Part shown: positions 1 through 64,000 of the stretch, piece after piece
Layout of the letters: the number at the start of each line of letters is the position of its first letter
How positions within the stretch are numbered: the stretch's first letter is position 1
Source of the DNA: Uranotaenia lowii
Lineage: Eukaryota > Arthropoda > Insecta > Diptera > Culicidae
Direction of reading: 5' to 3'
DNA: 64,000 bases
Assembly: GCF_029784155.1 (NCBI RefSeq)
Contig: NC_073691.1
Coordinates: 89,039,361 to 89,103,360 of the forward strand
Notes under the pieces: generated by a model
Databases searched by the model: none
Seen by the model: the letters and a program-made list of their open reading frames with translations, nothing else
Told to the model about the DNA's origin: nothing
Position numbers and translations under genes: made by a program

Positions 1-3000
1 CCTATATACTATCCTTTTATATATCCGCACATACAAACATCTTACACACAACATGAGTTTTGTTATGTCGTTATGTTCTTATCTCCCCTACTGATTAAAA
101 AATAATTAAGCATTAAAAAAAGTCGGAAAAAAATATTTCGCACAAATGTCTGACAAAATGCGCACAATCGACTCGCCCCAGCGCACGGAATGCGAGCGTT
201 GCAGGAAATTGCTACCGACAATGTTGTTCTGCATGTCATCAACTTGCAATAGGGAAGACACAATGTCAGTTGCATTCTTACTATGACAGTTGGCATGTTT
301 AGAATAGTTTAAAATTGAAATACGCGTTACTACTGTTCGGCCCACTTTCAAGATAAAATGCTCAAATGTAAGTGGTTTCTAGAAAAAATAACATAAATTA
401 TAGATAAAGTAGACGAATCGTATCTAATCTAGAAAAGAAAATATCATAGATTCGGAAGGTTTGGTGTGAAACGGAAACTTTAGGGATACTTTCACGCTCC
501 TGGATTAAAAATTTTCAAATTTAGACCTATAAATATCAAGAAAAATTAAACACAAATTATGGATTCTGAAATGAACTTGACAATGTTAATTAAAATATTC
601 AACTGTTATAAACAGTTTTGATGTTGTTAATCCGAAAAATCAATATCTGCATTTCAATTTTGAATCTATTAATTCAGAAATCTTTTTGAAAGATTGGGAT
701 TCCTGTAAAATGATTATATTCTCTATTTGATACCAGAGCAGTTATGTACGGATCATGTTCGTTCCTGGTTGATGATTTTCCGTTAGCCATGAAGGAAGAA
801 ATATAATTTTTCCATTTGTCTCGTGTTTATATTTGTTCAAACAATATTTGCCAAGAAATGCACTACAAGATTGAAAGTCAGTGCACATTCCCAGCCTCTT
901 AGCTCTTCGAGATGTTCCACTGCGACATGAAAGTCTCGGAAAGTGGTCATTGAACGTGCTCTTTTCAACAAACCTCAAGCAGTTCCGGAAGATGATTCTC
1001 GATTTCCATTCCATTCGAGGAGCACTTTTTTCATCAGCAAAAGATGAGACGGCAAACGCCATCAGCGCTGACGAAATGAATGCTTTCTTCGCTGGATTTT
1101 AAATTGACTTTTCTGCCCAGAGAGTTCTCGATGGTCTTGGTATTACGCCGTTTTTGGATTCCTTGCGTTTTTTTTTGGCTAGTTCTGTGGCAGCTATACA
1201 CTTGTGAAGTTATAAACCTTTTGAGCAGAGTACTGATCAAACAAGTAAAGATCCAATTTGAAAATTGCAGATGAATAACGATTTGGGTAACTTTCAAACA
1301 CATTTAGTCTGACCACTTTGGTGATTCTTGAATCCGAAACAGGATGTTCTATTTTGGGGTCGCACACCTTAGCGTATGCATACCGCCTAGTGAAAACTAC
1401 AACATTCATCTATCTACCCATTTGTGCATCCCACAAAACGGAACTCAAACCATTAACCACATCGGAAGCTTTTAATTTTAGCCACATCGTTTCTTTTCTC
1501 CGTTTGACCCACCAAAACTGGTGCACTAAAGCATGTACTACTAGTCACGAATTAGTTTCTCGCTTGGTGGTCACGAAACAGAACAGATAGGAAAGTTTTT
1601 TTTTTGCTTCTGCTACTTACTCTTGAATGTGCATTTTTGGGCCGAAGCTAATGCTGCCGGTTCCTGCCGTTTATCGAAAGAGTAATGGTCAAATGTTTCC
1701 GGATGGAAATCGAGCTAAAATTTCCGGCCACTGCTGTTGGTTCGATGCTGACGGAAATCCTATAGTTTTTACTTGTGATTTCTAGGTCTTATGTTCAAAA
1801 TTATAGTGCAAGAACGGGTTTTAGTAAAGGTTTTGTTTTAAGAATATTCATAACGAAATTTTTTTTTCAACATTTGGGTCAAACATTGTTCAGAAGCTTC
1901 TACAACCACGGCAAATAAAGTGAAAGGAAAATAATTGGTCCTTTAGGTTGATATCAGAAGACTTTGTTTCCCTATTATTACTGAAAGTATTAGCACTGAA
2001 AGTATTAGCAACATTTGGATTGTTTTTACTCCTGAATTTATGCATATATCGCATGTTGACAAATCTAGATATGCTAAAACTAAATTTATAAATTCGGAAT
2101 CCTTGTACATGTCAATGATAATTGTTTACAACGATCGTTCTGCTAAGATCATTTTTTTTTCTCGTTATTCGGTGTAAATAAAATAAAAACAATAGAGGTG
2201 AATGGGGATAATTGTACCCATTTTCTTATTTTCAACACATCTATTTGGAAAAATTTAGCAACTCGCCATCATTTGCATTTTCTTACAGCGTGTAGTTTAA
2301 TGTTAACATGCTCCAAAATTTGGAAGGATACTTGAATCCGTAGATAAATTAACAGAATTTTCGCGGAAGTAAAAAAATTAAGTTATTAAGTTAGGGCGAC
2401 TTGATTCCTTATTGAAGGAGACTTGATCCAGGGGCCTCAATCCTTGAAAAAAAAAATCAAACAAAATTTCAAAATAGAATGTCAATTGACTAATTTCGTC
2501 ATGTTTGTTCTCACTTCTCAATTTATAATTGTCAGAAGAAGAAAATTCCAGAACTATGTCTCAACCCTAGTTTCATTGCATACTTTGAGGCGCTGTTTTC
2601 GAAATTTAAGCAAAAATAAATTTTCTTAGCCCTTTTTGCCAGGCATATATTGGATGCATATCAGTTAGAAATCTCGTAATCAGCGATGATCTTGATCTTT
2701 TTAGAAGAAAAATATAGCTTTTTGAACTCTATTGCATTCCCCTATGAGACTTTTTGTGACCTATGTGATTTTTTATCATTTTTGAGTAATCGATGAAAAA
2801 CGCTTCCTTATGGTCAAAATTACCTAAAAAACAAATTTTCTTACGAAATTGGTTCCCAAAAATTCGAAAACAATATGATCCCTGATGTGTCCCATTTGAA
2901 AAAATATTCGCATATGATTCGAAGATACAATCGAAGATAACTATAGAAAGAAAATCAAAATATCAAGATTAGTGGAAGAATGACGCTCAGTTAATTAGTT

Positions 3001-3040
3001 TTTCGGTCAGGATGGATCCCTCGTGGATGTTCTTTAGAGT
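1..3040. other. AT-rich noncoding DNA, no supported gene
   Basis: No open frame here resembles a known protein. A 73-codon plus-strand stretch near 881-1102 ends in a Ser-Ala-Asp-Glu-x-Asn-Ala-Phe-Phe-like string that recalls the linker before the RT domain of non-LTR elements, but it is too short to call. A 16-bp tandem duplication lies at about 1981-2012. The stretch near 2194-2220 looks like one end of a MITE, but I found no partner end. Homopolymer A/T runs are common. Confidence 0.6.
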
Positions 3041-4140
3041 TTTTATTTATTTATTTATTTTATGTCTTTGATAGAAACCATACAGACATATATTAAACTA
3101 AACATGAGTTATGTTCTAAGTCTACGAATATTATTTCTAAACGCTTCTTTGGATTGACTAAAATTAAAAACGTTAGACACTTCATTAAAAATACGACAAC
3201 AATCATGCATAGGGTGATTTTGGGCAAAAACTGTGCGACTAGATGCGATTTGCCGCCGCCCGTGGCGTAGAGGGTAGCCTTCCAGTCTTCTAAGCCAGGG
3301 GGTATGAGATCGAATCCCGGTCTCGGCATACATAGTACACTTTCGGTGGGTTGGTGGTTTTAGCATTTGTAAGATGCTAGCCATCATATCCTCGAAGGAT
3401 GTACGCTTAGAGTTAAGAAAAAAAAAAGAAATCTCTTCGAGGAAACATCATGTTTCATTGAGATTCTGTATGTGTTTGTGTTCGTTTAAAAAAAATCCAC
3501 AAAAAGTTCTGTTGACGAAGACGTCTCGTTTGAGCATGAATGTGGATGCTTTGTAGCAGTTGAGGACAGCCACGGCGTATTCCAGAACGCTGCGCACCAA
3601 GGCGCAGTAAACCACTTTAAGACAATATACATCCTCAAACCCAACAGTGTTTCTACGAATAAAGCCAAAAATGGCAAAGGCTTTTGCTGTTGTGGCGACT
3701 AGGTGTTCTGAAAAACTTAGTTTCTGATAAAAAATAACTCCGAGATCTTTAATCGAAACTACTCGTTACATTTCTGCTTTGCCCATTTTGTAGGCAAAAC
3801 GAAGTGGAGTTCTAGCTCTGCAGAAAGTTATGCATCGGCATTTACTGGCATTAGCTTCCATCCCATGAGACTTGCACCAGTCCAAAAGTGTCGAGATGTC
3901 GGCTGGAAGTGCTGCACAGTCCACTGGTGATTTGATCTTCTAGTAAATCTTAAGGTCATCTGCGTACATCAATTAAGAGGATTGCAGTAAACAAGCAAGG
4001 ACAAAAACAAAAAGGATAAAAATTTGCGGCTCTATGTGGCTGCCCTGGGGAACAACGGAAGGGACGTCAAATGGCTGAGATCTGATCTGATTCCTTCGTA
4101 GATTCTTGACGATCTAATGAGTTTTCAAAGTTGAAATTAG
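3041..4140 (-). pseudogene. Non-LTR retrotransposon 3' end (reverse transcriptase remnant)
   Basis: Reading the minus strand from about 4140 downward gives a degraded reverse transcriptase. A Pro-Gln-Gly-Ser motif near 4050 is followed by Tyr-Ala-Asp-Asp (YADD, the catalytic box) near 3965, then the conserved tail with Leu-Asp-Trp-Cys-Lys and Val-Leu-Glu-Tyr. At least three in-frame stops and no long open frame mark it as dead. After an inserted SINE, the frame resumes near 3250 with the Phe-Asn-Glu-Val-Ser C-terminal block seen at the end of jockey- or I-like ORF2 proteins. The element ends in a short 3' UTR and a (TAAA)n tail at about 3045-3061 (TTTA repeats on plus). The exact clade cannot be fixed by eye. 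Confidence 0.7.
3252..3430 (+). mobile_element. tRNA-derived SINE inserted in the non-LTR remnant
   Basis: Pol III promoter boxes are visible: an A-box-like stretch (tggcgtagagggtag) at about 3262-3277 and a B-box-like stretch (gatcgaatccc) at about 3309-3319. A non-tRNA body follows and ends in an A-rich tail near 3415-3430. The 5' end resembles a tRNA, but the acceptor arm does not close, so this is a SINE rather than a tRNA gene. A clean target duplication was not found. Confidence 0.65.
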
Positions 4141-4154
4141 CGTCGGTGATAGCT

Positions 4155-4545
4155 TTAAGCTGCTGTTTCGAAAAAAAAAAAACATACAGTGCTGTAACTC
4201 AATGCCTTTGCAGAGGGGATCGCTGTAAAAAAGTTCATAACTGCCTCTTTTGAAAACAACCTGGCGTATGTTGTCGATGTATGGCGAGGATTTAGCTTAT
4301 ACAAAATGTACTGGGACTGGGAGTTGACTTGTAAAAAATGTTCACTAGTTATATCCAGGACATCGACTTTTTGCTTTGCTTCATAGAAATCATAATATCT
4401 TACCGGCGAATTGGCTTTCATGCGCTTTTCTACGGCAGCATGATAGCTATCGGCAGCCATGAAGGTGAGCCCGGACTCGAAATACTTGAGAATCAATTCC
4501 TTTATTTGATTTTGGCTTGAATTTATCGAACAAATCAGATTTAAG
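4155..4545 (-). pseudogene. Fragment of a DUF7869-like transposon-associated protein
   Basis: About 125 codons are open on the minus strand with no usable ATG at the start; the frame simply runs in from upstream. The stretch Lys-Tyr-Phe-Glu-x-Gly-x-Thr-Phe-Met-x-Ala-Asp-Ser-Tyr-His resembles the conserved centre of DUF7869 proteins, which are found in many copies in arthropod genomes, often next to transposase-like sequences. Upstream, a Ser-Ser-Gln-Asn string may correspond to the family's Asn-Cys-x-x-Gln-Asn box with the Cys lost. The frame runs into a T-rich tract and stops at 4155. The family call rests on remembered motifs, and it is probably a relic. Confidence 0.45.
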
Positions 4546-4799
4546 CAAAGGTTTTATTCTGTGTTATAGCTCTGAAGAAGCAACTTAATTAGTCGTTCAC
4601 TGTACGCTCGCTTGTCGCCTCATTCCACTCACACTCGATAACTGGATGCTTTTTGGAATAACTTGTGACAAAGAAAATTTGGGTTTCCGAGCCCTGAATA
4701 AAAAGTACGCAAACATGAGGTGGCAACCTTTTAAGTGTTGCAGAATCTTTAATAACCCATTTTAAAATATCCTTCTTTTACAGTGTAATAATCAGAGAC

Positions 4800-5400
4800 T
4801 TACATGCCAAGTTGTTTCGGTCGTTTGACGGCCTCTCCGGGCTCTCTTCCGCCGCTATCACGTACTCTTCGACGTGTTTCGCATGCACATTCAAATTCCT
4901 GCGTCGATTCTGGGCTGAGTCCCGAGTGTGGACGGATTTCTTTCCGGATTCCGATGAGTGTATTTGTCGCAGAATACTTCCAGGCTCCTGAGGGTTGACG
5001 GACTTTCTCGCCCCTTGAGGTGCAAACGATGCACCACATGCTTTTTGGCATCGATTCCTCCCGACGATCAAATTCTGGTCTCGACGTCGAGACCTGAGTC
5101 CTCCTGCGTCCCAGCTTCCTCGATGCTATCCGATTTGTCGGAATACGATTTTGGATGGAATCCTCCGGATGTTGAAATTTCGATCGGCCGATCAAATGGC
5201 CTAGAGATGGCGCCAGCGTAAATGGGTCAAGTGGTTTCTTTCGTCGCTCTGATTCTGAGCATTTGTCGCGAGCTCAGAGAAGACGATAATTCGGCAAATA
5301 TAAGGGGTCCTAATGGGACGGAAAGTGTTAGAATTTGTTTGGTGGGGTGGTGAACTTAAATTTTCTCTTCATTTTCACGTTACTTTTCTTTTCACTCAGA
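4800..5400. other. GC-rich patch of unknown origin
   Basis: Base composition rises sharply against the AT-rich surroundings, with many CpGs. Two overlapping minus-strand frames of about 97 and 131 codons and plus-strand frames of 64 and 87 codons are open, as expected for GC-rich DNA. The minus-strand proteins are Arg/Ser-rich and match nothing I recognise. The downstream part (about 5225-5360) has the look of a degraded LTR or promoter (a 'aaatataag' string), but no second copy is in the window. It may be a gag remnant. Confidence 0.3.
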
Positions 5401-6299
5401 CTTATTAAACTTTCACTAAGACCGCACTGAATCGCAACTTTCTTCGCTAATAGTAGCCAAAAGAATGGCTAATAGTAGCCAAAAGAATCATCCTCATGAT
5501 TCGATTGTTTTTATGTTGCTTTGAGGAAACACAAACTTTACATTGTTCGTGTCCTAGCTTCACTAGCGATGTATTCATCTCTCTTAACATTTTTGAATAA
5601 AATGGGTAGCTAACTTTTGGTTCATGTCTCAATCCGAAATTCACATGCATGCAGCCTATTCGGAGCATGTTCTCTCCTAAAATGGGATACCATTATTGGA
5701 TTGAACGACAAAATATGTTTCTTAACCGAGTCTCTTTTTAAAGTGCCTTACAATGTTCCTTAAACTGAAATAAATAAAACTTTGTGAAACTGTTTTTTGG
5801 ATTACAATAAATGCTTACCCACAAGATTGATCGTATCCGAGAGTATTCATATAGAACTTCAGGCAAACAAATGAACGTATCCCATCACTGGTGATTTAAT
5901 TAAATTCGTAAAAATAAAATTTTCGAATGTTTCCTTCGAACTGTTTCTTTCGTCGTCTTTTGACATCTCTTTTGTGGACAATTGCTTGAATAAAATTCAA
6001 TTGTCCAACCGTGCATTTCTGCCAATACTGATTATAGATTTTTATTTTGTCATCCTTTCCGACTAATTGTTCGCATCTTTTTTGCATTCAGCGCTGGATT
6101 TTTCCAATATTATTGTATTTTGTGATCGCTTTTCAGCTATTATTGCTTAATAGGACATTTTTAGTAACTTTTTTTTGCCGACTTCGAACACAATGAAAAC
6201 TTGAGTCCGAATCTAAATTCGTCAAACTAATCTCGATCGGTGATTGATTTGTCGTGATTTGTGGCTTGATTTGCCGACACACCACGCCTCAGATCGACA
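5401..6299. other. Noncoding AT-rich DNA with a short tandem duplication
   Basis: No supported gene. About 20 bp (core 'aatagtagccaaaagaat') is duplicated in tandem at roughly 5448-5487. Confidence 0.5.
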
Positions 6300-6773
6300 T
6301 TAATGCCGATTCTTTTTCCGGACTTCTCCAGTCTGGCACTCATTTTTGGTTTCCTTCCTTGATGGGGAACCTCTTTTTCCTCTATGCAGACCTTCTTCGT
6401 TGATGCGAAGCTTCACTCTATGAAAACCTAGGTCAAGCAAAGAGAAATTCGCTGCAGCATTTTTTACTTTTCGACAGAAAATGAGCACTTTTTGAAAAGA
6501 TTTGAAATCGTTTATGATAAAAATTCGTGCTACTTGATTGTTTCCGAAACAGCTCACACGGGCTTGGTTCACGTTCTCATCACGTTTATTTAATGATTTA
6601 TTAAATAAGTTTTCTCGATTTCTGTAATTTGTAACTAACTTAAATCGATTTATTATTTTCATTTCAGGTAAGTTTCCGATACTCACATTAACGTATCGAC
6701 AGCTTAAATTATATCGAACAACTTCGAAATACTTTGCGTGGAAGCACTTAGATATGTTATTATCAGTTCCCAC
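6300..6773 (-). CDS. Unrecognised 157-codon open frame
   Basis: This is one of the longest open frames outside the retrotransposons. The predicted protein is basic, with a lysine/arginine-rich C-terminal third and a middle segment alternating Phe, Leu and Val (around residues 85-125). It has no signal peptide, no membrane segment and no motif I recognise. A splice-like signal (attacag) occurs inside the frame near 6620, so the true exon could be shorter. It could be a nucleic-acid-binding ORF1-type relic or chance. About 100 bp past its start, on the plus strand, a TATA-like string precedes a short ATG frame that runs into a good splice donor (caggtaagt) near 6890, but I could find no continuation. 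Confidence 0.22.
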   Translation of the reverse strand: MGTDNNISKCFHAKYFEVVRYNLSCRYVNVSIGNLPEMKIINRFKLVTNYRNRENLFNKSLNKRDENVNQARVSCFGNNQVARIFIINDFKSFQKVLIFCRKVKNAAANFSLLDLGFHRVKLRINEEGLHRGKRGSPSRKETKNECQTGEVRKKNRH

Positions 6774-7282
6774 ATGGAACGCACAAACCGTTCACTATAC
6801 CGGTCGATTCGAGAAGAAACCAGTTATGTAGTCTCAGGTCGTTCTCTCGAAAGTATAAAAAAATGTATCTGATTCCACTACTACTACAGGTAAGTGCATT
6901 TTTCAAAAAATTCTCTTATTAAAAATTTTATTGGCTATCTGCCAGCATTTTATCAGCGATCAGATGTGTTCTGCTCCACGGTTGGAACGAAATGAGCAGG
7001 GATTGAAAATGAAGCTCATTTGAGCGAGCTTCATAGCTCTTTATTTCCATAGCTCCGCTTACAAAGCAATCGACGAAGCTCCTATCGTTTTTGTCTCCGG
7101 AGCTTCGTATAGCTAAGCTCTTATTTGGAAGAAACCTTAGCTCTTTTTTTCCCTCGTGAGCCCGTTAGCTCATGCCTCCAGAGGAGCTTGAGCTTGTTGG
7201 CTCAACCGATTCAAAATCGTTGAGCTTGTTTTCACTGCTGCTGTTCGAGCCAACGCCTGCTTTTTTGTGCACAAGTGAAGTA

Positions 7283-8235
7283 CCGTCAAACGGGGCAACA
7301 TGCAACAGCGGGGTTCGATGCAACATTTATATAACACTACATTGAATCAATTTTAAATTTATTGTATTGTAATAAAGTTATCTTTTAATGATAACAAAAT
7401 GATGATGACATAATTTCTCGCATCTTAAGCTAGTTGTCTTAAGTTTTTTATTTTTATGTAAAATTTGAAAAATCGAGCAATAAATGTACAAATTTTAACA
7501 TTTTTTGATGCCGAAAAAAACTTTACCCAGTATGACGGATCGGCTTGATAAAATTACCTACAAACTTTTTACAGGTTTCCTCATGTTATACCAACATTGT
7601 TGGTGTAAAAATATTTTTCGAACAATCACCCAATTTTTTTACATGAATATTTTTAAAATTCAGTTAGGTGTCTGGGGTTAAATGCAACAAAATGCAAATC
7701 AAAGAAATACCTTGTAAATCTCGTTTCCATGTGCTGGAATATGATTGTTTTGCATCACACGTTTGTAAACATTTAAATTTCATTCATCCAAACATTTATT
7801 TTCATGATTTCAGCTTGTAGAATTTTTCGTAGTATTATTTAACCCCTAAATGTATGCAGCATCCTTATTTTCAGAAAAAATGTGAAAATTTGTTTTTACA
7901 GACCCGAAAACTACTGCAATTGGTGTTGTCATGCGTAAAAGTCTTTAAGGCATCGCAAATATATTAAAAACTATGAATTTTCGTACGTGTTCATAAGATT
8001 TTTCATTAAAAACAAAGTTTGTTGCAAGTTACCCCATTTTCTAAGGAGTTTGAAAATCGCATGTTTTTAAAAAAATAAAAATAACTGAAGAAACCAATAA
8101 TTTTTTTAACTACGCCAATTTGATGCCCCATCATCCTTAAAACTTTTGATGCATAAAGGATACGATTAACTGTAAACATAAGTTTTTTAGAAGCCATTGA
8201 AGTTGAAAATTGTTGCATGTTGCCCCAGTTGACGG
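7283..8235. mobile_element. TA-flanked TIR element nested in the hAT left arm
   Basis: The inverted tips are CCGTCAAACGGGGCAACATG on the left and the inverse of CCGTCAACTGGGGCAACATG on the right, with a TA on each side (7281-7282 and 8236-8237). The matching position in the right arm of the host hAT element has no such insert, which shows it arrived later. The 953-bp interior is AT-rich with no transposase frame, so it is non-autonomous. A Tc1/mariner-like origin is inferred from the TA only. Confidence 0.75.
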
Positions 8236-8287
8236 TAACTAATAAAAGGGCTTGTCGCATGGATTTTTGAAATAAATGTTGGAAGGG

Positions 8288-10030
8288 TTTAGTAATTAGT
8301 AAAAGTTACCAGCACTAGTAACGGAAAAACGCGAAATGAAAGGGCTTTTTGGGAGGATTATTAAAATCAATATTAGAGAAATCTAGTTACTAGTAAAAGT
8401 TACCAGCACTAGTAACTATGAAATAGTAAAATTTACAATTTTTCGGGAAAAACGCCAAATGAAAGAGCTTGTTGCGAGGATAATTAAAATCAATGTTAGA
8501 GAGTTCTAGTTACTAGTTAAAGTTACCAGCACTAGTAACTATGAAATAGTAAAATTTACAATTTTTCGGGAAAAACGCCAAATGAAAGAGCTTGTTGCGA
8601 GGATTATTAAAATCAATGTTAGAGAGTTCTAGTAACTAGTTAAAGTTACCAGCACTAGTAACTATGAAATAGTAAAATTTACAAATTTTTGGGAAAAACG
8701 CCAAATGAAAGGGCTTGTTGTGAGGATAATTAAAATCAATATCAGAGAGATTTAGTAACTAGTTAAAGTTACCAGCACTAGTTACTATGAAAAGTAAAAT
8801 TTACAATTTTTCGGGAAAAACGCCAAATGAAAGGGCTTTTTGCGAGGATTATTAAAATCAATGTTAGAGAGTTCTAGTAACTAGTAAAAGTTACCAGCAC
8901 TAGTAACTATGAAATAGTAAAATTTACAATTTTTCGGGAAAAACGCCAAATGAAAGGGCTTTTTGTGAGGATTATTAAAATCAATGTTAGAGAGTTCTAG
9001 TAACTAGTAAAAGTTACCAGCACTAGTAACTATGAAATAGTAAAATTTACAATTTTTCGGGAAAACGCCAAATGAAAGGGCTTTTTGCGAGGATTATTAA
9101 AATCAATGTTAGAGAGTTCTAGTTACTAGTAAAAGTTACCAGCATTAGTAACTATAAAATAGTAAAATTTACAATTTTTCGGGAAAAACGCCAAATGAAA
9201 GGGCTTTTTGCGAGGATTATAAAAATCAATATTAGAAAGTTCTAGTTACTAGTAAAAGTTACCAGCACTAGTAACTATGAAATAGTAAAAACTAAAATTT
9301 TTCGGAAAAAACTCCAAATGAAAGGGCTTGTTGCGAGGATTATAAAAATCAATGTTAGAGAGTTCTAGTAACTAGTAAAAGTTACCAGCACTAGTAACTA
9401 TGAAATAGTAAAATTTACAATTTTTCGGGAAAAACGCCAAATGAAAGGGCTTTTTGCGAGGATTATTAAAATCAATGTTAGAGAGTTCTAGTAACTAGTA
9501 AAAGTTACCAGCACTAGTAACTATGAAATAGTAAAATTTACAATTTTTCGGGAAAAACGCCAAATGAAAGGGCTTTTTGCGAGGATTATTAAAATCAATG
9601 TTAGAGAGTTCTAGTAACTAGTAAAAGTTACCAGCACTAGTAACTATGAAATAGTAAAATTTACAATTTTCGGGAAAAACGCCAAATGAAAGGGCTTTTT
9701 GCGAGGATTATTAAAATCAATGTAAGAGAGTTCTAGTTACTAGTAAAAGTTACCAGCACTAGTAACTATGAAATAGTAAAATTTACAAATTTTTGGGAAA
9801 AACGCCAAATGAAAGGGCTTGTTGTGAGGATAATTAAAATCAATATCAGAGAGTTTTAGTAACTAGTTAAAGTTACCAGCACTAGTTACTATGAAAAGTA
9901 AAATTTACAATTTTTCGGGAAAAACGCCAAATGAAAGGGCTTGTTGCGAGGATTATAAAAATCAATGTTAGAGAGTTCTAGTAACTAGTAAAAGTTACCA
10001 GCACTAGTAACTATGAAATAGTAAAATTTT
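8288..10030 (+). repeat. 123-bp satellite, forward array (15 copies)
   Basis: The string gttaccagcac recurs at 8305, 8399, 8522, 8645, 8768, 8890, 9013, 9135, 9258, 9381, 9504, 9627, 9749, 9872 and 9994, giving a period of 122-123 bp after a truncated first unit (94 bp). Each unit carries clustered ACTAGT/AGTAACT palindromes and the string 'gggaaaaacgcc'. Variants repeat in order: the unit with 'gttactatgaaaagt' at 8768 reappears at 9872, nine units later. Confidence 0.95.
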
Positions 10031-10559
10031 GGCAACATTCGATTTTGGCAACATCCGATTTTGGCACATGTGCCAAAATCGAACGGTTTTTAGAAGCGAC
10101 ATTACCTTTTAGTTTTCTCTATAACAGGACCCATATAATTTAGACATTCAGAAATGGTGATAGAATACAATAACGAAAACAAAAGTTTTTTAAAAAACAT
10201 GTAAAGTACTCAAAAATTACAAAAACCTGAAAATTTTTAAAAATTCAAAAACAAATACAATCAAAAGACTAAAAATGACAAAATCATCTTAAAAATGATA
10301 AAGAATGACGAAAACAGCAAAAATGTTAAAAAAAAAACAAAGATTATAAACAAAAAAAAAGTAGTGTAAAATGCATCAAAAACCTGAGAAAAAAACTTTA
10401 AAAAAATCTAAAAACGGTCGGAAATTGACTTAAAATAGCGTTAATGATAATCAAAATAGTTATTTTAAAAAAATAAGAGAAAAAGGTTTCAGAAAAAAAA
10501 CCGTTCGATTTTGGCAACACAAAATGTTCGGGCATGTTGCCAAAAACGAACGGGGTCTG
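10031..10559. other. Central spacer between the inverted satellite arrays
   Basis: An AT-rich spacer sits between 'attttggcaacattcg' repeats. It holds a perfect 26-bp palindrome at 10056-10081 (half-site cgattttggcaca). Near its right end is a 19-bp imperfect inverted pair with half-site ccgttcgattttggcaaca (about 10500-10552). The repeated 'gttcgattttggca' tips suggest another small MITE forms the centre of the large palindrome. No coding frame is visible. Confidence 0.6.
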
Positions 10560-11815
10560 TACTTAAAAAATTTTAACACATTAACATTGATTTGTATAAT
10601 CTTCGCAAAATGCCCTTTCATTTCGCGTTTTTCCCGAAAAAATGTAAATTTTACTATTTCATACTTACTAGTGCTGGTAACTTTAACTAGTTACTAGAAC
10701 TCTCTAACATTGATTTTAATAATCCTCGCAACAAGCCCTTTCATTTGGCGTTTTTCCCGAAAATTTTGAAATTTCACTATTTCATAGTTACTAGTGCTGG
10801 TAACTTTTACTAGTAACTAGAACTCTCTAACATTGATTTTGATTATCCTCGCAAAAAGCCCTTTCATTTAGCGTTTTTCCCGAAAAATTGTAAATTTTAC
10901 TATTTCATAGTTACTAGTGCTGGTAACTTTAACTAGTTACTAGAACTCTCTAACATTGATTTTTATAATCCTCGCATCAAGCCCTTTTATTTGGAGTTTT
11001 TTCCGAAAAATTTTAATTTTTACTATTTCATAGCTACTAGTGCTGGTAACTTTTACTAGTAACTAGAACTCTCTAATATTGATTTTTATAATCCTCGCAA
11101 AAAGCCCTTTCATTTGGCGTTTTTCCCGAAAAATTGTAAATTTTACTTTTTCATAGTTACTAGTGCTGGTAACTTTAACTAGTTACTAGAACTCTCTAAC
11201 ATTGATTTTAATAATCCTCGCAAAAAGCCCTTTCATTTCGCGTTTTTCCCGAAAAATTGTAAATTTTACTATTTTATAGTTACTAATGCTGGTAACTTTT
11301 ACTAGTAACTAGAACTCTCTAACATTGATTTTAATAATCCTCGCAAAAAGCCCTTTCATTTGGCGTTTTTCCCGAAAAATTGTAAATTTTACTATTTCAT
11401 AGTTACTAGTGCTGGTAGCTTTAACTAGTTACTAGAACTCTCTAACATTGATTTTTATAATCCTCGCAACAAGCCCTTTCATTTGGAGTTTTTTCCGAAA
11501 AATTTTAGTTTTTACTATTTCATAGTTACTAGTGCTGGTAACTTTTACTAGTAACTAGAACTCTCTAATATTGATTTTTATAATCCTCGCAAAAAGCCCT
11601 TTCATTTGGCGTTTTTCCCGAAAAATTGTAAATTTTACTTTTTCATAGTTACTAGTGCTGGTAACTTTAACTAGTTACTAGAACTCTCTAACATTGATTT
11701 TAATAATCCTCGCAAAAAGCCCTTTCATTTCGCGTTTTTCCCGAAAAATTGTAAATTTTACTATTTCATAGTTACTAGTGCTGGTAACTTTTACCAGTTA
11801 CAAGAAATCTTTTAC
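10560..11815 (-). repeat. 123-bp satellite, inverted array (about 10 copies)
   Basis: This is the reverse complement of the 8.3-10.0 kb array, with gctggtaac (once gctggtagc) recurring about every 122-124 bp from about 10672 to 11781. Rare unit types are shared between arms: the 'ggagttttttccgaaaaattttag' type near 11490 is the inverse of the unit near 9295. The arms therefore derive from one another or have exchanged sequence. Confidence 0.93.
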
Positions 11816-12152
11816 ATTCATGTTAATAATCCCAACAACCACTTTCACAGTTTCTGGTGCACAAAAAAACGCCGTTGGCTCACACTGCACCACAATGGCA
11901 AAGTCAATACACATCACTAAGCTCAAGTGTTACAATTTTGCTGAGCCAGCAAGCTCAAGAAATTTCGGCTCCTTGAGCTAACAAACTCAAAGCAAAATGC
12001 AAAACCTTGTCTCCTAGAGCCCGAAGAGGTATGAGCTTAATTTGAGCATTTATTGTTGGGCTAGAATTGGCTCCAGCTTTCTTCGCTCTCGAGCTTCAAG
12101 AGCATTGATGCTCAGCCGCTTGAGCAAGAGCATTTCAATCCCTGGAAATGAG

Positions 12153-12858
12153 TGGTTTCCTATTGACCACTAGGAGCGCTAGCAAACATTAAAAGGTACT
12201 CGAATACACATAGCTATTTCCCCATACAAAACGGTATCTTGGCTGAACAGGGAACTTTAGGGAAAGTATGTGTCAATGTAAGGATTTGGATTCTAGCGGT
12301 TTTCTTTTGCATAAGCTTTCTTGTAACTTGTTACATTACATTTACATTTAAAGGTTTACTTGTACTGTATAACTAATTTAAGCTACAGTTTGAATACAAA
12401 AAAAAATTACTTGCATATTGTTTTCATTCAACTTTTCTCGGCGGCGACCATCTTTAATCTCGTTTATATCTATGGTTATGATTTTCTTTCCATTTACACA
12501 AATTTATCCTTTGAATAATTTGAACTCCACTTCTGTTTTACCATTTTCTCTACTAATCTTTTAAAACAATGCACTTTTTCCAACTCTAATCGGTTATGAT
12601 TTTTGTTGTTGTTGTATTTATTAGCTGTTGAACCACTCGTTCTATATTTTTCCCTATATGTGTACTAATTCGGCCTCCAAGGCATTCATCGAATCACCAT
12701 TCGAAATTATCTTCTTGTTTTTTTTTTAAATATTTTCACCCACTCATAATTCTATTAATCCTGTTTTATTTTACATTGTTCAGGTCACCACTTTACTGAA
12801 TTTTACTGAAGCGGCCTTTTCGACTGACAATCCGATGTTTTTTTTTCAGATACCTATA
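12153..12858. other. Noncoding DNA up to the left inversion junction
   Basis: No gene is supported. The stretch has T-rich and A-rich runs, with a 12-nt T run near 12719. It forms the left flank of the rearrangement and lies directly between the hAT satellite palindrome and the broken BEL pol frame. Confidence 0.6.
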
Positions 12859-15643
12859 GACACAACTGTTGTGACCTTTGCCACATCGTTAATCTGCCTA
12901 CAGGAACCATACAAACTTCACGCTCTGGTAGGGCAGTTAACGGACGATGAACCAAAAAGTGTCCAGGTGTAAGAACCGTAAAATCGTTGGGATCACTACT
13001 TTGAGGTGTTAGAGGTCTTGAGTTCAGTACCGCCTCAATTTGTACTAACGCCGTTGTCATCTCGTCAACATTCAATGTTCGCAAACCAAACGTTTTCTTC
13101 AGGTGGGCTTTAAACGATTTCACCTGAGCTTCCCATAAACCTCCGAAGTTAGGTGATCTTGGAGGTATAAACTTAAACTCCACTCCATTATCTGATGCGT
13201 CCTTGATCACTGCGTTTTGAAAATCCTTCGAGCACATCAAATGTTGTATTTCTCTCAACTCATTTTTTGCTCCAACAAACGTAGTCGCATTATCGCACAT
13301 GATCAAGTCTGGTTTCGAGCGACGACCAACGAATCTTCGCAAAGTGGCAATAAACGCCTGAGTCGTTAGGTCCATAACCAACTCTAAGTGGACAGCCTTT
13401 ACCGCCAAACACACGAAAATCGCTACATAGCACTTAACAGGAGCTGCTCTTCGATTAGGGTAACTAATTTGAAACGGACCACAATAATCCACCCCTACTC
13501 GTTTAAAAACTGCTGCCTGTGTGACTCGAACTGACGGTAAATCTGACATAAGCTGTTCAGAAACTCTTGGCTTGTTCCGAAAACATGGTATACATTCATG
13601 AATCACCTTCCTGGCTAAGGAGTTCACATTTGTCAGCCAAAACCTTTGTCTTACTGACGAAATAAGCAACTGTTGTCCTGCATGAAACTGACGCAAATGA
13701 TAATCACGCACTATCGACAGTGCAAACGGATGACGATGGTCAAGAATCCAAGGATGTTTCTGTAGTTCTGACAGGCAGGCATTTGCCAACCGGCCCCCAA
13801 CTCGGATTGCACCATCTTGCAAAAACGGACTAAGTTTAGCAATCCTCGACGATTTATGAACTTGGCCATTCTTGTTCAACTCCTTGAACTCCGACTCAAA
13901 CGAATCTCGCTGCGATAGGCATACCAAAACCAAACAAGCATTTGCCAACTCATCAGACGTCAGGGGTCCAACTTTCCGAAAGTCACGATTCTTTTTTTGA
14001 CAATTGAATCGACAGCGCTGAAACCATGCTACGATACGTGTCAAACCAGTGAACGATTCTTTCAGGCCAAAAATTTCATTGGGAGTCATAACTTGCGAAA
14101 CTAGTGATGTTGTTGGCCGTTCTTCTACAACAGACGGATCGAATGCAACGTCTTTTTCAACAGTTGGAAGAGGCCAATTCTGTTGAGCAAGCGACAACCA
14201 ATGTGGACCATTAAACCAAATTTTCTCGTAACACAGCTGAGCTGGTGACATTCCGCGGGAAATTACGTCTGCAGGGTTCTCTATTCCAGCTACATGGTTC
14301 CAAACACCATTTCGAGTTATGTGCTGAATTTCCGAAACTCGATTCGCCACAAAAATTTGCCAACGAGACGGATGTGAAGCCAACCAATGCTTCACAATCA
14401 TCGAATCCGTCCAGAAGAATGCTTCCGAAATTTCCGGGAAAACTTTAGAGAACTTCTCGTACAGATGAGAAACTTGCAATGCTGAGGACAGCTCCAAACG
14501 AGGAATAGATGTTTTGCGTTTCTGACGCTTGAGATTCTCCAAAGGAGCTACGCGCGATTTGGCGGTTATCAATCTGACAAAAATCTGGCCATCTGCTGTT
14601 ACGCATCGCAAATACAAACAAGTTCCATAAGCTGCCTCCGATGCATCGCAAAATCCGTGCACTTGTACGGAAACACAATCTTTGGCAAACCCAATCCAAC
14701 GCGGAACTGTCAAAGATTCTAACGCCATCAAACTTTGCTTGTAATCTTTCCAAATTTCTTGAAACTCGTTGCTCAGCGGTTCATCCCAGTCAACCTTCAA
14801 ACGCCACAACTGTTGGATGATCAATTTAGCTTGTACCACAACAGGGCCCACGAGTCCAAGCGGGTCAAACAAACAGGCAGCGTCCGAATGTATCGATCTT
14901 TTAGTGATCACAGAGCCTGACGACCTCCATTGAGGAAAACTAAATAAAAACTTGTCAGACTCCGTGTCCCATTTCAAACCAAGTGTTTTGACGGTAGAGT
15001 CCGACTTATCGAACTCGAAAACCGATCGTTTGTCTTTTGATTCGTCCGGAATGCTTGCCAAAACCTCTTCTGAGTTCGAATTAAACTTTCTCAGATTAAA
15101 CCCAGCTGAACTAGTCAGAGTCGTTGTTTCTTTGATCAAAAGTTTCACCTCTTGTACACTGTCAGCCCCAGTTAAACAATCATCAACATTAAAATCCTCT
15201 TTGATGACTCTCGAACCAATCGGGAAACTGTCCAAACCGTCTTCTCCAAGTTGCTTCAAACATCTAGTCGCCAAATATGGAGCACTTGCAGTTCCGTAGG
15301 TTACAGTAGTCAATTCAAAGGTTTTAAGAGGATTTTCAGGTTCATCTCGCCACAAAATCCGCTGAAGTTTTTGATCCGGTTGTTGAACTTCCACCATCCT
15401 GTACATCTTCTCGATGTCCGCACAAACAGCATATCTATGCAAACGGAAGCGCAAGATGATTGACAACAAATCATTCTGCACAGTGGGACCCACCATCAAC
15501 GCGTCGTTCAACGAAACGCCGCTAGAGGTGCGACACGAGGCATCAAACACTACTCGTAGTTTTGTTGTTGTACTTTCCGGTTTCAAAACTGCAACTGGTG
15601 TGGGAGATAATAAACTGGATTTGACTCTGAAACATTTTGACAA
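12854..15643 (-). pseudogene. pol: BEL/Pao pol: RT, peptidase A17, RNase H, integrase (3' truncated)
   Basis: About 926 codons encode the replication enzymes of a BEL/Pao element. Visible features are an RT core with Val-Asp-Asp in Phe-Asn-Val-Asp-Asp near residue 150, and a peptidase A17-type region at about 230-320. An RNase H-like Asp-Ala-Ser lies near 335 and a His2-Cys2 integrase zinc segment at about 660-715. The integrase D,D,E triad is placed at Val-Asp-Tyr-Cys-Gly-Pro near 721, Cys-Asp-Asn-Ala near 783 and Gly-Leu-Trp-Glu near 838, followed by the start of a DUF5641-type tail. The last few codons are foreign because the inversion joint lies at 12859-12866. The apparent Met start at 15643 is not real: near 15597-15600 the frame is off by 2 nt from the upstream pol frame, so this copy also carries a frameshift. 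Confidence 0.92.
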
Positions 15644-15948
15644 TTATTTTCAAACAAACTATCTGTAGAAACCGATTCCAAACATTCTTTCATATGACCC
15701 ATGGTCAAATATTCATGAATAAACTCCTGATACAGTATTGTTCCGATTTTGTCAGCTCCCGATTTTGTCTACCCCCGATTTTGTCTATCCCCGATTTTGT
15801 CAGCATTTCATCCCGATTTTGTCAGCCTTTAAATTTAGTTGAAATTTTCTGCTTTTGAACTAAAATTCCCAGTCATTTAACACTGTATGTTTTTTTTGGG
15901 TTGTCCTGACCCACGTAGAGGACCACCCATTAACCACTTGGTAATTTA

Positions 15949-16112
15949 GGGACCATTCAAACATTACGTAACGCTTTCAGGGGGAGAGGGGGTATAGCAG
16001 TTTGTTAGGCTTTGTGGATTTTGCTTAGAAATTTTGAGACGATTGTGTTACGTAGGGGAAAAGGGGGATGAAAATGCTCGAAAATTGTGTTACGTCATAT
16101 TTGAACGGCCCC
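15949..16112. mobile_element. Palindromic MITE A (TTA duplication)
   Basis: The 164-bp element has ends gggaccattcaaacattacg and the inverse of ggggccgttcaaatatgacg, flanked by TTA at 15946-15948 and 16113-16115. Internal G-runs (gggggagaggggg) are typical of this palindromic insect MITE type. TTA suggests a PIF/Harbinger relation. Confidence 0.65.
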
Positions 16113-16235
16113 TTAAGGGTTGGTATTTTAAGGGTTAGGGGTGATTGAAGGTTCATAAGAGTTTTCATTGATGACGAATGGAAGGAGGTTGAAACTTGAC
16201 CACATTTTGATCACATGGTTTATGGATAGCCCTTA

Positions 16236-16397
16236 GGGATCATCCATAAACCACGTAGACTTCAGGGGGAGAGGGGGTTGGCCAAAGTCTACGATCCATA
16301 CAAATTTTCGATTTTTTTATGCACAAAAGTATACGAGGGGGAGGGGGGGGGGTCTGAAATGACCAAAAATAAGTCTACGTGGTTTATGGATAGTCCC
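16236..16397. mobile_element. Palindromic MITE B (TTA duplication)
   Basis: The 162-bp element has ends gggatcatccataaaccacg and the inverse of gggactatccataaaccacg, flanked by TTA at 16233-16235 and 16398-16400. Its flanks (about 16213-16232 and 16401-16425) are themselves ends of related copies, so several members are stacked. Confidence 0.68.
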
Positions 16398-17003
16398 TTA
16401 GGAAACTATCCACAAACCACGTGGATTTGTCGTTTTTCATAAAACTTTTTTTTTCTTTTTTAATTCAGAAAAATAAAGGACGGTTCAAAATAAAACATTT
16501 ATTTTTGTAAATCCATAAATAAGTACCATTACATACTTAAAATTAAAACGTGATCAACAAATTCAGCTGTTTTGCAATTGCATATCAATCCTGCAGCTAC
16601 GCACCAACCGTTTTTCAAATGGCATGTACACAATCCATTGTATGAAAGGTGTTTGTAAACAATCACTTAGGATTGAGTTCTTGAACAGGTCCTCCATTTT
16701 GCTATTTGCAAGACCTTTCATTTGACGCCTCAAGACCTCACACATACAGACATGTTCCGATCTCGACGAACTGAGTCGAATGGTATATGACACTTGGCCC
16801 TCCGGGCCTCGGATCGAAAGTTGTATTCCCTTCTTTGTAAGAATTTGTAAAAATAAAGAAAAGGGGTCAATATCACCCCTTATCATGGTATCGACATAAA
16901 ATATCCAAATAACAAGTAAACGGACAATCATCAAATCAAAATTGAAATTCTTTTCTAGAAAAAATGTTTTCCCGATTTTGTCAGGTACCCTGTTTTGTCA
17001 GCC

Positions 17004-19394
17004 CTAAATTCCTGATGGGGCTGACAAAATCGGAACAATACTGTATATTCTTTTCAATTCAGCATTAGCCGAAAGTCGCTTTTCGAGAGCAAAAAATCGT
17101 CTAACAGCAACACTTCTCGACTCTCCAAGCCTTTGTAAAACCTTGTGTTTTTTCGGAAGGGTTACCACAAATCTACCCTCTGAATTCCGAACTGTTGTTT
17201 GCTTGAACGTCGATTCGCATGCTGACTCTTCAAGCGACATAGCGCTGTTCATGTGGCATGATTCAAGTTCCCAGAATCTTGAAATCATTTCTTCCAAATT
17301 AACGGTCGAGCTAACAAAACAATCTGTTCGCTCCAAAAACGTTGACCTTTCAAACAAACTTGCTGGAGTTTTTCCAGAAACAACCCAGCCCAACACGGTT
17401 TCCTGAAGCGTAGGACCATCTTCCGAAAGCTTCATTTTTCCAGATCGTAGCAGATCAAAAAAGTATTCTGCTCCAATAATCATGTCGATGTGATCTGGAC
17501 TCCAAAACTCAGGATCAGCCAAAACCATATTTGACGGGATCCTGCAACGCTGCAGTGACACTTGTTTCACAGGCAGCGCACTGGTGATTTTTGGCAAAAC
17601 GTGAAATTTCATATCTTCACAAAACGAAGAAATTTTGGGTAAACGTGGAAGAATTCTTGCTTCAACAGATCTTTTTGAAGTAACAGACACGTTTCCAATT
17701 CCCTGAACTTTCAAAACGTCAGGAATCGCTCTGAACTTCAACTTTCTCACAAAATCTTTGGTCATATAACAAAATTCTGAGCAAGAATCTAGCAACGTAC
17801 GTGCAAACATGTGATTTCCAAAACTATCTTCTACTCGTATTACGGCAGTAGACATCAAAACATTCATTGAAAGCGATTCAGTACTGTTAGGTGCATGTAT
17901 TGCATTAAACGTGTGAGAGTTTTCTGTTGTTGATTGTGGTTGAGAGTGTTGAGTATGTGTCTGCATAATTGGGTAGGAGTTGGTTACATTTTGTTGTGCA
18001 AACGAGTTCGAAATTGAACCTTGACCTTGTTGATTTGATCTAACAAACATCTGATTTTGATTTTGCCCCGAAGGAACTAAACGATTGCTTTGACTAGGTT
18101 GATTATTGACTGTCGACTGGTTTTGTGAAACGGAGCCTTGACTAAACAAATTGTTGTGCAACATGGAATGATGATTTTTGTAGCACTCTCTGCAGGAACC
18201 TTTAGTACACTGATCTGCAAAATGTCCAGATCCAAAACAGTTGATGCAGAGCCGCTTCATTTTCACCACCTTAAACCGCTGAGGGATCGACATCATCTTC
18301 AATTTGTTACACGCTGTTGCCGGGTGATACGGTTTTCCACAAAACACACAATTATTTTGAAACCTCGAAGTTGTATGCACAGTAGTGCGCTGACGACGAG
18401 CTTCGTTGTCTTCCGACCTGTTAGGCACAATTGATTGCAACACCAATGCCTGATCTCGCAAAAAGTCCATGACAACCTTGTACGATGGAACTTCCTTCGA
18501 GTTATGGTGGCTCTCCCATTGTCGAAGGGTGACGGAATCCAAACGCGAACAAACCATGTACGCCAAAATCGTCGACCACCTATCCGTATCCTCACCAATT
18601 TTTCCCAACATCTGAACGTTTTTGTCAAAATCGCTGATCAAATGATTCAACGATTCACCATTTTCTCTCCTCAAGGGTTCGATAGCAAACAGGGCATCCA
18701 GATATGCCTTAACGATTAACTTCTTATTTTCGTATCTTTTTTCCAAAATGTCGCAAGCTACGTGGTAATTGTCTGATGATATTTGGATCGAGCTGATTTC
18801 TTGCAAAGCTTCTCCACTTAAAGCTGAGCGTAGATACGTAAACTTATCCACATCAGAAAGCTGTTCGTTATTGTGGATTAAACTGGTAAACATGTCCCGA
18901 AATGGAATCCAATCTCGCAATTTTCCACTAAAGTTTGGTAGCTTGATGTCCGGAAGCTTCACACGAGACATTGTTTCAGACCTTTCTGCAGAGCTAGACG
19001 AGCACAATGATTCCGATTTTTTGGGACGCAACGCTATGAGGGAAGCCTTGACACTACAATATTGCGCCTCAACCTCCAGCGTTTCCTCATCAAACTTCGC
19101 TTCCCGTTCGGCCGCAAGCATCTTTAAACGCCGCTTCTTGTCTGCTTCGGGTTCCTTGACATCAGCTTTAGAGTCTTCCAGATCTGCGTCATCCAACAAA
19201 ACTTCCAATTTTTGTCTGACCACGTAATACTTTTTCATGGCAGACTCCAGAAGACCCAAACGAACATCAATTTGGTTCTCGTGTTGATCAGCATTGTAGT
19301 CTCGAACGAACTTAGAAACTCCTTTGATGGATGCTTTCAGTTGACGCTCTTGTTTTTTCAGCAAACCCAAATCCTCCATTTTCGAACAAAACAA
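17004..19394 (-). pseudogene. gag: BEL/Pao gag and protease part, interrupted downstream
   Basis: The frame of 796 codons begins with a short coiled-coil-like, charged N-terminus. A DUF1759-type capsid region follows (about residues 145-320, entered through Pro-Asn-Phe-Ser-Gly). Next come zinc knuckles of the CX2CX4HX4C type near 350 and 383, with a further Cys/His cluster near 395. A long Gln/Asn/Ser-rich linker leads to a retroviral-type aspartic protease. At its active site near residue 535 the string reads Asp-Ser-Cys where Asp-Ser/Thr-Gly is usual, which may weaken activity. The last 12 residues and the stop come from the TA-flanked insert. In an uninterrupted element the frame would continue into pol. 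The start at 19394 gives the longest frame; Met-6 is an alternative. Confidence 0.9.
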
Positions 19395-20251
19395 ACCAAA
19401 AAACGCTGATCTTAAACCAAAAACTTCGTATCAGTATCACTCAAACTTAAAATCAGTTCACTAGAAACTTTTCAAAAATATCAGACACGTAACTGCAACT
19501 CACACTTCAAACTTTGTTTCAAACCGGCACAACTAGATAATCAGACCAAAACTGCTCAATGTTTCACAACGCGATTAAAATACGACCGAATACCAGTCAA
19601 TTGACAGAAACTATCCAAAATAATCAACGAAAGCAAAAAACTGATTAAAAATCAGTAAACCAAACGAAAATCAGAAACCAATGCAAAAGTCGGTACACAA
19701 AACCGAATTCAAACTGAAATAATAATCAGTAAACTATGTAAATCAAATCCAAACTGATTAAAAAAAATCAATTTACAAAAGAAAATCAATTAAGGTCAGG
19801 CACAATAATAGCTCAACTACCCTAATAAGCTCAAACTTTCTTATTTCGTTCAACCACAATCTTATTTATAATGGTGGTAAACAACCACAAACATGCACTG
19901 TACTTATCTGTTTTCCAATCCAGATGCCGTTCCGAACGATGTTGACCAAAAACTCCGATCGAAATCTTGAAATTATTCCAATTTCAAAACTTTTGTTCCG
20001 TATCCAAACGGCAAAATTACGTTGGGATCCACTGGACGGCGATCGTACCGTAAACCAAAACACAATGGTGCTGTTGCTTCTTTTCAGCAACTCCAAGCGA
20101 CCACTTTCAATAGGAACCTTTGTTCCACCACACAGCGTCCAAAATGCCGAACTTCACAGCGTCCAAAATGTCGACGCAAACCCAAAAACCAATCACTAAC
20201 CACCAGCACAAAATTTCCGAACAGTCCAATAGAGAAAAACCACTAATTCGA
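19395..20251 (-). other. BEL leader region between PBS and gag
   Basis: About 860 bp of A/C-rich untranslated leader in element orientation. On plus, about 22 bp with core 'cacagcgtccaaaatg' is repeated in tandem near 20134-20172. Antisense frames of up to 102 codons here show no protein-like content. Confidence 0.6.
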
Positions 20252-20269
20252 TTCGGTTCGAATGGACCA
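20252..20269 (-). promoter_or_regulatory. BEL primer-binding site
   Basis: Three bases inside the 5' LTR end, the minus strand reads TGGTCCATTCGAACCGAA. TGG complements the CCA of a tRNA, and TTCGAAC fits a T-loop. The primer tRNA was not identified. Confidence 0.65.
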
Positions 20270-20272
20270 AAA

Positions 20273-20624
20273 TGTTCTCGATCAACCCTCAAATTAAACC
20301 TTGTGGACTGTAAAACACTAATCACTTGGAGGGGATCGGTCACACTTCACTTCGATAGCACTTATTCTCCTTTCCGACCGTGGGGGAAGGTTTTATTTTG
20401 CCCGGACTTGGGGTTTCGGATTGGTTAAAAACGCGTCGACACTGCTGTTGGTTGGTAGGTAAACTAAACTGTATTCAATTATGTTCTTTGTTTACGTCTC
20501 TCCCAAACACAGCATAAAGAGAGACGGTGAATTGGTGAGCGGTGAGTTCGTGAGTGACTCCGCTCATGATTTGACATTTCACTAGGGGTGCGCAAAAAAT
20601 TAAACTTATTATCATTATCAAACA
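20273..20624 (-). repeat. BEL 5' LTR (352 bp)
   Basis: It starts TGTTTGATAATG and ends GATCGAGAACA in element orientation, with TG...CA borders. Its mate is 42394-42745; I found no difference on reading them side by side. The outer flank is ggctc, matching the base run after the 3' LTR. An AATAAA-type string (caaaataaaacc) lies in its second half. Confidence 0.93.
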
Positions 20625-21157
20625 GAGCCTTCGAAAGAAAAATAAATGATTGATTTAAAAAAAACTTATTTTGAGAAAATATATTTTTAATTTGATGTGT
20701 TCGGCCATTTGCCATATATTTATCTAAAATTTATATTTTTTTCAATCGTAAAAGTATTTAAATAAAAATTCTTAAAATCTGAAAAATTACCAAACTATGA
20801 AGAATCGTTTTATATCAATAAATCAAGAACGATATAAGAAAGTCCTAAAATAAGATTTTATTTAAAAAAAATCAAAAATTTAAATGTAATTTTTAAATTT
20901 AAATTGTCTAATCAGTTTCGGTATCTTTAATTCAGAAAAAATATGGGCTTTGGAGATGCATTCTGTAAAAATCGGGGCTTGCAATAAACCAAGGAATGGA
21001 AATGTAGTATTAGATGTAGGCAACAAAAATCGAATCAGTTTAGGTGGACATCTGGGGAAGGGGGGTAGGGGTTGCCAAATATCCACACTTGTGCACGGAG
21101 AGGGAGAAGGGGATAAAATCTCATTTTTTGTCCACGTGGTATCTGAACGGTCCCAAA

Positions 21158-22924
21158 CATGGCCGTAGGAACGGGGGGGGGGGGGGTTTTGGGGGTTAAA
21201 CCCCCCCCATGAGGATCCAAAACAGCAAGCGAGGTATTCCACTCAACACTCAAAATTTTAAATTCAGAACATAGTTATGATAATAAAGCAATGTTAATCA
21301 AGAATAACAAACTAGATTCAAAACTAATGCAAAAATCTCAAAAATCCATCCCAAGTCCAAAATTTTGAAACACTTTTTCAGAATTTCCTCGCTTGTTCAT
21401 CGAAATTCTGGTCTGGATATAAAATTTTGAATATAGTTAAACTCATTTCGGAGGTTCTGATTCCAAAATTTCAAAATTCTATTTTTGTATTTCGGATTCT
21501 GTAACCACTTCAGCATTCTTGATTTCAGTTCGAAAAATCATAAAAAATTAGAAATGAAAAGCTGCTTTGAAATCCATGAAATCCATCCATCAAATTTAAA
21601 TACTGTTTTTTGAGATCATATGAATTTTCTATATTTTGATAATAATTTCCTCGGTATCGATTTTCGACTGTTAATAAGTTTTTTGAGAGTAAATTTTTCG
21701 GCTATCAGTCAACTTAAATAGCAAAGACGACTATTTATTTAAGATCCACATCGGATCGAAACGTTGGATCTTAAATAAATAGTCGTCTTTGCTATTTAAG
21801 CTGAATGAGGGCTCTAAAACTTAGCTCATAAAATTCTGATCTGAAATAAAATTCGGAAATTACATTGTTTTTGTACATTGCAGAAATCGTATGGAAATTC
21901 GGAGACAGATTCAAGGCACAATTTTTGAATTCTGGTTCAGAATTTAGATTCAGAATGCAGATTCAAAATTCAGGAAAAGGTTCAATTTGTAATACGGAAT
22001 AGTGTAAATAAATACGAAACATCTCGCTTTTCGCTTGCCAACAGTGTGCCACACTTCGTAGTATAACCCGAATGAACTGAATTTGAGTGTTTAACTTCAT
22101 TTAACAAAACTGGACTCAACATTTATCCTAACTTAAAAATGCTAAATTTGTAAAATTTAGTCCAGAGGTTTCTGAGATATAGAATGCCAAATTTCGGTGT
22201 TTCGGTGTTTCTCTTCATAGATTTCTTTGCGGTCATTAATGAGTTCAGATTGTGTGTCAATTCAATTTGCAGATTTCAATTTCTTAAACAAAATTTGCTT
22301 GTAAACACAATTCAATTTAAAATCACAAATATAGGGGAGAATTTGATTTCTTTGTTTTATCAGAAAAACCCGATTTTTTTTGAATCATCCACAGGATTTT
22401 CATTATGGAATTGATTCTTTATGATAAATATTTGCTGTTAAAAAACATCTTCATCCAAAAAATCTGCACAAAATTTCATATTTTCCAGTGTATTATTTAA
22501 CATTATTAAGTTCACCAAAACTCAAGCATTTAATTTCAGAAATCAATAAACCAAATTCTGCTCATTTAATTTAGATAAGAGAGAGAGATAAAGTATATTG
22601 ATTTGAGTATTTGATATTTTAAAAGCAAAGAAAAAAGGTCCTGAAAAAAGGTTATTTTATGCCCAAATCGACTAAGTTTGATCTACTAGGCTCTTAAACA
22701 AATTCAAAGATTTTAACCATCAATGAAAGCGAATTTTGCTCACTTTTTAGTACTTGAGTACTTAAAAAGTACTTAAGTACTAAAAGGTTAAATACAAAGT
22801 ACTTAAAAATAAATAATCACAAAGTTAAAAACATAATTTGTTTTTTTTGTATTCGTGAATAGTGGGGCAAAAAATCATAGGTCCCCAAAACCCCCCCCAT
22901 GAGTCGGTTCTTCCTACGGCCCTG
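21158..22924. mobile_element. Second hAT-like element nested in the first
   Basis: The ends are CATGGCCGTAGGAA and the inverse of CAGGGCCGTAGGAA, followed in both cases by G-rich stretches and TTTTGGGG. A perfect 8-bp duplication, gtcccaaa, flanks it (21150-21157 and 22925-22932). The 1,767-bp interior is AT-rich, with no transposase and no frame worth calling. It contains the 36-bp stem-loop at 21713-21800 and a near-perfect AGTACT palindrome at 22748-22782. Confidence 0.82.
21713..21800. repeat. Perfect 36-bp inverted repeat with 16-nt loop
   Basis: Arms 21713-21748 and 21765-21800 are exact reverse complements (arm start cttaaatagcaaagacgact). The loop is 21749-21764. The arms are longer and more perfect than a typical pre-miRNA stem, and the repeat is too internal to be an element's TIR. 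Confidence 0.9.
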
Positions 22925-24027
22925 GTCCCAAAGGTAATATAATACTTAAAGGTTTTTTTACTTCTAAAAAAGATCAAGATATATTGATCTATCAAACATG
23001 GAGCAAATACGATCTGCAATAACTTGTAAGATAACAAAGTTATGGTCGAAACAAGTTTGCAGGTATTTATTGAACATACCGTCTTTTTGGTGAACATTAT
23101 CAAAAATGATCACTATAGCTAAAGTTTTAACGAAGTTAGTCTGAAAAAACATTTTCACTAAATATCCAAAAAACTTAGAAAACTCATCAGCATTAAAGAT
23201 AACTTATCAGATTAGCGAACGAAGTTTGATGACAGAGATACGCACGAAATTAAATTGCATGTTTCGCATGATCCTAAACTTTTTGCCGATACACCATACT
23301 GAGGGGTTAGCTCAAACTTTTGATCGTTAACATAAATAGATATTTTATCATTTATATCTATTTAAGGCACTATGCAAATTTTAGCACAAAATTTTAAGAA
23401 ATGTGTTTTCATATTTATGAAAAAAGATTCGAATGCAACTCAAATTTTTAAATCCGGTCCACCCAGCCCTGAACTGATCGGGTTTAAATATTATAAAGTG
23501 CGATTTTTCGGAAATTTTCCAACTTTAAATCAAGTTTAAGTCATAATAAGTAAACATATATATTTTGTCAATAACATACGAAGAAGGTTTTGCTCATCGA
23601 CTTTAGTATGAGATCAAAAGAAATGCAATATGTCATAAGATGACTGAGATATGGCCAAACAAATTAGCCTTTATTTGAGGGGGTGATCCCAAACTTATGG
23701 CCGGCAGCGTATATGGTCAGCAAATTCGAATTCAACGCTGTAATTACCTCAACAAATTTGGTGAAGATCGGTCTAGGAAATTGCAAGTTTCAGCTGTCTA
23801 AGTTCGGTGGACTCACTTTTTTCAATTTTAAGCTATTAAGTAATTAATAAATTCTTTTATTGAACAAACCCCCCACGGAGTGGCAAAATTTGAGAATTCG
23901 AAAGTACACTTCCTAGGAAAAGTTCTTAGATTTTATATAAAATCCTGCGTTTGCGAGTATTTTTCAACGGTTTTTTGCCGCTTGGGGGGGTGATCACCCC
24001 GATCACCCCCCCATAGGACCGCGCCTG

Positions 24028-24330
24028 CACAGAGCTTGCAAGCCGTAAATCTTACAGTTGTATGCTCTTATTAGGCCTTCTTGGGAGAATCAAATCTGCA
24101 GTGCCTGTTGGCATTTTAAAATCTTTTATACGGCCAACAGGCACTCAAATGCTGTTGAAAGGTTTGAATGCGGCTTATAACAGGGCTTAATGCTTTGCTG
24201 GGTTGTTTACATTGACTTCGCATTGTCGCTCGCCCGACTTTCTAGAGAACTGCAGGCAGCAGCATTCGGCTTTGAATTTTCCCAACTAGAATCCTATCAT
24301 GAGCGTTTCTTCTGAGTGATTTTCGGAATA
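24028..24330. other. Unassigned sequence with a short hairpin
   Basis: It follows the hAT target duplication. A 13-bp perfect stem (agtgcctgttggc / inverse) with a 20-nt loop lies at 24100-24145. No gene is supported. Confidence 0.5.
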
Positions 24331-24555
24331 CTGGTTGATCGGCGGAGCTCGATTGCTCGTGTTTGCCAATTTCATCATGTTCACCGTGGTGAAATTGGCT
24401 AACGCGTCGATGTACTGAAGCGGAGATTGCAGGTTCAAGTCCTGTCGGTTATCCGTTGTATCTTTTTTAAAAATTCATAGTATTCAAAGCTAATGTTCTT
24501 TTGTTCTTTGATAAATCATGTTTCTCTAATTCTTTCCATCACCTACGAAAATGTG
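24331..24555 (+). repeat. tRNA-like dispersed repeat, copy 1
   Basis: It shares about 200 bp of alternating similarity with 27755-27985: 'ttcaccgtggtg', 'gtactgaagcggagattgc', a B-box-like ggttcaagtcctg (24432-24444), 'ccgttgtatcttttt', then diverged tails. The block folds partly like a tRNA (T-arm and a 5-bp anticodon stem), but the acceptor arm has mismatches. A tRNA-derived SINE head is the best guess. Confidence 0.5.
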
Positions 24556-24921
24556 CAATTAAAAATAAAAAAAAAGTCATTGAAAATAAAATAATAGTTA
24601 CTATTAGAGAAATTTTGAAAAATCTTTGATTTTTAAGCCACAAGCTGAGGAACAAGGAATTATGTTCAAAATTACGTTTTTCTCCATTGGTTGCAGAAAT
24701 CAGTATTTTTTGATGAATTAAATAATTTTAGACAATTTCTGAAAGCATTGATAATATATAAAAAATATAATAAAAAATAATGCGAAAAACAAATAAATCG
24801 GAATAAATTGCACGAAAGCTTGTATGCAACAAAATTGCAAAATATATAATTACACAAAATCTATAAACCAAGTAATTTTTTATCGAAAAAATCAATTAAA
24901 TCAAGAATATCAAAGGTGAAA
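24556..24921. other. AT-rich noncoding DNA
   Basis: Very A-rich, with no gene or structured element recognised. Confidence 0.5.
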
Positions 24922-24923
24922 TA

Positions 24924-25911
24924 GGGGAGATAAGGGCATAATGGTCACCTTAAGGAAAACGCTTGTTTAATCATAGAAAATAGCTATAATATGTGTTTCG
25001 TGTTCAAACATAAAAAAAGTCTATTTCCTAATTGACGGAAACTTGAAAAACTAGATCAAAACGTTTAAAAAGGCATTTTAAGTAATTTTGCCAAAAGTTG
25101 AAAACCAGTCACTGTAAGGCCATAATGAGACCCATGGGGCAGTATAAGCATCATTCATCGGGGCACGATGAGCGTTTTCTGCCGGAGAATCTAGCAGTGA
25201 ATTCAACTCAATGAAGTTAGGTGAGTCGTAGATTCATCAAACAAAGCAATAACAAAATAATCTAGGTCGGTTTGTAGAATAGAAACAATTCACATACGCT
25301 GGTACATTATGTTTCTGATGCTTTGTTTGGCGGATGATGCTACTAGCCGTATAATGTAACAATCAAAAAAATCGATCATGAATGGTAAATGGAAAAAAAA
25401 TACCTCGAACATAAATCGAGCTCTAGTCTTTTGATTACCTCTCCGACACCTTACCAATAGGCCACATCGTCAGATGTAAACTAGTCAAGCTGTAGTTCTA
25501 TAATTCAGTTGAATATATCGAGTTGATTTCGCTGCTAGATCGCTGCGCTCATCGTGCCCCGGTTTATAGTGCTCTGTTCGCCCCAAGCCAACAAAGCTTA
25601 GTAAAAACGTGTTTTATAATTGATTGTAGTGAAAAATCAAAAATTAAATTATGGTGAAAATTAAGAAACAATGTGTACATCATGTTGCAGTGCGTACATT
25701 ATAGATCAAGATGATTTAAAGAGCTTAATTCGTGGTACTCAAAAACTTTAATATTTTCGTCACTTGAGAACCTAGCTGGGTTTTTTTTAAATATCTCTGT
25801 AAAGATGATAAGGAATTTCAATTTTTTGTGAAAAATTAATACTATAGGAAGTACGAAACAAATTCTCATGTGCTTATTATGCACCGGGTGCTCGTTATGC
25901 TCTTATCCCCC
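24924..25911 (+). mobile_element. TA-flanked TIR element, family copy 1 (988 bp)
   Basis: The left tip is GGGGAGATAAGGGCATAATG and the right tip reads 'gttatgctcttatcccc' inward, with TA on both sides (24922-24923 and 25912-25913). It is clearly related along its length to 35688-36729 and lies in the same orientation, sharing blocks such as 'gcagtgcgtacattatagatcaag'. No transposase frame is visible. Confidence 0.78.
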
Positions 25912-25913
25912 TA

Positions 25914-27754
25914 ACTTCCATCTTCCAATAATTGTTTTTTGGTCTTGTAATCTTTCGGATAATTGACTCTTTTTTTTAAATTTACATAAAATACTTCAAA
26001 CTTTATTTATTCCCCCCTTCGGGTTTTTTTGGAAATTTCGAAGGGGGGTTGACAAAAGAATAAATGGATATTTGTTCCACCCTTAAAGGGTTCAATCATA
26101 TAATGTTTCAATTTTTAAGCGTTCAATGAATAGATTCCCGATTAGAGAAAGCGATGAAATTCAGATATCAATAAATCTTCAAACTATTTTCTATATGAAG
26201 ATATTGGTTGTTAGTAACTGCCCTTATCTCTCTCTTTTCATATTTTTGCTTATTCAAACAATATATTTCTGTACAACTAAAAGGATAGCTCGTGGTGCAT
26301 TGGTGATGCATTTGGTTTTAGCAAGGAATTGTTGCTTCTTCAAATAACCGTTATCTTCCGAAACATTCAAAAACCGTAATTGGAGAAAATACCGCATTTC
26401 AGCCGAAGATAGTTTCAACTCTGCGCCCAAAATAGAAGTGACACTGCGAAACTGCCAGATATGGCCAGAAACTCAAGCCGTTGTTGACTGTCAGCTATCT
26501 ACTGGTGTAAATAAGAGAATGAGGAATGTTTCACTGGATGCAGCCTAGCCTAGCCTAGCCTATGGCGAGTTTCGGGACGCACTTCATTGGGGAAAATTTA
26601 TGTGCCCATTAGTCATTTAGCTTTGTATTGCAGAAGTGGAAACTTTACCACCATATTGCCTACGAAACTGTCAACTGGAAATACGGGGACAAAAATTTCC
26701 CATCGAAATTGCATTGCAGAATTTTTGCTTTCCTCTGCCGAGATGAAGTTTTGCTGCGCTGGGACCAGAGATTTTTTCGCAAGAGGATCGTTTTCATCCT
26801 TCTGTAGAGTTTCTGTTGATTAATCACAAAGTATAACCTACAATTGATAATATTCAAAATTAAATCGTTCCTAAGCGGTTAACCAAATGGAGCTTAACTA
26901 ACAGTGCAGACAAAATGAGGTTCATTCGAATAATCCAGTTTGCATATCCACTTTTACCAAACCGGTTTAAGAAGAGCTCACACAATTTCATCATCTTCAT
27001 TTATTTTCACTTTCCCACTTAGATGTACCACTCAAGAAGTGGGCCACATAAAGTAAGAGGGAGGTAAACCGCACAATCCTAAGAGAACAGCGAGCATATA
27101 GCCGGCGAGAAGCAAAGGCAAAAGTGCCATCATCCTTGGAACTCGGACGACTGGCTGTAGGTTGGTGCCTAGAATGAAGTAACGAAGCATTAACACCATC
27201 ACCACACGTTTCCAGTCAAGAAACGGGAATGGAGCACCTTTGAGAAATCCTCTTGAAAGATTATTTCACTCAAGCACCTATTCGAAAGACAATTCTGCAG
27301 AATCCTTCAGCTTCCCGTTGTTGCCGCCATTATGGTAGGGCCATATGTTTAATGTTTCTATTAGTATCAACAAGTTTCCTTGCTGCCGAAGGAGCTGAAA
27401 TTTGTGCTACTGAAATAGTTTTGCATCAAAACTGTGCGAGGTTGGATTGAATTATGAATATGGTTATGAACAGTTTGTTAAATACTATAAGTAAAATTCC
27501 CTTTAAATGTTTTTTTTTCATAAATACTATTTATTTTAAAAAGGTACAGTTGACAAAGTTCATCCACATTTACAATTCAAATCTTAGCGAAATAACATAG
27601 GTCCACTGAACCAGCATCCAAAATATTTTGGTATCAAGTATAACCCGCAATTTGACATAAGCCGTTAAGGTCCAAATATTCAAATCAATAGGAGGCAAGA
27701 ACATATGCGAGATATACATGGAGTGTATCGAAGTATCGATGGAAGGTCCAGCAG
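25914..27754. other. Unassigned sequence, possibly unique intergenic or intronic DNA
   Basis: Composition is less AT-biased at 26400-27400. Frames up to 78 codons match nothing. A 10-bp stem (ccccccttcg and inverse) lies at 26012-26048, and a (CCTAG) microsatellite of about four units near 26543-26562. Near 27730-27765 is a block ('ggaaggtccagcagttgac') whose inverse recurs at about 48575-48600, so part is dispersed repeat. Confidence 0.4.
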
Positions 27755-27985
27755 TTGACTGATGGAGCTCGACTTGTACATTCGTGTCGGCCGATCCCAT
27801 CACGTTCACCGTGGTGTAATTGGCAAACGCGCCGTTGTACTGAAGCGGAGATTGCGGGTTCATGTCCTGCCCGTGAGCCGTTGTATCTTTTTCGAGAAAT
27901 TTATGATATTTACGGCTTATGTTCTTCCTTTTCTTCGACTCTCATGTTTCTTTAAAATTTTCAATCATCTTGAAAATGTCAGAAA
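27755..27985 (+). repeat. tRNA-like dispersed repeat, copy 2
   Basis: This is the partner of the repeat at 24331-24555. It has a better-preserved tRNA-like core: the anticodon stem ccgtt/agcgg closes around a 7-nt loop, and the T-stem gcggg/cctgc closes around ttcatgt. One acceptor pair is broken and the implied anticodon would be unusual, so a working tRNA is unlikely. Confidence 0.5.
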
Positions 27986-29868
27986 TATTCTTGGGCCCTA
28001 GATCTAGGTCCCAGCAAAATTTTGGATAGAATTTAAACCCTGTTTCCTTTTACTTTGAGATTCAAATCCGCCGACGACACGTTCGGATTTGAATCAGGCT
28101 TTTGTTTGCTAGTTTGGATTGTATTTCGCCGGCAAACTTCGAATCTGACCAACAAATCCGTACCCAATACTTGGCCCGTGGTCTGCAATGGGTAACTTTT
28201 TCTTATCAGTCTACAACCTGGTTGGCAAATCCCTATTTACAGATTTAATTTCAAGACACGGCGAGAGCCCCCGCCCACCCCTTAGTTTGCTAGTCTGAGT
28301 CCATGATGTCGTGATCAGAGCTACGGTTGCTCCCAGACAATGAAAGAAAATTGACGAAATTGACACAGCAACCTATATCGGCTTTCAGCATGCTTGTTGA
28401 TACCATACATTCAGAACGATGGCAATGACGATTGAAAAGATCTGACCGACCACGTTTATAAAGATACTCTAACATATATCTAGGTCGCAAAAATGTGCTT
28501 GCACGAATATGTTGAAGCACTAACCATCGCTTTCCATTTGTCGTACTACTGTGACGGGGAGTATGTATTTCAGTCAGACTACATTTTTGTGAATGATGGT
28601 TTTAAAAATATCAGTCAACTAGCAGATTTTATCCGGCCTTGCTCGGGTTCACATAAAATGTAAATCAAAATGAGTCGTTTGAATTTTCAAAAATTTGGAA
28701 GATTTGTATTCCTCATTATAAGAATTTTTTTAGTCTTTTTAATGTTTTAATTGCGGTTATTCACTGTGTTTACCGTTTTCACTGCGTTTATTTGTTTCAT
28801 TTCGTCTTATTTTTTTTATCTTCAAATGGTAAAATTGTTATTTATTTTTTCCCATTCCCTCTCTAAAATAAATCTCTTATTTTTCAAGATGGTTCCCTGT
28901 ACAATGGTATATTCAAGTTTTATTTACTGAAAAATTTCTTAATAGGCTTCTGAATCTTGTTGAATCATGTTAAAAACTCATTTTTCATGTTTTCAGTTGT
29001 ATCTTTGCCTTTACCGCTTTTTAATTTCACACTGTTTTATGAGTACTTGTTCTTAAACGTTGAAAGTTCCACTAATAGTTTTTGGAAGTTTTCGAAAACG
29101 AATAATCTTAACCGAAGATACTATTATAATGTTATGAAAAAGGTTTTATTTGAGTTTTATTTCAAAATTTCTATTCTTGTTAAATTCAATGTTAAATTTT
29201 TTAGATATCATTTGTTTGAATTCGCAGTTCCAAACGGATTTACAATAAGTCTTCTCATTGGATAGTAGAATTGAACACATTGATAACCTAAAATAACTCA
29301 AAAATTATAAATTGGTCAATGAATTTGAAATGTATACCTAACACTTAAAATCTCAGATTTAATTATCTGGTCGATTTTCTAATTCCTTGTTTAAATTTCT
29401 CAACGGCTATGAAAGCGTTGAAATCGAAGCCTTCAACTTTTAAGTATAAATCTTATTATTTTTTCTTTTTCCCTGAGAGATTCTAAAAATATAAAAATAG
29501 TTTGTTCTTAAAAGCTGGAGTTTATGATAATCTGCTCAATAGTTTTTCAACACTCAGTCCAAATTGTTATTCAGCTGAAGAAGTCAGTTCACTGTTCACA
29601 ATTCAGTTCGTTGTATATTCTTGTAGACTCTCGAAGTCCCCCAGCACTTTGAAAACCACTTCAAGTCCTAGTCAATAAGTAAGTAATTAACAGGCTAGTT
29701 GTATCAATCCAAAATGTAAGCTCATTATTGCATCCAAAAATCTCGTACCAATACCACGTGCTTTCAGTAGTAGCATCTACCTACAAAAATCACCCGCCAA
29801 AATTTTTGCTTTCAAATTTTTAATGCTGAGCAAGCTTTGATTTGCTTTCCAGTACACGTGAACTCCTG
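27986..29868. other. AT-rich noncoding DNA
   Basis: No supported gene. A 102-codon plus-strand frame at 28957-29265 is rich in Phe, Asn and Tyr, as expected from AT-rich composition, and is not called. Confidence 0.5.
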
Positions 29869-30150
29869 GACGGTCGTTTCTAATGCCCGGCCCATGGTGA
29901 TGGTGAAAATAACCCCGCCAAAGGAAAAAAAAATCGGTTGCCAATATGGGTGCCATGACTTTTGGTTTGTGTGAATAAAACCGAAAGTTGTATGGGAGGG
30001 TCCCTTTTCTTGGGTGGGAGGGGCTCATAACTATTACTAAAACCTTACCCTGGTTCAACCACATCTCTGTACCAAATTTTAGGCTGATCGGATCAGCGGT
30101 GTGGACTTGTATAAGGTGCATACAAACAAACAAACAAACAAATACACAGC
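29869..30150 (+). repeat. Interspersed repeat ending in (CAAA)n
   Basis: The stretch holds the phrase 'accaaattttaggctgatcg' and runs into about five CAAA units near 30121-30142. This looks like the 3' end of a dispersed non-LTR or related repeat. A similar phrase, 'gccaaatttgggccagatcg', occurs near 48053. No complete element is present. Confidence 0.4.
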
Positions 30151-31702
30151 AAAAAAAAGTAATGCGATATTACATCAGATACCTGCACATAACTTGAGTC
30201 GCAAAAGGTACCTAATTTTACATTGTCTTGATGTACTCGGTTGTTTGGAGACAAAGAATATGTATCGTACCGCTGATCCATATGGGCCGAATTATCTAAA
30301 AAATCAAATATAATGAAATTTGTTTTTGAACCTGTGGGTTTGCTTATATTTTAAATTAATTTTGGTAGTACTTACAAGCCAAACAAATACAGCTGAGGTC
30401 CGTAATCCGTTTCTTAGTTTTTGAAATGAAATCAAATTTGAACGTCAACAAAGGAAAACATTGACTACTTGATGCGATATCACATAGAAGATTTTGATAT
30501 TACACTTCACGACGTACTCGAGTTGTGTACATCATTTAGATGTATTATTGCAACAGAAATATGTAATCCCCAGAAATTACATCGTCCATCGTTACATTTT
30601 TTTTTTTGCTGTGTATATATAGTCCAACTCATCTTTATATATATTAGAGAAGATGTCATGTGTCCTGACATTTTTCCTCATGAAGCCCATTTACAGTTCG
30701 TCTTTTTAGTCAAAAATTCATCATCGCTACATGACTAGGTTTGTGAGCATGGTTCAATTGATTAGGAATTGATGAAAGGTTAATCTCCAACCGATCTCAG
30801 TGTTTGAAGCCTTTGAAACTGTTTGGTTTCAATTTTCACGCCATAACTCCCGCGAGGAAAATCGGGGGAACTCAAAAAAAAAGAAGAACTAAGCAAATAC
30901 TTTTTTTTCTCCTCAATATTTGGGCTAACTTTAATTCTAACTTGAACGGTTCGATTGTCGTAGAAGAAATTTCTTTCCAGATGTCCATATAGTCTTTGAT
31001 TATCCATATTTTGCTAAATATATGTGTATGAGAGATGTTTCTTTTTTATTGGTTTGGTTTTCGATTTTATTTTTGAAACTTGTCTCTAAGCTTTAAAAGA
31101 ATTTTTAAATTGGAATTTTTCCAAACATTCGAAACGTGAAAAAAAAAATTGAAAAAAAATATTATTGCCCTGTAATTAATGATGTGTGGATAAGCAGTTT
31201 ATTGTTCTCAGTACTGCTTTTTTTATCCTCACGGATTGGAATTTATTGTTACTGAGGCCAAGAAGTACCAAAGAAAAACAATGAACAAACATTCTTGGTT
31301 GATAAGATCTAGTTTGACTTTAGACCTATTGCGTCCCGGGCGTCAAAAGCTGAAACAAGAACTTGAAGAAATGCCATACTTTGACGCACCAAAGATCGTC
31401 GATCTCCATTAAATTCTGTCTTCGATGGACGAACAAAAATTTTGCTTCCATCAATGATCACTTCCCAAAAGAAATGAAATTGAGGAGAGTTTGTTTTTTC
31501 CATCAGCAGTAGTCACCTGTTTTCGTTTATTGGCAGTGGCAACCTAGTTACCCACGAGTTTTGCCCTAACTGCTGTTATTATGGTTGTTTATTAAATCAG
31601 AAGTCCACTAGTTTTGCCCGAGACTTGAACCTCAAGCAGGCGGTTGCACCCCGTAGAAGTTGTCAGTGTTGGGGGTAAACATAAGGGTGAGTATAGCAAC
31701 CA
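30151..31702. other. AT-rich noncoding DNA
   Basis: No supported gene or complete element. Frames of up to 89 codons look like chance. Confidence 0.45.
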
Positions 31703-31704
31703 TA

Positions 31705-32418
31705 CACTCAGAGGAAATCTTATTATAAATTTCATAAGATACATCTTATGAACCGCTTTTTTGCGTCCAAACTAATTTTTCATAAGAGTCTTATGAAATT
31801 CTTTCAATTTTCATACGATGTTCTTATGAAAAATAGAAGAAACGGCATTGTGAAAAAATGATGAACACATTCATTAATAGCATCAGTTTTTTTTTTCATC
31901 ATCTAACAGTACGAAGCAATCGCCAGTTCATAGCTATTATAGTTTTCCTTCAATGTTAAATGTTATTGTTATCTCCGGAATGGTAAGTTCGATTTGATGT
32001 TTTTGGTGTGAACGTTGAATATATTAGTAAACCAAAATACATTATTTGTTTACTTTTCAGCAAGCTGATCGGCAAAAAACGAAAGGTCGAAGATAAAGAT
32101 GCGGCAAAAAAAACTTTGATGGAGCCGTCTGTTGATGCGTTGCTGATGGTGACCATGAAGGATTTAATTTTAAACAAATTTGGCAAACAATAAAGTGAAT
32201 GTTTTCAGCATGAAATATCGAGAATTTTTCTTATTAGAAAGTGATTTACTGTTTCCATAAGAATCTCTTATGAAAAGCAACAACCTCTCATTGAAGTAGG
32301 CGTTCATCTTCAGAATTCATTCGCGTCATAAGACAATCTTATGAATTTCATTAATTTTTCTTATGGCGCCACTTCATAAGAGAATCTTATGGCGTACATA
32401 ATAGTATTTTTCTGAGTG
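31705..32418. mobile_element. 714-bp TIR element with TA duplication and an internal mini-ORF
   Basis: The tips are CACTCAGAGGAAAT and the inverse of CACTCAGAAAAATA, each next to TA (31703-31704 and 32419-32420). Subterminal regions repeat 'cataagatt/cttatgaaa' motifs in both orientations, forming a dense cluster that could be transposase-binding sites. The centre contains a possible two-exon ORF. The superfamily is not certain. Confidence 0.65.
31960..32193 (+). CDS. Possible spliced 51-residue protein inside the TIR element
   Basis: Exon 1 is 31960-31982 (23 nt from an ATG) and is followed by the consensus donor gtaagt. The intron ends in a pyrimidine-rich tract plus cag at 32060. Exon 2 runs 32061-32193 to TAA. 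Joined, the frame is exactly 52 codons. Exon 2 begins with a very basic stretch (Gly-Lys-Lys-Arg-Lys-Val-Glu), like a monopartite nuclear localisation signal, and continues as a short amphipathic tail. No family is recognised. It could be the remnant of the autonomous element's protein or a captured host exon; the splice signals are the main support. Confidence 0.35.
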
Positions 32419-32420
32419 TA

Positions 32421-33956
32421 TATTTGCAACCATACGACTTTTTTTTCATATTGTTATTTTCAACAGAAAAAATAGCCATGACAATTTCGTTTGTCGAAAT
32501 ATCAGTGATCATAGGGACTGTGATATTTTCATTTCAACAACTATCATTGACCGAAACAACACGTGGGTAGGGAGTGCGACAAAGCTACTAAGATATTTTA
32601 GAAAAAAATCCACTTTGCATTTTCTCTCGAATAATCGCAGCTCTTGCGTGATTTCTGGAAATTTTCTTCCAGAGCTGCACCAAACGATTTTCAGCTTTAA
32701 AAATTTTGAATATATTTTCATTGCGAAGAGAATAATTTTTTTCTAATCTGTGCATGCCGAATTTTTTGATTGTTTGTACTTTAATAAAGAAGTTAATTTT
32801 TTTCGATCTGCATCTGAGGCAATTATGTTGGAAATCACCGTATGAAAATCAGATGAACTCACCTTTCTAGGGCAACTGTTAAATTCACATGCGATTTCAA
32901 ACGCGGACATTCATTTGAAAAATTTGCAATAAATACTCATGCTTACAGTTAAACTCGGCAAAAATAAAAAAATACCAGAAAGACTAAAGAGTGAATATTT
33001 ATTAAGGTTTTGAATAAAAATTTAAAACTAATTTAATTGTTCCTTTTCTTGGCATGCAACTTCAATCGAAATACACCACCAGTGTTGGAAGCTGGAAAAA
33101 ATACATGTTCATTAAAGAGGTATTTTTGGGCTGATGTTTTCCCTAAAACTTCATTTAAAACTACGCACAAATGTTTTCATACTTTTTGGGTTGTATGATA
33201 AAACCGTTGCTATCAAATTAAGCTTCGAAATAAGTTTGAGAACATAAGTTATTCGACTAACTAAAAGTCATATCCGAGCATTGAAAATGCAAAAATCGAT
33301 TTTTGGGAACCATGAACCAAAGGTACATTGGTATGCGTGCGAACAGCATTTGCACTGCAGTCTGCCGAGCAAATGCCACGTGGTCTCCTACAGAACACAG
33401 TGGTTCGAAATATTAAAAAAACTAAATTAAGTTAAGCATCTCACAAGACTTAAGATGTTTTTCTTATCTAAAAATTGTTGGATCAGTGGCAATTTATGAC
33501 TTTAGTATATGAAATACATAATTAATTGAGTTTAGGAATCGTTTTCTATTGCTTAGGAACCATATGTCGTAATGTACAATTATTCTGAAATGAATATCAA
33601 GTAAACTCTTTAATTGTTGGCAGCAGTGAAAACTGCTGAACCAAACAAGACAAATTTCTTCTCCACCATATACCTACTCAGATTTAATTTTTGGATTTTT
33701 GTTCTAATTTTTTTCATGAAAACAGAAGTTGGAAGTTCACTAAATTATAGTTTGCTTTCCAATTATTCCTAAAAATATTCGATGTGAGTCGAATTAAAAA
33801 AAAATGTTTTAGCAAGATTTACATTTTTACATCTATTTGGCGTATCAAACCACTGCGCAACGCCCCGGGCATTCGAGATGGCTCTTGCTAGAAGCTCATA
33901 ATCTCAGCTAACGAATTCAAAAGGGCAAAGTTTTAAAATACCATTAAAGGAATTTT
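32421..33956. other. AT-rich noncoding DNA
   Basis: No supported gene. The longest frame (70 codons, minus, 32509-32721) has no family signal. Confidence 0.45.
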
Positions 33957-34564
33957 TCAATTTCTTACTTTGTGAAGCCAAACTCCACAATATGAAGACA
34001 GTTGTTTGGTAGTGAAAATAACCCTATGTGTCGCAATCGCATTGCGGAATTTCTGGACTTCCGACTTTTTTAAATGAAAGCTTATTTTGTGCTTCCCCTT
34101 CAACCAAATTTCATCAATGTTTTCAAAAGCTTTTTTGTTGTATGAGTGGCGCCCGGTGTTCCATCGTCGCATAGAACTTTACGCTCAGCTGACGTCATTC
34201 TGTCAGTGGCCTTATATTCAGAATAGCCAACGATTCTGTTAACTGTCAATTGAGCATTGTTGGTAAAGATCTATTGCACTTTGCTGGTGGCCAAGAATCG
34301 GATCATCGAAACGGCAAACAATTGGTACGGCGGCCAAGTAATTGGAGCACCGCAGTGAGTGCTTTGCATGCATTTTACTCACATTTATTAAAGTTCCATA
34401 GAGAAAACATATTTTTGTTGAACTCTAAGCAAGTTAGCAAGTTAATTCTTCAATGGATGTTATATGGTGCACTCAACAGGAAGGTAGGAATGTCGAAAAA
34501 AAGGGTAAACCATGCCTTAGGTGCCAAAATGAGATTCGGATTTAGAAAAAAGCTATGCCAATGA
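33957..34564. other. Two small divergent open frames sharing a 77-bp spacer
   Basis: A minus-strand frame of 71 codons (33957-34172) is Lys/His-rich. A plus-strand frame of 104 codons (34250-34564) includes a 'gcagtgagt' donor-like site near 34353. The spacer contains tgacgtcat, the palindromic CRE core, near 34191. Neither protein is recognised, so these may be chance. Confidence 0.2.
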
Positions 34565-35685
34565 ACGCAATTTTATTAAAACTAAAAATAAAATTTCAAA
34601 AGTGTAAAAAATGTGTAAAACAGAAATTTTGAATAAAAAGCTCAATGCGTAACCACATTTAGCAAGTCTTAATTTTGATTAAAAAAATAGTAGTAAGAAC
34701 TTATTTTTTGTTGATAGAAAAAAGGCAATCAAATGTTTTCTTAGATTAAGTGAGTGTTGCGTAAGCATAGTTTTACCGGTTATACCGAAACCGAAAACCT
34801 GTATCCCAGCAATAGTTTTCTAATACCGAATACAGGTTTTAGGTCCTTCCAAAACCAGTTTTTTTGGTATTGATAAATAGCAAGGTTATAAACTAAACTA
34901 ATAATAATTGTTTATGAGTTTTACATTCGTAGAACAAAGATCCAAAATCTATTTTCTTTTAGTCTTATTTTTATACGTAGTAACTGTTTTCAATCTTAAT
35001 TTGTTCGAATACATGTTTTTTTAATTAAGTTCAAAATGATGTAGATGATTCATTCCACCTGATATGCAATTGCCCCTCGTTTGCTCAATTACGTTTTCGT
35101 ATTTTAGGACAACACGTTTTAAGTGAATCCAATTTTAAAAAATTAAACCTTAAGGACATACTTTCTTTCCTCATACTTTGTGGAAAAGAGCTATAAAGCT
35201 TCGAGAATTTGAATCCCCTTCATGGGATCTAGGTTTTCTCAGGTGAATGATGAAATCTATATATAAAAAAGGTCAGGCACAATTTTCCCGTATATTTGGA
35301 TAACGTGTCGCTATTGAGCCAACCCTCTTCCGATACCTGATACCTGATTGGTGAGGAAAACTTATGCAGTTTTTTTTTTCCGAGAAAATAGAGCTTCTAA
35401 TGTGAAATTTCGTACAGGTGATAAAAAAATTAATTAGTGTTAATATTTTTCAAAACAGTCGATCATATAGAACTGACAAGCCTTGCAAAAAATGTCTGTC
35501 CGAAAAGATTTTAATGAGCGTTTTTGTGAAACCACCATCTTAAAAAAAATTAGAATTTTCTGTATATTAAAGGTGTCAATTTCATGATATCTCGCACGTA
35601 CGTGAAAAGCCACGACATTTAGGTGAAAACTTGATGAACGGATGTAAAAACCATCGAGTAGCCTAACTCGCCTAAAATTCACACG
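34565..35685. other. AT-rich noncoding DNA
   Basis: No supported gene. A 90-codon minus frame (35440-35712) runs into the tip of the next MITE and is not called. Confidence 0.45.
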
Positions 35686-35687
35686 TA

Positions 35688-36729
35688 GGGGAGATGGGGG
35701 CATAATGGCCACCTTAAGGAAAACGGTTATTTAACCATAGAAAATAGCTATAATATGTAGGTTACATTATTGTTTCGTGTTCAGACACTTGAAAAGCCTA
35801 TTCCCTAACGGGCTGAAACGTGAAAAACTAGATTAAAACGTTAAAAATGCATTTTAAAAAATTTTGCCAAAAGCTGAAAACCAGCCACTGTGGAGGCATA
35901 ATGAGAACCCCCCCTGAGGCAGTATGAGCACCATTAATCAGAGCAAGATGTGCGTTTTTGCCGGGGAATCTAGCAGCGAATTCAATTCGATGAAGTCAGG
36001 TGAGTCGTAGATTCATCAAACAAAGCAATAACAAAATAATCTAGATCTGTTGGTAGTATACAAACAATTCACGCACGCTCATACATTAAGTGCTTTGTTC
36101 GGAGGATGATGCTACTAGCCGTATAATGTAACAATAAAAAAATCGATCATGAAATGTGAATGGAAAAAAATCACCTCGAACAGAAATCTAACTCTAGTCT
36201 TTTGATTACCTCTCCGACACCTTACCAATAGGCTAAATTGTCGGATGAAAACTAGTCAAGGTGTGGCGCTTTAATTAATTTTAATTCGCTGCTAGATTCT
36301 ACGGCAGAAAATGCTCATTATGCCTCGATAATATGGTGCTCTATATGCCCCTAGTCAACAAATTTAAGTAAAAACGTGTTTTAAAATTGATAAAAGTGAA
36401 AAATCAAAAAATTTTTGATGTTAAAAATTGAGAAACAATGTGTACATCATGTTGCAGTGCGTACATTATAGATCAAGGTTATTTTAAGATCATAAGAGCT
36501 TATTTCGTGGTGCTCAAAAATTATAATATTTTCGTAACTTGAGAACCAAGCTAGTTTTTTTTAAATATCTCTGTAAAGATGATAAGGAGATTCCTTTTTT
36601 TGTGAAAAATTAATACTATAGGAAGTACGAAACAAATCCTAATGAAAATTTATTTAAGAAAATACGCACTTTCGTAGAAAAGCGTAGTTCTCATTATGCC
36701 TCGGGTGCTCGTTATGCCCTCATCTCCCC
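35688..36729 (+). mobile_element. TA-flanked TIR element, family copy 2 (1,042 bp)
   Basis: The left tip is GGGGAGATGGGGGCATAATG and the right tip reads 'gttatgccctcatctcccc', with TA on each side (35686-35687 and 36730-36731). It is the same family and orientation as 24924-25911. It is longer mainly because of a stretch near 36640-36690 that is absent from copy 1. Confidence 0.78.
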
Positions 36730-37029
36730 TATGAGAGGTGCTATCAAATAAAAATTATCTGCAACGACATAAAGACACAAAGGAAAAAAGAAACCAACCA
36801 ACCCGTAAAAGATGCAACAAAAAATTGAACTACCGAAACAAAAGATAGATAAATCAATAAAAAAGAACACTAAATAGCTATTTTTGTTTTGCTTTACCTT
36901 TAAATTTTGATTACACTTGTTTATTTGACAAGTTTTATACATGAATTGAATTGAGTTTTTATAAAACAACCAATTTTCTTATTACTGCTAATTATTTTCA
37001 TTATTTGGTGTTGGATTGAGATTTTCTAT

Positions 37030-37460
37030 AAATCATATTGGACAAGTCTTGGGGTATATATGAACAGCGTTCGGGGTAATTATTAACAGGTTATGGGGTA
37101 ATTATGAACATATTTTTTTAAGTTAAAAATCACCATACACTGCTTACTATGGGTAAATGTAAGGTATAAATACTGTTACTTTTCAAAAATTTTATACCAA
37201 GTTCGTAAACCGTGTTCATAACTACCCCCTAGGGAGGGGGGTAAATTTGAACAGACGGGGTAATTATGAACAGACGTCTCAAGGACGTGAGTTGCAACCA
37301 AAAAAAAAGTTGCTCTACAGAATGATGAAGAGCACGGAAACATTCATTATTGGCAGGTTTTCAGAATTTATGATAAGAAATAAGCATATGGTGGCTGTGA
37401 GTGTGCCAAATGAAGAAATATTGTTCATAATTACCGCACCTAGCCCTACATAATTCTTCA
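37030..37460. repeat. Cluster of 'ggggtaattatgaacag' MITE ends
   Basis: The motif 'ggtaattatgaacag' or its inverse 'gttcataattacc' occurs at least five times, once with 'gttcataactaccccctagg'. These look like stacked or internally repeated TIRs of a small MITE. Precise borders were not resolved. Confidence 0.45.
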
Positions 37461-40400
37461 TGAAAAATATTTTCGAATTGTCAATTGAAAATTGAATGAT
37501 TTACAAAAAAAAATCGAAATCTAGCTATTGGTCGGGAAACGAAGCTTAGGTAATGATGAGCTAGTTGGCGCCAGGATCTCTGGGAGATGAAAGGTGCTGT
37601 TCGGTAGGATGTAAACAAAACCACGTGTTTTATTATGAATTTTGGAGTGCAGTTTTCCACGAATACAGACCGATTACCGAAATGATATATCGATCTTCTT
37701 CTTTGCTTAGTCCTAAATTATCTTAAGGATGCATAATAATTATAACCTTCGATCGGTTTTGAGTAAAAACGTGCCCTGAAAATCGAATCGATTCACTAAA
37801 TTTGTCGCCAAAAGCAGCAGAAAAATTTGGTTGAAACTAACACAGTTCAAAATTATGTCAAAAGTTTCAAAATTTTCCATTTTTTCATTGAGAAATGTTA
37901 ACAAATCACTTGTTTTTATGTGTAGATAATCTTGGAAAAAAATATTTTCTGCACTTTTTTCCCGAATCAAATAACAGAATGAATTTATTTTCACTGTGAA
38001 TATTGTGATGTTTTTGAGTCGTTTTGATCCAATGTTTTGGAGCATTATTTGCCTACACTGGGGCGTTTAACATCCAATGATTTCAAAGGTTGCTTTTAAA
38101 GGCGTTTTATTGTTTTTACAATAAAAAGTTTTGACAGAATATGAGTAGAAGATAGAAATACGAAGCACATGATACAATGTATTCGGGTGTTCAGCTTATG
38201 TATTCCGCATACTCGGTAATTTCCCTTAGCAGGTGCATATTCCCCCGAAATACCCTATCAGCTTATCAGTGTTACAAGCTTGGAATGTGTAACCCCATGA
38301 ATAATGTGTTAAGCTAGAAGGTGGAATTGATTCTCCCTCCGAATATTCCTCATATTTTACTTTTTGAATTAGCAAGCTTGCCGACCATAGGTTTTGTGTA
38401 GGGAATCTCTGAAACGCTTGCGATTTCCAATTGAGTATAGGCTACACCGATTTTCCAAAAATAAATACTTCAAATTACACACCTTTTGAAATTTCTTATT
38501 CACACTGGTTGGTGTTTTTAATGTCGAATTCTCTCACCTATAGAGGTTGCTCCCTTATCCAGGTTCTGGTAATGAGAACAGGAATCAAAATTAACGGTAG
38601 CACGAAACCACATAAAACATCCGAGAGGTTGGTTAGGTGGAACGGAGGCAGGGCATTGACAAACATAACCTCTGACAACATCGTCAACACATCACCATCG
38701 TCATCATCATCAAAAGCGCGAAAACCCACGCGACACAGTGACAGCAGAATGAATATTTCCCTGTATGTACCGACAGTCTGGTGGCATGTTGTTCTCAAAC
38801 ACTTCCCCGGAAACATCCACCCTCTACGTGCCTCCATTGCTCATCAACATATTCCTACTTGAAGCACTTAATTTGTCGCGTCGTCGTCGTTGTCGTCGTC
38901 TCATTTATAAACCACCGGGGCACGTGGATTAAGAGCCTGCTTAACACTCCAATTAGGAGATAAATTTTAAAGCCACACTCGGTAGCTCGGAGTGGCTCGG
39001 TTTCGATGGTCGGGTTTTTGGCTTTTGACGGTTTTGTTGTGCGGAGAATGAACTCATGTTGCAAGTTGATCATCACTCTAGCTGGATTGAAGTTATGATA
39101 GACACGACTTGATATTTTTTAAAAGAGAATTCAAATCTAATTTCTTGAATTGAGAAGGTTATTTGGTTTAGTTTTTTTTTTAAACAGTCTCCTTAATTGA
39201 TATTGAAACATAAATTAAGGCACTTGTACCTAGTATTACCAAAAAAAAAAAAAATTCTCGCAGTGAACGCAACGCATCCGCAGTTGACTGATTTCTGATA
39301 TAAAATAGTTAATTCACTAACAGCTAATAAATTTATTTTTTCGCTCAATTCATGTTCGGTGAGCTACATAAGCATATTTAAAATCCCTCAACATTATGGA
39401 AAACAACGAGTAACACAGATTACTGGAAAACTATTTCGTACAGTATTAGAGGAAAACCGTTTTGTTAACAGGAAACAAATTTAGAAAAAACAAAAAATTA
39501 CTCGCGTTTACGGATTCTAGCTCACAAAATCGCGACGGAAACTGTTCGGTCTTGGTTGGCAGCTCGGAAAAACTTGGCGATGAAAAGGGAAACGTCAAAA
39601 GAAAACATCACATTTTTTACACAAAGTATGTTAAGGGGTAGGAATAAAAAGAAATAAATCCCAGCATAGAGTTGAGCCATGGAAAAACCGACGAAAAGAG
39701 AAGGAAATTGGAACATAGTTTAAGGACACTCTCATTCAGTGACGTATTGTATGGGATACCTATCATGCTTGTCCAACACCTCGCAAACAGATCAGAGCAG
39801 AGAACGAATAACACTTTTATCATTTCGGTTTCCGAGTGCACTGCTCAGCCGATCAACGTTCACTTATCTTTTTGCCGAGTGCGCCCGATTGCGGTTGCTC
39901 TGACGGTCGGGTGGACGTCGCTCGCTCTAAAGAAAAGAGAAGGAGCTGGCTAGAAAATTGTGCTCTAGCGACGCTGCTGCGTAGCTCAGTGTATCCAGCT
40001 GGAAAGATTTCAATGCAGGAATATTTTCTTCAAAAAAAAAAGCTGTTATGCAGTGCGGAACAGTGCATCAGTTAAAGAGGTCCAATGTAGATTTATGTAT
40101 GAACTATTTTTGTACGTAGCCGGGCCGGGCACTTCCTGGAAAATTATTTGAAAAACATGGTGAAAACCGGGTAAATAATCTGAAATTCTCCATTCCATAA
40201 ACCGAGCAATATCCGGACAAATCTGAGGAAATTCCAGACATTCATCTAGTGAAGGAAAACGACTTACATTTTTTTTGTTGCAACACATCAGCAGTGTCAA
40301 ATTTATGTTTAAAGCATACGAAGGAAAGTTTTGGTTTGATTTTTGATGAAATAAACTTTCACAAACCCAATTTTTGACAAACAATTTTAAACTGAATTTG

Positions 40401-41493
40401 ATTTTCTTGTTTCATTTTCCAAATAATGTGGATAAAACTGGGCAAAATCCAAGTAGTTTTTTCACAATATTCGGGCATCCGCAAATTGCTGTATACTTAG
40501 GTTTATGTACTTTTAATATCGTACGTGGGAAGCATTAATTTACAAAAGCAGCAATTCACAAAGTAACATTTACTAAAATTATCCAAAAATCTTTGTCTTT
40601 TAAACAAACCGTGAACATTACGCAGGGATCTGGGACAAATTTTAATAATAAAACTTCAAAACTTTCACAAATCGTAAAATTTAGGATTTATCTTTCTTAA
40701 CCGCTACGCTTTTGATATTTTTCGACCGAAGAAAGCTTTCGTAGCTAATCATTTGTCCTGGTGCAGAACATCAATCTAGAGGAACTCGCTCAGGAATGAA
40801 AAGATAGGTGTTTTGGGCAAAGTTGTTAATTCGCATATTTTGATATAAAATTTAAAGGCGAGAGATTTAAAAATAGCGCGATAATAACAATAACTTTTTG
40901 TAGAGCATTTTTCAAGTATTTTTTTTAATTCAACCGTATCTCCTTGGGTTAAGATTGTAGAACTTTGATATGTTAAGCAAAGTTGTGTATTTTGTTGAGA
41001 TAAATAACTTTGTAGAAAAAACTAAAGCTCTAAAAGGCTAAACAAGATAGTTATGATTTATATCTCGCTATTGGTGGACTTCTAAACTTTGTATTTCATA
41101 TCAAAATATGCGCTTTATTTTACAGAGCAATGTTGTCGAAAACACCAGCATTCTATCTTAACTACCTTTGGCGTTATTCATTTAGTTCCGTTAGATTTAT
41201 ATTCTGCATTGTGAATTCTGACACACTTCCAAACATCGATCCAGACGCAACCGATGAAGACAAACCGAGTTTTCTGTAAAGCTTCTCTTTCGCCCGAGTG
41301 CGAACGAATTAATCTGCACCGAGAACGCACTTCATCAGTTTGCTTGCATCTCTTGCCCACACTTGGGTGGACGCTTGGTCGCTCTGGAGGTAACTGAGCA
41401 TTTTTTAAAGATTCTCTGCTTGGGAAGAGCACAGCGAAAAAAATACACGCTCTTACTCTGAACGGGCAAATCTGAGGAGCGATGCCAAGCATG
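37461..41493. other. Unassigned sequence up to the right inversion junction
   Basis: No recognised gene. The stretches 38430-39000 and 39650-40080 are less AT-rich, with CpG-containing blocks and trinucleotide runs (cgtcgtcgt near 38880-38897). They could be unique DNA near a gene. The 143-codon frame at 38431-38862 has no family features. A segment near 41270-41470 resembles, in its CpG and 'cgagtgcg' content, the 39830-39960 stretch. Confidence 0.4.
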
Positions 41494-41794
41494 GTTGTGT
41501 CAACAGTTTTGGAAAAGTTGGAGAGTTCAGTACCTAACCAATCTACAGAATCGCACTCGTTGGATAGTGCAGCGACGGAACATCACTGTTGGTATGATGG
41601 TTCTTCTGAAGGAAGATAATACCCCCCCATTGAGATGGCCTCTGGGTAGAGTTGTTGAAGTTTTCCTGGGCAACGACGGTAATGTTCGTGTAGTAACCGT
41701 ACGTACGAAGGATGGTACCTTCAACAGAGGAATCTCTAAAGTTTGTGTGTTGCCAATTAGAGACAACGAAGATACGTCGGACAAGGCAGATTAA
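41494..41794 (+). pseudogene. pol: BEL/Pao pol C-terminus (DUF5641-type tail)
   Basis: About 98 codons are open from the junction to TAA. The sequence has the DUF5641 character: a Trp-containing start, then basic residues, a Gly-x-Met-Val-Leu-Leu-Lys-Glu segment, Trp-Pro-Leu-Gly-Arg-Val, and Val-Arg-Val-Val-Thr-Val-Arg-Thr. This is the usual end of BEL polyproteins and exactly what the minus-strand pol frame lacks. The internal Met near its start is not a biological start codon. Confidence 0.88.
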
Positions 41795-42393
41795 ATAGCC
41801 AAATTTGAATGGAGTGATTGTTTGAGTGGAAAGCGCCTTGTCAGTTTATGCCAGTTTGGAAATGGCTAAGTTTAAAATGTTTCGCTTAATGTTTGATTTG
41901 TTTGTCTATGTTTTGGACAACGGTTTGTTTAGTTTGATCCTTGTTCAACGGCTACGGTGGACGACGAATGAAATGGTTTTGTTTAGATAAATTGACCTAT
42001 ATTGAACTCCAATCCGTTGAACATCAGTGGTCCGTGATCTACCTCAGAGTCTTGAACTGATCACTCAAGCTCGTTTGGACACCTGATGACGGTTGTAGAT
42101 TTTCTGGCCAGAAATCTACAAAAGAAGACGGACTGGTTCCTCATCGCACAATTGGAAATGGACCCCAGCCTTTGGTTGCATTCGTCGGATCCAGGAATTG
42201 CCGAAGAATAATTCTGTGTTAAAAAAAGGTCTTAGTTTGAAGAAAAAAGATGAAATGGGCTCATCACCCTGTTATGATGATAGTTTTTGTTTACTTTGTA
42301 TTGTATAACGTAGAGTAGTATTAGTTTGTAAAATGTTTAAGTTCTGTATTTCAATTATTGTTTGAAATCCGGTTGGTTTCAAGGGGGCCGGAA
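41795..42393 (+). other. BEL 3' UTR with polypurine tract
   Basis: About 600 bp without a coding frame. The purine-rich run aagggggccggaa at 42381-42393 abuts the LTR and is the likely plus-strand primer. Confidence 0.7.
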
Positions 42394-42745
42394 TGTTTGA
42401 TAATGATAATAAGTTTAATTTTTTGCGCACCCCTAGTGAAATGTCAAATCATGAGCGGAGTCACTCACGAACTCACCGCTCACCAATTCACCGTCTCTCT
42501 TTATGCTGTGTTTGGGAGAGACGTAAACAAAGAACATAATTGAATACAGTTTAGTTTACCTACCAACCAACAGCAGTGTCGACGCGTTTTTAACCAATCC
42601 GAAACCCCAAGTCCGGGCAAAATAAAACCTTCCCCCACGGTCGGAAAGGAGAATAAGTGCTATCGAAGTGAAGTGTGACCGATCCCCTCCAAGTGATTAG
42701 TGTTTTACAGTCCACAAGGTTTAATTTGAGGGTTGATCGAGAACA
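42394..42745 (+). repeat. BEL 3' LTR (352 bp)
   Basis: It begins TGTTTGATAATG and ends GATCGAGAACA. Its length and sequence match 20273-20624 in inverse orientation. The target duplication ggctc follows at 42746-42750. Confidence 0.93.
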
Positions 42746-44409
42746 GGCTCGTTTACAATGTTATTATCGTCTTTTATTAGCTTTTATGCACTTATACTCC
42801 TTTGGCTCGAAGGGCGTCATACATTTTGAGCCATCCCCATTTGTGTTAATTGTGATTTTAATAATGATCAATAGTTTTTATAAAAAAAAAACCATTCATT
42901 AATTCGAAACTTTCAAAATTAAGTTAATTAAGTAAGAAATGGTTACGATAAAGTTGTTCTGAGACCAAATTATAAATAAAATCATTAAAATAAATTTTAA
43001 TTATGGGGATTTTATGGTAATAAAAAAATACATTAAAAATTTGAAACTCAGATTATTGTTTGAAACTTGATATCAGTTATGCTTCAAATTCTGTAAAAAG
43101 CTCAAAAAACAGTGTTTTTCACCTGCTTTGATTAGTACTTTTGCTCCAAAGCTGTAAGAATTATTACTCACAATGGTATTTTTCGCAGAATATTCGGTGA
43201 TTCAAACGGTACTCTTGAACACATTTTAGGCTTATTTACGATTTTTCATGTTCATGCTATTTATTTTAAGAATATTCGTTTCACCGAATACTTTAAAAGG
43301 GCTAACAGTCGGTATTCGGCCGTTTGCAATATTCGATACATCTCTAATGATATATGTTCAATTTTCTAAAAATACTGAAAATACTACTACTGAAACTAGA
43401 GATGATGCATAAAATCTGATAAAAAATCATGTTTAGAAATTTTTTTTCCAAAATCAGTTATTAAAGCATAAGCTCCAAAAATTTGCCTATGTTTTAATTT
43501 TTTCCAGGTTAGATAAAAATATTCCGTCATCCCCGACTATTTTCTCGGAAATAAGGCAATCGCTCAAGTTAAACTTTCGGAAGACATTTTTCTAATTTTT
43601 GACCAACACGGCTGGATTTCAGGATTCACACCAATTATATCTCCGATACTATTTTTAGCTCATCTACACAATAATATTTTAAATTTTGAGTAGAAATCCA
43701 GCTTAATAATTAAAATAGGTTAAAAAATCTACCCTGAATCTGAAAGTTTGGTTATTTCAATTTCAATTGATAATGACTTTTCATTGAAATATTGAAATAG
43801 TATTAACTTTTAGAAATTATTTCTATATTCAATATTCTTTTATTTTATTCAAACATTACTACTAAAACTACTTTTCACTTTTTCAAATTATTCGTTGCAA
43901 ATTAGTTACTATTTCTTTAAATTCAGTTACAATAAAATAAAAAATCTAGTATGAGAGCTCGAAATTCAAGAAAAAACCAATATAAATTAAGTGTCAAAAA
44001 CTTTATACCTAAGAATATGATTTGGATGATCTTATTTAGAATTAGATTTATATTTAAATTGAAGAATCGGAACAATAACTAATAATAACTCGATACTTCC
44101 GAACAACGATTCAGCAAAATACTTTTTCGCAGTGAACACCTAAGATTCGCAAATTGTTTTATAAAAGGATATATAAATAAGTGTATTGAGAAAATTTGTT
44201 AAAAGTTTTAACTAATTTTTTAAATTACAAACCTACAAAATACAAGTCTTATTTGAAACTGTAGAACCCATCCTTCCCCTCCTCCTCCATTCTGTTTCAC
44301 AAAATAAACGTTTTTTCGACAGATATTTACGATATTGACTGATTTTCGAAAATTTGGAAAATCACCCCCCCCCCCCCCCCCCCAAGAGCCAACTCTAGGA
44401 CCGCCCCTG
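42746..44409 (+). mobile_element. hAT element, right half
   Basis: It is AT-rich and ends in a C tract (about 22 Cs at 44364-44383), then aagagccaactctaggaccg and cccctg. The 8-bp duplication gctctgtg (44410-44417) follows and pairs with the inverse copy at 24028-24035. There is no transposase frame. Together with 20625-24027, and without the nested hAT and BEL, the element would be about 3.3 kb. Confidence 0.82.
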
Positions 44410-44445
44410 GCTCTGTGAGATTAACGTGAATGCCTGTTAGTTGCT

Positions 44446-46121
44446 TTGTCTGTCATTTCTTGTATTTATAAACATAAATTCCAAAACAAAAAAAAATCTA
44501 CTATGGACGGGAAAGAAAAGTGGAAAAGAATTCTAAAAAGTGGTAGTTACCAGAGAAAACTTCGAAATTACGAACACTTGGTGCTAGAGAATAACATAAG
44601 TGCTGTGAAATTAAATTGCGAACCGGAATCGTCAAATCTGGGAAATAACGTTGATTTCTGTGAGGAAAATCATCTTCGAATTGTTGAGGTTGATGATAAT
44701 TCTGCTGGTCTAGAGTGTCCAGAGTGTCCAGAGTCTAAAAATGAAGAGTCATATTATAGTCCGGATGGGCTATCAGATTATGAACTGGACAGTATAGATG
44801 AAACCGAGGACGAAACAAAACATTTGACCACGTTCATTCGAAATTGGAGCCTGGAGCACAACATTACGCACTCTTTTATAAAAGGTGAATTAATATTTGT
44901 GTTATTGTTAGTTGGTGTTATATAATTTATAATTACAGGGACAGCGAACTTCAATTCATTTCATGTTTGCTTGAAGTGCACTGCCGTTGGTGAACGGTCA
45001 CAGGACCTGCATACAAACATGTATCCTTTGACAAAAGCCGCCAAACGAACAAATGGAGAGTTCCGCAACTAGTCGTATGGAGACCACCATCAGATTCGCA
45101 ACGGAAAGAGACGCAGAGAAAACGGGTAACTGAAAAAAAATTTCGTCGAATCTCCGTTACTTCGTTTACCAATTGATATTGTTGAAGATATTATTGTATC
45201 AGATTCGTTACATCTTTTACATTTAGGCATTGCTAAAAAATTATTAACAATTTATAAAGAAGGTCAAGCACATCACTCAAAATGGACAACAACCGAAACT
45301 AATCGCATAGATGAGGTGCTGAATACGATAAGCTTACTAACAGAAATACATCGCAAAGTTAGAGGTTTGCGTTATTTGTGCCATTGGAAAGCATCGGAAT
45401 GTTCATCATTTCTTCATAACATTGGAATAAGTCTTCTCAAACATTTTGTTGATCAAAGTCATTATGACAACTTTGTTAATTTGTTTTATGCAGTTACCAT
45501 ATGTTCAAGTCAACATTATGAACAATATTTATTAGTTGCACAGAACCTTTTTGAGAAGTTTATAGAAAATCACTTTAATTGTTTCCGTTCAATTTCAAGT
45601 AATGTACACAATCTAATACATGTTGTGGAAGAAGAACTATTTGTATCAAATTAAAAACATGACCAGATCAGGACGATTACCTTTGAATCAAATCATAAAC
45701 AGAATCTCTGAAAAAAGCTATTGTAATCAGACCATAAGTACTTCAAAACATATCTATCCAATTTTAAAACAACCTTTAGAAAACGATGAATCTAAATTCA
45801 GGTGTTGTATTCTTTTCGACGGATGTACATTAAAAAAATCATTTTAAGGACAAATGGTTTCTTTCAACGGATAAAAAAGTAGTAGCTATGAATTTCGCGA
45901 TCGAAAACGCTATATTTGGTTCAGAGCTCTCACACTTTGAAGCACACATTAAAAACCCTTTTCCTTCCGATATCTTTTATATTTATCGAACTAAGTCAAA
46001 TGATAAGTTTCAATCTAGTAAAATGTATTCACTAAAAAGCTTTTTTTGTAAGTTTGCCGCTATAAGCATCTACGAAGAAACAGTTCTTGTTCCGTTAATT
46101 CATACACTACCAGCTTCATAG
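44446..46121 (+). pseudogene. Decayed Tnp2/DUF4218-like transposase (CACTA/EnSpm-like)
   Basis: The N-terminal frame (44446-44925) is acidic and ends with Trp-x-Leu-Glu-His-Asn-Ile-Thr-His-Ser, the usual N-terminal block of these insect proteins. A short intron (about 44885-44938, gtgaat...ttacag) leads to Phe-His-Val-Cys-Leu-Lys-Cys, then (past stops) Leu-Pro-Ile-Asp-Ile-Val-Glu-Asp and His-Leu-Gly-Ile-Ala-Lys-Lys-Leu-Leu. A 112-codon block (45316-45654) with His-Trp-Lys-Ala-Ser-Glu and Asn-Val-His-Asn-Leu-Ile-His follows, and two more frames run to 46121. An internal deletion seems to have removed the middle of the transposase, and stops and frameshifts confirm decay. The family name is from remembered motifs. 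Confidence 0.6.
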
Positions 46122-46385
46122 TTTTTATAGAACTAAAAAATAAAGGTATGTGATATTTTAGTGAAAAATATAATTCATGTGTATTTACATAATTATCAAT
46201 TCAATTGTTCGGCTATATTTAGAAAAACATAACAATAAAAAACAGAAACAATTAAAAACAATCAGTTGAAATTTTAGAAGGTTACCTTTATATCTAGGGA
46301 ACGCAGAAATTAAACTATTATTAGGCTTCAAAAACATCCTATTAAGCTGACAAAATCGTACCTTCGTCGTCACCCTAAAAAAATT

Positions 46386-47160
46386 CTACCTGCCACGACA
46401 CATTCTCGATCGGCTGATCCTTTGGTGGCACTTCTTCCATGCTCGTCTCAAAACGATTTTTCCGTCGTCAAGATGGTGTCCATTTCGTTTTCGTGGTCTC
46501 GAGACGGGTTTTCGTGTTCCAGATACTTCTTCAAATCTCTGTTTTGAATTTTTGAGGCATCGATACAAAAAAGATATGCATTCATCCATTGAATACTCTG
46601 GGTCCGAATACATAACCGTTTGAAAGAATAATGTGATTACCTTCTCTAACTTATTAAACGGAATTGTCTGGCGTTTTGGTTCCAGGCCGCGAGTATTTCC
46701 TGTCCAGGAGCATTTCAACAAAAACTCTCGGCAGAAGAAATAATCGATCTGCAGACTCACAGTCGCGTCTGGCTTTACAAATAGATTACGACCGTGAAGC
46801 ATGCCAATCGAAAGAACTGTTGCCTCTACACATTTTTTTATCTTGACAACGTTCTTCAAGAGCCTCCAGATCGGCCAAGCCTTTCACCGGCTGCAAAGAA
46901 CATTCGTGAAGCTCAACCGGGTCATTTGATTTTGTTGGTTCCTGCAACAGCCGTGCTGCTAACACATCAATTTTTGCATTGGCGTGCGATAGTTGCAAGA
47001 GGCATTTGTTTACCTTCGTCGTAAGGTTTTCTGTATACTCTGCAGCTTCATCCGGTTGGGTTTGGGAAAAGGCATGTTTTAAAATCGGTTCAGCAGAGGT
47101 CTTACTGATGATCGAATATTCTCTTGCAGCACGATGGTTCTTATCATAGTTGTTGCTGAT
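46386..47160 (-). pseudogene. DUF4806-like gene remnant, convergent to the Tnp2-like relic
   Basis: On the minus strand one frame (about 47135-46840) with a coiled-coil-like stretch and a Pro-Val-Lys-Gly-Leu-x-x-Leu-Glu-x-Leu-Glu-Glu block shifts near 46845 into a second frame (46386-46859). The second frame carries Cys-Ser-Trp-Thr-Gly-Asn-Thr-Arg-Gly, then Asn-Ser-Lys-Gln-Arg and an Arg/Lys-rich end. The order 'Leu-Glu-Glu block, then Ser-Trp-Thr-Gly block' matches DUF4806-type proteins, many of which are transposon-borne in insects. The A-run at the shift suggests a simple slippage mutation. It may be the second gene of the adjacent Tnp2-like element. Confidence 0.5.
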
Positions 47161-49479
47161 GGTTTATTTTGTGACACTACGGGTAAATACAAATTTAATT
47201 TCAAGAATGTTTACTTCGAGAGAATACTTACTTGTTATCAGGTGCGATCAGCTTTATGCTTTAAAAACCCCTTTAATATCTGTGATTTCGTCGACCGAGA
47301 ATATGGAGCAACTTGCAAAGTGGAGCTGAACGAGCTGAACAGAGAGCCTGCTTAAAAACACATTAGTTCAATTCTGGATCCTAGACATAAAAAATCAGTT
47401 GTTTAACATAGTAATTGTGGGGTAAATTCGGTAAAAAAAATCAATGGAAAAAGATCGGTGTGAGGAAGATCGAGTGATAATAAAAACTATTTTTTCGTTT
47501 TAATCAAAGAAAGACAAAACATAAACAACTTTTTTTCTTCATTTACTTTTTCTTTTTTTCTTCTAAAAAATATATTTGACATATTGACATGGTCGTCGAC
47601 TTAAAAGTGGGGGCTGGCAGTATATCGGCTGAATTGCACGCCAAAAGTGGCCCTTGAACAGCCCTCAAAAAGAATTAAGTGCTTTTTAGCTTTGTGAAGC
47701 ATTTTTGATGTTCGAGTATAAGGCTGAAATAGGGCCAATTTCAACGGCTTAATGGTTACTTGGGAAGATTCAGAAGCGAGAGCGGATTCGCATCCAATCC
47801 GATCTCTCAAGCTCACTACCTGGTGTATCAGAACTGATTGAGACACTTACTGATACAAGAGCCAATTCGAAAATCCACTCACTCACTCACTCAAACTCAA
47901 TCAATGCGGCCTTGCATCGGTTCATACTGCCTGCGTATTTTCTGCCGTAGCGGCAGATACATATGTACATTAGAGTGCCCCAAATGACCCGACTTTTGAA
48001 AAAGTTATACGCTGCAGGCTAAAATTGATCCTAGGCCTAGTACAAGATCTCATGCCAAATTTGGGCCAGATCGGATCACGGGAAGGGGTCGCTCAACGAG
48101 CCTGAAGTTTGTATGGGATTTTGAAACATTTTGTTCGGGAGAAACATGAAAAACCAGTTTTTCATTAATAACTTTGATTCCCGTCGGCCACATTGTACAT
48201 ACATACTGCCTGCGTGTTTGAATGGCTATTTTGGTGCTCCCCAACAACAGCAACAACAAAGCAAGATGTAACATGCAGACAGCATTCGATCATCGATCAG
48301 GAAATGAATGAGTGAGTGAGTGAGTGAGCAAGAAAAGTTATTGAGTGAAAAAAGAAACTGAAAATCAGGTAGCTCCTCAATCAGTTGAGAATTTCAACTA
48401 GAGGAGGAACGTCTCTCTTTCAAATTATATTTCTTTGATTCTCGATGCAGCGCTGTCGAACACAATATTTGCCCCGCTGGGAGATAAACCAACCGACAAT
48501 TTAGGTTTTGCTTTCGCTGTTGAAAACGTTTCAGTGTCCCTCATGAGAATTGAGTGATTTTCGGAACACTGCGATCAACTGCTGGACCTTCCATCGAAAC
48601 ACCATTCCCGCATGTGATCTTCCCCACTATTGATCTCTCTCGTTTCTCCCACCACCCATCGACTCGGGATGGGATGTGGATGGATGAAAATGTGATTATT
48701 TTCAAGTACAAAGATGTATCAAGCGATTTCATAACATTAGTATTGATTTTAATTGCTGTTTTTTTGCGGAAAATCTTGCCAATAAATTCATGCACCCACA
48801 AATCAAATACCACTCCTAATATAGCACGCCAGCTCAGAGCTCAGAATGGCGTAGAACTTATTTCGAGAATGGATAAATACATTTGTGAGCAATTGACATA
48901 GTGCAAGCATGCTCGTACTTTTGCTGATTAAAAATAGCAATAAAAGAGGAACAAAACACATTGGTTCCAGCCAATGATAAAAACTAGGTTAGAACGTAAG
49001 AAATTCCAGATTTTGCATCGGAAAAACCGGTATTTTCGTTTTTTTTTCATCTAACATCCGATTAACTCCCGTTAAACCAGGTTTAAAATAAATAATAAGA
49101 TATAATATATTTAAAATACTCGTACACAAAGCCGTTTTTTTCATTATAATTACGTATATACAACGATAATCCTTTTCCATTCATCACACATACCGACAAC
49201 ATGTGTGTGATTGTGTGAACAACTGAGATCGGCTGGTTTGTACCCAAAGCAAGAAAAAAATAGATGGAAGTGAGTTTAACGTTTGATAAATGGACATCGA
49301 ATTGAAATCGTCGATATATGAATATTAACGTTCATGCAATCAAGAAACAAATGCCACAAGGAAAGGTATAGGTTAAATGGTAGGGATGAATGACAGCTTG
49401 CTGTTAAATTCCAGAAAAAAAAGGTAAAACGCAAAGGACAAAGTGTTGGTTATAAATCTCAAATAAACAAAAAAAAGTT
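47161..49479. other. Unassigned sequence with dispersed repeats and microsatellites
   Basis: A CACT microsatellite lies at about 47876-47894 and its inverse (GAGT)n at about 48306-48329. Between them is an interspersed repeat (about 47965-48240) with 'gccaaatttgggccagatcg'. At about 48550-48600 is the block also seen, inverted, at 27730-27765, and its 'gagtgattttcgga' start recurs at 24316. The 115-codon frame at 48554-48901 spans that repeat and is not called. Confidence 0.45.
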
Positions 49480-49975
49480 CACGTAAGAAAACAAACTTGG
49501 AATCAAGGGCTACAGTGATTCGAATCATTGAACGCAGAGAACTGCATTTTGTTACTGGAACATCATTTGAGGCGTTCAGTTTGTTCCTGTCGAATGACAT
49601 AACGGCCAGTCCAATCCAGAAAGCACTTATTGTCAAAAAATTTCAAACAAAATTAAAATTTACCGAGGATGAGTTTGAAACAGTTAAGGAATTAGTGAAA
49701 GCTCTCGAACCCGTACAAGTTGCCGTAGAACAACTTTGTAAAGAATTTCGTACATTGATGAAGCTTATGTCGCGCTTCAGTTTATGCTGGAACAGCTTCA
49801 TTCTGAAAAATTTTCACTTGCTTATTAACTATTTGTTGCGATCAAAGATCGAATCCTGCAAAGACGGTCAGAATTCGCAGACCTTTTTGCATTTTTATGC
49901 AACAAAAATGCCAGACACCTCGAAATACGTTGGTGAAACAAGCTGAAGAAATTGGCAGACGTGTTACAGCAACTC
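49480..49975 (+). pseudogene. hAT transposase remnant, part upstream of the gypsy insertion
   Basis: About 150 codons are open. The segment with Phe-Glu-Thr-Val-Lys-Glu-Leu-Val-Lys-Ala-Leu-Glu-Pro-Val followed by Val-Glu-Gln-Leu-Cys is the helical middle region of hAT (hobo/Ac/Tam3) transposases. The N-terminal BED finger and first catalytic residues are absent. The frame shifts near 49935. It ends exactly at the gypsy 5' LTR, and the C-terminal dimerisation region is found after the 3' LTR. Confidence 0.65.
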
Positions 49976-51854
49976 TATTACAGTATAATATTGTTTGTGA
50001 ACGTAAATTGTTAAAATATATGCTGTCAGTTTGAGGTGATAAAAATGAACAGTAAACCAGAGTTCTCACTGTACATCAAAAACAAGATGCCCCCGCAACA
50101 AACAACCCATCTGTCATGTAACTACTTAATCCACTGATCAAAAATCAGGAAATTTGACACCGCTTGACTTCCGCTTGACAAACTGGTGCTTATTCTTCTA
50201 AGAGGCTTGTAAGGAGCGTGAACAAAGTTACCAACAGTGTGCTAAAAAGTGAAATGTGGGACAAGCTAGCCCTGTAAAGGTAAAGAAAAGTAACCGCTAA
50301 TGTATGGTGACTAAAATGATTCAATTCTAGCCTATAGAAGCCCAGAAGAAAGCCACAAAACAACCGGGTCGCGCATGCCAAGCCAACAAGCCTAAAGGTA
50401 CTGCTTAACATTAAAAGTAAACCAGATTTTGTAATGCAACAAACTATTATAGGAATTAACCAAAAGCGGGTGATTATAATCGAACGGGGAGCGGCACACA
50501 GCAGCGATATCATTCCCAAATCACTCCGTTAATTCGGTAATTGGAATGTAAGTACACAACAACCACACGTGCTATAGCTCTTCCCATTATTACCCACCTA
50601 ACAGCTCATTCGCAAAACGGTATCAAGCAGGCAGCCCTGACGATTCTCGACAGCTTAGATTCCAATCAGGTAAAAGATTCACGAATTATAATGTCTCGAA
50701 ACTAAGCTCATTGCACATCCCTAGAATCCCGAAGACGAGAGCCGAACATCCACCGTGAAATTCCCTAGTGAACGCATATCCAGACAAAGAGGGCTCTCAT
50801 CGAGGTACATTCATAGAGCCGAATGAAGTAACTGCCCTTTTGCTAAAATCGTTCAATGAAATTACAGAGCCCTTTAAATGCTGCTTCAAGGCCTTGTGCA
50901 CCGAACACCTCGCAAGTACGGTGGAAGTCACTAATCGATGGCCAATCGTGACTAGGCACATGAAGAAGCCAGTCGTCCCTGTGGTAGTGGAAAGCCGAGC
51001 CAGTTCGAATACCGATCGAAAGCTCCAGTCGCCTCACTGAGTATTGGTGACCGATTTCTCATCTCAACCAGTACGAGCGCTTTCCTTACTGTGTGCGGTG
51101 GTTCGGATATTCGTCGTCAAAAGGAAGCGAATCAAGCGCGTTGGTCGTGCTTAGCTGGCACCGGTGCGATTGTGAAAGTTACGGGAACGAAGTTCGGTTG
51201 GTGCCAGGTGAATCTGAGCCGGAGTGCTGCCGCTGCAATAGCTTGTGGGGGAAGGTTTGCTGAAAGGGCTACGGCCATATGGATCTCAGCATAGTGTGGT
51301 GAATTACGAGAAGGCCTGCGGGCAATGGTGTGTGTAAGAGCCTGGGTTATGTGCTATTGGTAACACCGTTAAGCTGCATGCAAGAGTGTTGGTGTAAACA
51401 AGGAATAAGTGAGACGTGAGCAAACATCTAATTGGGGATTCCCCGATGCACTTGATGCATCGGTTTGTTTACATCGAGAAGGAAGGAATCTCATTGAGAA
51501 TAGGGTGGCTACGTGGAATTGGAAATTAAAATACCGAAAGAGAAATTAATCAGCAGCAGTGCATGGGAGTGCGTTGCATGTGCATGGATGCAGAAGAAAC
51601 ACCCGGGGCCCCGTGATCACCGCTGAGGAGGACGTTTCGGAGAATTAGCAAGTAAGCTGAATTTTGTGTAATTTATGTATGTAGTTAGAATATAAGCACA
51701 ATGTCATATCATCCACTCAATATTTCGAATAGTCTCAGATAAAGCATTTAAGAAGAATCATATTACATTATCCAGGCATCGCGATTCTCGTACCTTGGTA
51801 CCAAAACCTATCGTGTACATCAATAAATCTTACGCAATATATGAGCTTGTAACA
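49976..51854 (+). repeat. Gypsy 5' LTR (1,879 bp)
   Basis: It starts tattacagtataatattg and ends gagcttgtaaca. A TATA-like string lies at about 51689-51696 and AATAAA at 51822-51827, so most of the LTR is U3 and R-U5 is short. Start position is uncertain by 2 bp because the two copies differ just before 'tattac' (tc versus tg). Open frames inside it occur identically in both LTRs and do not look coding. Confidence 0.92.
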
Positions 51855-51855
51855 T

Positions 51856-51867
51856 TGGCGCCCAACG
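51856..51867 (+). promoter_or_regulatory. Gypsy primer-binding site
   Basis: TGGCGCCCAACG starts one base after the LTR. TGGCGCCCAAC is the common Ty3/gypsy primer site for a tRNA 3' end; which tRNA is not resolved. Confidence 0.85.
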
Positions 51868-51942
51868 AAAATAACTCGCGTACTTAATATTTCGTACAAA
51901 ATAAATAATATTCGCAGTCGCAGTCAAAGTGAATCAAGAGAA

Positions 51943-54261
51943 GTGAGTGTAATCATGAGTGTTAGAAATATGGATATCAAACTTCTAGAAGATGAGGAAT
52001 TGGCTTTCGAACTCGCTCTAAGAGGAGTTAAAGATGTCAAATCTCAAGATAGAAAGACTAGAATTGCAAATCTGCAGATCGTTCTGGAGAAGGAGACTAA
52101 AACATTGAACCTTCCGACTTCTTCATCCCACGTCACAACGGACGTTGACAATATTTACCAGTGCCAGGCAAGAATTTCACCCATTCTTAATTTGATAGAT
52201 GTTGCCATTCGTCAAGAATCAAGAGACTTGTTGAACAAATATCTTTCCAGACTTCTGCACTACCGCTTCCGCCTTTCTCTCATCCAGGACAAACTTATCA
52301 CAGCAAATGCAAGTAAGTCGATAGCGAAAATAGAAACAGGTATTGCGAAAATCGACGAATTTTTCAAGCGAAATCCCCAAAGGAAAGAAGCAGCGTCCGG
52401 TGATGTCGACATCCTTCCATCTGAAAAGGACATACTTGATCGGCTCAAAAATTCAAACTTACAATCGAGCATCAAGGAGGTAGTTCAGCATCACGTTCTT
52501 CTAGGGCAACAACACAATGAAGAGCTGGTACAACGAGAGCAGGAACATCTACAGCAGCAACTCGATCAGGAACACCGCCGTGAACAACAGCAACTGGAGC
52601 AGGGACATCGCCGTGAACAACAACAACGAGAACATCATCAAGTACAACAAAAACAGGAGCAACCACATCAACAATCTCAGGAACAGCAACAGTGCGAGCA
52701 AGATGAAAGGGATCGGCGACAACTTGAGCATAGGCAGAAAGAGAGTGATCAACGTACGCAAGCAGAACCACCTTATCAGCATTGGGGACAGCAAAAGTGT
52801 GACGGGCAACCGAGGGATCGCAGTCAGACATTCCAAGAGCGCAATTCGAAAAACCATCCATGGGCATTTCCTCCAATGCCCCCCAATCCAATCCAATCTC
52901 GTCAGCTACCACCGTCATGGGAAAATGAATATCATCTTCTTCAACAGCAACAACAGCATCAACAGCAGCAATTCTTACAGTTGCAAGAACAGTATGAGCA
53001 ACTACAACTAAGCCTAGCAGAGGAAAAGGAAAAGAGATATAATCTCGAGCAGCGAATTGCGCAAAATCGCAACACCCAAAACCCAAATCAACATTATGGA
53101 AATTTCAGAGGGCCACCCGAATTTCAAATTAGTAATACCGCTGCATCTTTCCAAAACAGATCAGACGAAAATCAATACTTTCAAAGATTCTCACAACCGG
53201 TGTACAAATGGAAAATGGAATACGGAGGGGAGAATGACATCAGAAAGCTGGGGGAGTTCCTGAATGAAGTTAAGGTCTATGCTTGGACGGAAGGAATTGA
53301 CGAGTACACACTTCTACGTTCAGTCAAACACTTACTCAGAGGACCAGCTCAGCAGTGGTATACAAGAGCATATGGTACACTTCGCAATTGGGATGATTTC
53401 AAAACTGAAATCAAAAGGGAGTTCCTACCACCAAATTTCTCCGAAATTTTGAAGCAGGATTTATACTTACGTTTCCAAGGACCCAATGAATCTTTCGCAA
53501 CATTCTCCAGGGATTTATTAGCGATCTTTGAAATAATCGAGCCTCCTATGTTCGAATCGGAAAAACTCTTCATTCTAAAATCACACCTGAACATCGATTT
53601 TGTCTCTTTAGCGGCGGCCTCCCAAGTAGGCACAGTGAGGGAATTAGTCAAGGTTTGCAAGGATTTTGAAGTGTCTCGTTCTTACGCTCTGAAAAATCGA
53701 CCTACGTACAACCAGCGTCCCGCCTGGACACGCCCAGTTAACACCGGAGCTCCGCGGCAAGGACCAGTGAACTCATTCCAACAACAATCCTACAGACCAC
53801 CTATCAATCGCCAGCACATCAACATGGTTACATCGAGTGAAATGAATCAGGATCAGGAAGAAAGACCAGAGGACTACCGAACAGTGGAATTTTCGCACAG
53901 GGAAGCTGCTCTCAGCTCAGAAGAAGCCGAATCGTGCTGCATGGTCACAGAAGACGTCAATGCAGTACATTCACACTATAAACCATCACATAGAGCTCCT
54001 CAACATCCAACGGACCAAATTAACTCTAGCCAGCAGCAAAACAGATCACAACTTAATCCTATTGTGTGTTGGCAATGTGAAAACCCTGGACACACCTATT
54101 TAATGTGCCCCAACCAGAAAACCTTCCTATTTTGTTTCACCTGCGGAAAGAAGGGCTGCACAACTCGAAGCTGTCAGAGTTGCTTAGCGAGATGGAGACA
54201 ATTGGCTCCGGATTCACCACACCTCCTATCGGGAAACGGAAACAGGGAGAATTCTCAATAA
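51943..54261 (+). CDS. gag: Gypsy gag polyprotein
   Basis: 772 codons. The N-terminal ~180 residues are charged and helical. Residues about 190-360 are extremely Gln/Glu/His-rich and read as a long coiled coil or polyQ-like segment, coded by cag/caa runs. A retrotransposon gag (capsid) domain lies at about 415-560, with Trp-Tyr-Thr-Arg and a conserved Leu-x-x-Phe ending. Near the C-terminus is a zinc knuckle CX2CX4HX4C (about residue 707), followed by a second Cys cluster with a Lys-Lys-Gly core. An ATG at 51943 directly follows the short leader; a second ATG at 51955 is possible. It overlaps pol by 157 nt and ends 24 nt after a slippery heptamer. Confidence 0.93.
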   Translation: MSVIMSVRNMDIKLLEDEELAFELALRGVKDVKSQDRKTRIANLQIVLEKETKTLNLPTSSSHVTTDVDNIYQCQARISPILNLIDVAIRQESRDLLNKYLSRLLHYRFRLSLIQDKLITANASKSIAKIETGIAKIDEFFKRNPQRKEAASGDVDILPSEKDILDRLKNSNLQSSIKEVVQHHVLLGQQHNEELVQREQEHLQQQLDQEHRREQQQLEQGHRREQQQREHHQVQQKQEQPHQQSQEQQQCEQDERDRRQLEHRQKESDQRTQAEPPYQHWGQQKCDGQPRDRSQTFQERNSKNHPWAFPPMPPNPIQSRQLPPSWENEYHLLQQQQQHQQQQFLQLQEQYEQLQLSLAEEKEKRYNLEQRIAQNRNTQNPNQHYGNFRGPPEFQISNTAASFQNRSDENQYFQRFSQPVYKWKMEYGGENDIRKLGEFLNEVKVYAWTEGIDEYTLLRSVKHLLRGPAQQWYTRAYGTLRNWDDFKTEIKREFLPPNFSEILKQDLYLRFQGPNESFATFSRDLLAIFEIIEPPMFESEKLFILKSHLNIDFVSLAAASQVGTVRELVKVCKDFEVSRSYALKNRPTYNQRPAWTRPVNTGAPRQGPVNSFQQQSYRPPINRQHINMVTSSEMNQDQEERPEDYRTVEFSHREAALSSEEAESCCMVTEDVNAVHSHYKPSHRAPQHPTDQINSSQQQNRSQLNPIVCWQCENPGHTYLMCPNQKTFLFCFTCGKKGCTTRSCQSCLARWRQLAPDSPHLLSGNGNRENSQ

Positions 54262-57200
54262 GGGAGGAGGCTTCTCCCGAGCTATCTAGTATCCCTAATA
54301 CTTCTAATCCACCATATCCTCGCAAAGTAGAAGCAGTCCTAGTAGATCCAAAAAACACAGACAATAGACCTTATGCAAACATTTCTATTCTGGGGCAAGA
54401 ACACCAGGGATTATTGGACAGTGGAGCCACATGCACTTTAATAGGGGGAACGCTAACTAAGATCGCTGATACCTACAGTTTGAAGAAATACTCAGTCAAG
54501 GGAGAAATTCGGACAGTGGACAATTCAGCTCACCAGGTCTCGTTTTTCTCATATGTTCCAATTTCCTACAATAGAAAAATCTGTACCTTACCAATACTAT
54601 TCGTAGAGTCGATGCCCACGTCCTTGATTCTTGGCATGGACTTTTGGGACATGTTCGGCGTAAAGGCGGTAGTTTGTGGTTTGACAACAACTATCGCAAA
54701 CTCGTCAATTATTGATTCGCTTTCTGACATTGACAAGAAAAATCTGGAAAAAATTGTTTCTGCTTTTCCTACAACTCAAAACAAAGGGAAGTTAGGACGT
54801 ACAAACTTGTACCAGCATCGTATCGACACTGGATCGACACTTCCTTTTAAGCAGAAGTACTACCCAATGTCAAAATTTGTACTTCAGGACCTGAACAAAG
54901 AAGTAGATCGTATGTTGGATTTGGGAGTAATTGAAATCGCCATGTGCTGTCCTTGGAACAATGCCACCGTTGCGGTAAAGAAAAAGGACGGATCGATGAG
55001 GTTATGTCTTGATGCACGCAAGCTTAATTCCGTGATTGTTCAAGAAGCCTATCCAATACCCCATATAGCGACCATTATGAACAACCTGAGTGGATCCAGA
55101 TACTTGTCTTCCATAGATCTTGAATCGGCATTTTGGCAGATACCACTGGAGCCTTCTTCGAAACAAAAGACAGCATTTACGATTCCGCAGAGAGGCCATT
55201 TTCAGTTCCAGGTGGTCCCGTTCGGATTATCAACGGCCAGCCAAGCTCTCTCGAGGGTCATGAATTACCTGTTCATCGATATGGAGCCCAAAGTCTTCGT
55301 CTATTTGGATGATTTGATTCTAGCCACGGAGAATTTTCAAGAACACTTAACGCTTCTTCAAGAAATTGCCAGAAGACTAGATAAAGCAGGTTTGACAATT
55401 AACTCCGAGAAATCGATCTTCTGTAGGAAGAGTTTGAACTATTTGGGCTACGTTCTAGATGAGAAAGGATGGCACGTTGATGAAACTAAAGTGGAGGCTA
55501 TAAGCAAGTTCCCAACCCCAGCTTCCAAAAAGGAGATTCAGCGTTTCCTTGGTATGTGCGGCTGGTACAGGCGATTTTTGAAGGATTTTTCCAAGACTGC
55601 TACACCTCTGACGGAATTAACAAAAGCAAAGGTAAAATTCAAGTGGTCAGAAGAGTGTGAGCGGGCGTTCCAGACCTTAAAAAATCAATTAACCTCAGCA
55701 CCGATCTTGTCTACACCAAACTACTCAAAACCATTCTCTGTGGCTTGTGATGCCAGCGACGTTGCTATAGGAGCCGTATTAACACAGGATGCGCAAGAAG
55801 GAGAGTGTGTAATATCCTATTTTTCTCAAAAACTTTCACCCGCTGAGAGAAAATACTCAGTGACACAAAGGGAATGTCTGGCGGTAATAAGATCGATAGA
55901 AAAATTCCGGGGTTACTTGGAGGGGACCCACTTTACAGTGTATTGCGACCATTCTAGTTTGCTGTATTTGAAGACTATGAAAACCCCAACCCCGCTCTTA
56001 GCAAGGTGGATACTTCGACTTAATGCCTATTCCTTTGACATTCGGTATCGAAAAGGAAGCTCAAACGTCGTTCCAGATTGTTTAAGCAGGATCGAAATCG
56101 TGAATAGTCTTACCAGTAACACCGACACTACAGATCCCTGGTACAACGAACTGAAAAGTAAAGTGAAAGCAGATCAAGACAGTTTTCCGGACTTTCGATT
56201 GATAAAAGGAAATCTGTACAAAAATTGTTCCACTCTAGACGAGACGGGAGGAAGAGCACACCGATGGAAACGTGTAGTACCAGGATCGGACAGAAGCCGA
56301 ATCATCCATAATTTCCACGACATACCAACAGCAGCTCATCTGGGATACGAGAGAACCCTGCACAGAATTCAAAGGGAATTTTACTGGCCGAACATGTCGA
56401 TAGACGTTAAAAGGCATATAAGAGCTTGCGAAGTGTGCAAGGCGTCGAAAGCCCCTAACACATCCCTAACACCAACTTTAGGAAATTCTAAACCAGCCAA
56501 GCTTCCCTGGGAACTGATATCGGTAGACTGGATTGGCCCTTTGACTCGGTCTAGGAAGGGTTTCACCGTTATCTTGGTCGTCATCGATTGGATCACAAAA
56601 TTTATCATCGTAGAACCTTTTCGAACAGCAAATGCTCAACAGATGGTGGCATTCCTTGAAGGATATGTATTTCTCAGGTTTTCAACGCCAAGGATCATAG
56701 GCTCGCAATTTCTTCCGCATGTGTTCCAAGCATTCTTGAAACGCTACAATGTGATACATATGAGGACTGCATTCTACACGCCGATGTGCAACGCTGCTGA
56801 GAGAACCAACCGAACGCTCATCACTTGCATTAGATCCCTTCTTGATGCAGATCAACGCGACTGGGACGTCCACATCCAGCAGGTAGTTTGCGCAATCAAC
56901 ACCACGAAACAAGAAACGTTAGGTTGCAGCCCTTATTTTTGCAACTTCGGGCGCGATCACATTTTGTTTACTGATGCTTACACGCTTTCCAACATGAACA
57001 CGACAGACGACTCGGAAACGAACCACACCACAAGGATGAAGGTAATTCAAAACATCCAGCAATTTGTCCTGACGCGTATCAGGAAGGCACACGAGGACAG
57101 CAAGAAGCGATATGACCTGAGAGCTAAGGTCGTCGAATTTTCAATAGGAGATGTCGTTTGGAGGAGGTCATTTGAACAGTCATCTGCCGCAGATCATCGG

Positions 57201-57332
57201 ACGAAAAAACTGGGCCCAAAGTTCATTGCAAGTATTGTTCGACAGAGACAAGGCGCGAACAATTATTTTCTTGAAGACATTAAGACATCGAAAACCGGCA
57301 CCTATCATGCTAAAGACATAAAACCAGATTAA
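54105..57332 (+). CDS. pol: Gypsy pol: protease, RT, RNase H, integrase
   Basis: The 1,075-codon frame is in the -1 frame relative to gag; its first ATG is probably unused. In order it holds an aspartic protease (Leu-Asp-Ser-Gly-Ala near residue 105), RT with Tyr-Leu-Asp-Asp near 399, RNase H with Asp-Ala-Ser-Asp near 548, and a His2-Cys2 zinc segment (about 745-782). The integrase core follows, with its first Asp near 808 (Val-Asp-Trp-Ile-Gly-Pro) and Glu near 899 (Ala-Ala-Glu-Arg-Thr-Asn). The second catalytic Asp is missing: where the family has Ile-Ser-Asp-Asn-Gly, this protein runs Ile-Ile-Gly-Ser-Gln-Phe near 864. The C-terminus has a GPY/F-like Leu-Gly-Pro-Lys-Phe module and no chromodomain. 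The frame is otherwise uninterrupted. Confidence 0.93.
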   Translation: MPQPENLPILFHLRKEGLHNSKLSELLSEMETIGSGFTTPPIGKRKQGEFSIREEASPELSSIPNTSNPPYPRKVEAVLVDPKNTDNRPYANISILGQEHQGLLDSGATCTLIGGTLTKIADTYSLKKYSVKGEIRTVDNSAHQVSFFSYVPISYNRKICTLPILFVESMPTSLILGMDFWDMFGVKAVVCGLTTTIANSSIIDSLSDIDKKNLEKIVSAFPTTQNKGKLGRTNLYQHRIDTGSTLPFKQKYYPMSKFVLQDLNKEVDRMLDLGVIEIAMCCPWNNATVAVKKKDGSMRLCLDARKLNSVIVQEAYPIPHIATIMNNLSGSRYLSSIDLESAFWQIPLEPSSKQKTAFTIPQRGHFQFQVVPFGLSTASQALSRVMNYLFIDMEPKVFVYLDDLILATENFQEHLTLLQEIARRLDKAGLTINSEKSIFCRKSLNYLGYVLDEKGWHVDETKVEAISKFPTPASKKEIQRFLGMCGWYRRFLKDFSKTATPLTELTKAKVKFKWSEECERAFQTLKNQLTSAPILSTPNYSKPFSVACDASDVAIGAVLTQDAQEGECVISYFSQKLSPAERKYSVTQRECLAVIRSIEKFRGYLEGTHFTVYCDHSSLLYLKTMKTPTPLLARWILRLNAYSFDIRYRKGSSNVVPDCLSRIEIVNSLTSNTDTTDPWYNELKSKVKADQDSFPDFRLIKGNLYKNCSTLDETGGRAHRWKRVVPGSDRSRIIHNFHDIPTAAHLGYERTLHRIQREFYWPNMSIDVKRHIRACEVCKASKAPNTSLTPTLGNSKPAKLPWELISVDWIGPLTRSRKGFTVILVVIDWITKFIIVEPFRTANAQQMVAFLEGYVFLRFSTPRIIGSQFLPHVFQAFLKRYNVIHMRTAFYTPMCNAAERTNRTLITCIRSLLDADQRDWDVHIQQVVCAINTTKQETLGCSPYFCNFGRDHILFTDAYTLSNMNTTDDSETNHTTRMKVIQNIQQFVLTRIRKAHEDSKKRYDLRAKVVEFSIGDVVWRRSFEQSSAADHRTKKLGPKFIASIVRQRQGANNYFLEDIKTSKTGTYHAKDIKPD
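54231..54237 (+). promoter_or_regulatory. Putative -1 ribosomal frameshift site GGGAAAC
   Basis: The heptamer has the X XXY YYZ form in the gag frame (G GGA AAC; the first G is the third codon position). Shifting back one base enters the pol frame, which is open on both sides. The gag stop is at 54259-54261. G GGA AAC is a known -1 slippery sequence in retroviruses. A downstream pseudoknot was not verified. Confidence 0.72.
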
Positions 57333-58032
57333 GCATCCACCATCAAGCTATGTACGCACCAAATTGTAGACTAAGAGCTGAAATGTCAGATAAACATGCA
57401 TCTCGATTGATTTGGATCACCCAAACTTATTATCGGTATCCAGTAATCGCAGATAGCAGAAATACTTAATCCTCACAACCGATGTTTTTAACAGACCACT
57501 CAAAACATCACTTAAACCTCACTCACGCGAAACTCCAAAGTCGTTAATGCGACAAAAACGCACTCAGCGAAGTTATTAAAACGTTAACGCGAAAAATTAT
57601 TAATGCTGCCACCCCAAACCGAAAGAATCAAAGAGACTTTAATGCTTTATCAAAATATTTAAAAAACATTGTGCCTTATATTAAAAATATTTTTGTGAAA
57701 TACTGTAAGCCGTTAGTATGAAAACGAGATGATTGATAAACCGTAAGATAGCTGTAGGATAATTCTATTCATACTGCGCAGAATGAACTTGTAATTAATC
57801 TTGCAACTTTTGTCACTTTCATTGAGTGAAAGCAAGCATTTTTCTGATGCACTTATGAAGTATTGCTTGACCACACTAGATGACTCTATTTGAAATCGCC
57901 AGGCGAATTTTCTGTCAAATACGAGCAATAAGGATAGACTATAAAAATCGTCGAGCAAGCACTAGCTTTAGCGAAATTTTCGTGAATACTTTAAAATTCA
58001 CGAAAATTTCTTTTGGAAATAAACGAAGGTTG
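57333..58032 (+). other. Gypsy region between pol and the 3' LTR
   Basis: 700 bp without an env-like or other credible frame. A purine-rich string (ggaaataaacgaagg) at about 58015-58029 lies next to the LTR and is the likely polypurine tract. Confidence 0.65.
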
Positions 58033-59911
58033 TATTACAGTATAATATTGTTTGTGAACGTAAATTGTTAAAATATATGCTGTCAGTTTGAGGTGATAAA
58101 AATGAACAGTAAACCAGAGTTCTCACTGTACATCAAAAACAAGATGCCCCCGCAACAAACAACCCATCTGTCATGTAACTACTTAATCCACTGATCAAAA
58201 ATCAGGAAATTTGACACCGCTTGACTTCCGCTTGACAAACTGGTGCTTATTCTTCTAAGAGGCTTGTAAGGAGCGTGAACAAAGTTACCAACAGTGTGCT
58301 AAAAAGTGAAATGTGGGACAAGCTAGCCCTGTAAAGGTAAAGAAAAGTAACCGCTAATGTATGGTGACTAAAATGATTCAATTCTAGCCTATAGAAGCCC
58401 AGAAGAAAGCCACAAAACAACCGGGTCGCGCATGCCAAGCCAACAAGCCTAAAGGTACTGCTTAACATTAAAAGTAAACCAGATTTTGTAATGCAACAAA
58501 CTATTATAGGAATTAACCAAAAGCGGGTGATTATAATCGAACGGGGAGCGGCACACAGCAGCGATATCATTCCCAAATCACTCCGTTAATTCGGTAATTG
58601 GAATGTAAGTACACAACAACCACACGTGCTATAGCTCTTCCCATTATTACCCACCTAACAGCTCATTCGCAAAACGGTATCAAGCAGGCAGCCCTGACGA
58701 TTCTCGACAGCTTAGATTCCAATCAGGTAAAAGATTCACGAATTATAATGTCTCGAAACTAAGCTCATTGCACATCCCTAGAATCCCGAAGACGAGAGCC
58801 GAACATCCACCGTGAAATTCCCTAGTGAACGCATATCCAGACAAAGAGGGCTCTCATCGAGGTACATTCATAGAGCCGAATGAAGTAACTGCCCTTTTGC
58901 TAAAATCGTTCAATGAAATTACAGAGCCCTTTAAATGCTGCTTCAAGGCCTTGTGCACCGAACACCTCGCAAGTACGGTGGAAGTCACTAATCGATGGCC
59001 AATCGTGACTAGGCACATGAAGAAGCCAGTCGTCCCTGTGGTAGTGGAAAGCCGAGCCAGTTCGAATACCGATCGAAAGCTCCAGTCGCCTCACTGAGTA
59101 TTGGTGACCGATTTCTCATCTCAACCAGTACGAGCGCTTTCCTTACTGTGTGCGGTGGTTCGGATATTCGTCGTCAAAAGGAAGCGAATCAAGCGCGTTG
59201 GTCGTGCTTAGCTGGCACCGGTGCGATTGTGAAAGTTACGGGAACGAAGTTCGGTTGGTGCCAGGTGAATCTGAGCCGGAGTGCTGCCGCTGCAATAGCT
59301 TGTGGGGGAAGGTTTGCTGAAAGGGCTACGGCCATATGGATCTCAGCATAGTGTGGTGAATTACGAGAAGGCCTGCGGGCAATGGTGTGTGTAAGAGCCT
59401 GGGTTATGTGCTATTGGTAACACCGTTAAGCTGCATGCAAGAGTGTTGGTGTAAACAAGGAATAAGTGAGACGTGAGCAAACATCTAATTGGGGATTCCC
59501 CGATGCACTTGATGCATCGGTTTGTTTACATCGAGAAGGAAGGAATCTCATTGAGAATAGGGTGGCTACGTGGAATTGGAAATTAAAATACCGAAAGAGA
59601 AATTAATCAGCAGCAGTGCATGGGAGTGCGTTGCATGTGCATGGATGCAGAAGAAACACCCGGGGCCCCGTGATCACCGCTGAGGAGGACGTTTCGGAGA
59701 ATTAGCAAGTAAGCTGAATTTTGTGTAATTTATGTATGTAGTTAGAATATAAGCACAATGTCATATCATCCACTCAATATTTCGAATAGTCTCAGATAAA
59801 GCATTTAAGAAGAATCATATTACATTATCCAGGCATCGCGATTCTCGTACCTTGGTACCAAAACCTATCGTGTACATCAATAAATCTTACGCAATATATG
59901 AGCTTGTAACA
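58033..59911 (+). repeat. Gypsy 3' LTR (1,879 bp)
   Basis: Same length as 49976-51854, and no difference was noticed on reading the two in parallel; the open frames inside them are identical. It is followed by actc, the target duplication. Confidence 0.92.
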
Positions 59912-59915
59912 ACTC

Positions 59916-60267
59916 ATGAATTGGAGAACGAACTAGAAAAGAGTGAGTAGCCGTGATCAGAGAAACGATGAAAATTAGGGTAACTTATCAGTTAAGGAGA
60001 AGCTGGAAAGGTGTATCGAGATAACTATAGCTGTAATTTCTCAAAACCCAACGACTCTGGGATCTATGAAGATTATTAGAAACGAGTTTTCATATTACGA
60101 GTCCTAGGGAATTAAAGGATAATATCTACCTGTCTTTTCTGTTCAATGCTCTTGCAACAGTTCGTCAAACTTCAGTTGAGCCGGAAAGAGTTTTTTCCTC
60201 AGATGGAAATATCGCAAATACAAAAAAGGTTGTAAAATTCGATGCGGTATGGACGACAAAACGCTGA
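59916..60267 (+). pseudogene. hAT transposase remnant, C-terminal dimerisation end
   Basis: After the gypsy target duplication, a degraded stretch leads to a frame (about 60110-60267) with Ala-Thr-Val-Arg-x-Thr-Ser-Val-Glu-Pro-Glu-Arg-Val-Phe-Ser-Ser, the hAT C-terminal dimerisation motif, ending in TGA. It continues the relic at 49480-49975. Stops between 59945 and 60110 show it was already decaying, though some could be later mutations. Confidence 0.72.
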
Positions 60268-62588
60268 GCTTAAAACAAAAATCAATTGTTTTTTCAATAA
60301 TACTACTTTGTTTTTTAGTTCCTAATTTAACAGAAAAAAATACAAGTTTTAACGGTCTTATCGGCTTTTGAATTTATAAATACCGAAATTTCGAAAAATC
60401 GGTGAATCCGACCACTCTACTTGAAACCTATGCTCTTAGGCTCCTAAGTTTTCTATTAAAACTCCTAAACACTTCTCGAGAGGCCAACATAAACAGACAA
60501 AGGTATGCTATTCCGTTGACATTGTTTTTTTCTTGATAGTTTTCACAAAAGTTCATTTTTAAAATAAAGCTGGCTTTTGATAAAAATCCTAATCTAGTCG
60601 GCATTTATACTGCTGCACTAGCTCAGTCGAAATCCGCAACCCACACCCCTGAGCATCATTTCAATTTCCTGTATTTTGGGTGAACTATGGCCAGTCGTCT
60701 AGTTTCCGTCACCGCACTTCGTCGTGGCCTTCGTAATCCGCGCTTCGCCCCAATTGTTCAATAGATGCCAATATGTATGTGTGTATGTAGAGGAAACTAC
60801 CCGGCTCGTTTTCCATGACAGGCTGTCACAAAGTCCCATCGCAAACTATTCTGTTTCTTTATCGATTTCAACTAGTCGAACGTGATTGGCATGCTTTATT
60901 ACCGCTTTTCCGATCCGAAAAATTTACCCTCGATTCCGGACTTTTCCGGTGATATTCGACACTTTTGAAGTTGCTTCTGTGCACTCTTAGCCGACACGTT
61001 TGTTAACGCACCATTTTCATCATACCCCAGGGATGGGAGCTTGATTCCAGAGGTTTTTTTCCTTCCGCATCTATGGATGACTTTGTCAGTGATTGCGCCT
61101 AGATTCAGTTACGTTCGTACATTTCTTTATTTGGCTAAAGATTTTTCCGAACAGTTCACGGGAATAGAAAGCTGGTTTATTTCATTCCGGTATCATTACA
61201 ATAAATTTATGACGATATCATATTCAATTTTACAGCTCCAAAGATCGTCGAGGTCATAACTTTTGACTTTAGTACGCGCGTTCTCCTTCTCTTACTTCGA
61301 CTCCGAAAATTGTCCATGGTGGTCATAAAATTTAGGATACTTTATATGCATAACACTTGCCTCGGCTCAACAGAAAGCGAAAGAAAATTTGTGTGAAAAT
61401 GTGAGGAGAAGGTTTTCTTTTGTTCCTTTTTTTTATTTTGGGGCAAAGAAGAGCAAAAAAAAGTCTCACTTGGACCCGAAAGATATGTGCCATGAATTTG
61501 CGATGCCAAAACTCCTCTGCGATGGCCGTGAGAAATGTGTTCCGAAAACATGACATTGTAGATCTTGCAGAGGAATATAAGAAATCATTGTTATTGAACT
61601 TGTGGGTGGAACTACGCTGCCATTGCTGGTTTATGATAGCCTCTGATGGAAAGCATACACTGAGGATGATTATACGTGCTTATGAATAAAAATGCGTATT
61701 TTAGTATTCTTTCCATGCTGCGAGGGAACTGTTTCAGACAAACACTGCTGCTGGTGTTGAGGATGCTGCGTGAGAAAAGTAGTTTTCATTGAACATGTAT
61801 GAGAAGTTTACTTACATTAATCGTTAGTGTCATACGAAAACTTTTGTAGAAGGTATCGAATCTTTCAATAATCATGAAATGATTTGAAAAAAAATTAAAC
61901 TTTTTTTTTAAAGAAAAGTTTGTACTATGTTAAGCAGAGGAGAGGAAGCCATAATTGGCAACAGACGCGTTTTATTTTCCCTCTGTCGGGATTTTTTTTT
62001 AAATTTTAGTGGTTAAATTGATTAAATTTAAACAAAATAGAAATAACGTACTTCCAAATTTGCCAATCGTTAAAAGTGAACGTCAGGAAAGTTGGCGAAG
62101 TAAAGACTTTGAGCATCGTATTCCTTAGGCGCAGTTTAGAGCGGGAATCCATCAAGAGCTGACTGGAAAGTTCAATCGATCATCGAATATCAGGCAAAGA
62201 TTATTTAGCGAGTTCCTTAATAAAATTTAAAAGAATGAATGTTTTCTGGAAAGAAAGTACTTTGAAATTCCGGAGTTACTTTCAACTGTATTATTATTCC
62301 CATATTGACGAATTTCGCCTGAATCTGTCATTATCTAAATGAAATGGTCAATCGAACTGGTTTCGTTTGTCTATTTCTAAACACTTCTCTTGGTTTATTA
62401 TTTAAAAAGGTGAAATCTGTACTAATCTTAACCATATTCTTAAAATCTGTCTTCTATGCGGACAGATTCTGTACCAAAAACAATGAAAAAATCTGTACTT
62501 TTCAAGATAAATCTGTACATGTGGCTACCACGCCCACTGCTGTTTGCTGTTTTGGTTTTTTTTTGCAAACATGACTGTCAAAGGTGGC
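60268..62588. other. Unassigned sequence, partly less AT-rich
   Basis: No recognised gene. The segment 60640-61050 has mixed composition and may be unique DNA; it includes a 25-codon ATG frame at 60687-60764 rich in Arg and Leu, too short to call. The 89-codon plus frame at 61420-61689 is Lys/Arg-rich and unrecognised. A possible TATA-less promoter or exon cannot be judged by eye. Confidence 0.4.
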
Positions 62589-62596
62589 GTTCGAAG

Positions 62597-63167
62597 CAGA
62601 GGTGCCTGGTGGTTTCGTAAAAAAATTAGGACACCGCGAAAAAAAAACAGATTTTTTCAGGACACCAGTAGTTTGGTGGAAATGAAATGCAGCTATTATA
62701 AGATTGCATAAATGAAGGCGAAATAACAGTGTTGAATACGCCTTAATTTATGCAACAGAAGAGATAAGAAGTAAGCTGTTCAAATATTATCTGAACCGAA
62801 GATTACCATCGGTTGAAGAGGTTAAACTGTTTTATAACGAATTCAATTATTTTTTTTTTTTCGAAAATCAGGACAATTCGAGAGTTTTTGAAAAATCAGG
62901 ACGGCTTCTTCCGGGCTCGTGATATAGCTCAGTTGGCAAGTCTGTTGTCTCCTGAGCCGATGTCCGCGAGTTCAAGCCCAAGAGTAAACATCGAACACAG
63001 TTGTACCGGATAAGTTTTTCAATAACGATCCGCCAACTGCAACGCTGATAAAGTTGCGAATGCCATAAAGATGGTAAAACGACTATAATCGAAACAAAAA
63101 AAAAAAAAGGACGGCTTCTCGAAAATCAGGTAAATCCTGAAAATTAAGGACACCTCTGGCACGATTG
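62597..63167. mobile_element. Short hAT-like MITE interrupted by a SINE
   Basis: A perfect 8-bp duplication, gttcgaag, flanks it (62589-62596 and 63168-63175). The left end is CAGAGGTGCCTGG and the right end is the inverse of CAATCGTGCCAGAGG, so the TIRs are imperfect (shared core GTGCC). The string 'aaaatcagga' recurs inside in several copies. Without the SINE and its duplication it is about 360 bp. Confidence 0.65.
62910..63108 (+). mobile_element. tRNA-derived SINE with 11-bp target duplication
   Basis: The A box is at tatagctcagttggca (about 62922-62938) and the B box at gagttcaagccc (about 62969-62980). A ~100-bp unique body ends in an A run at 63096-63108. The duplication ggacggcttct flanks it exactly (62899-62909 and 63109-63119), showing target-primed insertion. 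The tRNA-like head does not fold to a full acceptor stem. Confidence 0.88.
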
Positions 63168-63175
63168 GTTCGAAG

Positions 63176-64000
63176 AGCAGCGTCTTTTCTCGTGATCGTA
63201 TAAAACTGTGTCAGCTCTCTGATTTCTCCTCAACACAATGCGCAATAGATTTGTCCGGAGAAGGGAGTTCTCTTCATCAGCGGATGTGAATGCTTTCGCT
63301 CAATCTTATATGTTCAGAATCTCATTCTTGAATCTAGCAATATTTCTATCACATACGACTGAAATAGAAACAGTGCTGTAAAAAAATACAACGCCCAAAT
63401 ATCTTGAAAACATTTTTACATGGTAAAATTTTTAAAATGTCAAAATTTCTACCACTTTTTCTCAACACCATTGAACTTGCTCTAAGTGTTATTAATCTAT
63501 GACAGATATTACGCACACGTTTAGATACCTGCCGAGTTGGCACGTGATTGGTTGTTCTAAAATTTTTATATAAATTAAACAAATTGCAGTTCATAAAGCA
63601 ATCTTACTATTTCCAGAAACCCGATCTTGACTTTTACCTGAGCTTACCTCACCTTCACTCAGCTCTTATCTTACTACAGGTCTGACTGAAATTTCGTTAA
63701 TTAACCAAAACCCAAAAAAAAGAAAAAAAGAAAAAAAAAACAGAATACACCCGAACAAAGCGGGACATTTTTAAATTAATTTGAATCATCATGGATAAAG
63801 TACAATGAAAAAGGGACTATCGTGTATTATGCCCAAGCCATCATAATTGTACGGATGTATGGTAGCTGCCATGTGTGTACGGTAGTTCTGATAAAAAAAG
63901 GTAACAATTCACAGAGAGAATCTAAAATCTTATAGCTAATCAATGACAATTCATGTTGATTTATTTGTTTTAACATTTTTATTGAACGAAGGAAGACAAT
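63176..64000. other. Noncoding DNA to the window end
   Basis: No supported gene. An ATG frame of 47 codons (63239-63382) begins about 40 bp after a 'gtataaaac' string, but the TATA-to-start spacing and lack of homology argue against calling it. An A/G-rich tract lies at about 63712-63742. Confidence 0.4.

Follow-up and report, generated by a model that had tools for sequence, protein, structure and literature searches.

A 28.6-kb inversion that splits a BEL/Pao retrotransposon in Uranotaenia lowii and was very likely made by a cut-and-paste DNA transposon

We found that a real inversion splits a single BEL/Pao element in Uranotaenia lowii. The 28.6-kb segment very likely owes its inversion to a cut-and-paste DNA transposon that was active at both breakpoints. 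With the same high confidence, we consider this rearrangement a transposon-generated micro-inversion, of a kind already known from Drosophila; that confidence covers a transposon cause by any route, including the one-step misjoining weighed below. The window is the whole stretch of DNA that was analysed (64,000 nucleotides), and positions are counted from its first letter. The inversion stands beyond chance because other places in this genome contain sequences that match both sites in their empty state.

The BEL element was recovered in two pieces, a minus-strand piece with the LTR, gag and most of pol (20624→12859) and a plus-strand piece that extends from the pol tail through the 3' LTR (41494→42745). 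Its features were as follows.

12859 to 15643, minus strand: 5' part of the pol frame, with a weak reverse transcriptase match, Peptidase_A17 and Integrase_H2C2, cut at the breakpoint
17007 to 19430, minus strand: gag frame, DUF1759 by profile match, with relatives in U. lowii and other mosquitoes
20273 to 20624, minus strand: 5' LTR, 352 bp, TG...CA, identical to 42394-42745
20625 to 20629, minus strand (reverse complement): target-site duplication GGCTC, 5' side, flanking the outer LTR end
41495 to 41794, plus strand: C-terminal tail of pol, DUF5641, E 4e-32
42394 to 42745, plus strand: 3' LTR, 352 bp, TG...CA, identical to 20273-20624
42746 to 42750, plus strand: target-site duplication GGCTC, 3' side, flanking the outer LTR end

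A preliminary description had claimed that pol is split, running on the minus strand to 12859 with its missing tail on the plus strand from 41494, and that the element has identical 352-bp LTRs, a common outer 5-bp duplication (ggctc) and a DUF5641-type tail. Each of these was borne out, by the two pieces themselves, the 352/352 match (100%) between the LTRs, the duplications at 20625-20629 and 42746-42750, and the profile match of the tail. Past position 12859, the minus-strand pol frame is no longer in BEL, and it ends with a stop codon at 12854-12856. A Pao-type protease and an integrase zinc-binding domain were found in pol (Peptidase_A17, PF05380, E 9e-48; Integrase_H2C2, PF17921, E 3e-8); the RVT_1 match falls below its cut-off. 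The DUF1759 gag and DUF5641 pol tail, which go together in BEL/Pao elements, were both present here and also in some relatives, and the TG...CA LTRs were accompanied by a target-site duplication of 5 bp, the usual BEL/Pao length. Autointegration or another aberrant BEL integration was rejected, since the LTR ends are intact, the 5-bp duplication is normal and the break lies within pol.

The 8-mer GTTGTGTC occurs at two places alone in the window, 12859-12866 (reversed) and 41494-41501. We compared the closest other BEL copies, L039, L040 and L041 (99, 94 and 92% identical; best 3 of 40 scored), in which the two BEL pieces, separately aligned, abut with an overlap of exactly 8 bases, so that an unbroken BEL carries the 8-mer once. 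The 3' piece then aligns as two blocks in L041.

The preliminary description overlooked a 1,730-bp transposon with exchanged 8-bp duplications whose end lies precisely at the second breakpoint, which suggests what caused the inversion. The junctions, named L and R, comprise the following.

12856 to 12858, plus strand: putative junction L footprint ATA (ATAG if 12859 is included), remnant of the 8-bp duplication ATAGGTAT
12859 to 12866, minus strand: junction L 8-mer GTTGTGTC, second copy of the transposon's target-site duplication, in BEL
12867 to 41493 (no strand applies): inverted segment, 28,627 bp, the two 8-mers not counted
39764 to 41493, minus strand: non-autonomous DNA transposon, 1,730 bp, terminal inverted repeats CATGCTTG...CAAGCATG, of a family with 8-bp target-site duplications
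41494 to 41501, plus strand: junction R 8-mer GTTGTGTC, directly abutting the transposon end

The left end of the transposon coincides exactly with the inversion breakpoint, and its right end is still in a low-copy repeat (F), whose other half sits across the inversion. The 8-mers that flank the window copy, GACACAAC and ATAGGTAT, are unrelated (1/8 positions agree by manual count). Judged from these bases, the flanking BEL 8-mer and ATAGGTAT are exchanged target-site duplications. They are full at junction R, beside the whole transposon copy; junction L, which reads ...CCT-ATA-GACACAAC, has the complete BEL 8-mer and a flank in which ATAGGTAT is reduced to ATA(G). No transposon copy and no transposon end bases were found at junction L, just the shortened old flank and the reversed BEL 8-mer, and in this it resembles an excision footprint.

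The transposon family was searched from each end (394 and 382 first-look candidates, best 40 scored for each). One of these queries began at the breakpoint and so cannot by itself prove a transposon end; the end is proven because the flanks differ among copies yet repeat as 8-mers exactly outside that base. Both ends were readable in 44/51 fetched stretches, of which 37 had perfect 8-bp duplications, 6 near or shifted ones and 1 discordant flanks; in an earlier subset, 29/34 relatives with both ends had perfect 8-bp duplications. These counts omit the seven stretches that lacked a readable end (L029, L051, L053, L060, L063, L079 and L082), among which L053 and L079 probably represent a single interrupted copy in two halves. 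L081 is the discordant relative (8-mers CTTACTGG / TAGTAAGT), and L026 and L059, counted as near, have just 5 bases in common, at a shift; decay can thus mimic an exchange of duplications.

Among 27 collinear full-length copies from the first 39 fetched, the window copy and L018 (C2:268388442-268391441, with its own duplication AAGATAAC) showed 0 differences in 1,730 sites, and the next copy differed at 24 of 1,708. Within the best 40 scored per end, L018 is the only other copy identical to that of the window. None of 50 located copies lay <30 kb from another, the nearest being 643 kb away, a biased count taken from the 50 best scorers of the 394/382 candidates with the window included and the C1337 copy and L079 omitted. 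The 8-bp target-site duplication and the terminal inverted repeats, perfect for 8 bp only, make the element a candidate member of the hAT or P superfamily. A frame search of the 1,730 bp found none much over 120 codons. An autonomous partner was sought within the interrupted copy L029 and rejected, as none of its three frames of ≥80 aa, the longest being 181 aa, looked like a transposase by inspection.

We assessed both breakpoints against paralogous repeats that preserve the joins from before the inversion. The BEL element sits inside a copy of a common repeat, whose two flanks are now 22 kb apart and were contiguous in 6/6 fetched repeat copies (40 scored of 1,460 candidates; scores 123-176 vs shuffled maxima of 32-41; 80-90% identity to the window). 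GGCTC is present once in the repeats that have no BEL inserted (L088-L090). The second breakpoint lies in the following host repeat.

6530 to 6996, plus strand: outer part of the host repeat, separated by an element at 6997-12144
12145 to 12855, plus strand: F_L, left half of the low-copy host repeat, the second breakpoint site
39409 to 39763, minus strand: F_R, right half of the F repeat, inverted, adjoining F_L in paralogs on C2 and C3

The first 8 bases of F_R (39756-39763 reversed) are the duplication ATAGGTAT. In both F paralogs found (2/2), 12.85 kb continues straight into the inverse of 39.76 kb; the two are 99.5% alike over a common 1.9 kb and therefore count as one witness, with about 76-84% identity to the window over most of F. 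Ancestral joins at both breakpoints and a single target site were thus found in paralogs, not orthologs, and the earlier claim of a single BEL insertion split by a younger inversion agrees with all the observations and is supported by the survival of both joins. The ancestral joins rest on diverged paralogs rather than on orthologous chromosomes.

About 27 kb would have separated the transposon from the BEL break site before the inversion. A second transposon copy may first have sat at the reciprocal junction L, as the 3-4 old-flank bases suggest, and it would have left by a slightly imprecise excision that removed 5 bp of ATAGGTAT, with an overlap of 1 bp (G). The inversion event could have been either recombination between two opposed transposon copies or aberrant (hybrid-element or alternative) transposition that started at a single site on sister chromatids. 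We lean slightly towards aberrant transposition, given that no chimerism is detectable in the remaining copy and that the family copies are sparse. The chimeric element expected from ectopic recombination was not seen, the window copy being equal to L018 over 1,730 sites (identical parents would hide a chimera), and no two-copy product of aberrant transposition was seen either. That one aberrant transposition made the inversion and that the copy gone from the reciprocal junction survives as L018 is distinctly unlikely; if true, the genome would keep the inversion, the responsible copy still in place and the one that left, a full 'hit-and-run' record.

Within a transposon cause, a one-step misjoining is unlikely, although all bases fit it. 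The transposase would have released the transposon's left end from F_L and attached it to BEL, with the 8-bp duplication as a result, and the broken F_L end would have been end-joined to the other BEL end, with a single copy and no later excision. This route, which we propose ourselves, accounts for the exact transposon-BEL join at junction R, the intact BEL-side 8-mer and the loss of 5 bp on the old-flank side alone at junction L, and it takes fewer events since one transposon copy suffices. In the inversions described in the parts of PMC2775673, PMC3355041 and PMC8225341 used here, by contrast, each of the two junctions retains either a transposon or a footprint that includes end remnants. 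The route also departs from the normal behaviour of transposases, which is to insert both transposon ends at the target. Ordinary breakage is highly improbable as the source of the inversion. It would combine a staggered break in BEL, whose filled-in 8-nt overhang gave the inverted 8-bp duplication, with a break beside a bystander transposon, the ends being rejoined by non-homologous end joining or 8-bp microhomology. Staggered breaks with inverted duplications are a known path to inversions (PMC3355041, in part), and the 8-mer taken alone is compatible with one; but the second break would by coincidence have to fall precisely where a 1,730-bp element begins, the overhang would have to match the 8-bp duplication of the family by coincidence, and the incomplete left copy of ATAGGTAT would stay unexplained. 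Microhomology alone is an unlikely source of the 8-mer, which coincides with the element end and with its duplication length.

The size of the transposon family could favour an assembly flip, in which repeats led to a mis-joined contig and the true chromosome has no inversion, yet this is the least probable account of all. A flip through two transposon copies should leave one at both junctions, and junction L has none; its base-precise 8-mer and 3-4 bases of old duplication are not expected from a mis-join. The F_L query also has one identical place in the assembly, with no alternative contig on that side. Inverted satellite arrays at 8323-11832 were rejected as a cause, as they lie inside the separate element at 6997-12144, which bears an 8-bp duplication of its own and lies 0.7 kb away from the breakpoint.

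The inversion looks young, with 0/352 differences between the LTRs and 0/1,730 between the transposon and its sibling. Age bounds were taken from a Drosophila rate of 0.0111 (PMC3355041, in part), used as per site per Myr per lineage; the mosquito rate may differ. At this rate, which may not be the mosquito's, the BEL insertion is <about 0.38 Myr old and the split of the window copy and L018 is <about 0.08 Myr old. The inversion is possibly still polymorphic, with which the identical LTRs are compatible. The interrupted retrotransposon bounds the age of the inversion. An exchange of target-site duplications is strong evidence, at the level of single bases, for the origin of an inversion from a transposon. 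Such evidence of transposon origin can vanish, and here just one of the two marks is still complete. One assembly can suffice to prove an inversion and to polarise it, with no need of a second genome, when an LTR element is split and the empty sites are represented by paralogs.

The following comparisons draw on parts of the cited papers. Among the open-licence titles and abstract openings listed, none named U. lowii and none reported exchanged duplications in a mosquito; the natural inversions with exchanged duplications in the literature examined are from Drosophila (PMC2775673, PMC3355041). Anopheles arabiensis 2Rd' (Odysseus) and An. gambiae 2Rj are likewise mosquito inversions with mobile or repeated DNA at their breakpoints (PMC1952172). 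The case for 2Rd' is based on a transposon fragment at one breakpoint and 2Rj was attributed to 14.6-kb segmental duplications, both unlike U. lowii; an imprecise excision at one 2Rj breakpoint is similar. Maize inversions from alternative (reversed-ends) Ac/fAc transposition resemble ours in an 8-bp duplication exactly at the transposon ends and in a size of tens of kb (80.9-81.8 kb), whereas they keep an element at both junctions and originate from a known two-element allele (PMC8225341). As in the D. buzzatii inversions 2j, 2q7 and 2z3, made by Galileo of the P superfamily, a cut-and-paste transposon lies at the breakpoints, and 2z3 also has exchanged duplications with single target sites in the standard arrangement; 2z3 keeps two chimeric Galileo copies and 7-bp duplications, in contrast to one copy, no visible chimera and 8 bp in U. 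lowii (PMC2775673). Inversion 2s of D. mojavensis is a fixed inversion of chromosome 2 with 9-bp duplications and 27 bp of transposon ends in its footprint, compared to a 28.6-kb inversion that cuts a retrotransposon, with 8-bp duplications and no end bases at the footprint-like junction, in U. lowii (PMC3355041). Both carry a whole non-autonomous transposon at one junction (BuT5 in 2s) and exchanged duplications, and the excision footprint at the other junction of 2s is resembled by the shortened flank in U. lowii (PMC3355041).

We found that a single BEL/Pao insertion was divided by an inversion of about 28.6 kb, as the preliminary description proposed; the features it named all held, and paralogous sequences supplied the pre-inversion joins at both break sites. 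The two LTRs are equal in length and the same at every base, GGCTC lies outside both as a 5-bp duplication, and pol is cut at 12859-12866 with its tail on the other strand. The window corresponds to C1:89039361-89103360 of the 1.08-Gb assembly searched, and contains the following features.

6997-12144: 5,148-bp hAT-like element with inverted ends CAGGGATTGAAA and an 8-bp duplication GAAATGAG, carrying two opposed 123-bp-satellite arrays (8323-10029 and 10582-11832)
12145-12855: one half of the low-copy repeat at the second break site
12859-20624, minus strand: main part of the BEL element, with a 352-bp LTR at 20273-20624
24357-24467 and 27782-27892: two segments, 86% similar, each with a tRNA-Ser-like stretch (ARAGORN), possibly tRNA-derived SINEs; Rfam listed 27782-27892 only, barely above cut-off
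24922-25870 and 35686-36644: direct repeat of ~950 bp, 82% identity, both copies within the inverted segment
39409-39763, inverted: other half of the low-copy repeat
39764-41493: 1,730-bp DNA transposon
41494-42745, plus strand: BEL tail, with DUF5641 at 41495-41794 and a 352-bp LTR at 42394-42745
49976-59911: Gypsy-type element bordered by ACTC on either side; its 1,879-bp LTRs match from end to end, and it has a gag-like frame, in which gag domains fell below cut-offs, and a long pol frame

In three BEL relatives (99, 94 and 92% identity beside the break), the two BEL pieces, aligned separately, adjoined with an overlap of exactly the 8 bases of GTTGTGTC. The BEL break is therefore this 8-mer, which is common to both breaks and has no third occurrence in the window. 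Outside the 3' LTR, from 42751 onward, lies a high-copy repeat (1,460 candidates, 40 of them scored). The bases directly upstream in all six fetched copies matched the outer flank of the 5' LTR, minus strand read inward (local scores 123-176; shuffled maxima 32-41), and thus BEL's two outer flanks, now 22 kb apart, once formed one repeat. Three of these copies read GAAGGCTCGTTTAC with a single GGCTC, and the remaining three showed few-base differences at that site.

Left of the second break, 12600-12858 matched two paralogous loci, one on contig C3 and one on C2, and in both the match ran straight on into the reverse complement of 39762-39409. As a separate query, the inverted piece returned the same two loci, 12 bases further on, at 83-84% identity, and elsewhere two weak extra matches (74% identity, 112 query bases). 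When the flanks on the two sides of the window were joined by script, they aligned almost continuously to one of these paralogs (L007) across the second site. The two paralogs share 99.5% identity across 1.9 kb and are therefore treated as a single line of evidence. Both lack the 5,148-bp element.

Relative to this empty site, the extra piece in the window is 39764-41493, a DNA transposon with no reading frame much over 120 codons. Its first 300 bases gave 394 candidates, and the 40 scored had 97-100% identity; 39 of these, the window copy included, started at query base 1 and one at base 3. Since the query itself began at the breakpoint, proof of the transposon end comes from the copies' flanks. 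Both ends were readable in 44 of the 51 stretches fetched, with 37 perfect 8-bp target-site duplications, six near or shifted and one discordant. The family ends in 8-bp inverted repeats CATGCTTG and makes 8-bp duplications, which places it between hAT and P.

On one side of the window copy stands GACACAAC, the reversed BEL 8-mer, and on the other ATAGGTAT, from the second site; these are exchanged target-site duplications. The left junction reads ...CCT-ATA-GACACAAC, with the BEL 8-mer complete and ATAGGTAT shortened to ATA (or ATAG, the G being shared). No transposon end bases were found at this junction, and an internal transposon 11-mer with a single match within 800 bases around it is probably there by chance. 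The discordant family member (C2:260198559-260201559), flanked by CTTACTGG and TAGTAAGT, either has decayed or is possibly a further case of exchanged duplications.

An assembly flip in place of a real inversion appears unlikely on structural grounds: a flip via two transposon copies would retain a copy at both junctions, and a mis-join is not expected to yield an 8-base BEL duplication at a transposon end or to leave 3-4 bases of an old duplication. We are confident that this is a young micro-inversion made by the transposon, whatever the route; its cause has likely been identified, with the second mark incomplete. BEL would first have inserted into the high-copy repeat, with the transposon sitting in the low-copy repeat some 27 kb from the BEL break. 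A second, opposite-orientation copy may then have entered BEL at GTTGTGTC and the two copies recombined, or transposon ends on sister chromatids may have transposed jointly into BEL. Either route leaves the inverted segment with a transposon copy at both of its junctions and with exchanged duplications, as described in PMC2775673 and, for maize alternative transposition, in PMC8225341.

Recombination between two ordinary copies is argued against by the window copy, which equals one other copy, L018, at 1,730 of 1,730 sites. Among 27 full-length copies, the one that follows L018 in similarity differs at 24 of 1,708, so that no chimera is visible; moreover, none of 50 located copies lies within 30 kb of another. 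Near-identical siblings do exist in the family (L019 and L031, for example, show 0 differences over 1,724 sites), and two identical copies from a short hop would therefore evade both arguments. A one-step variant of the transposon cause needs no second copy: the flank cut at the donor site would have been ligated to the BEL end. This variant also agrees with the observed bases, and we consider it improbable. It was noted that L018 (C2:268388442-268391441) was the sole other 1,730-bp-identical match among the scored copies; it is a possible landing site of the copy departed from the left junction.

The inversion postdates the BEL insertion, in line with the earlier proposal. Under a Drosophila rate quoted in PMC3355041 (units assumed), 0 of 352 LTR differences gave a 95% upper bound of ~0.38 Myr, and the identity of the window copy to L018 at all 1,730 sites gave ~0.08 Myr. 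The inversion belongs to a known kind, and its support from one assembly is unusually good. Under either of the routes that leave a copy at each junction, the copy at the left junction would later have excised with the loss of 5 bp of flank. D. mojavensis inversion 2s represents such an end state: one of its junctions retains a complete BuT5, and the other a footprint of 27 bp (PMC3355041).
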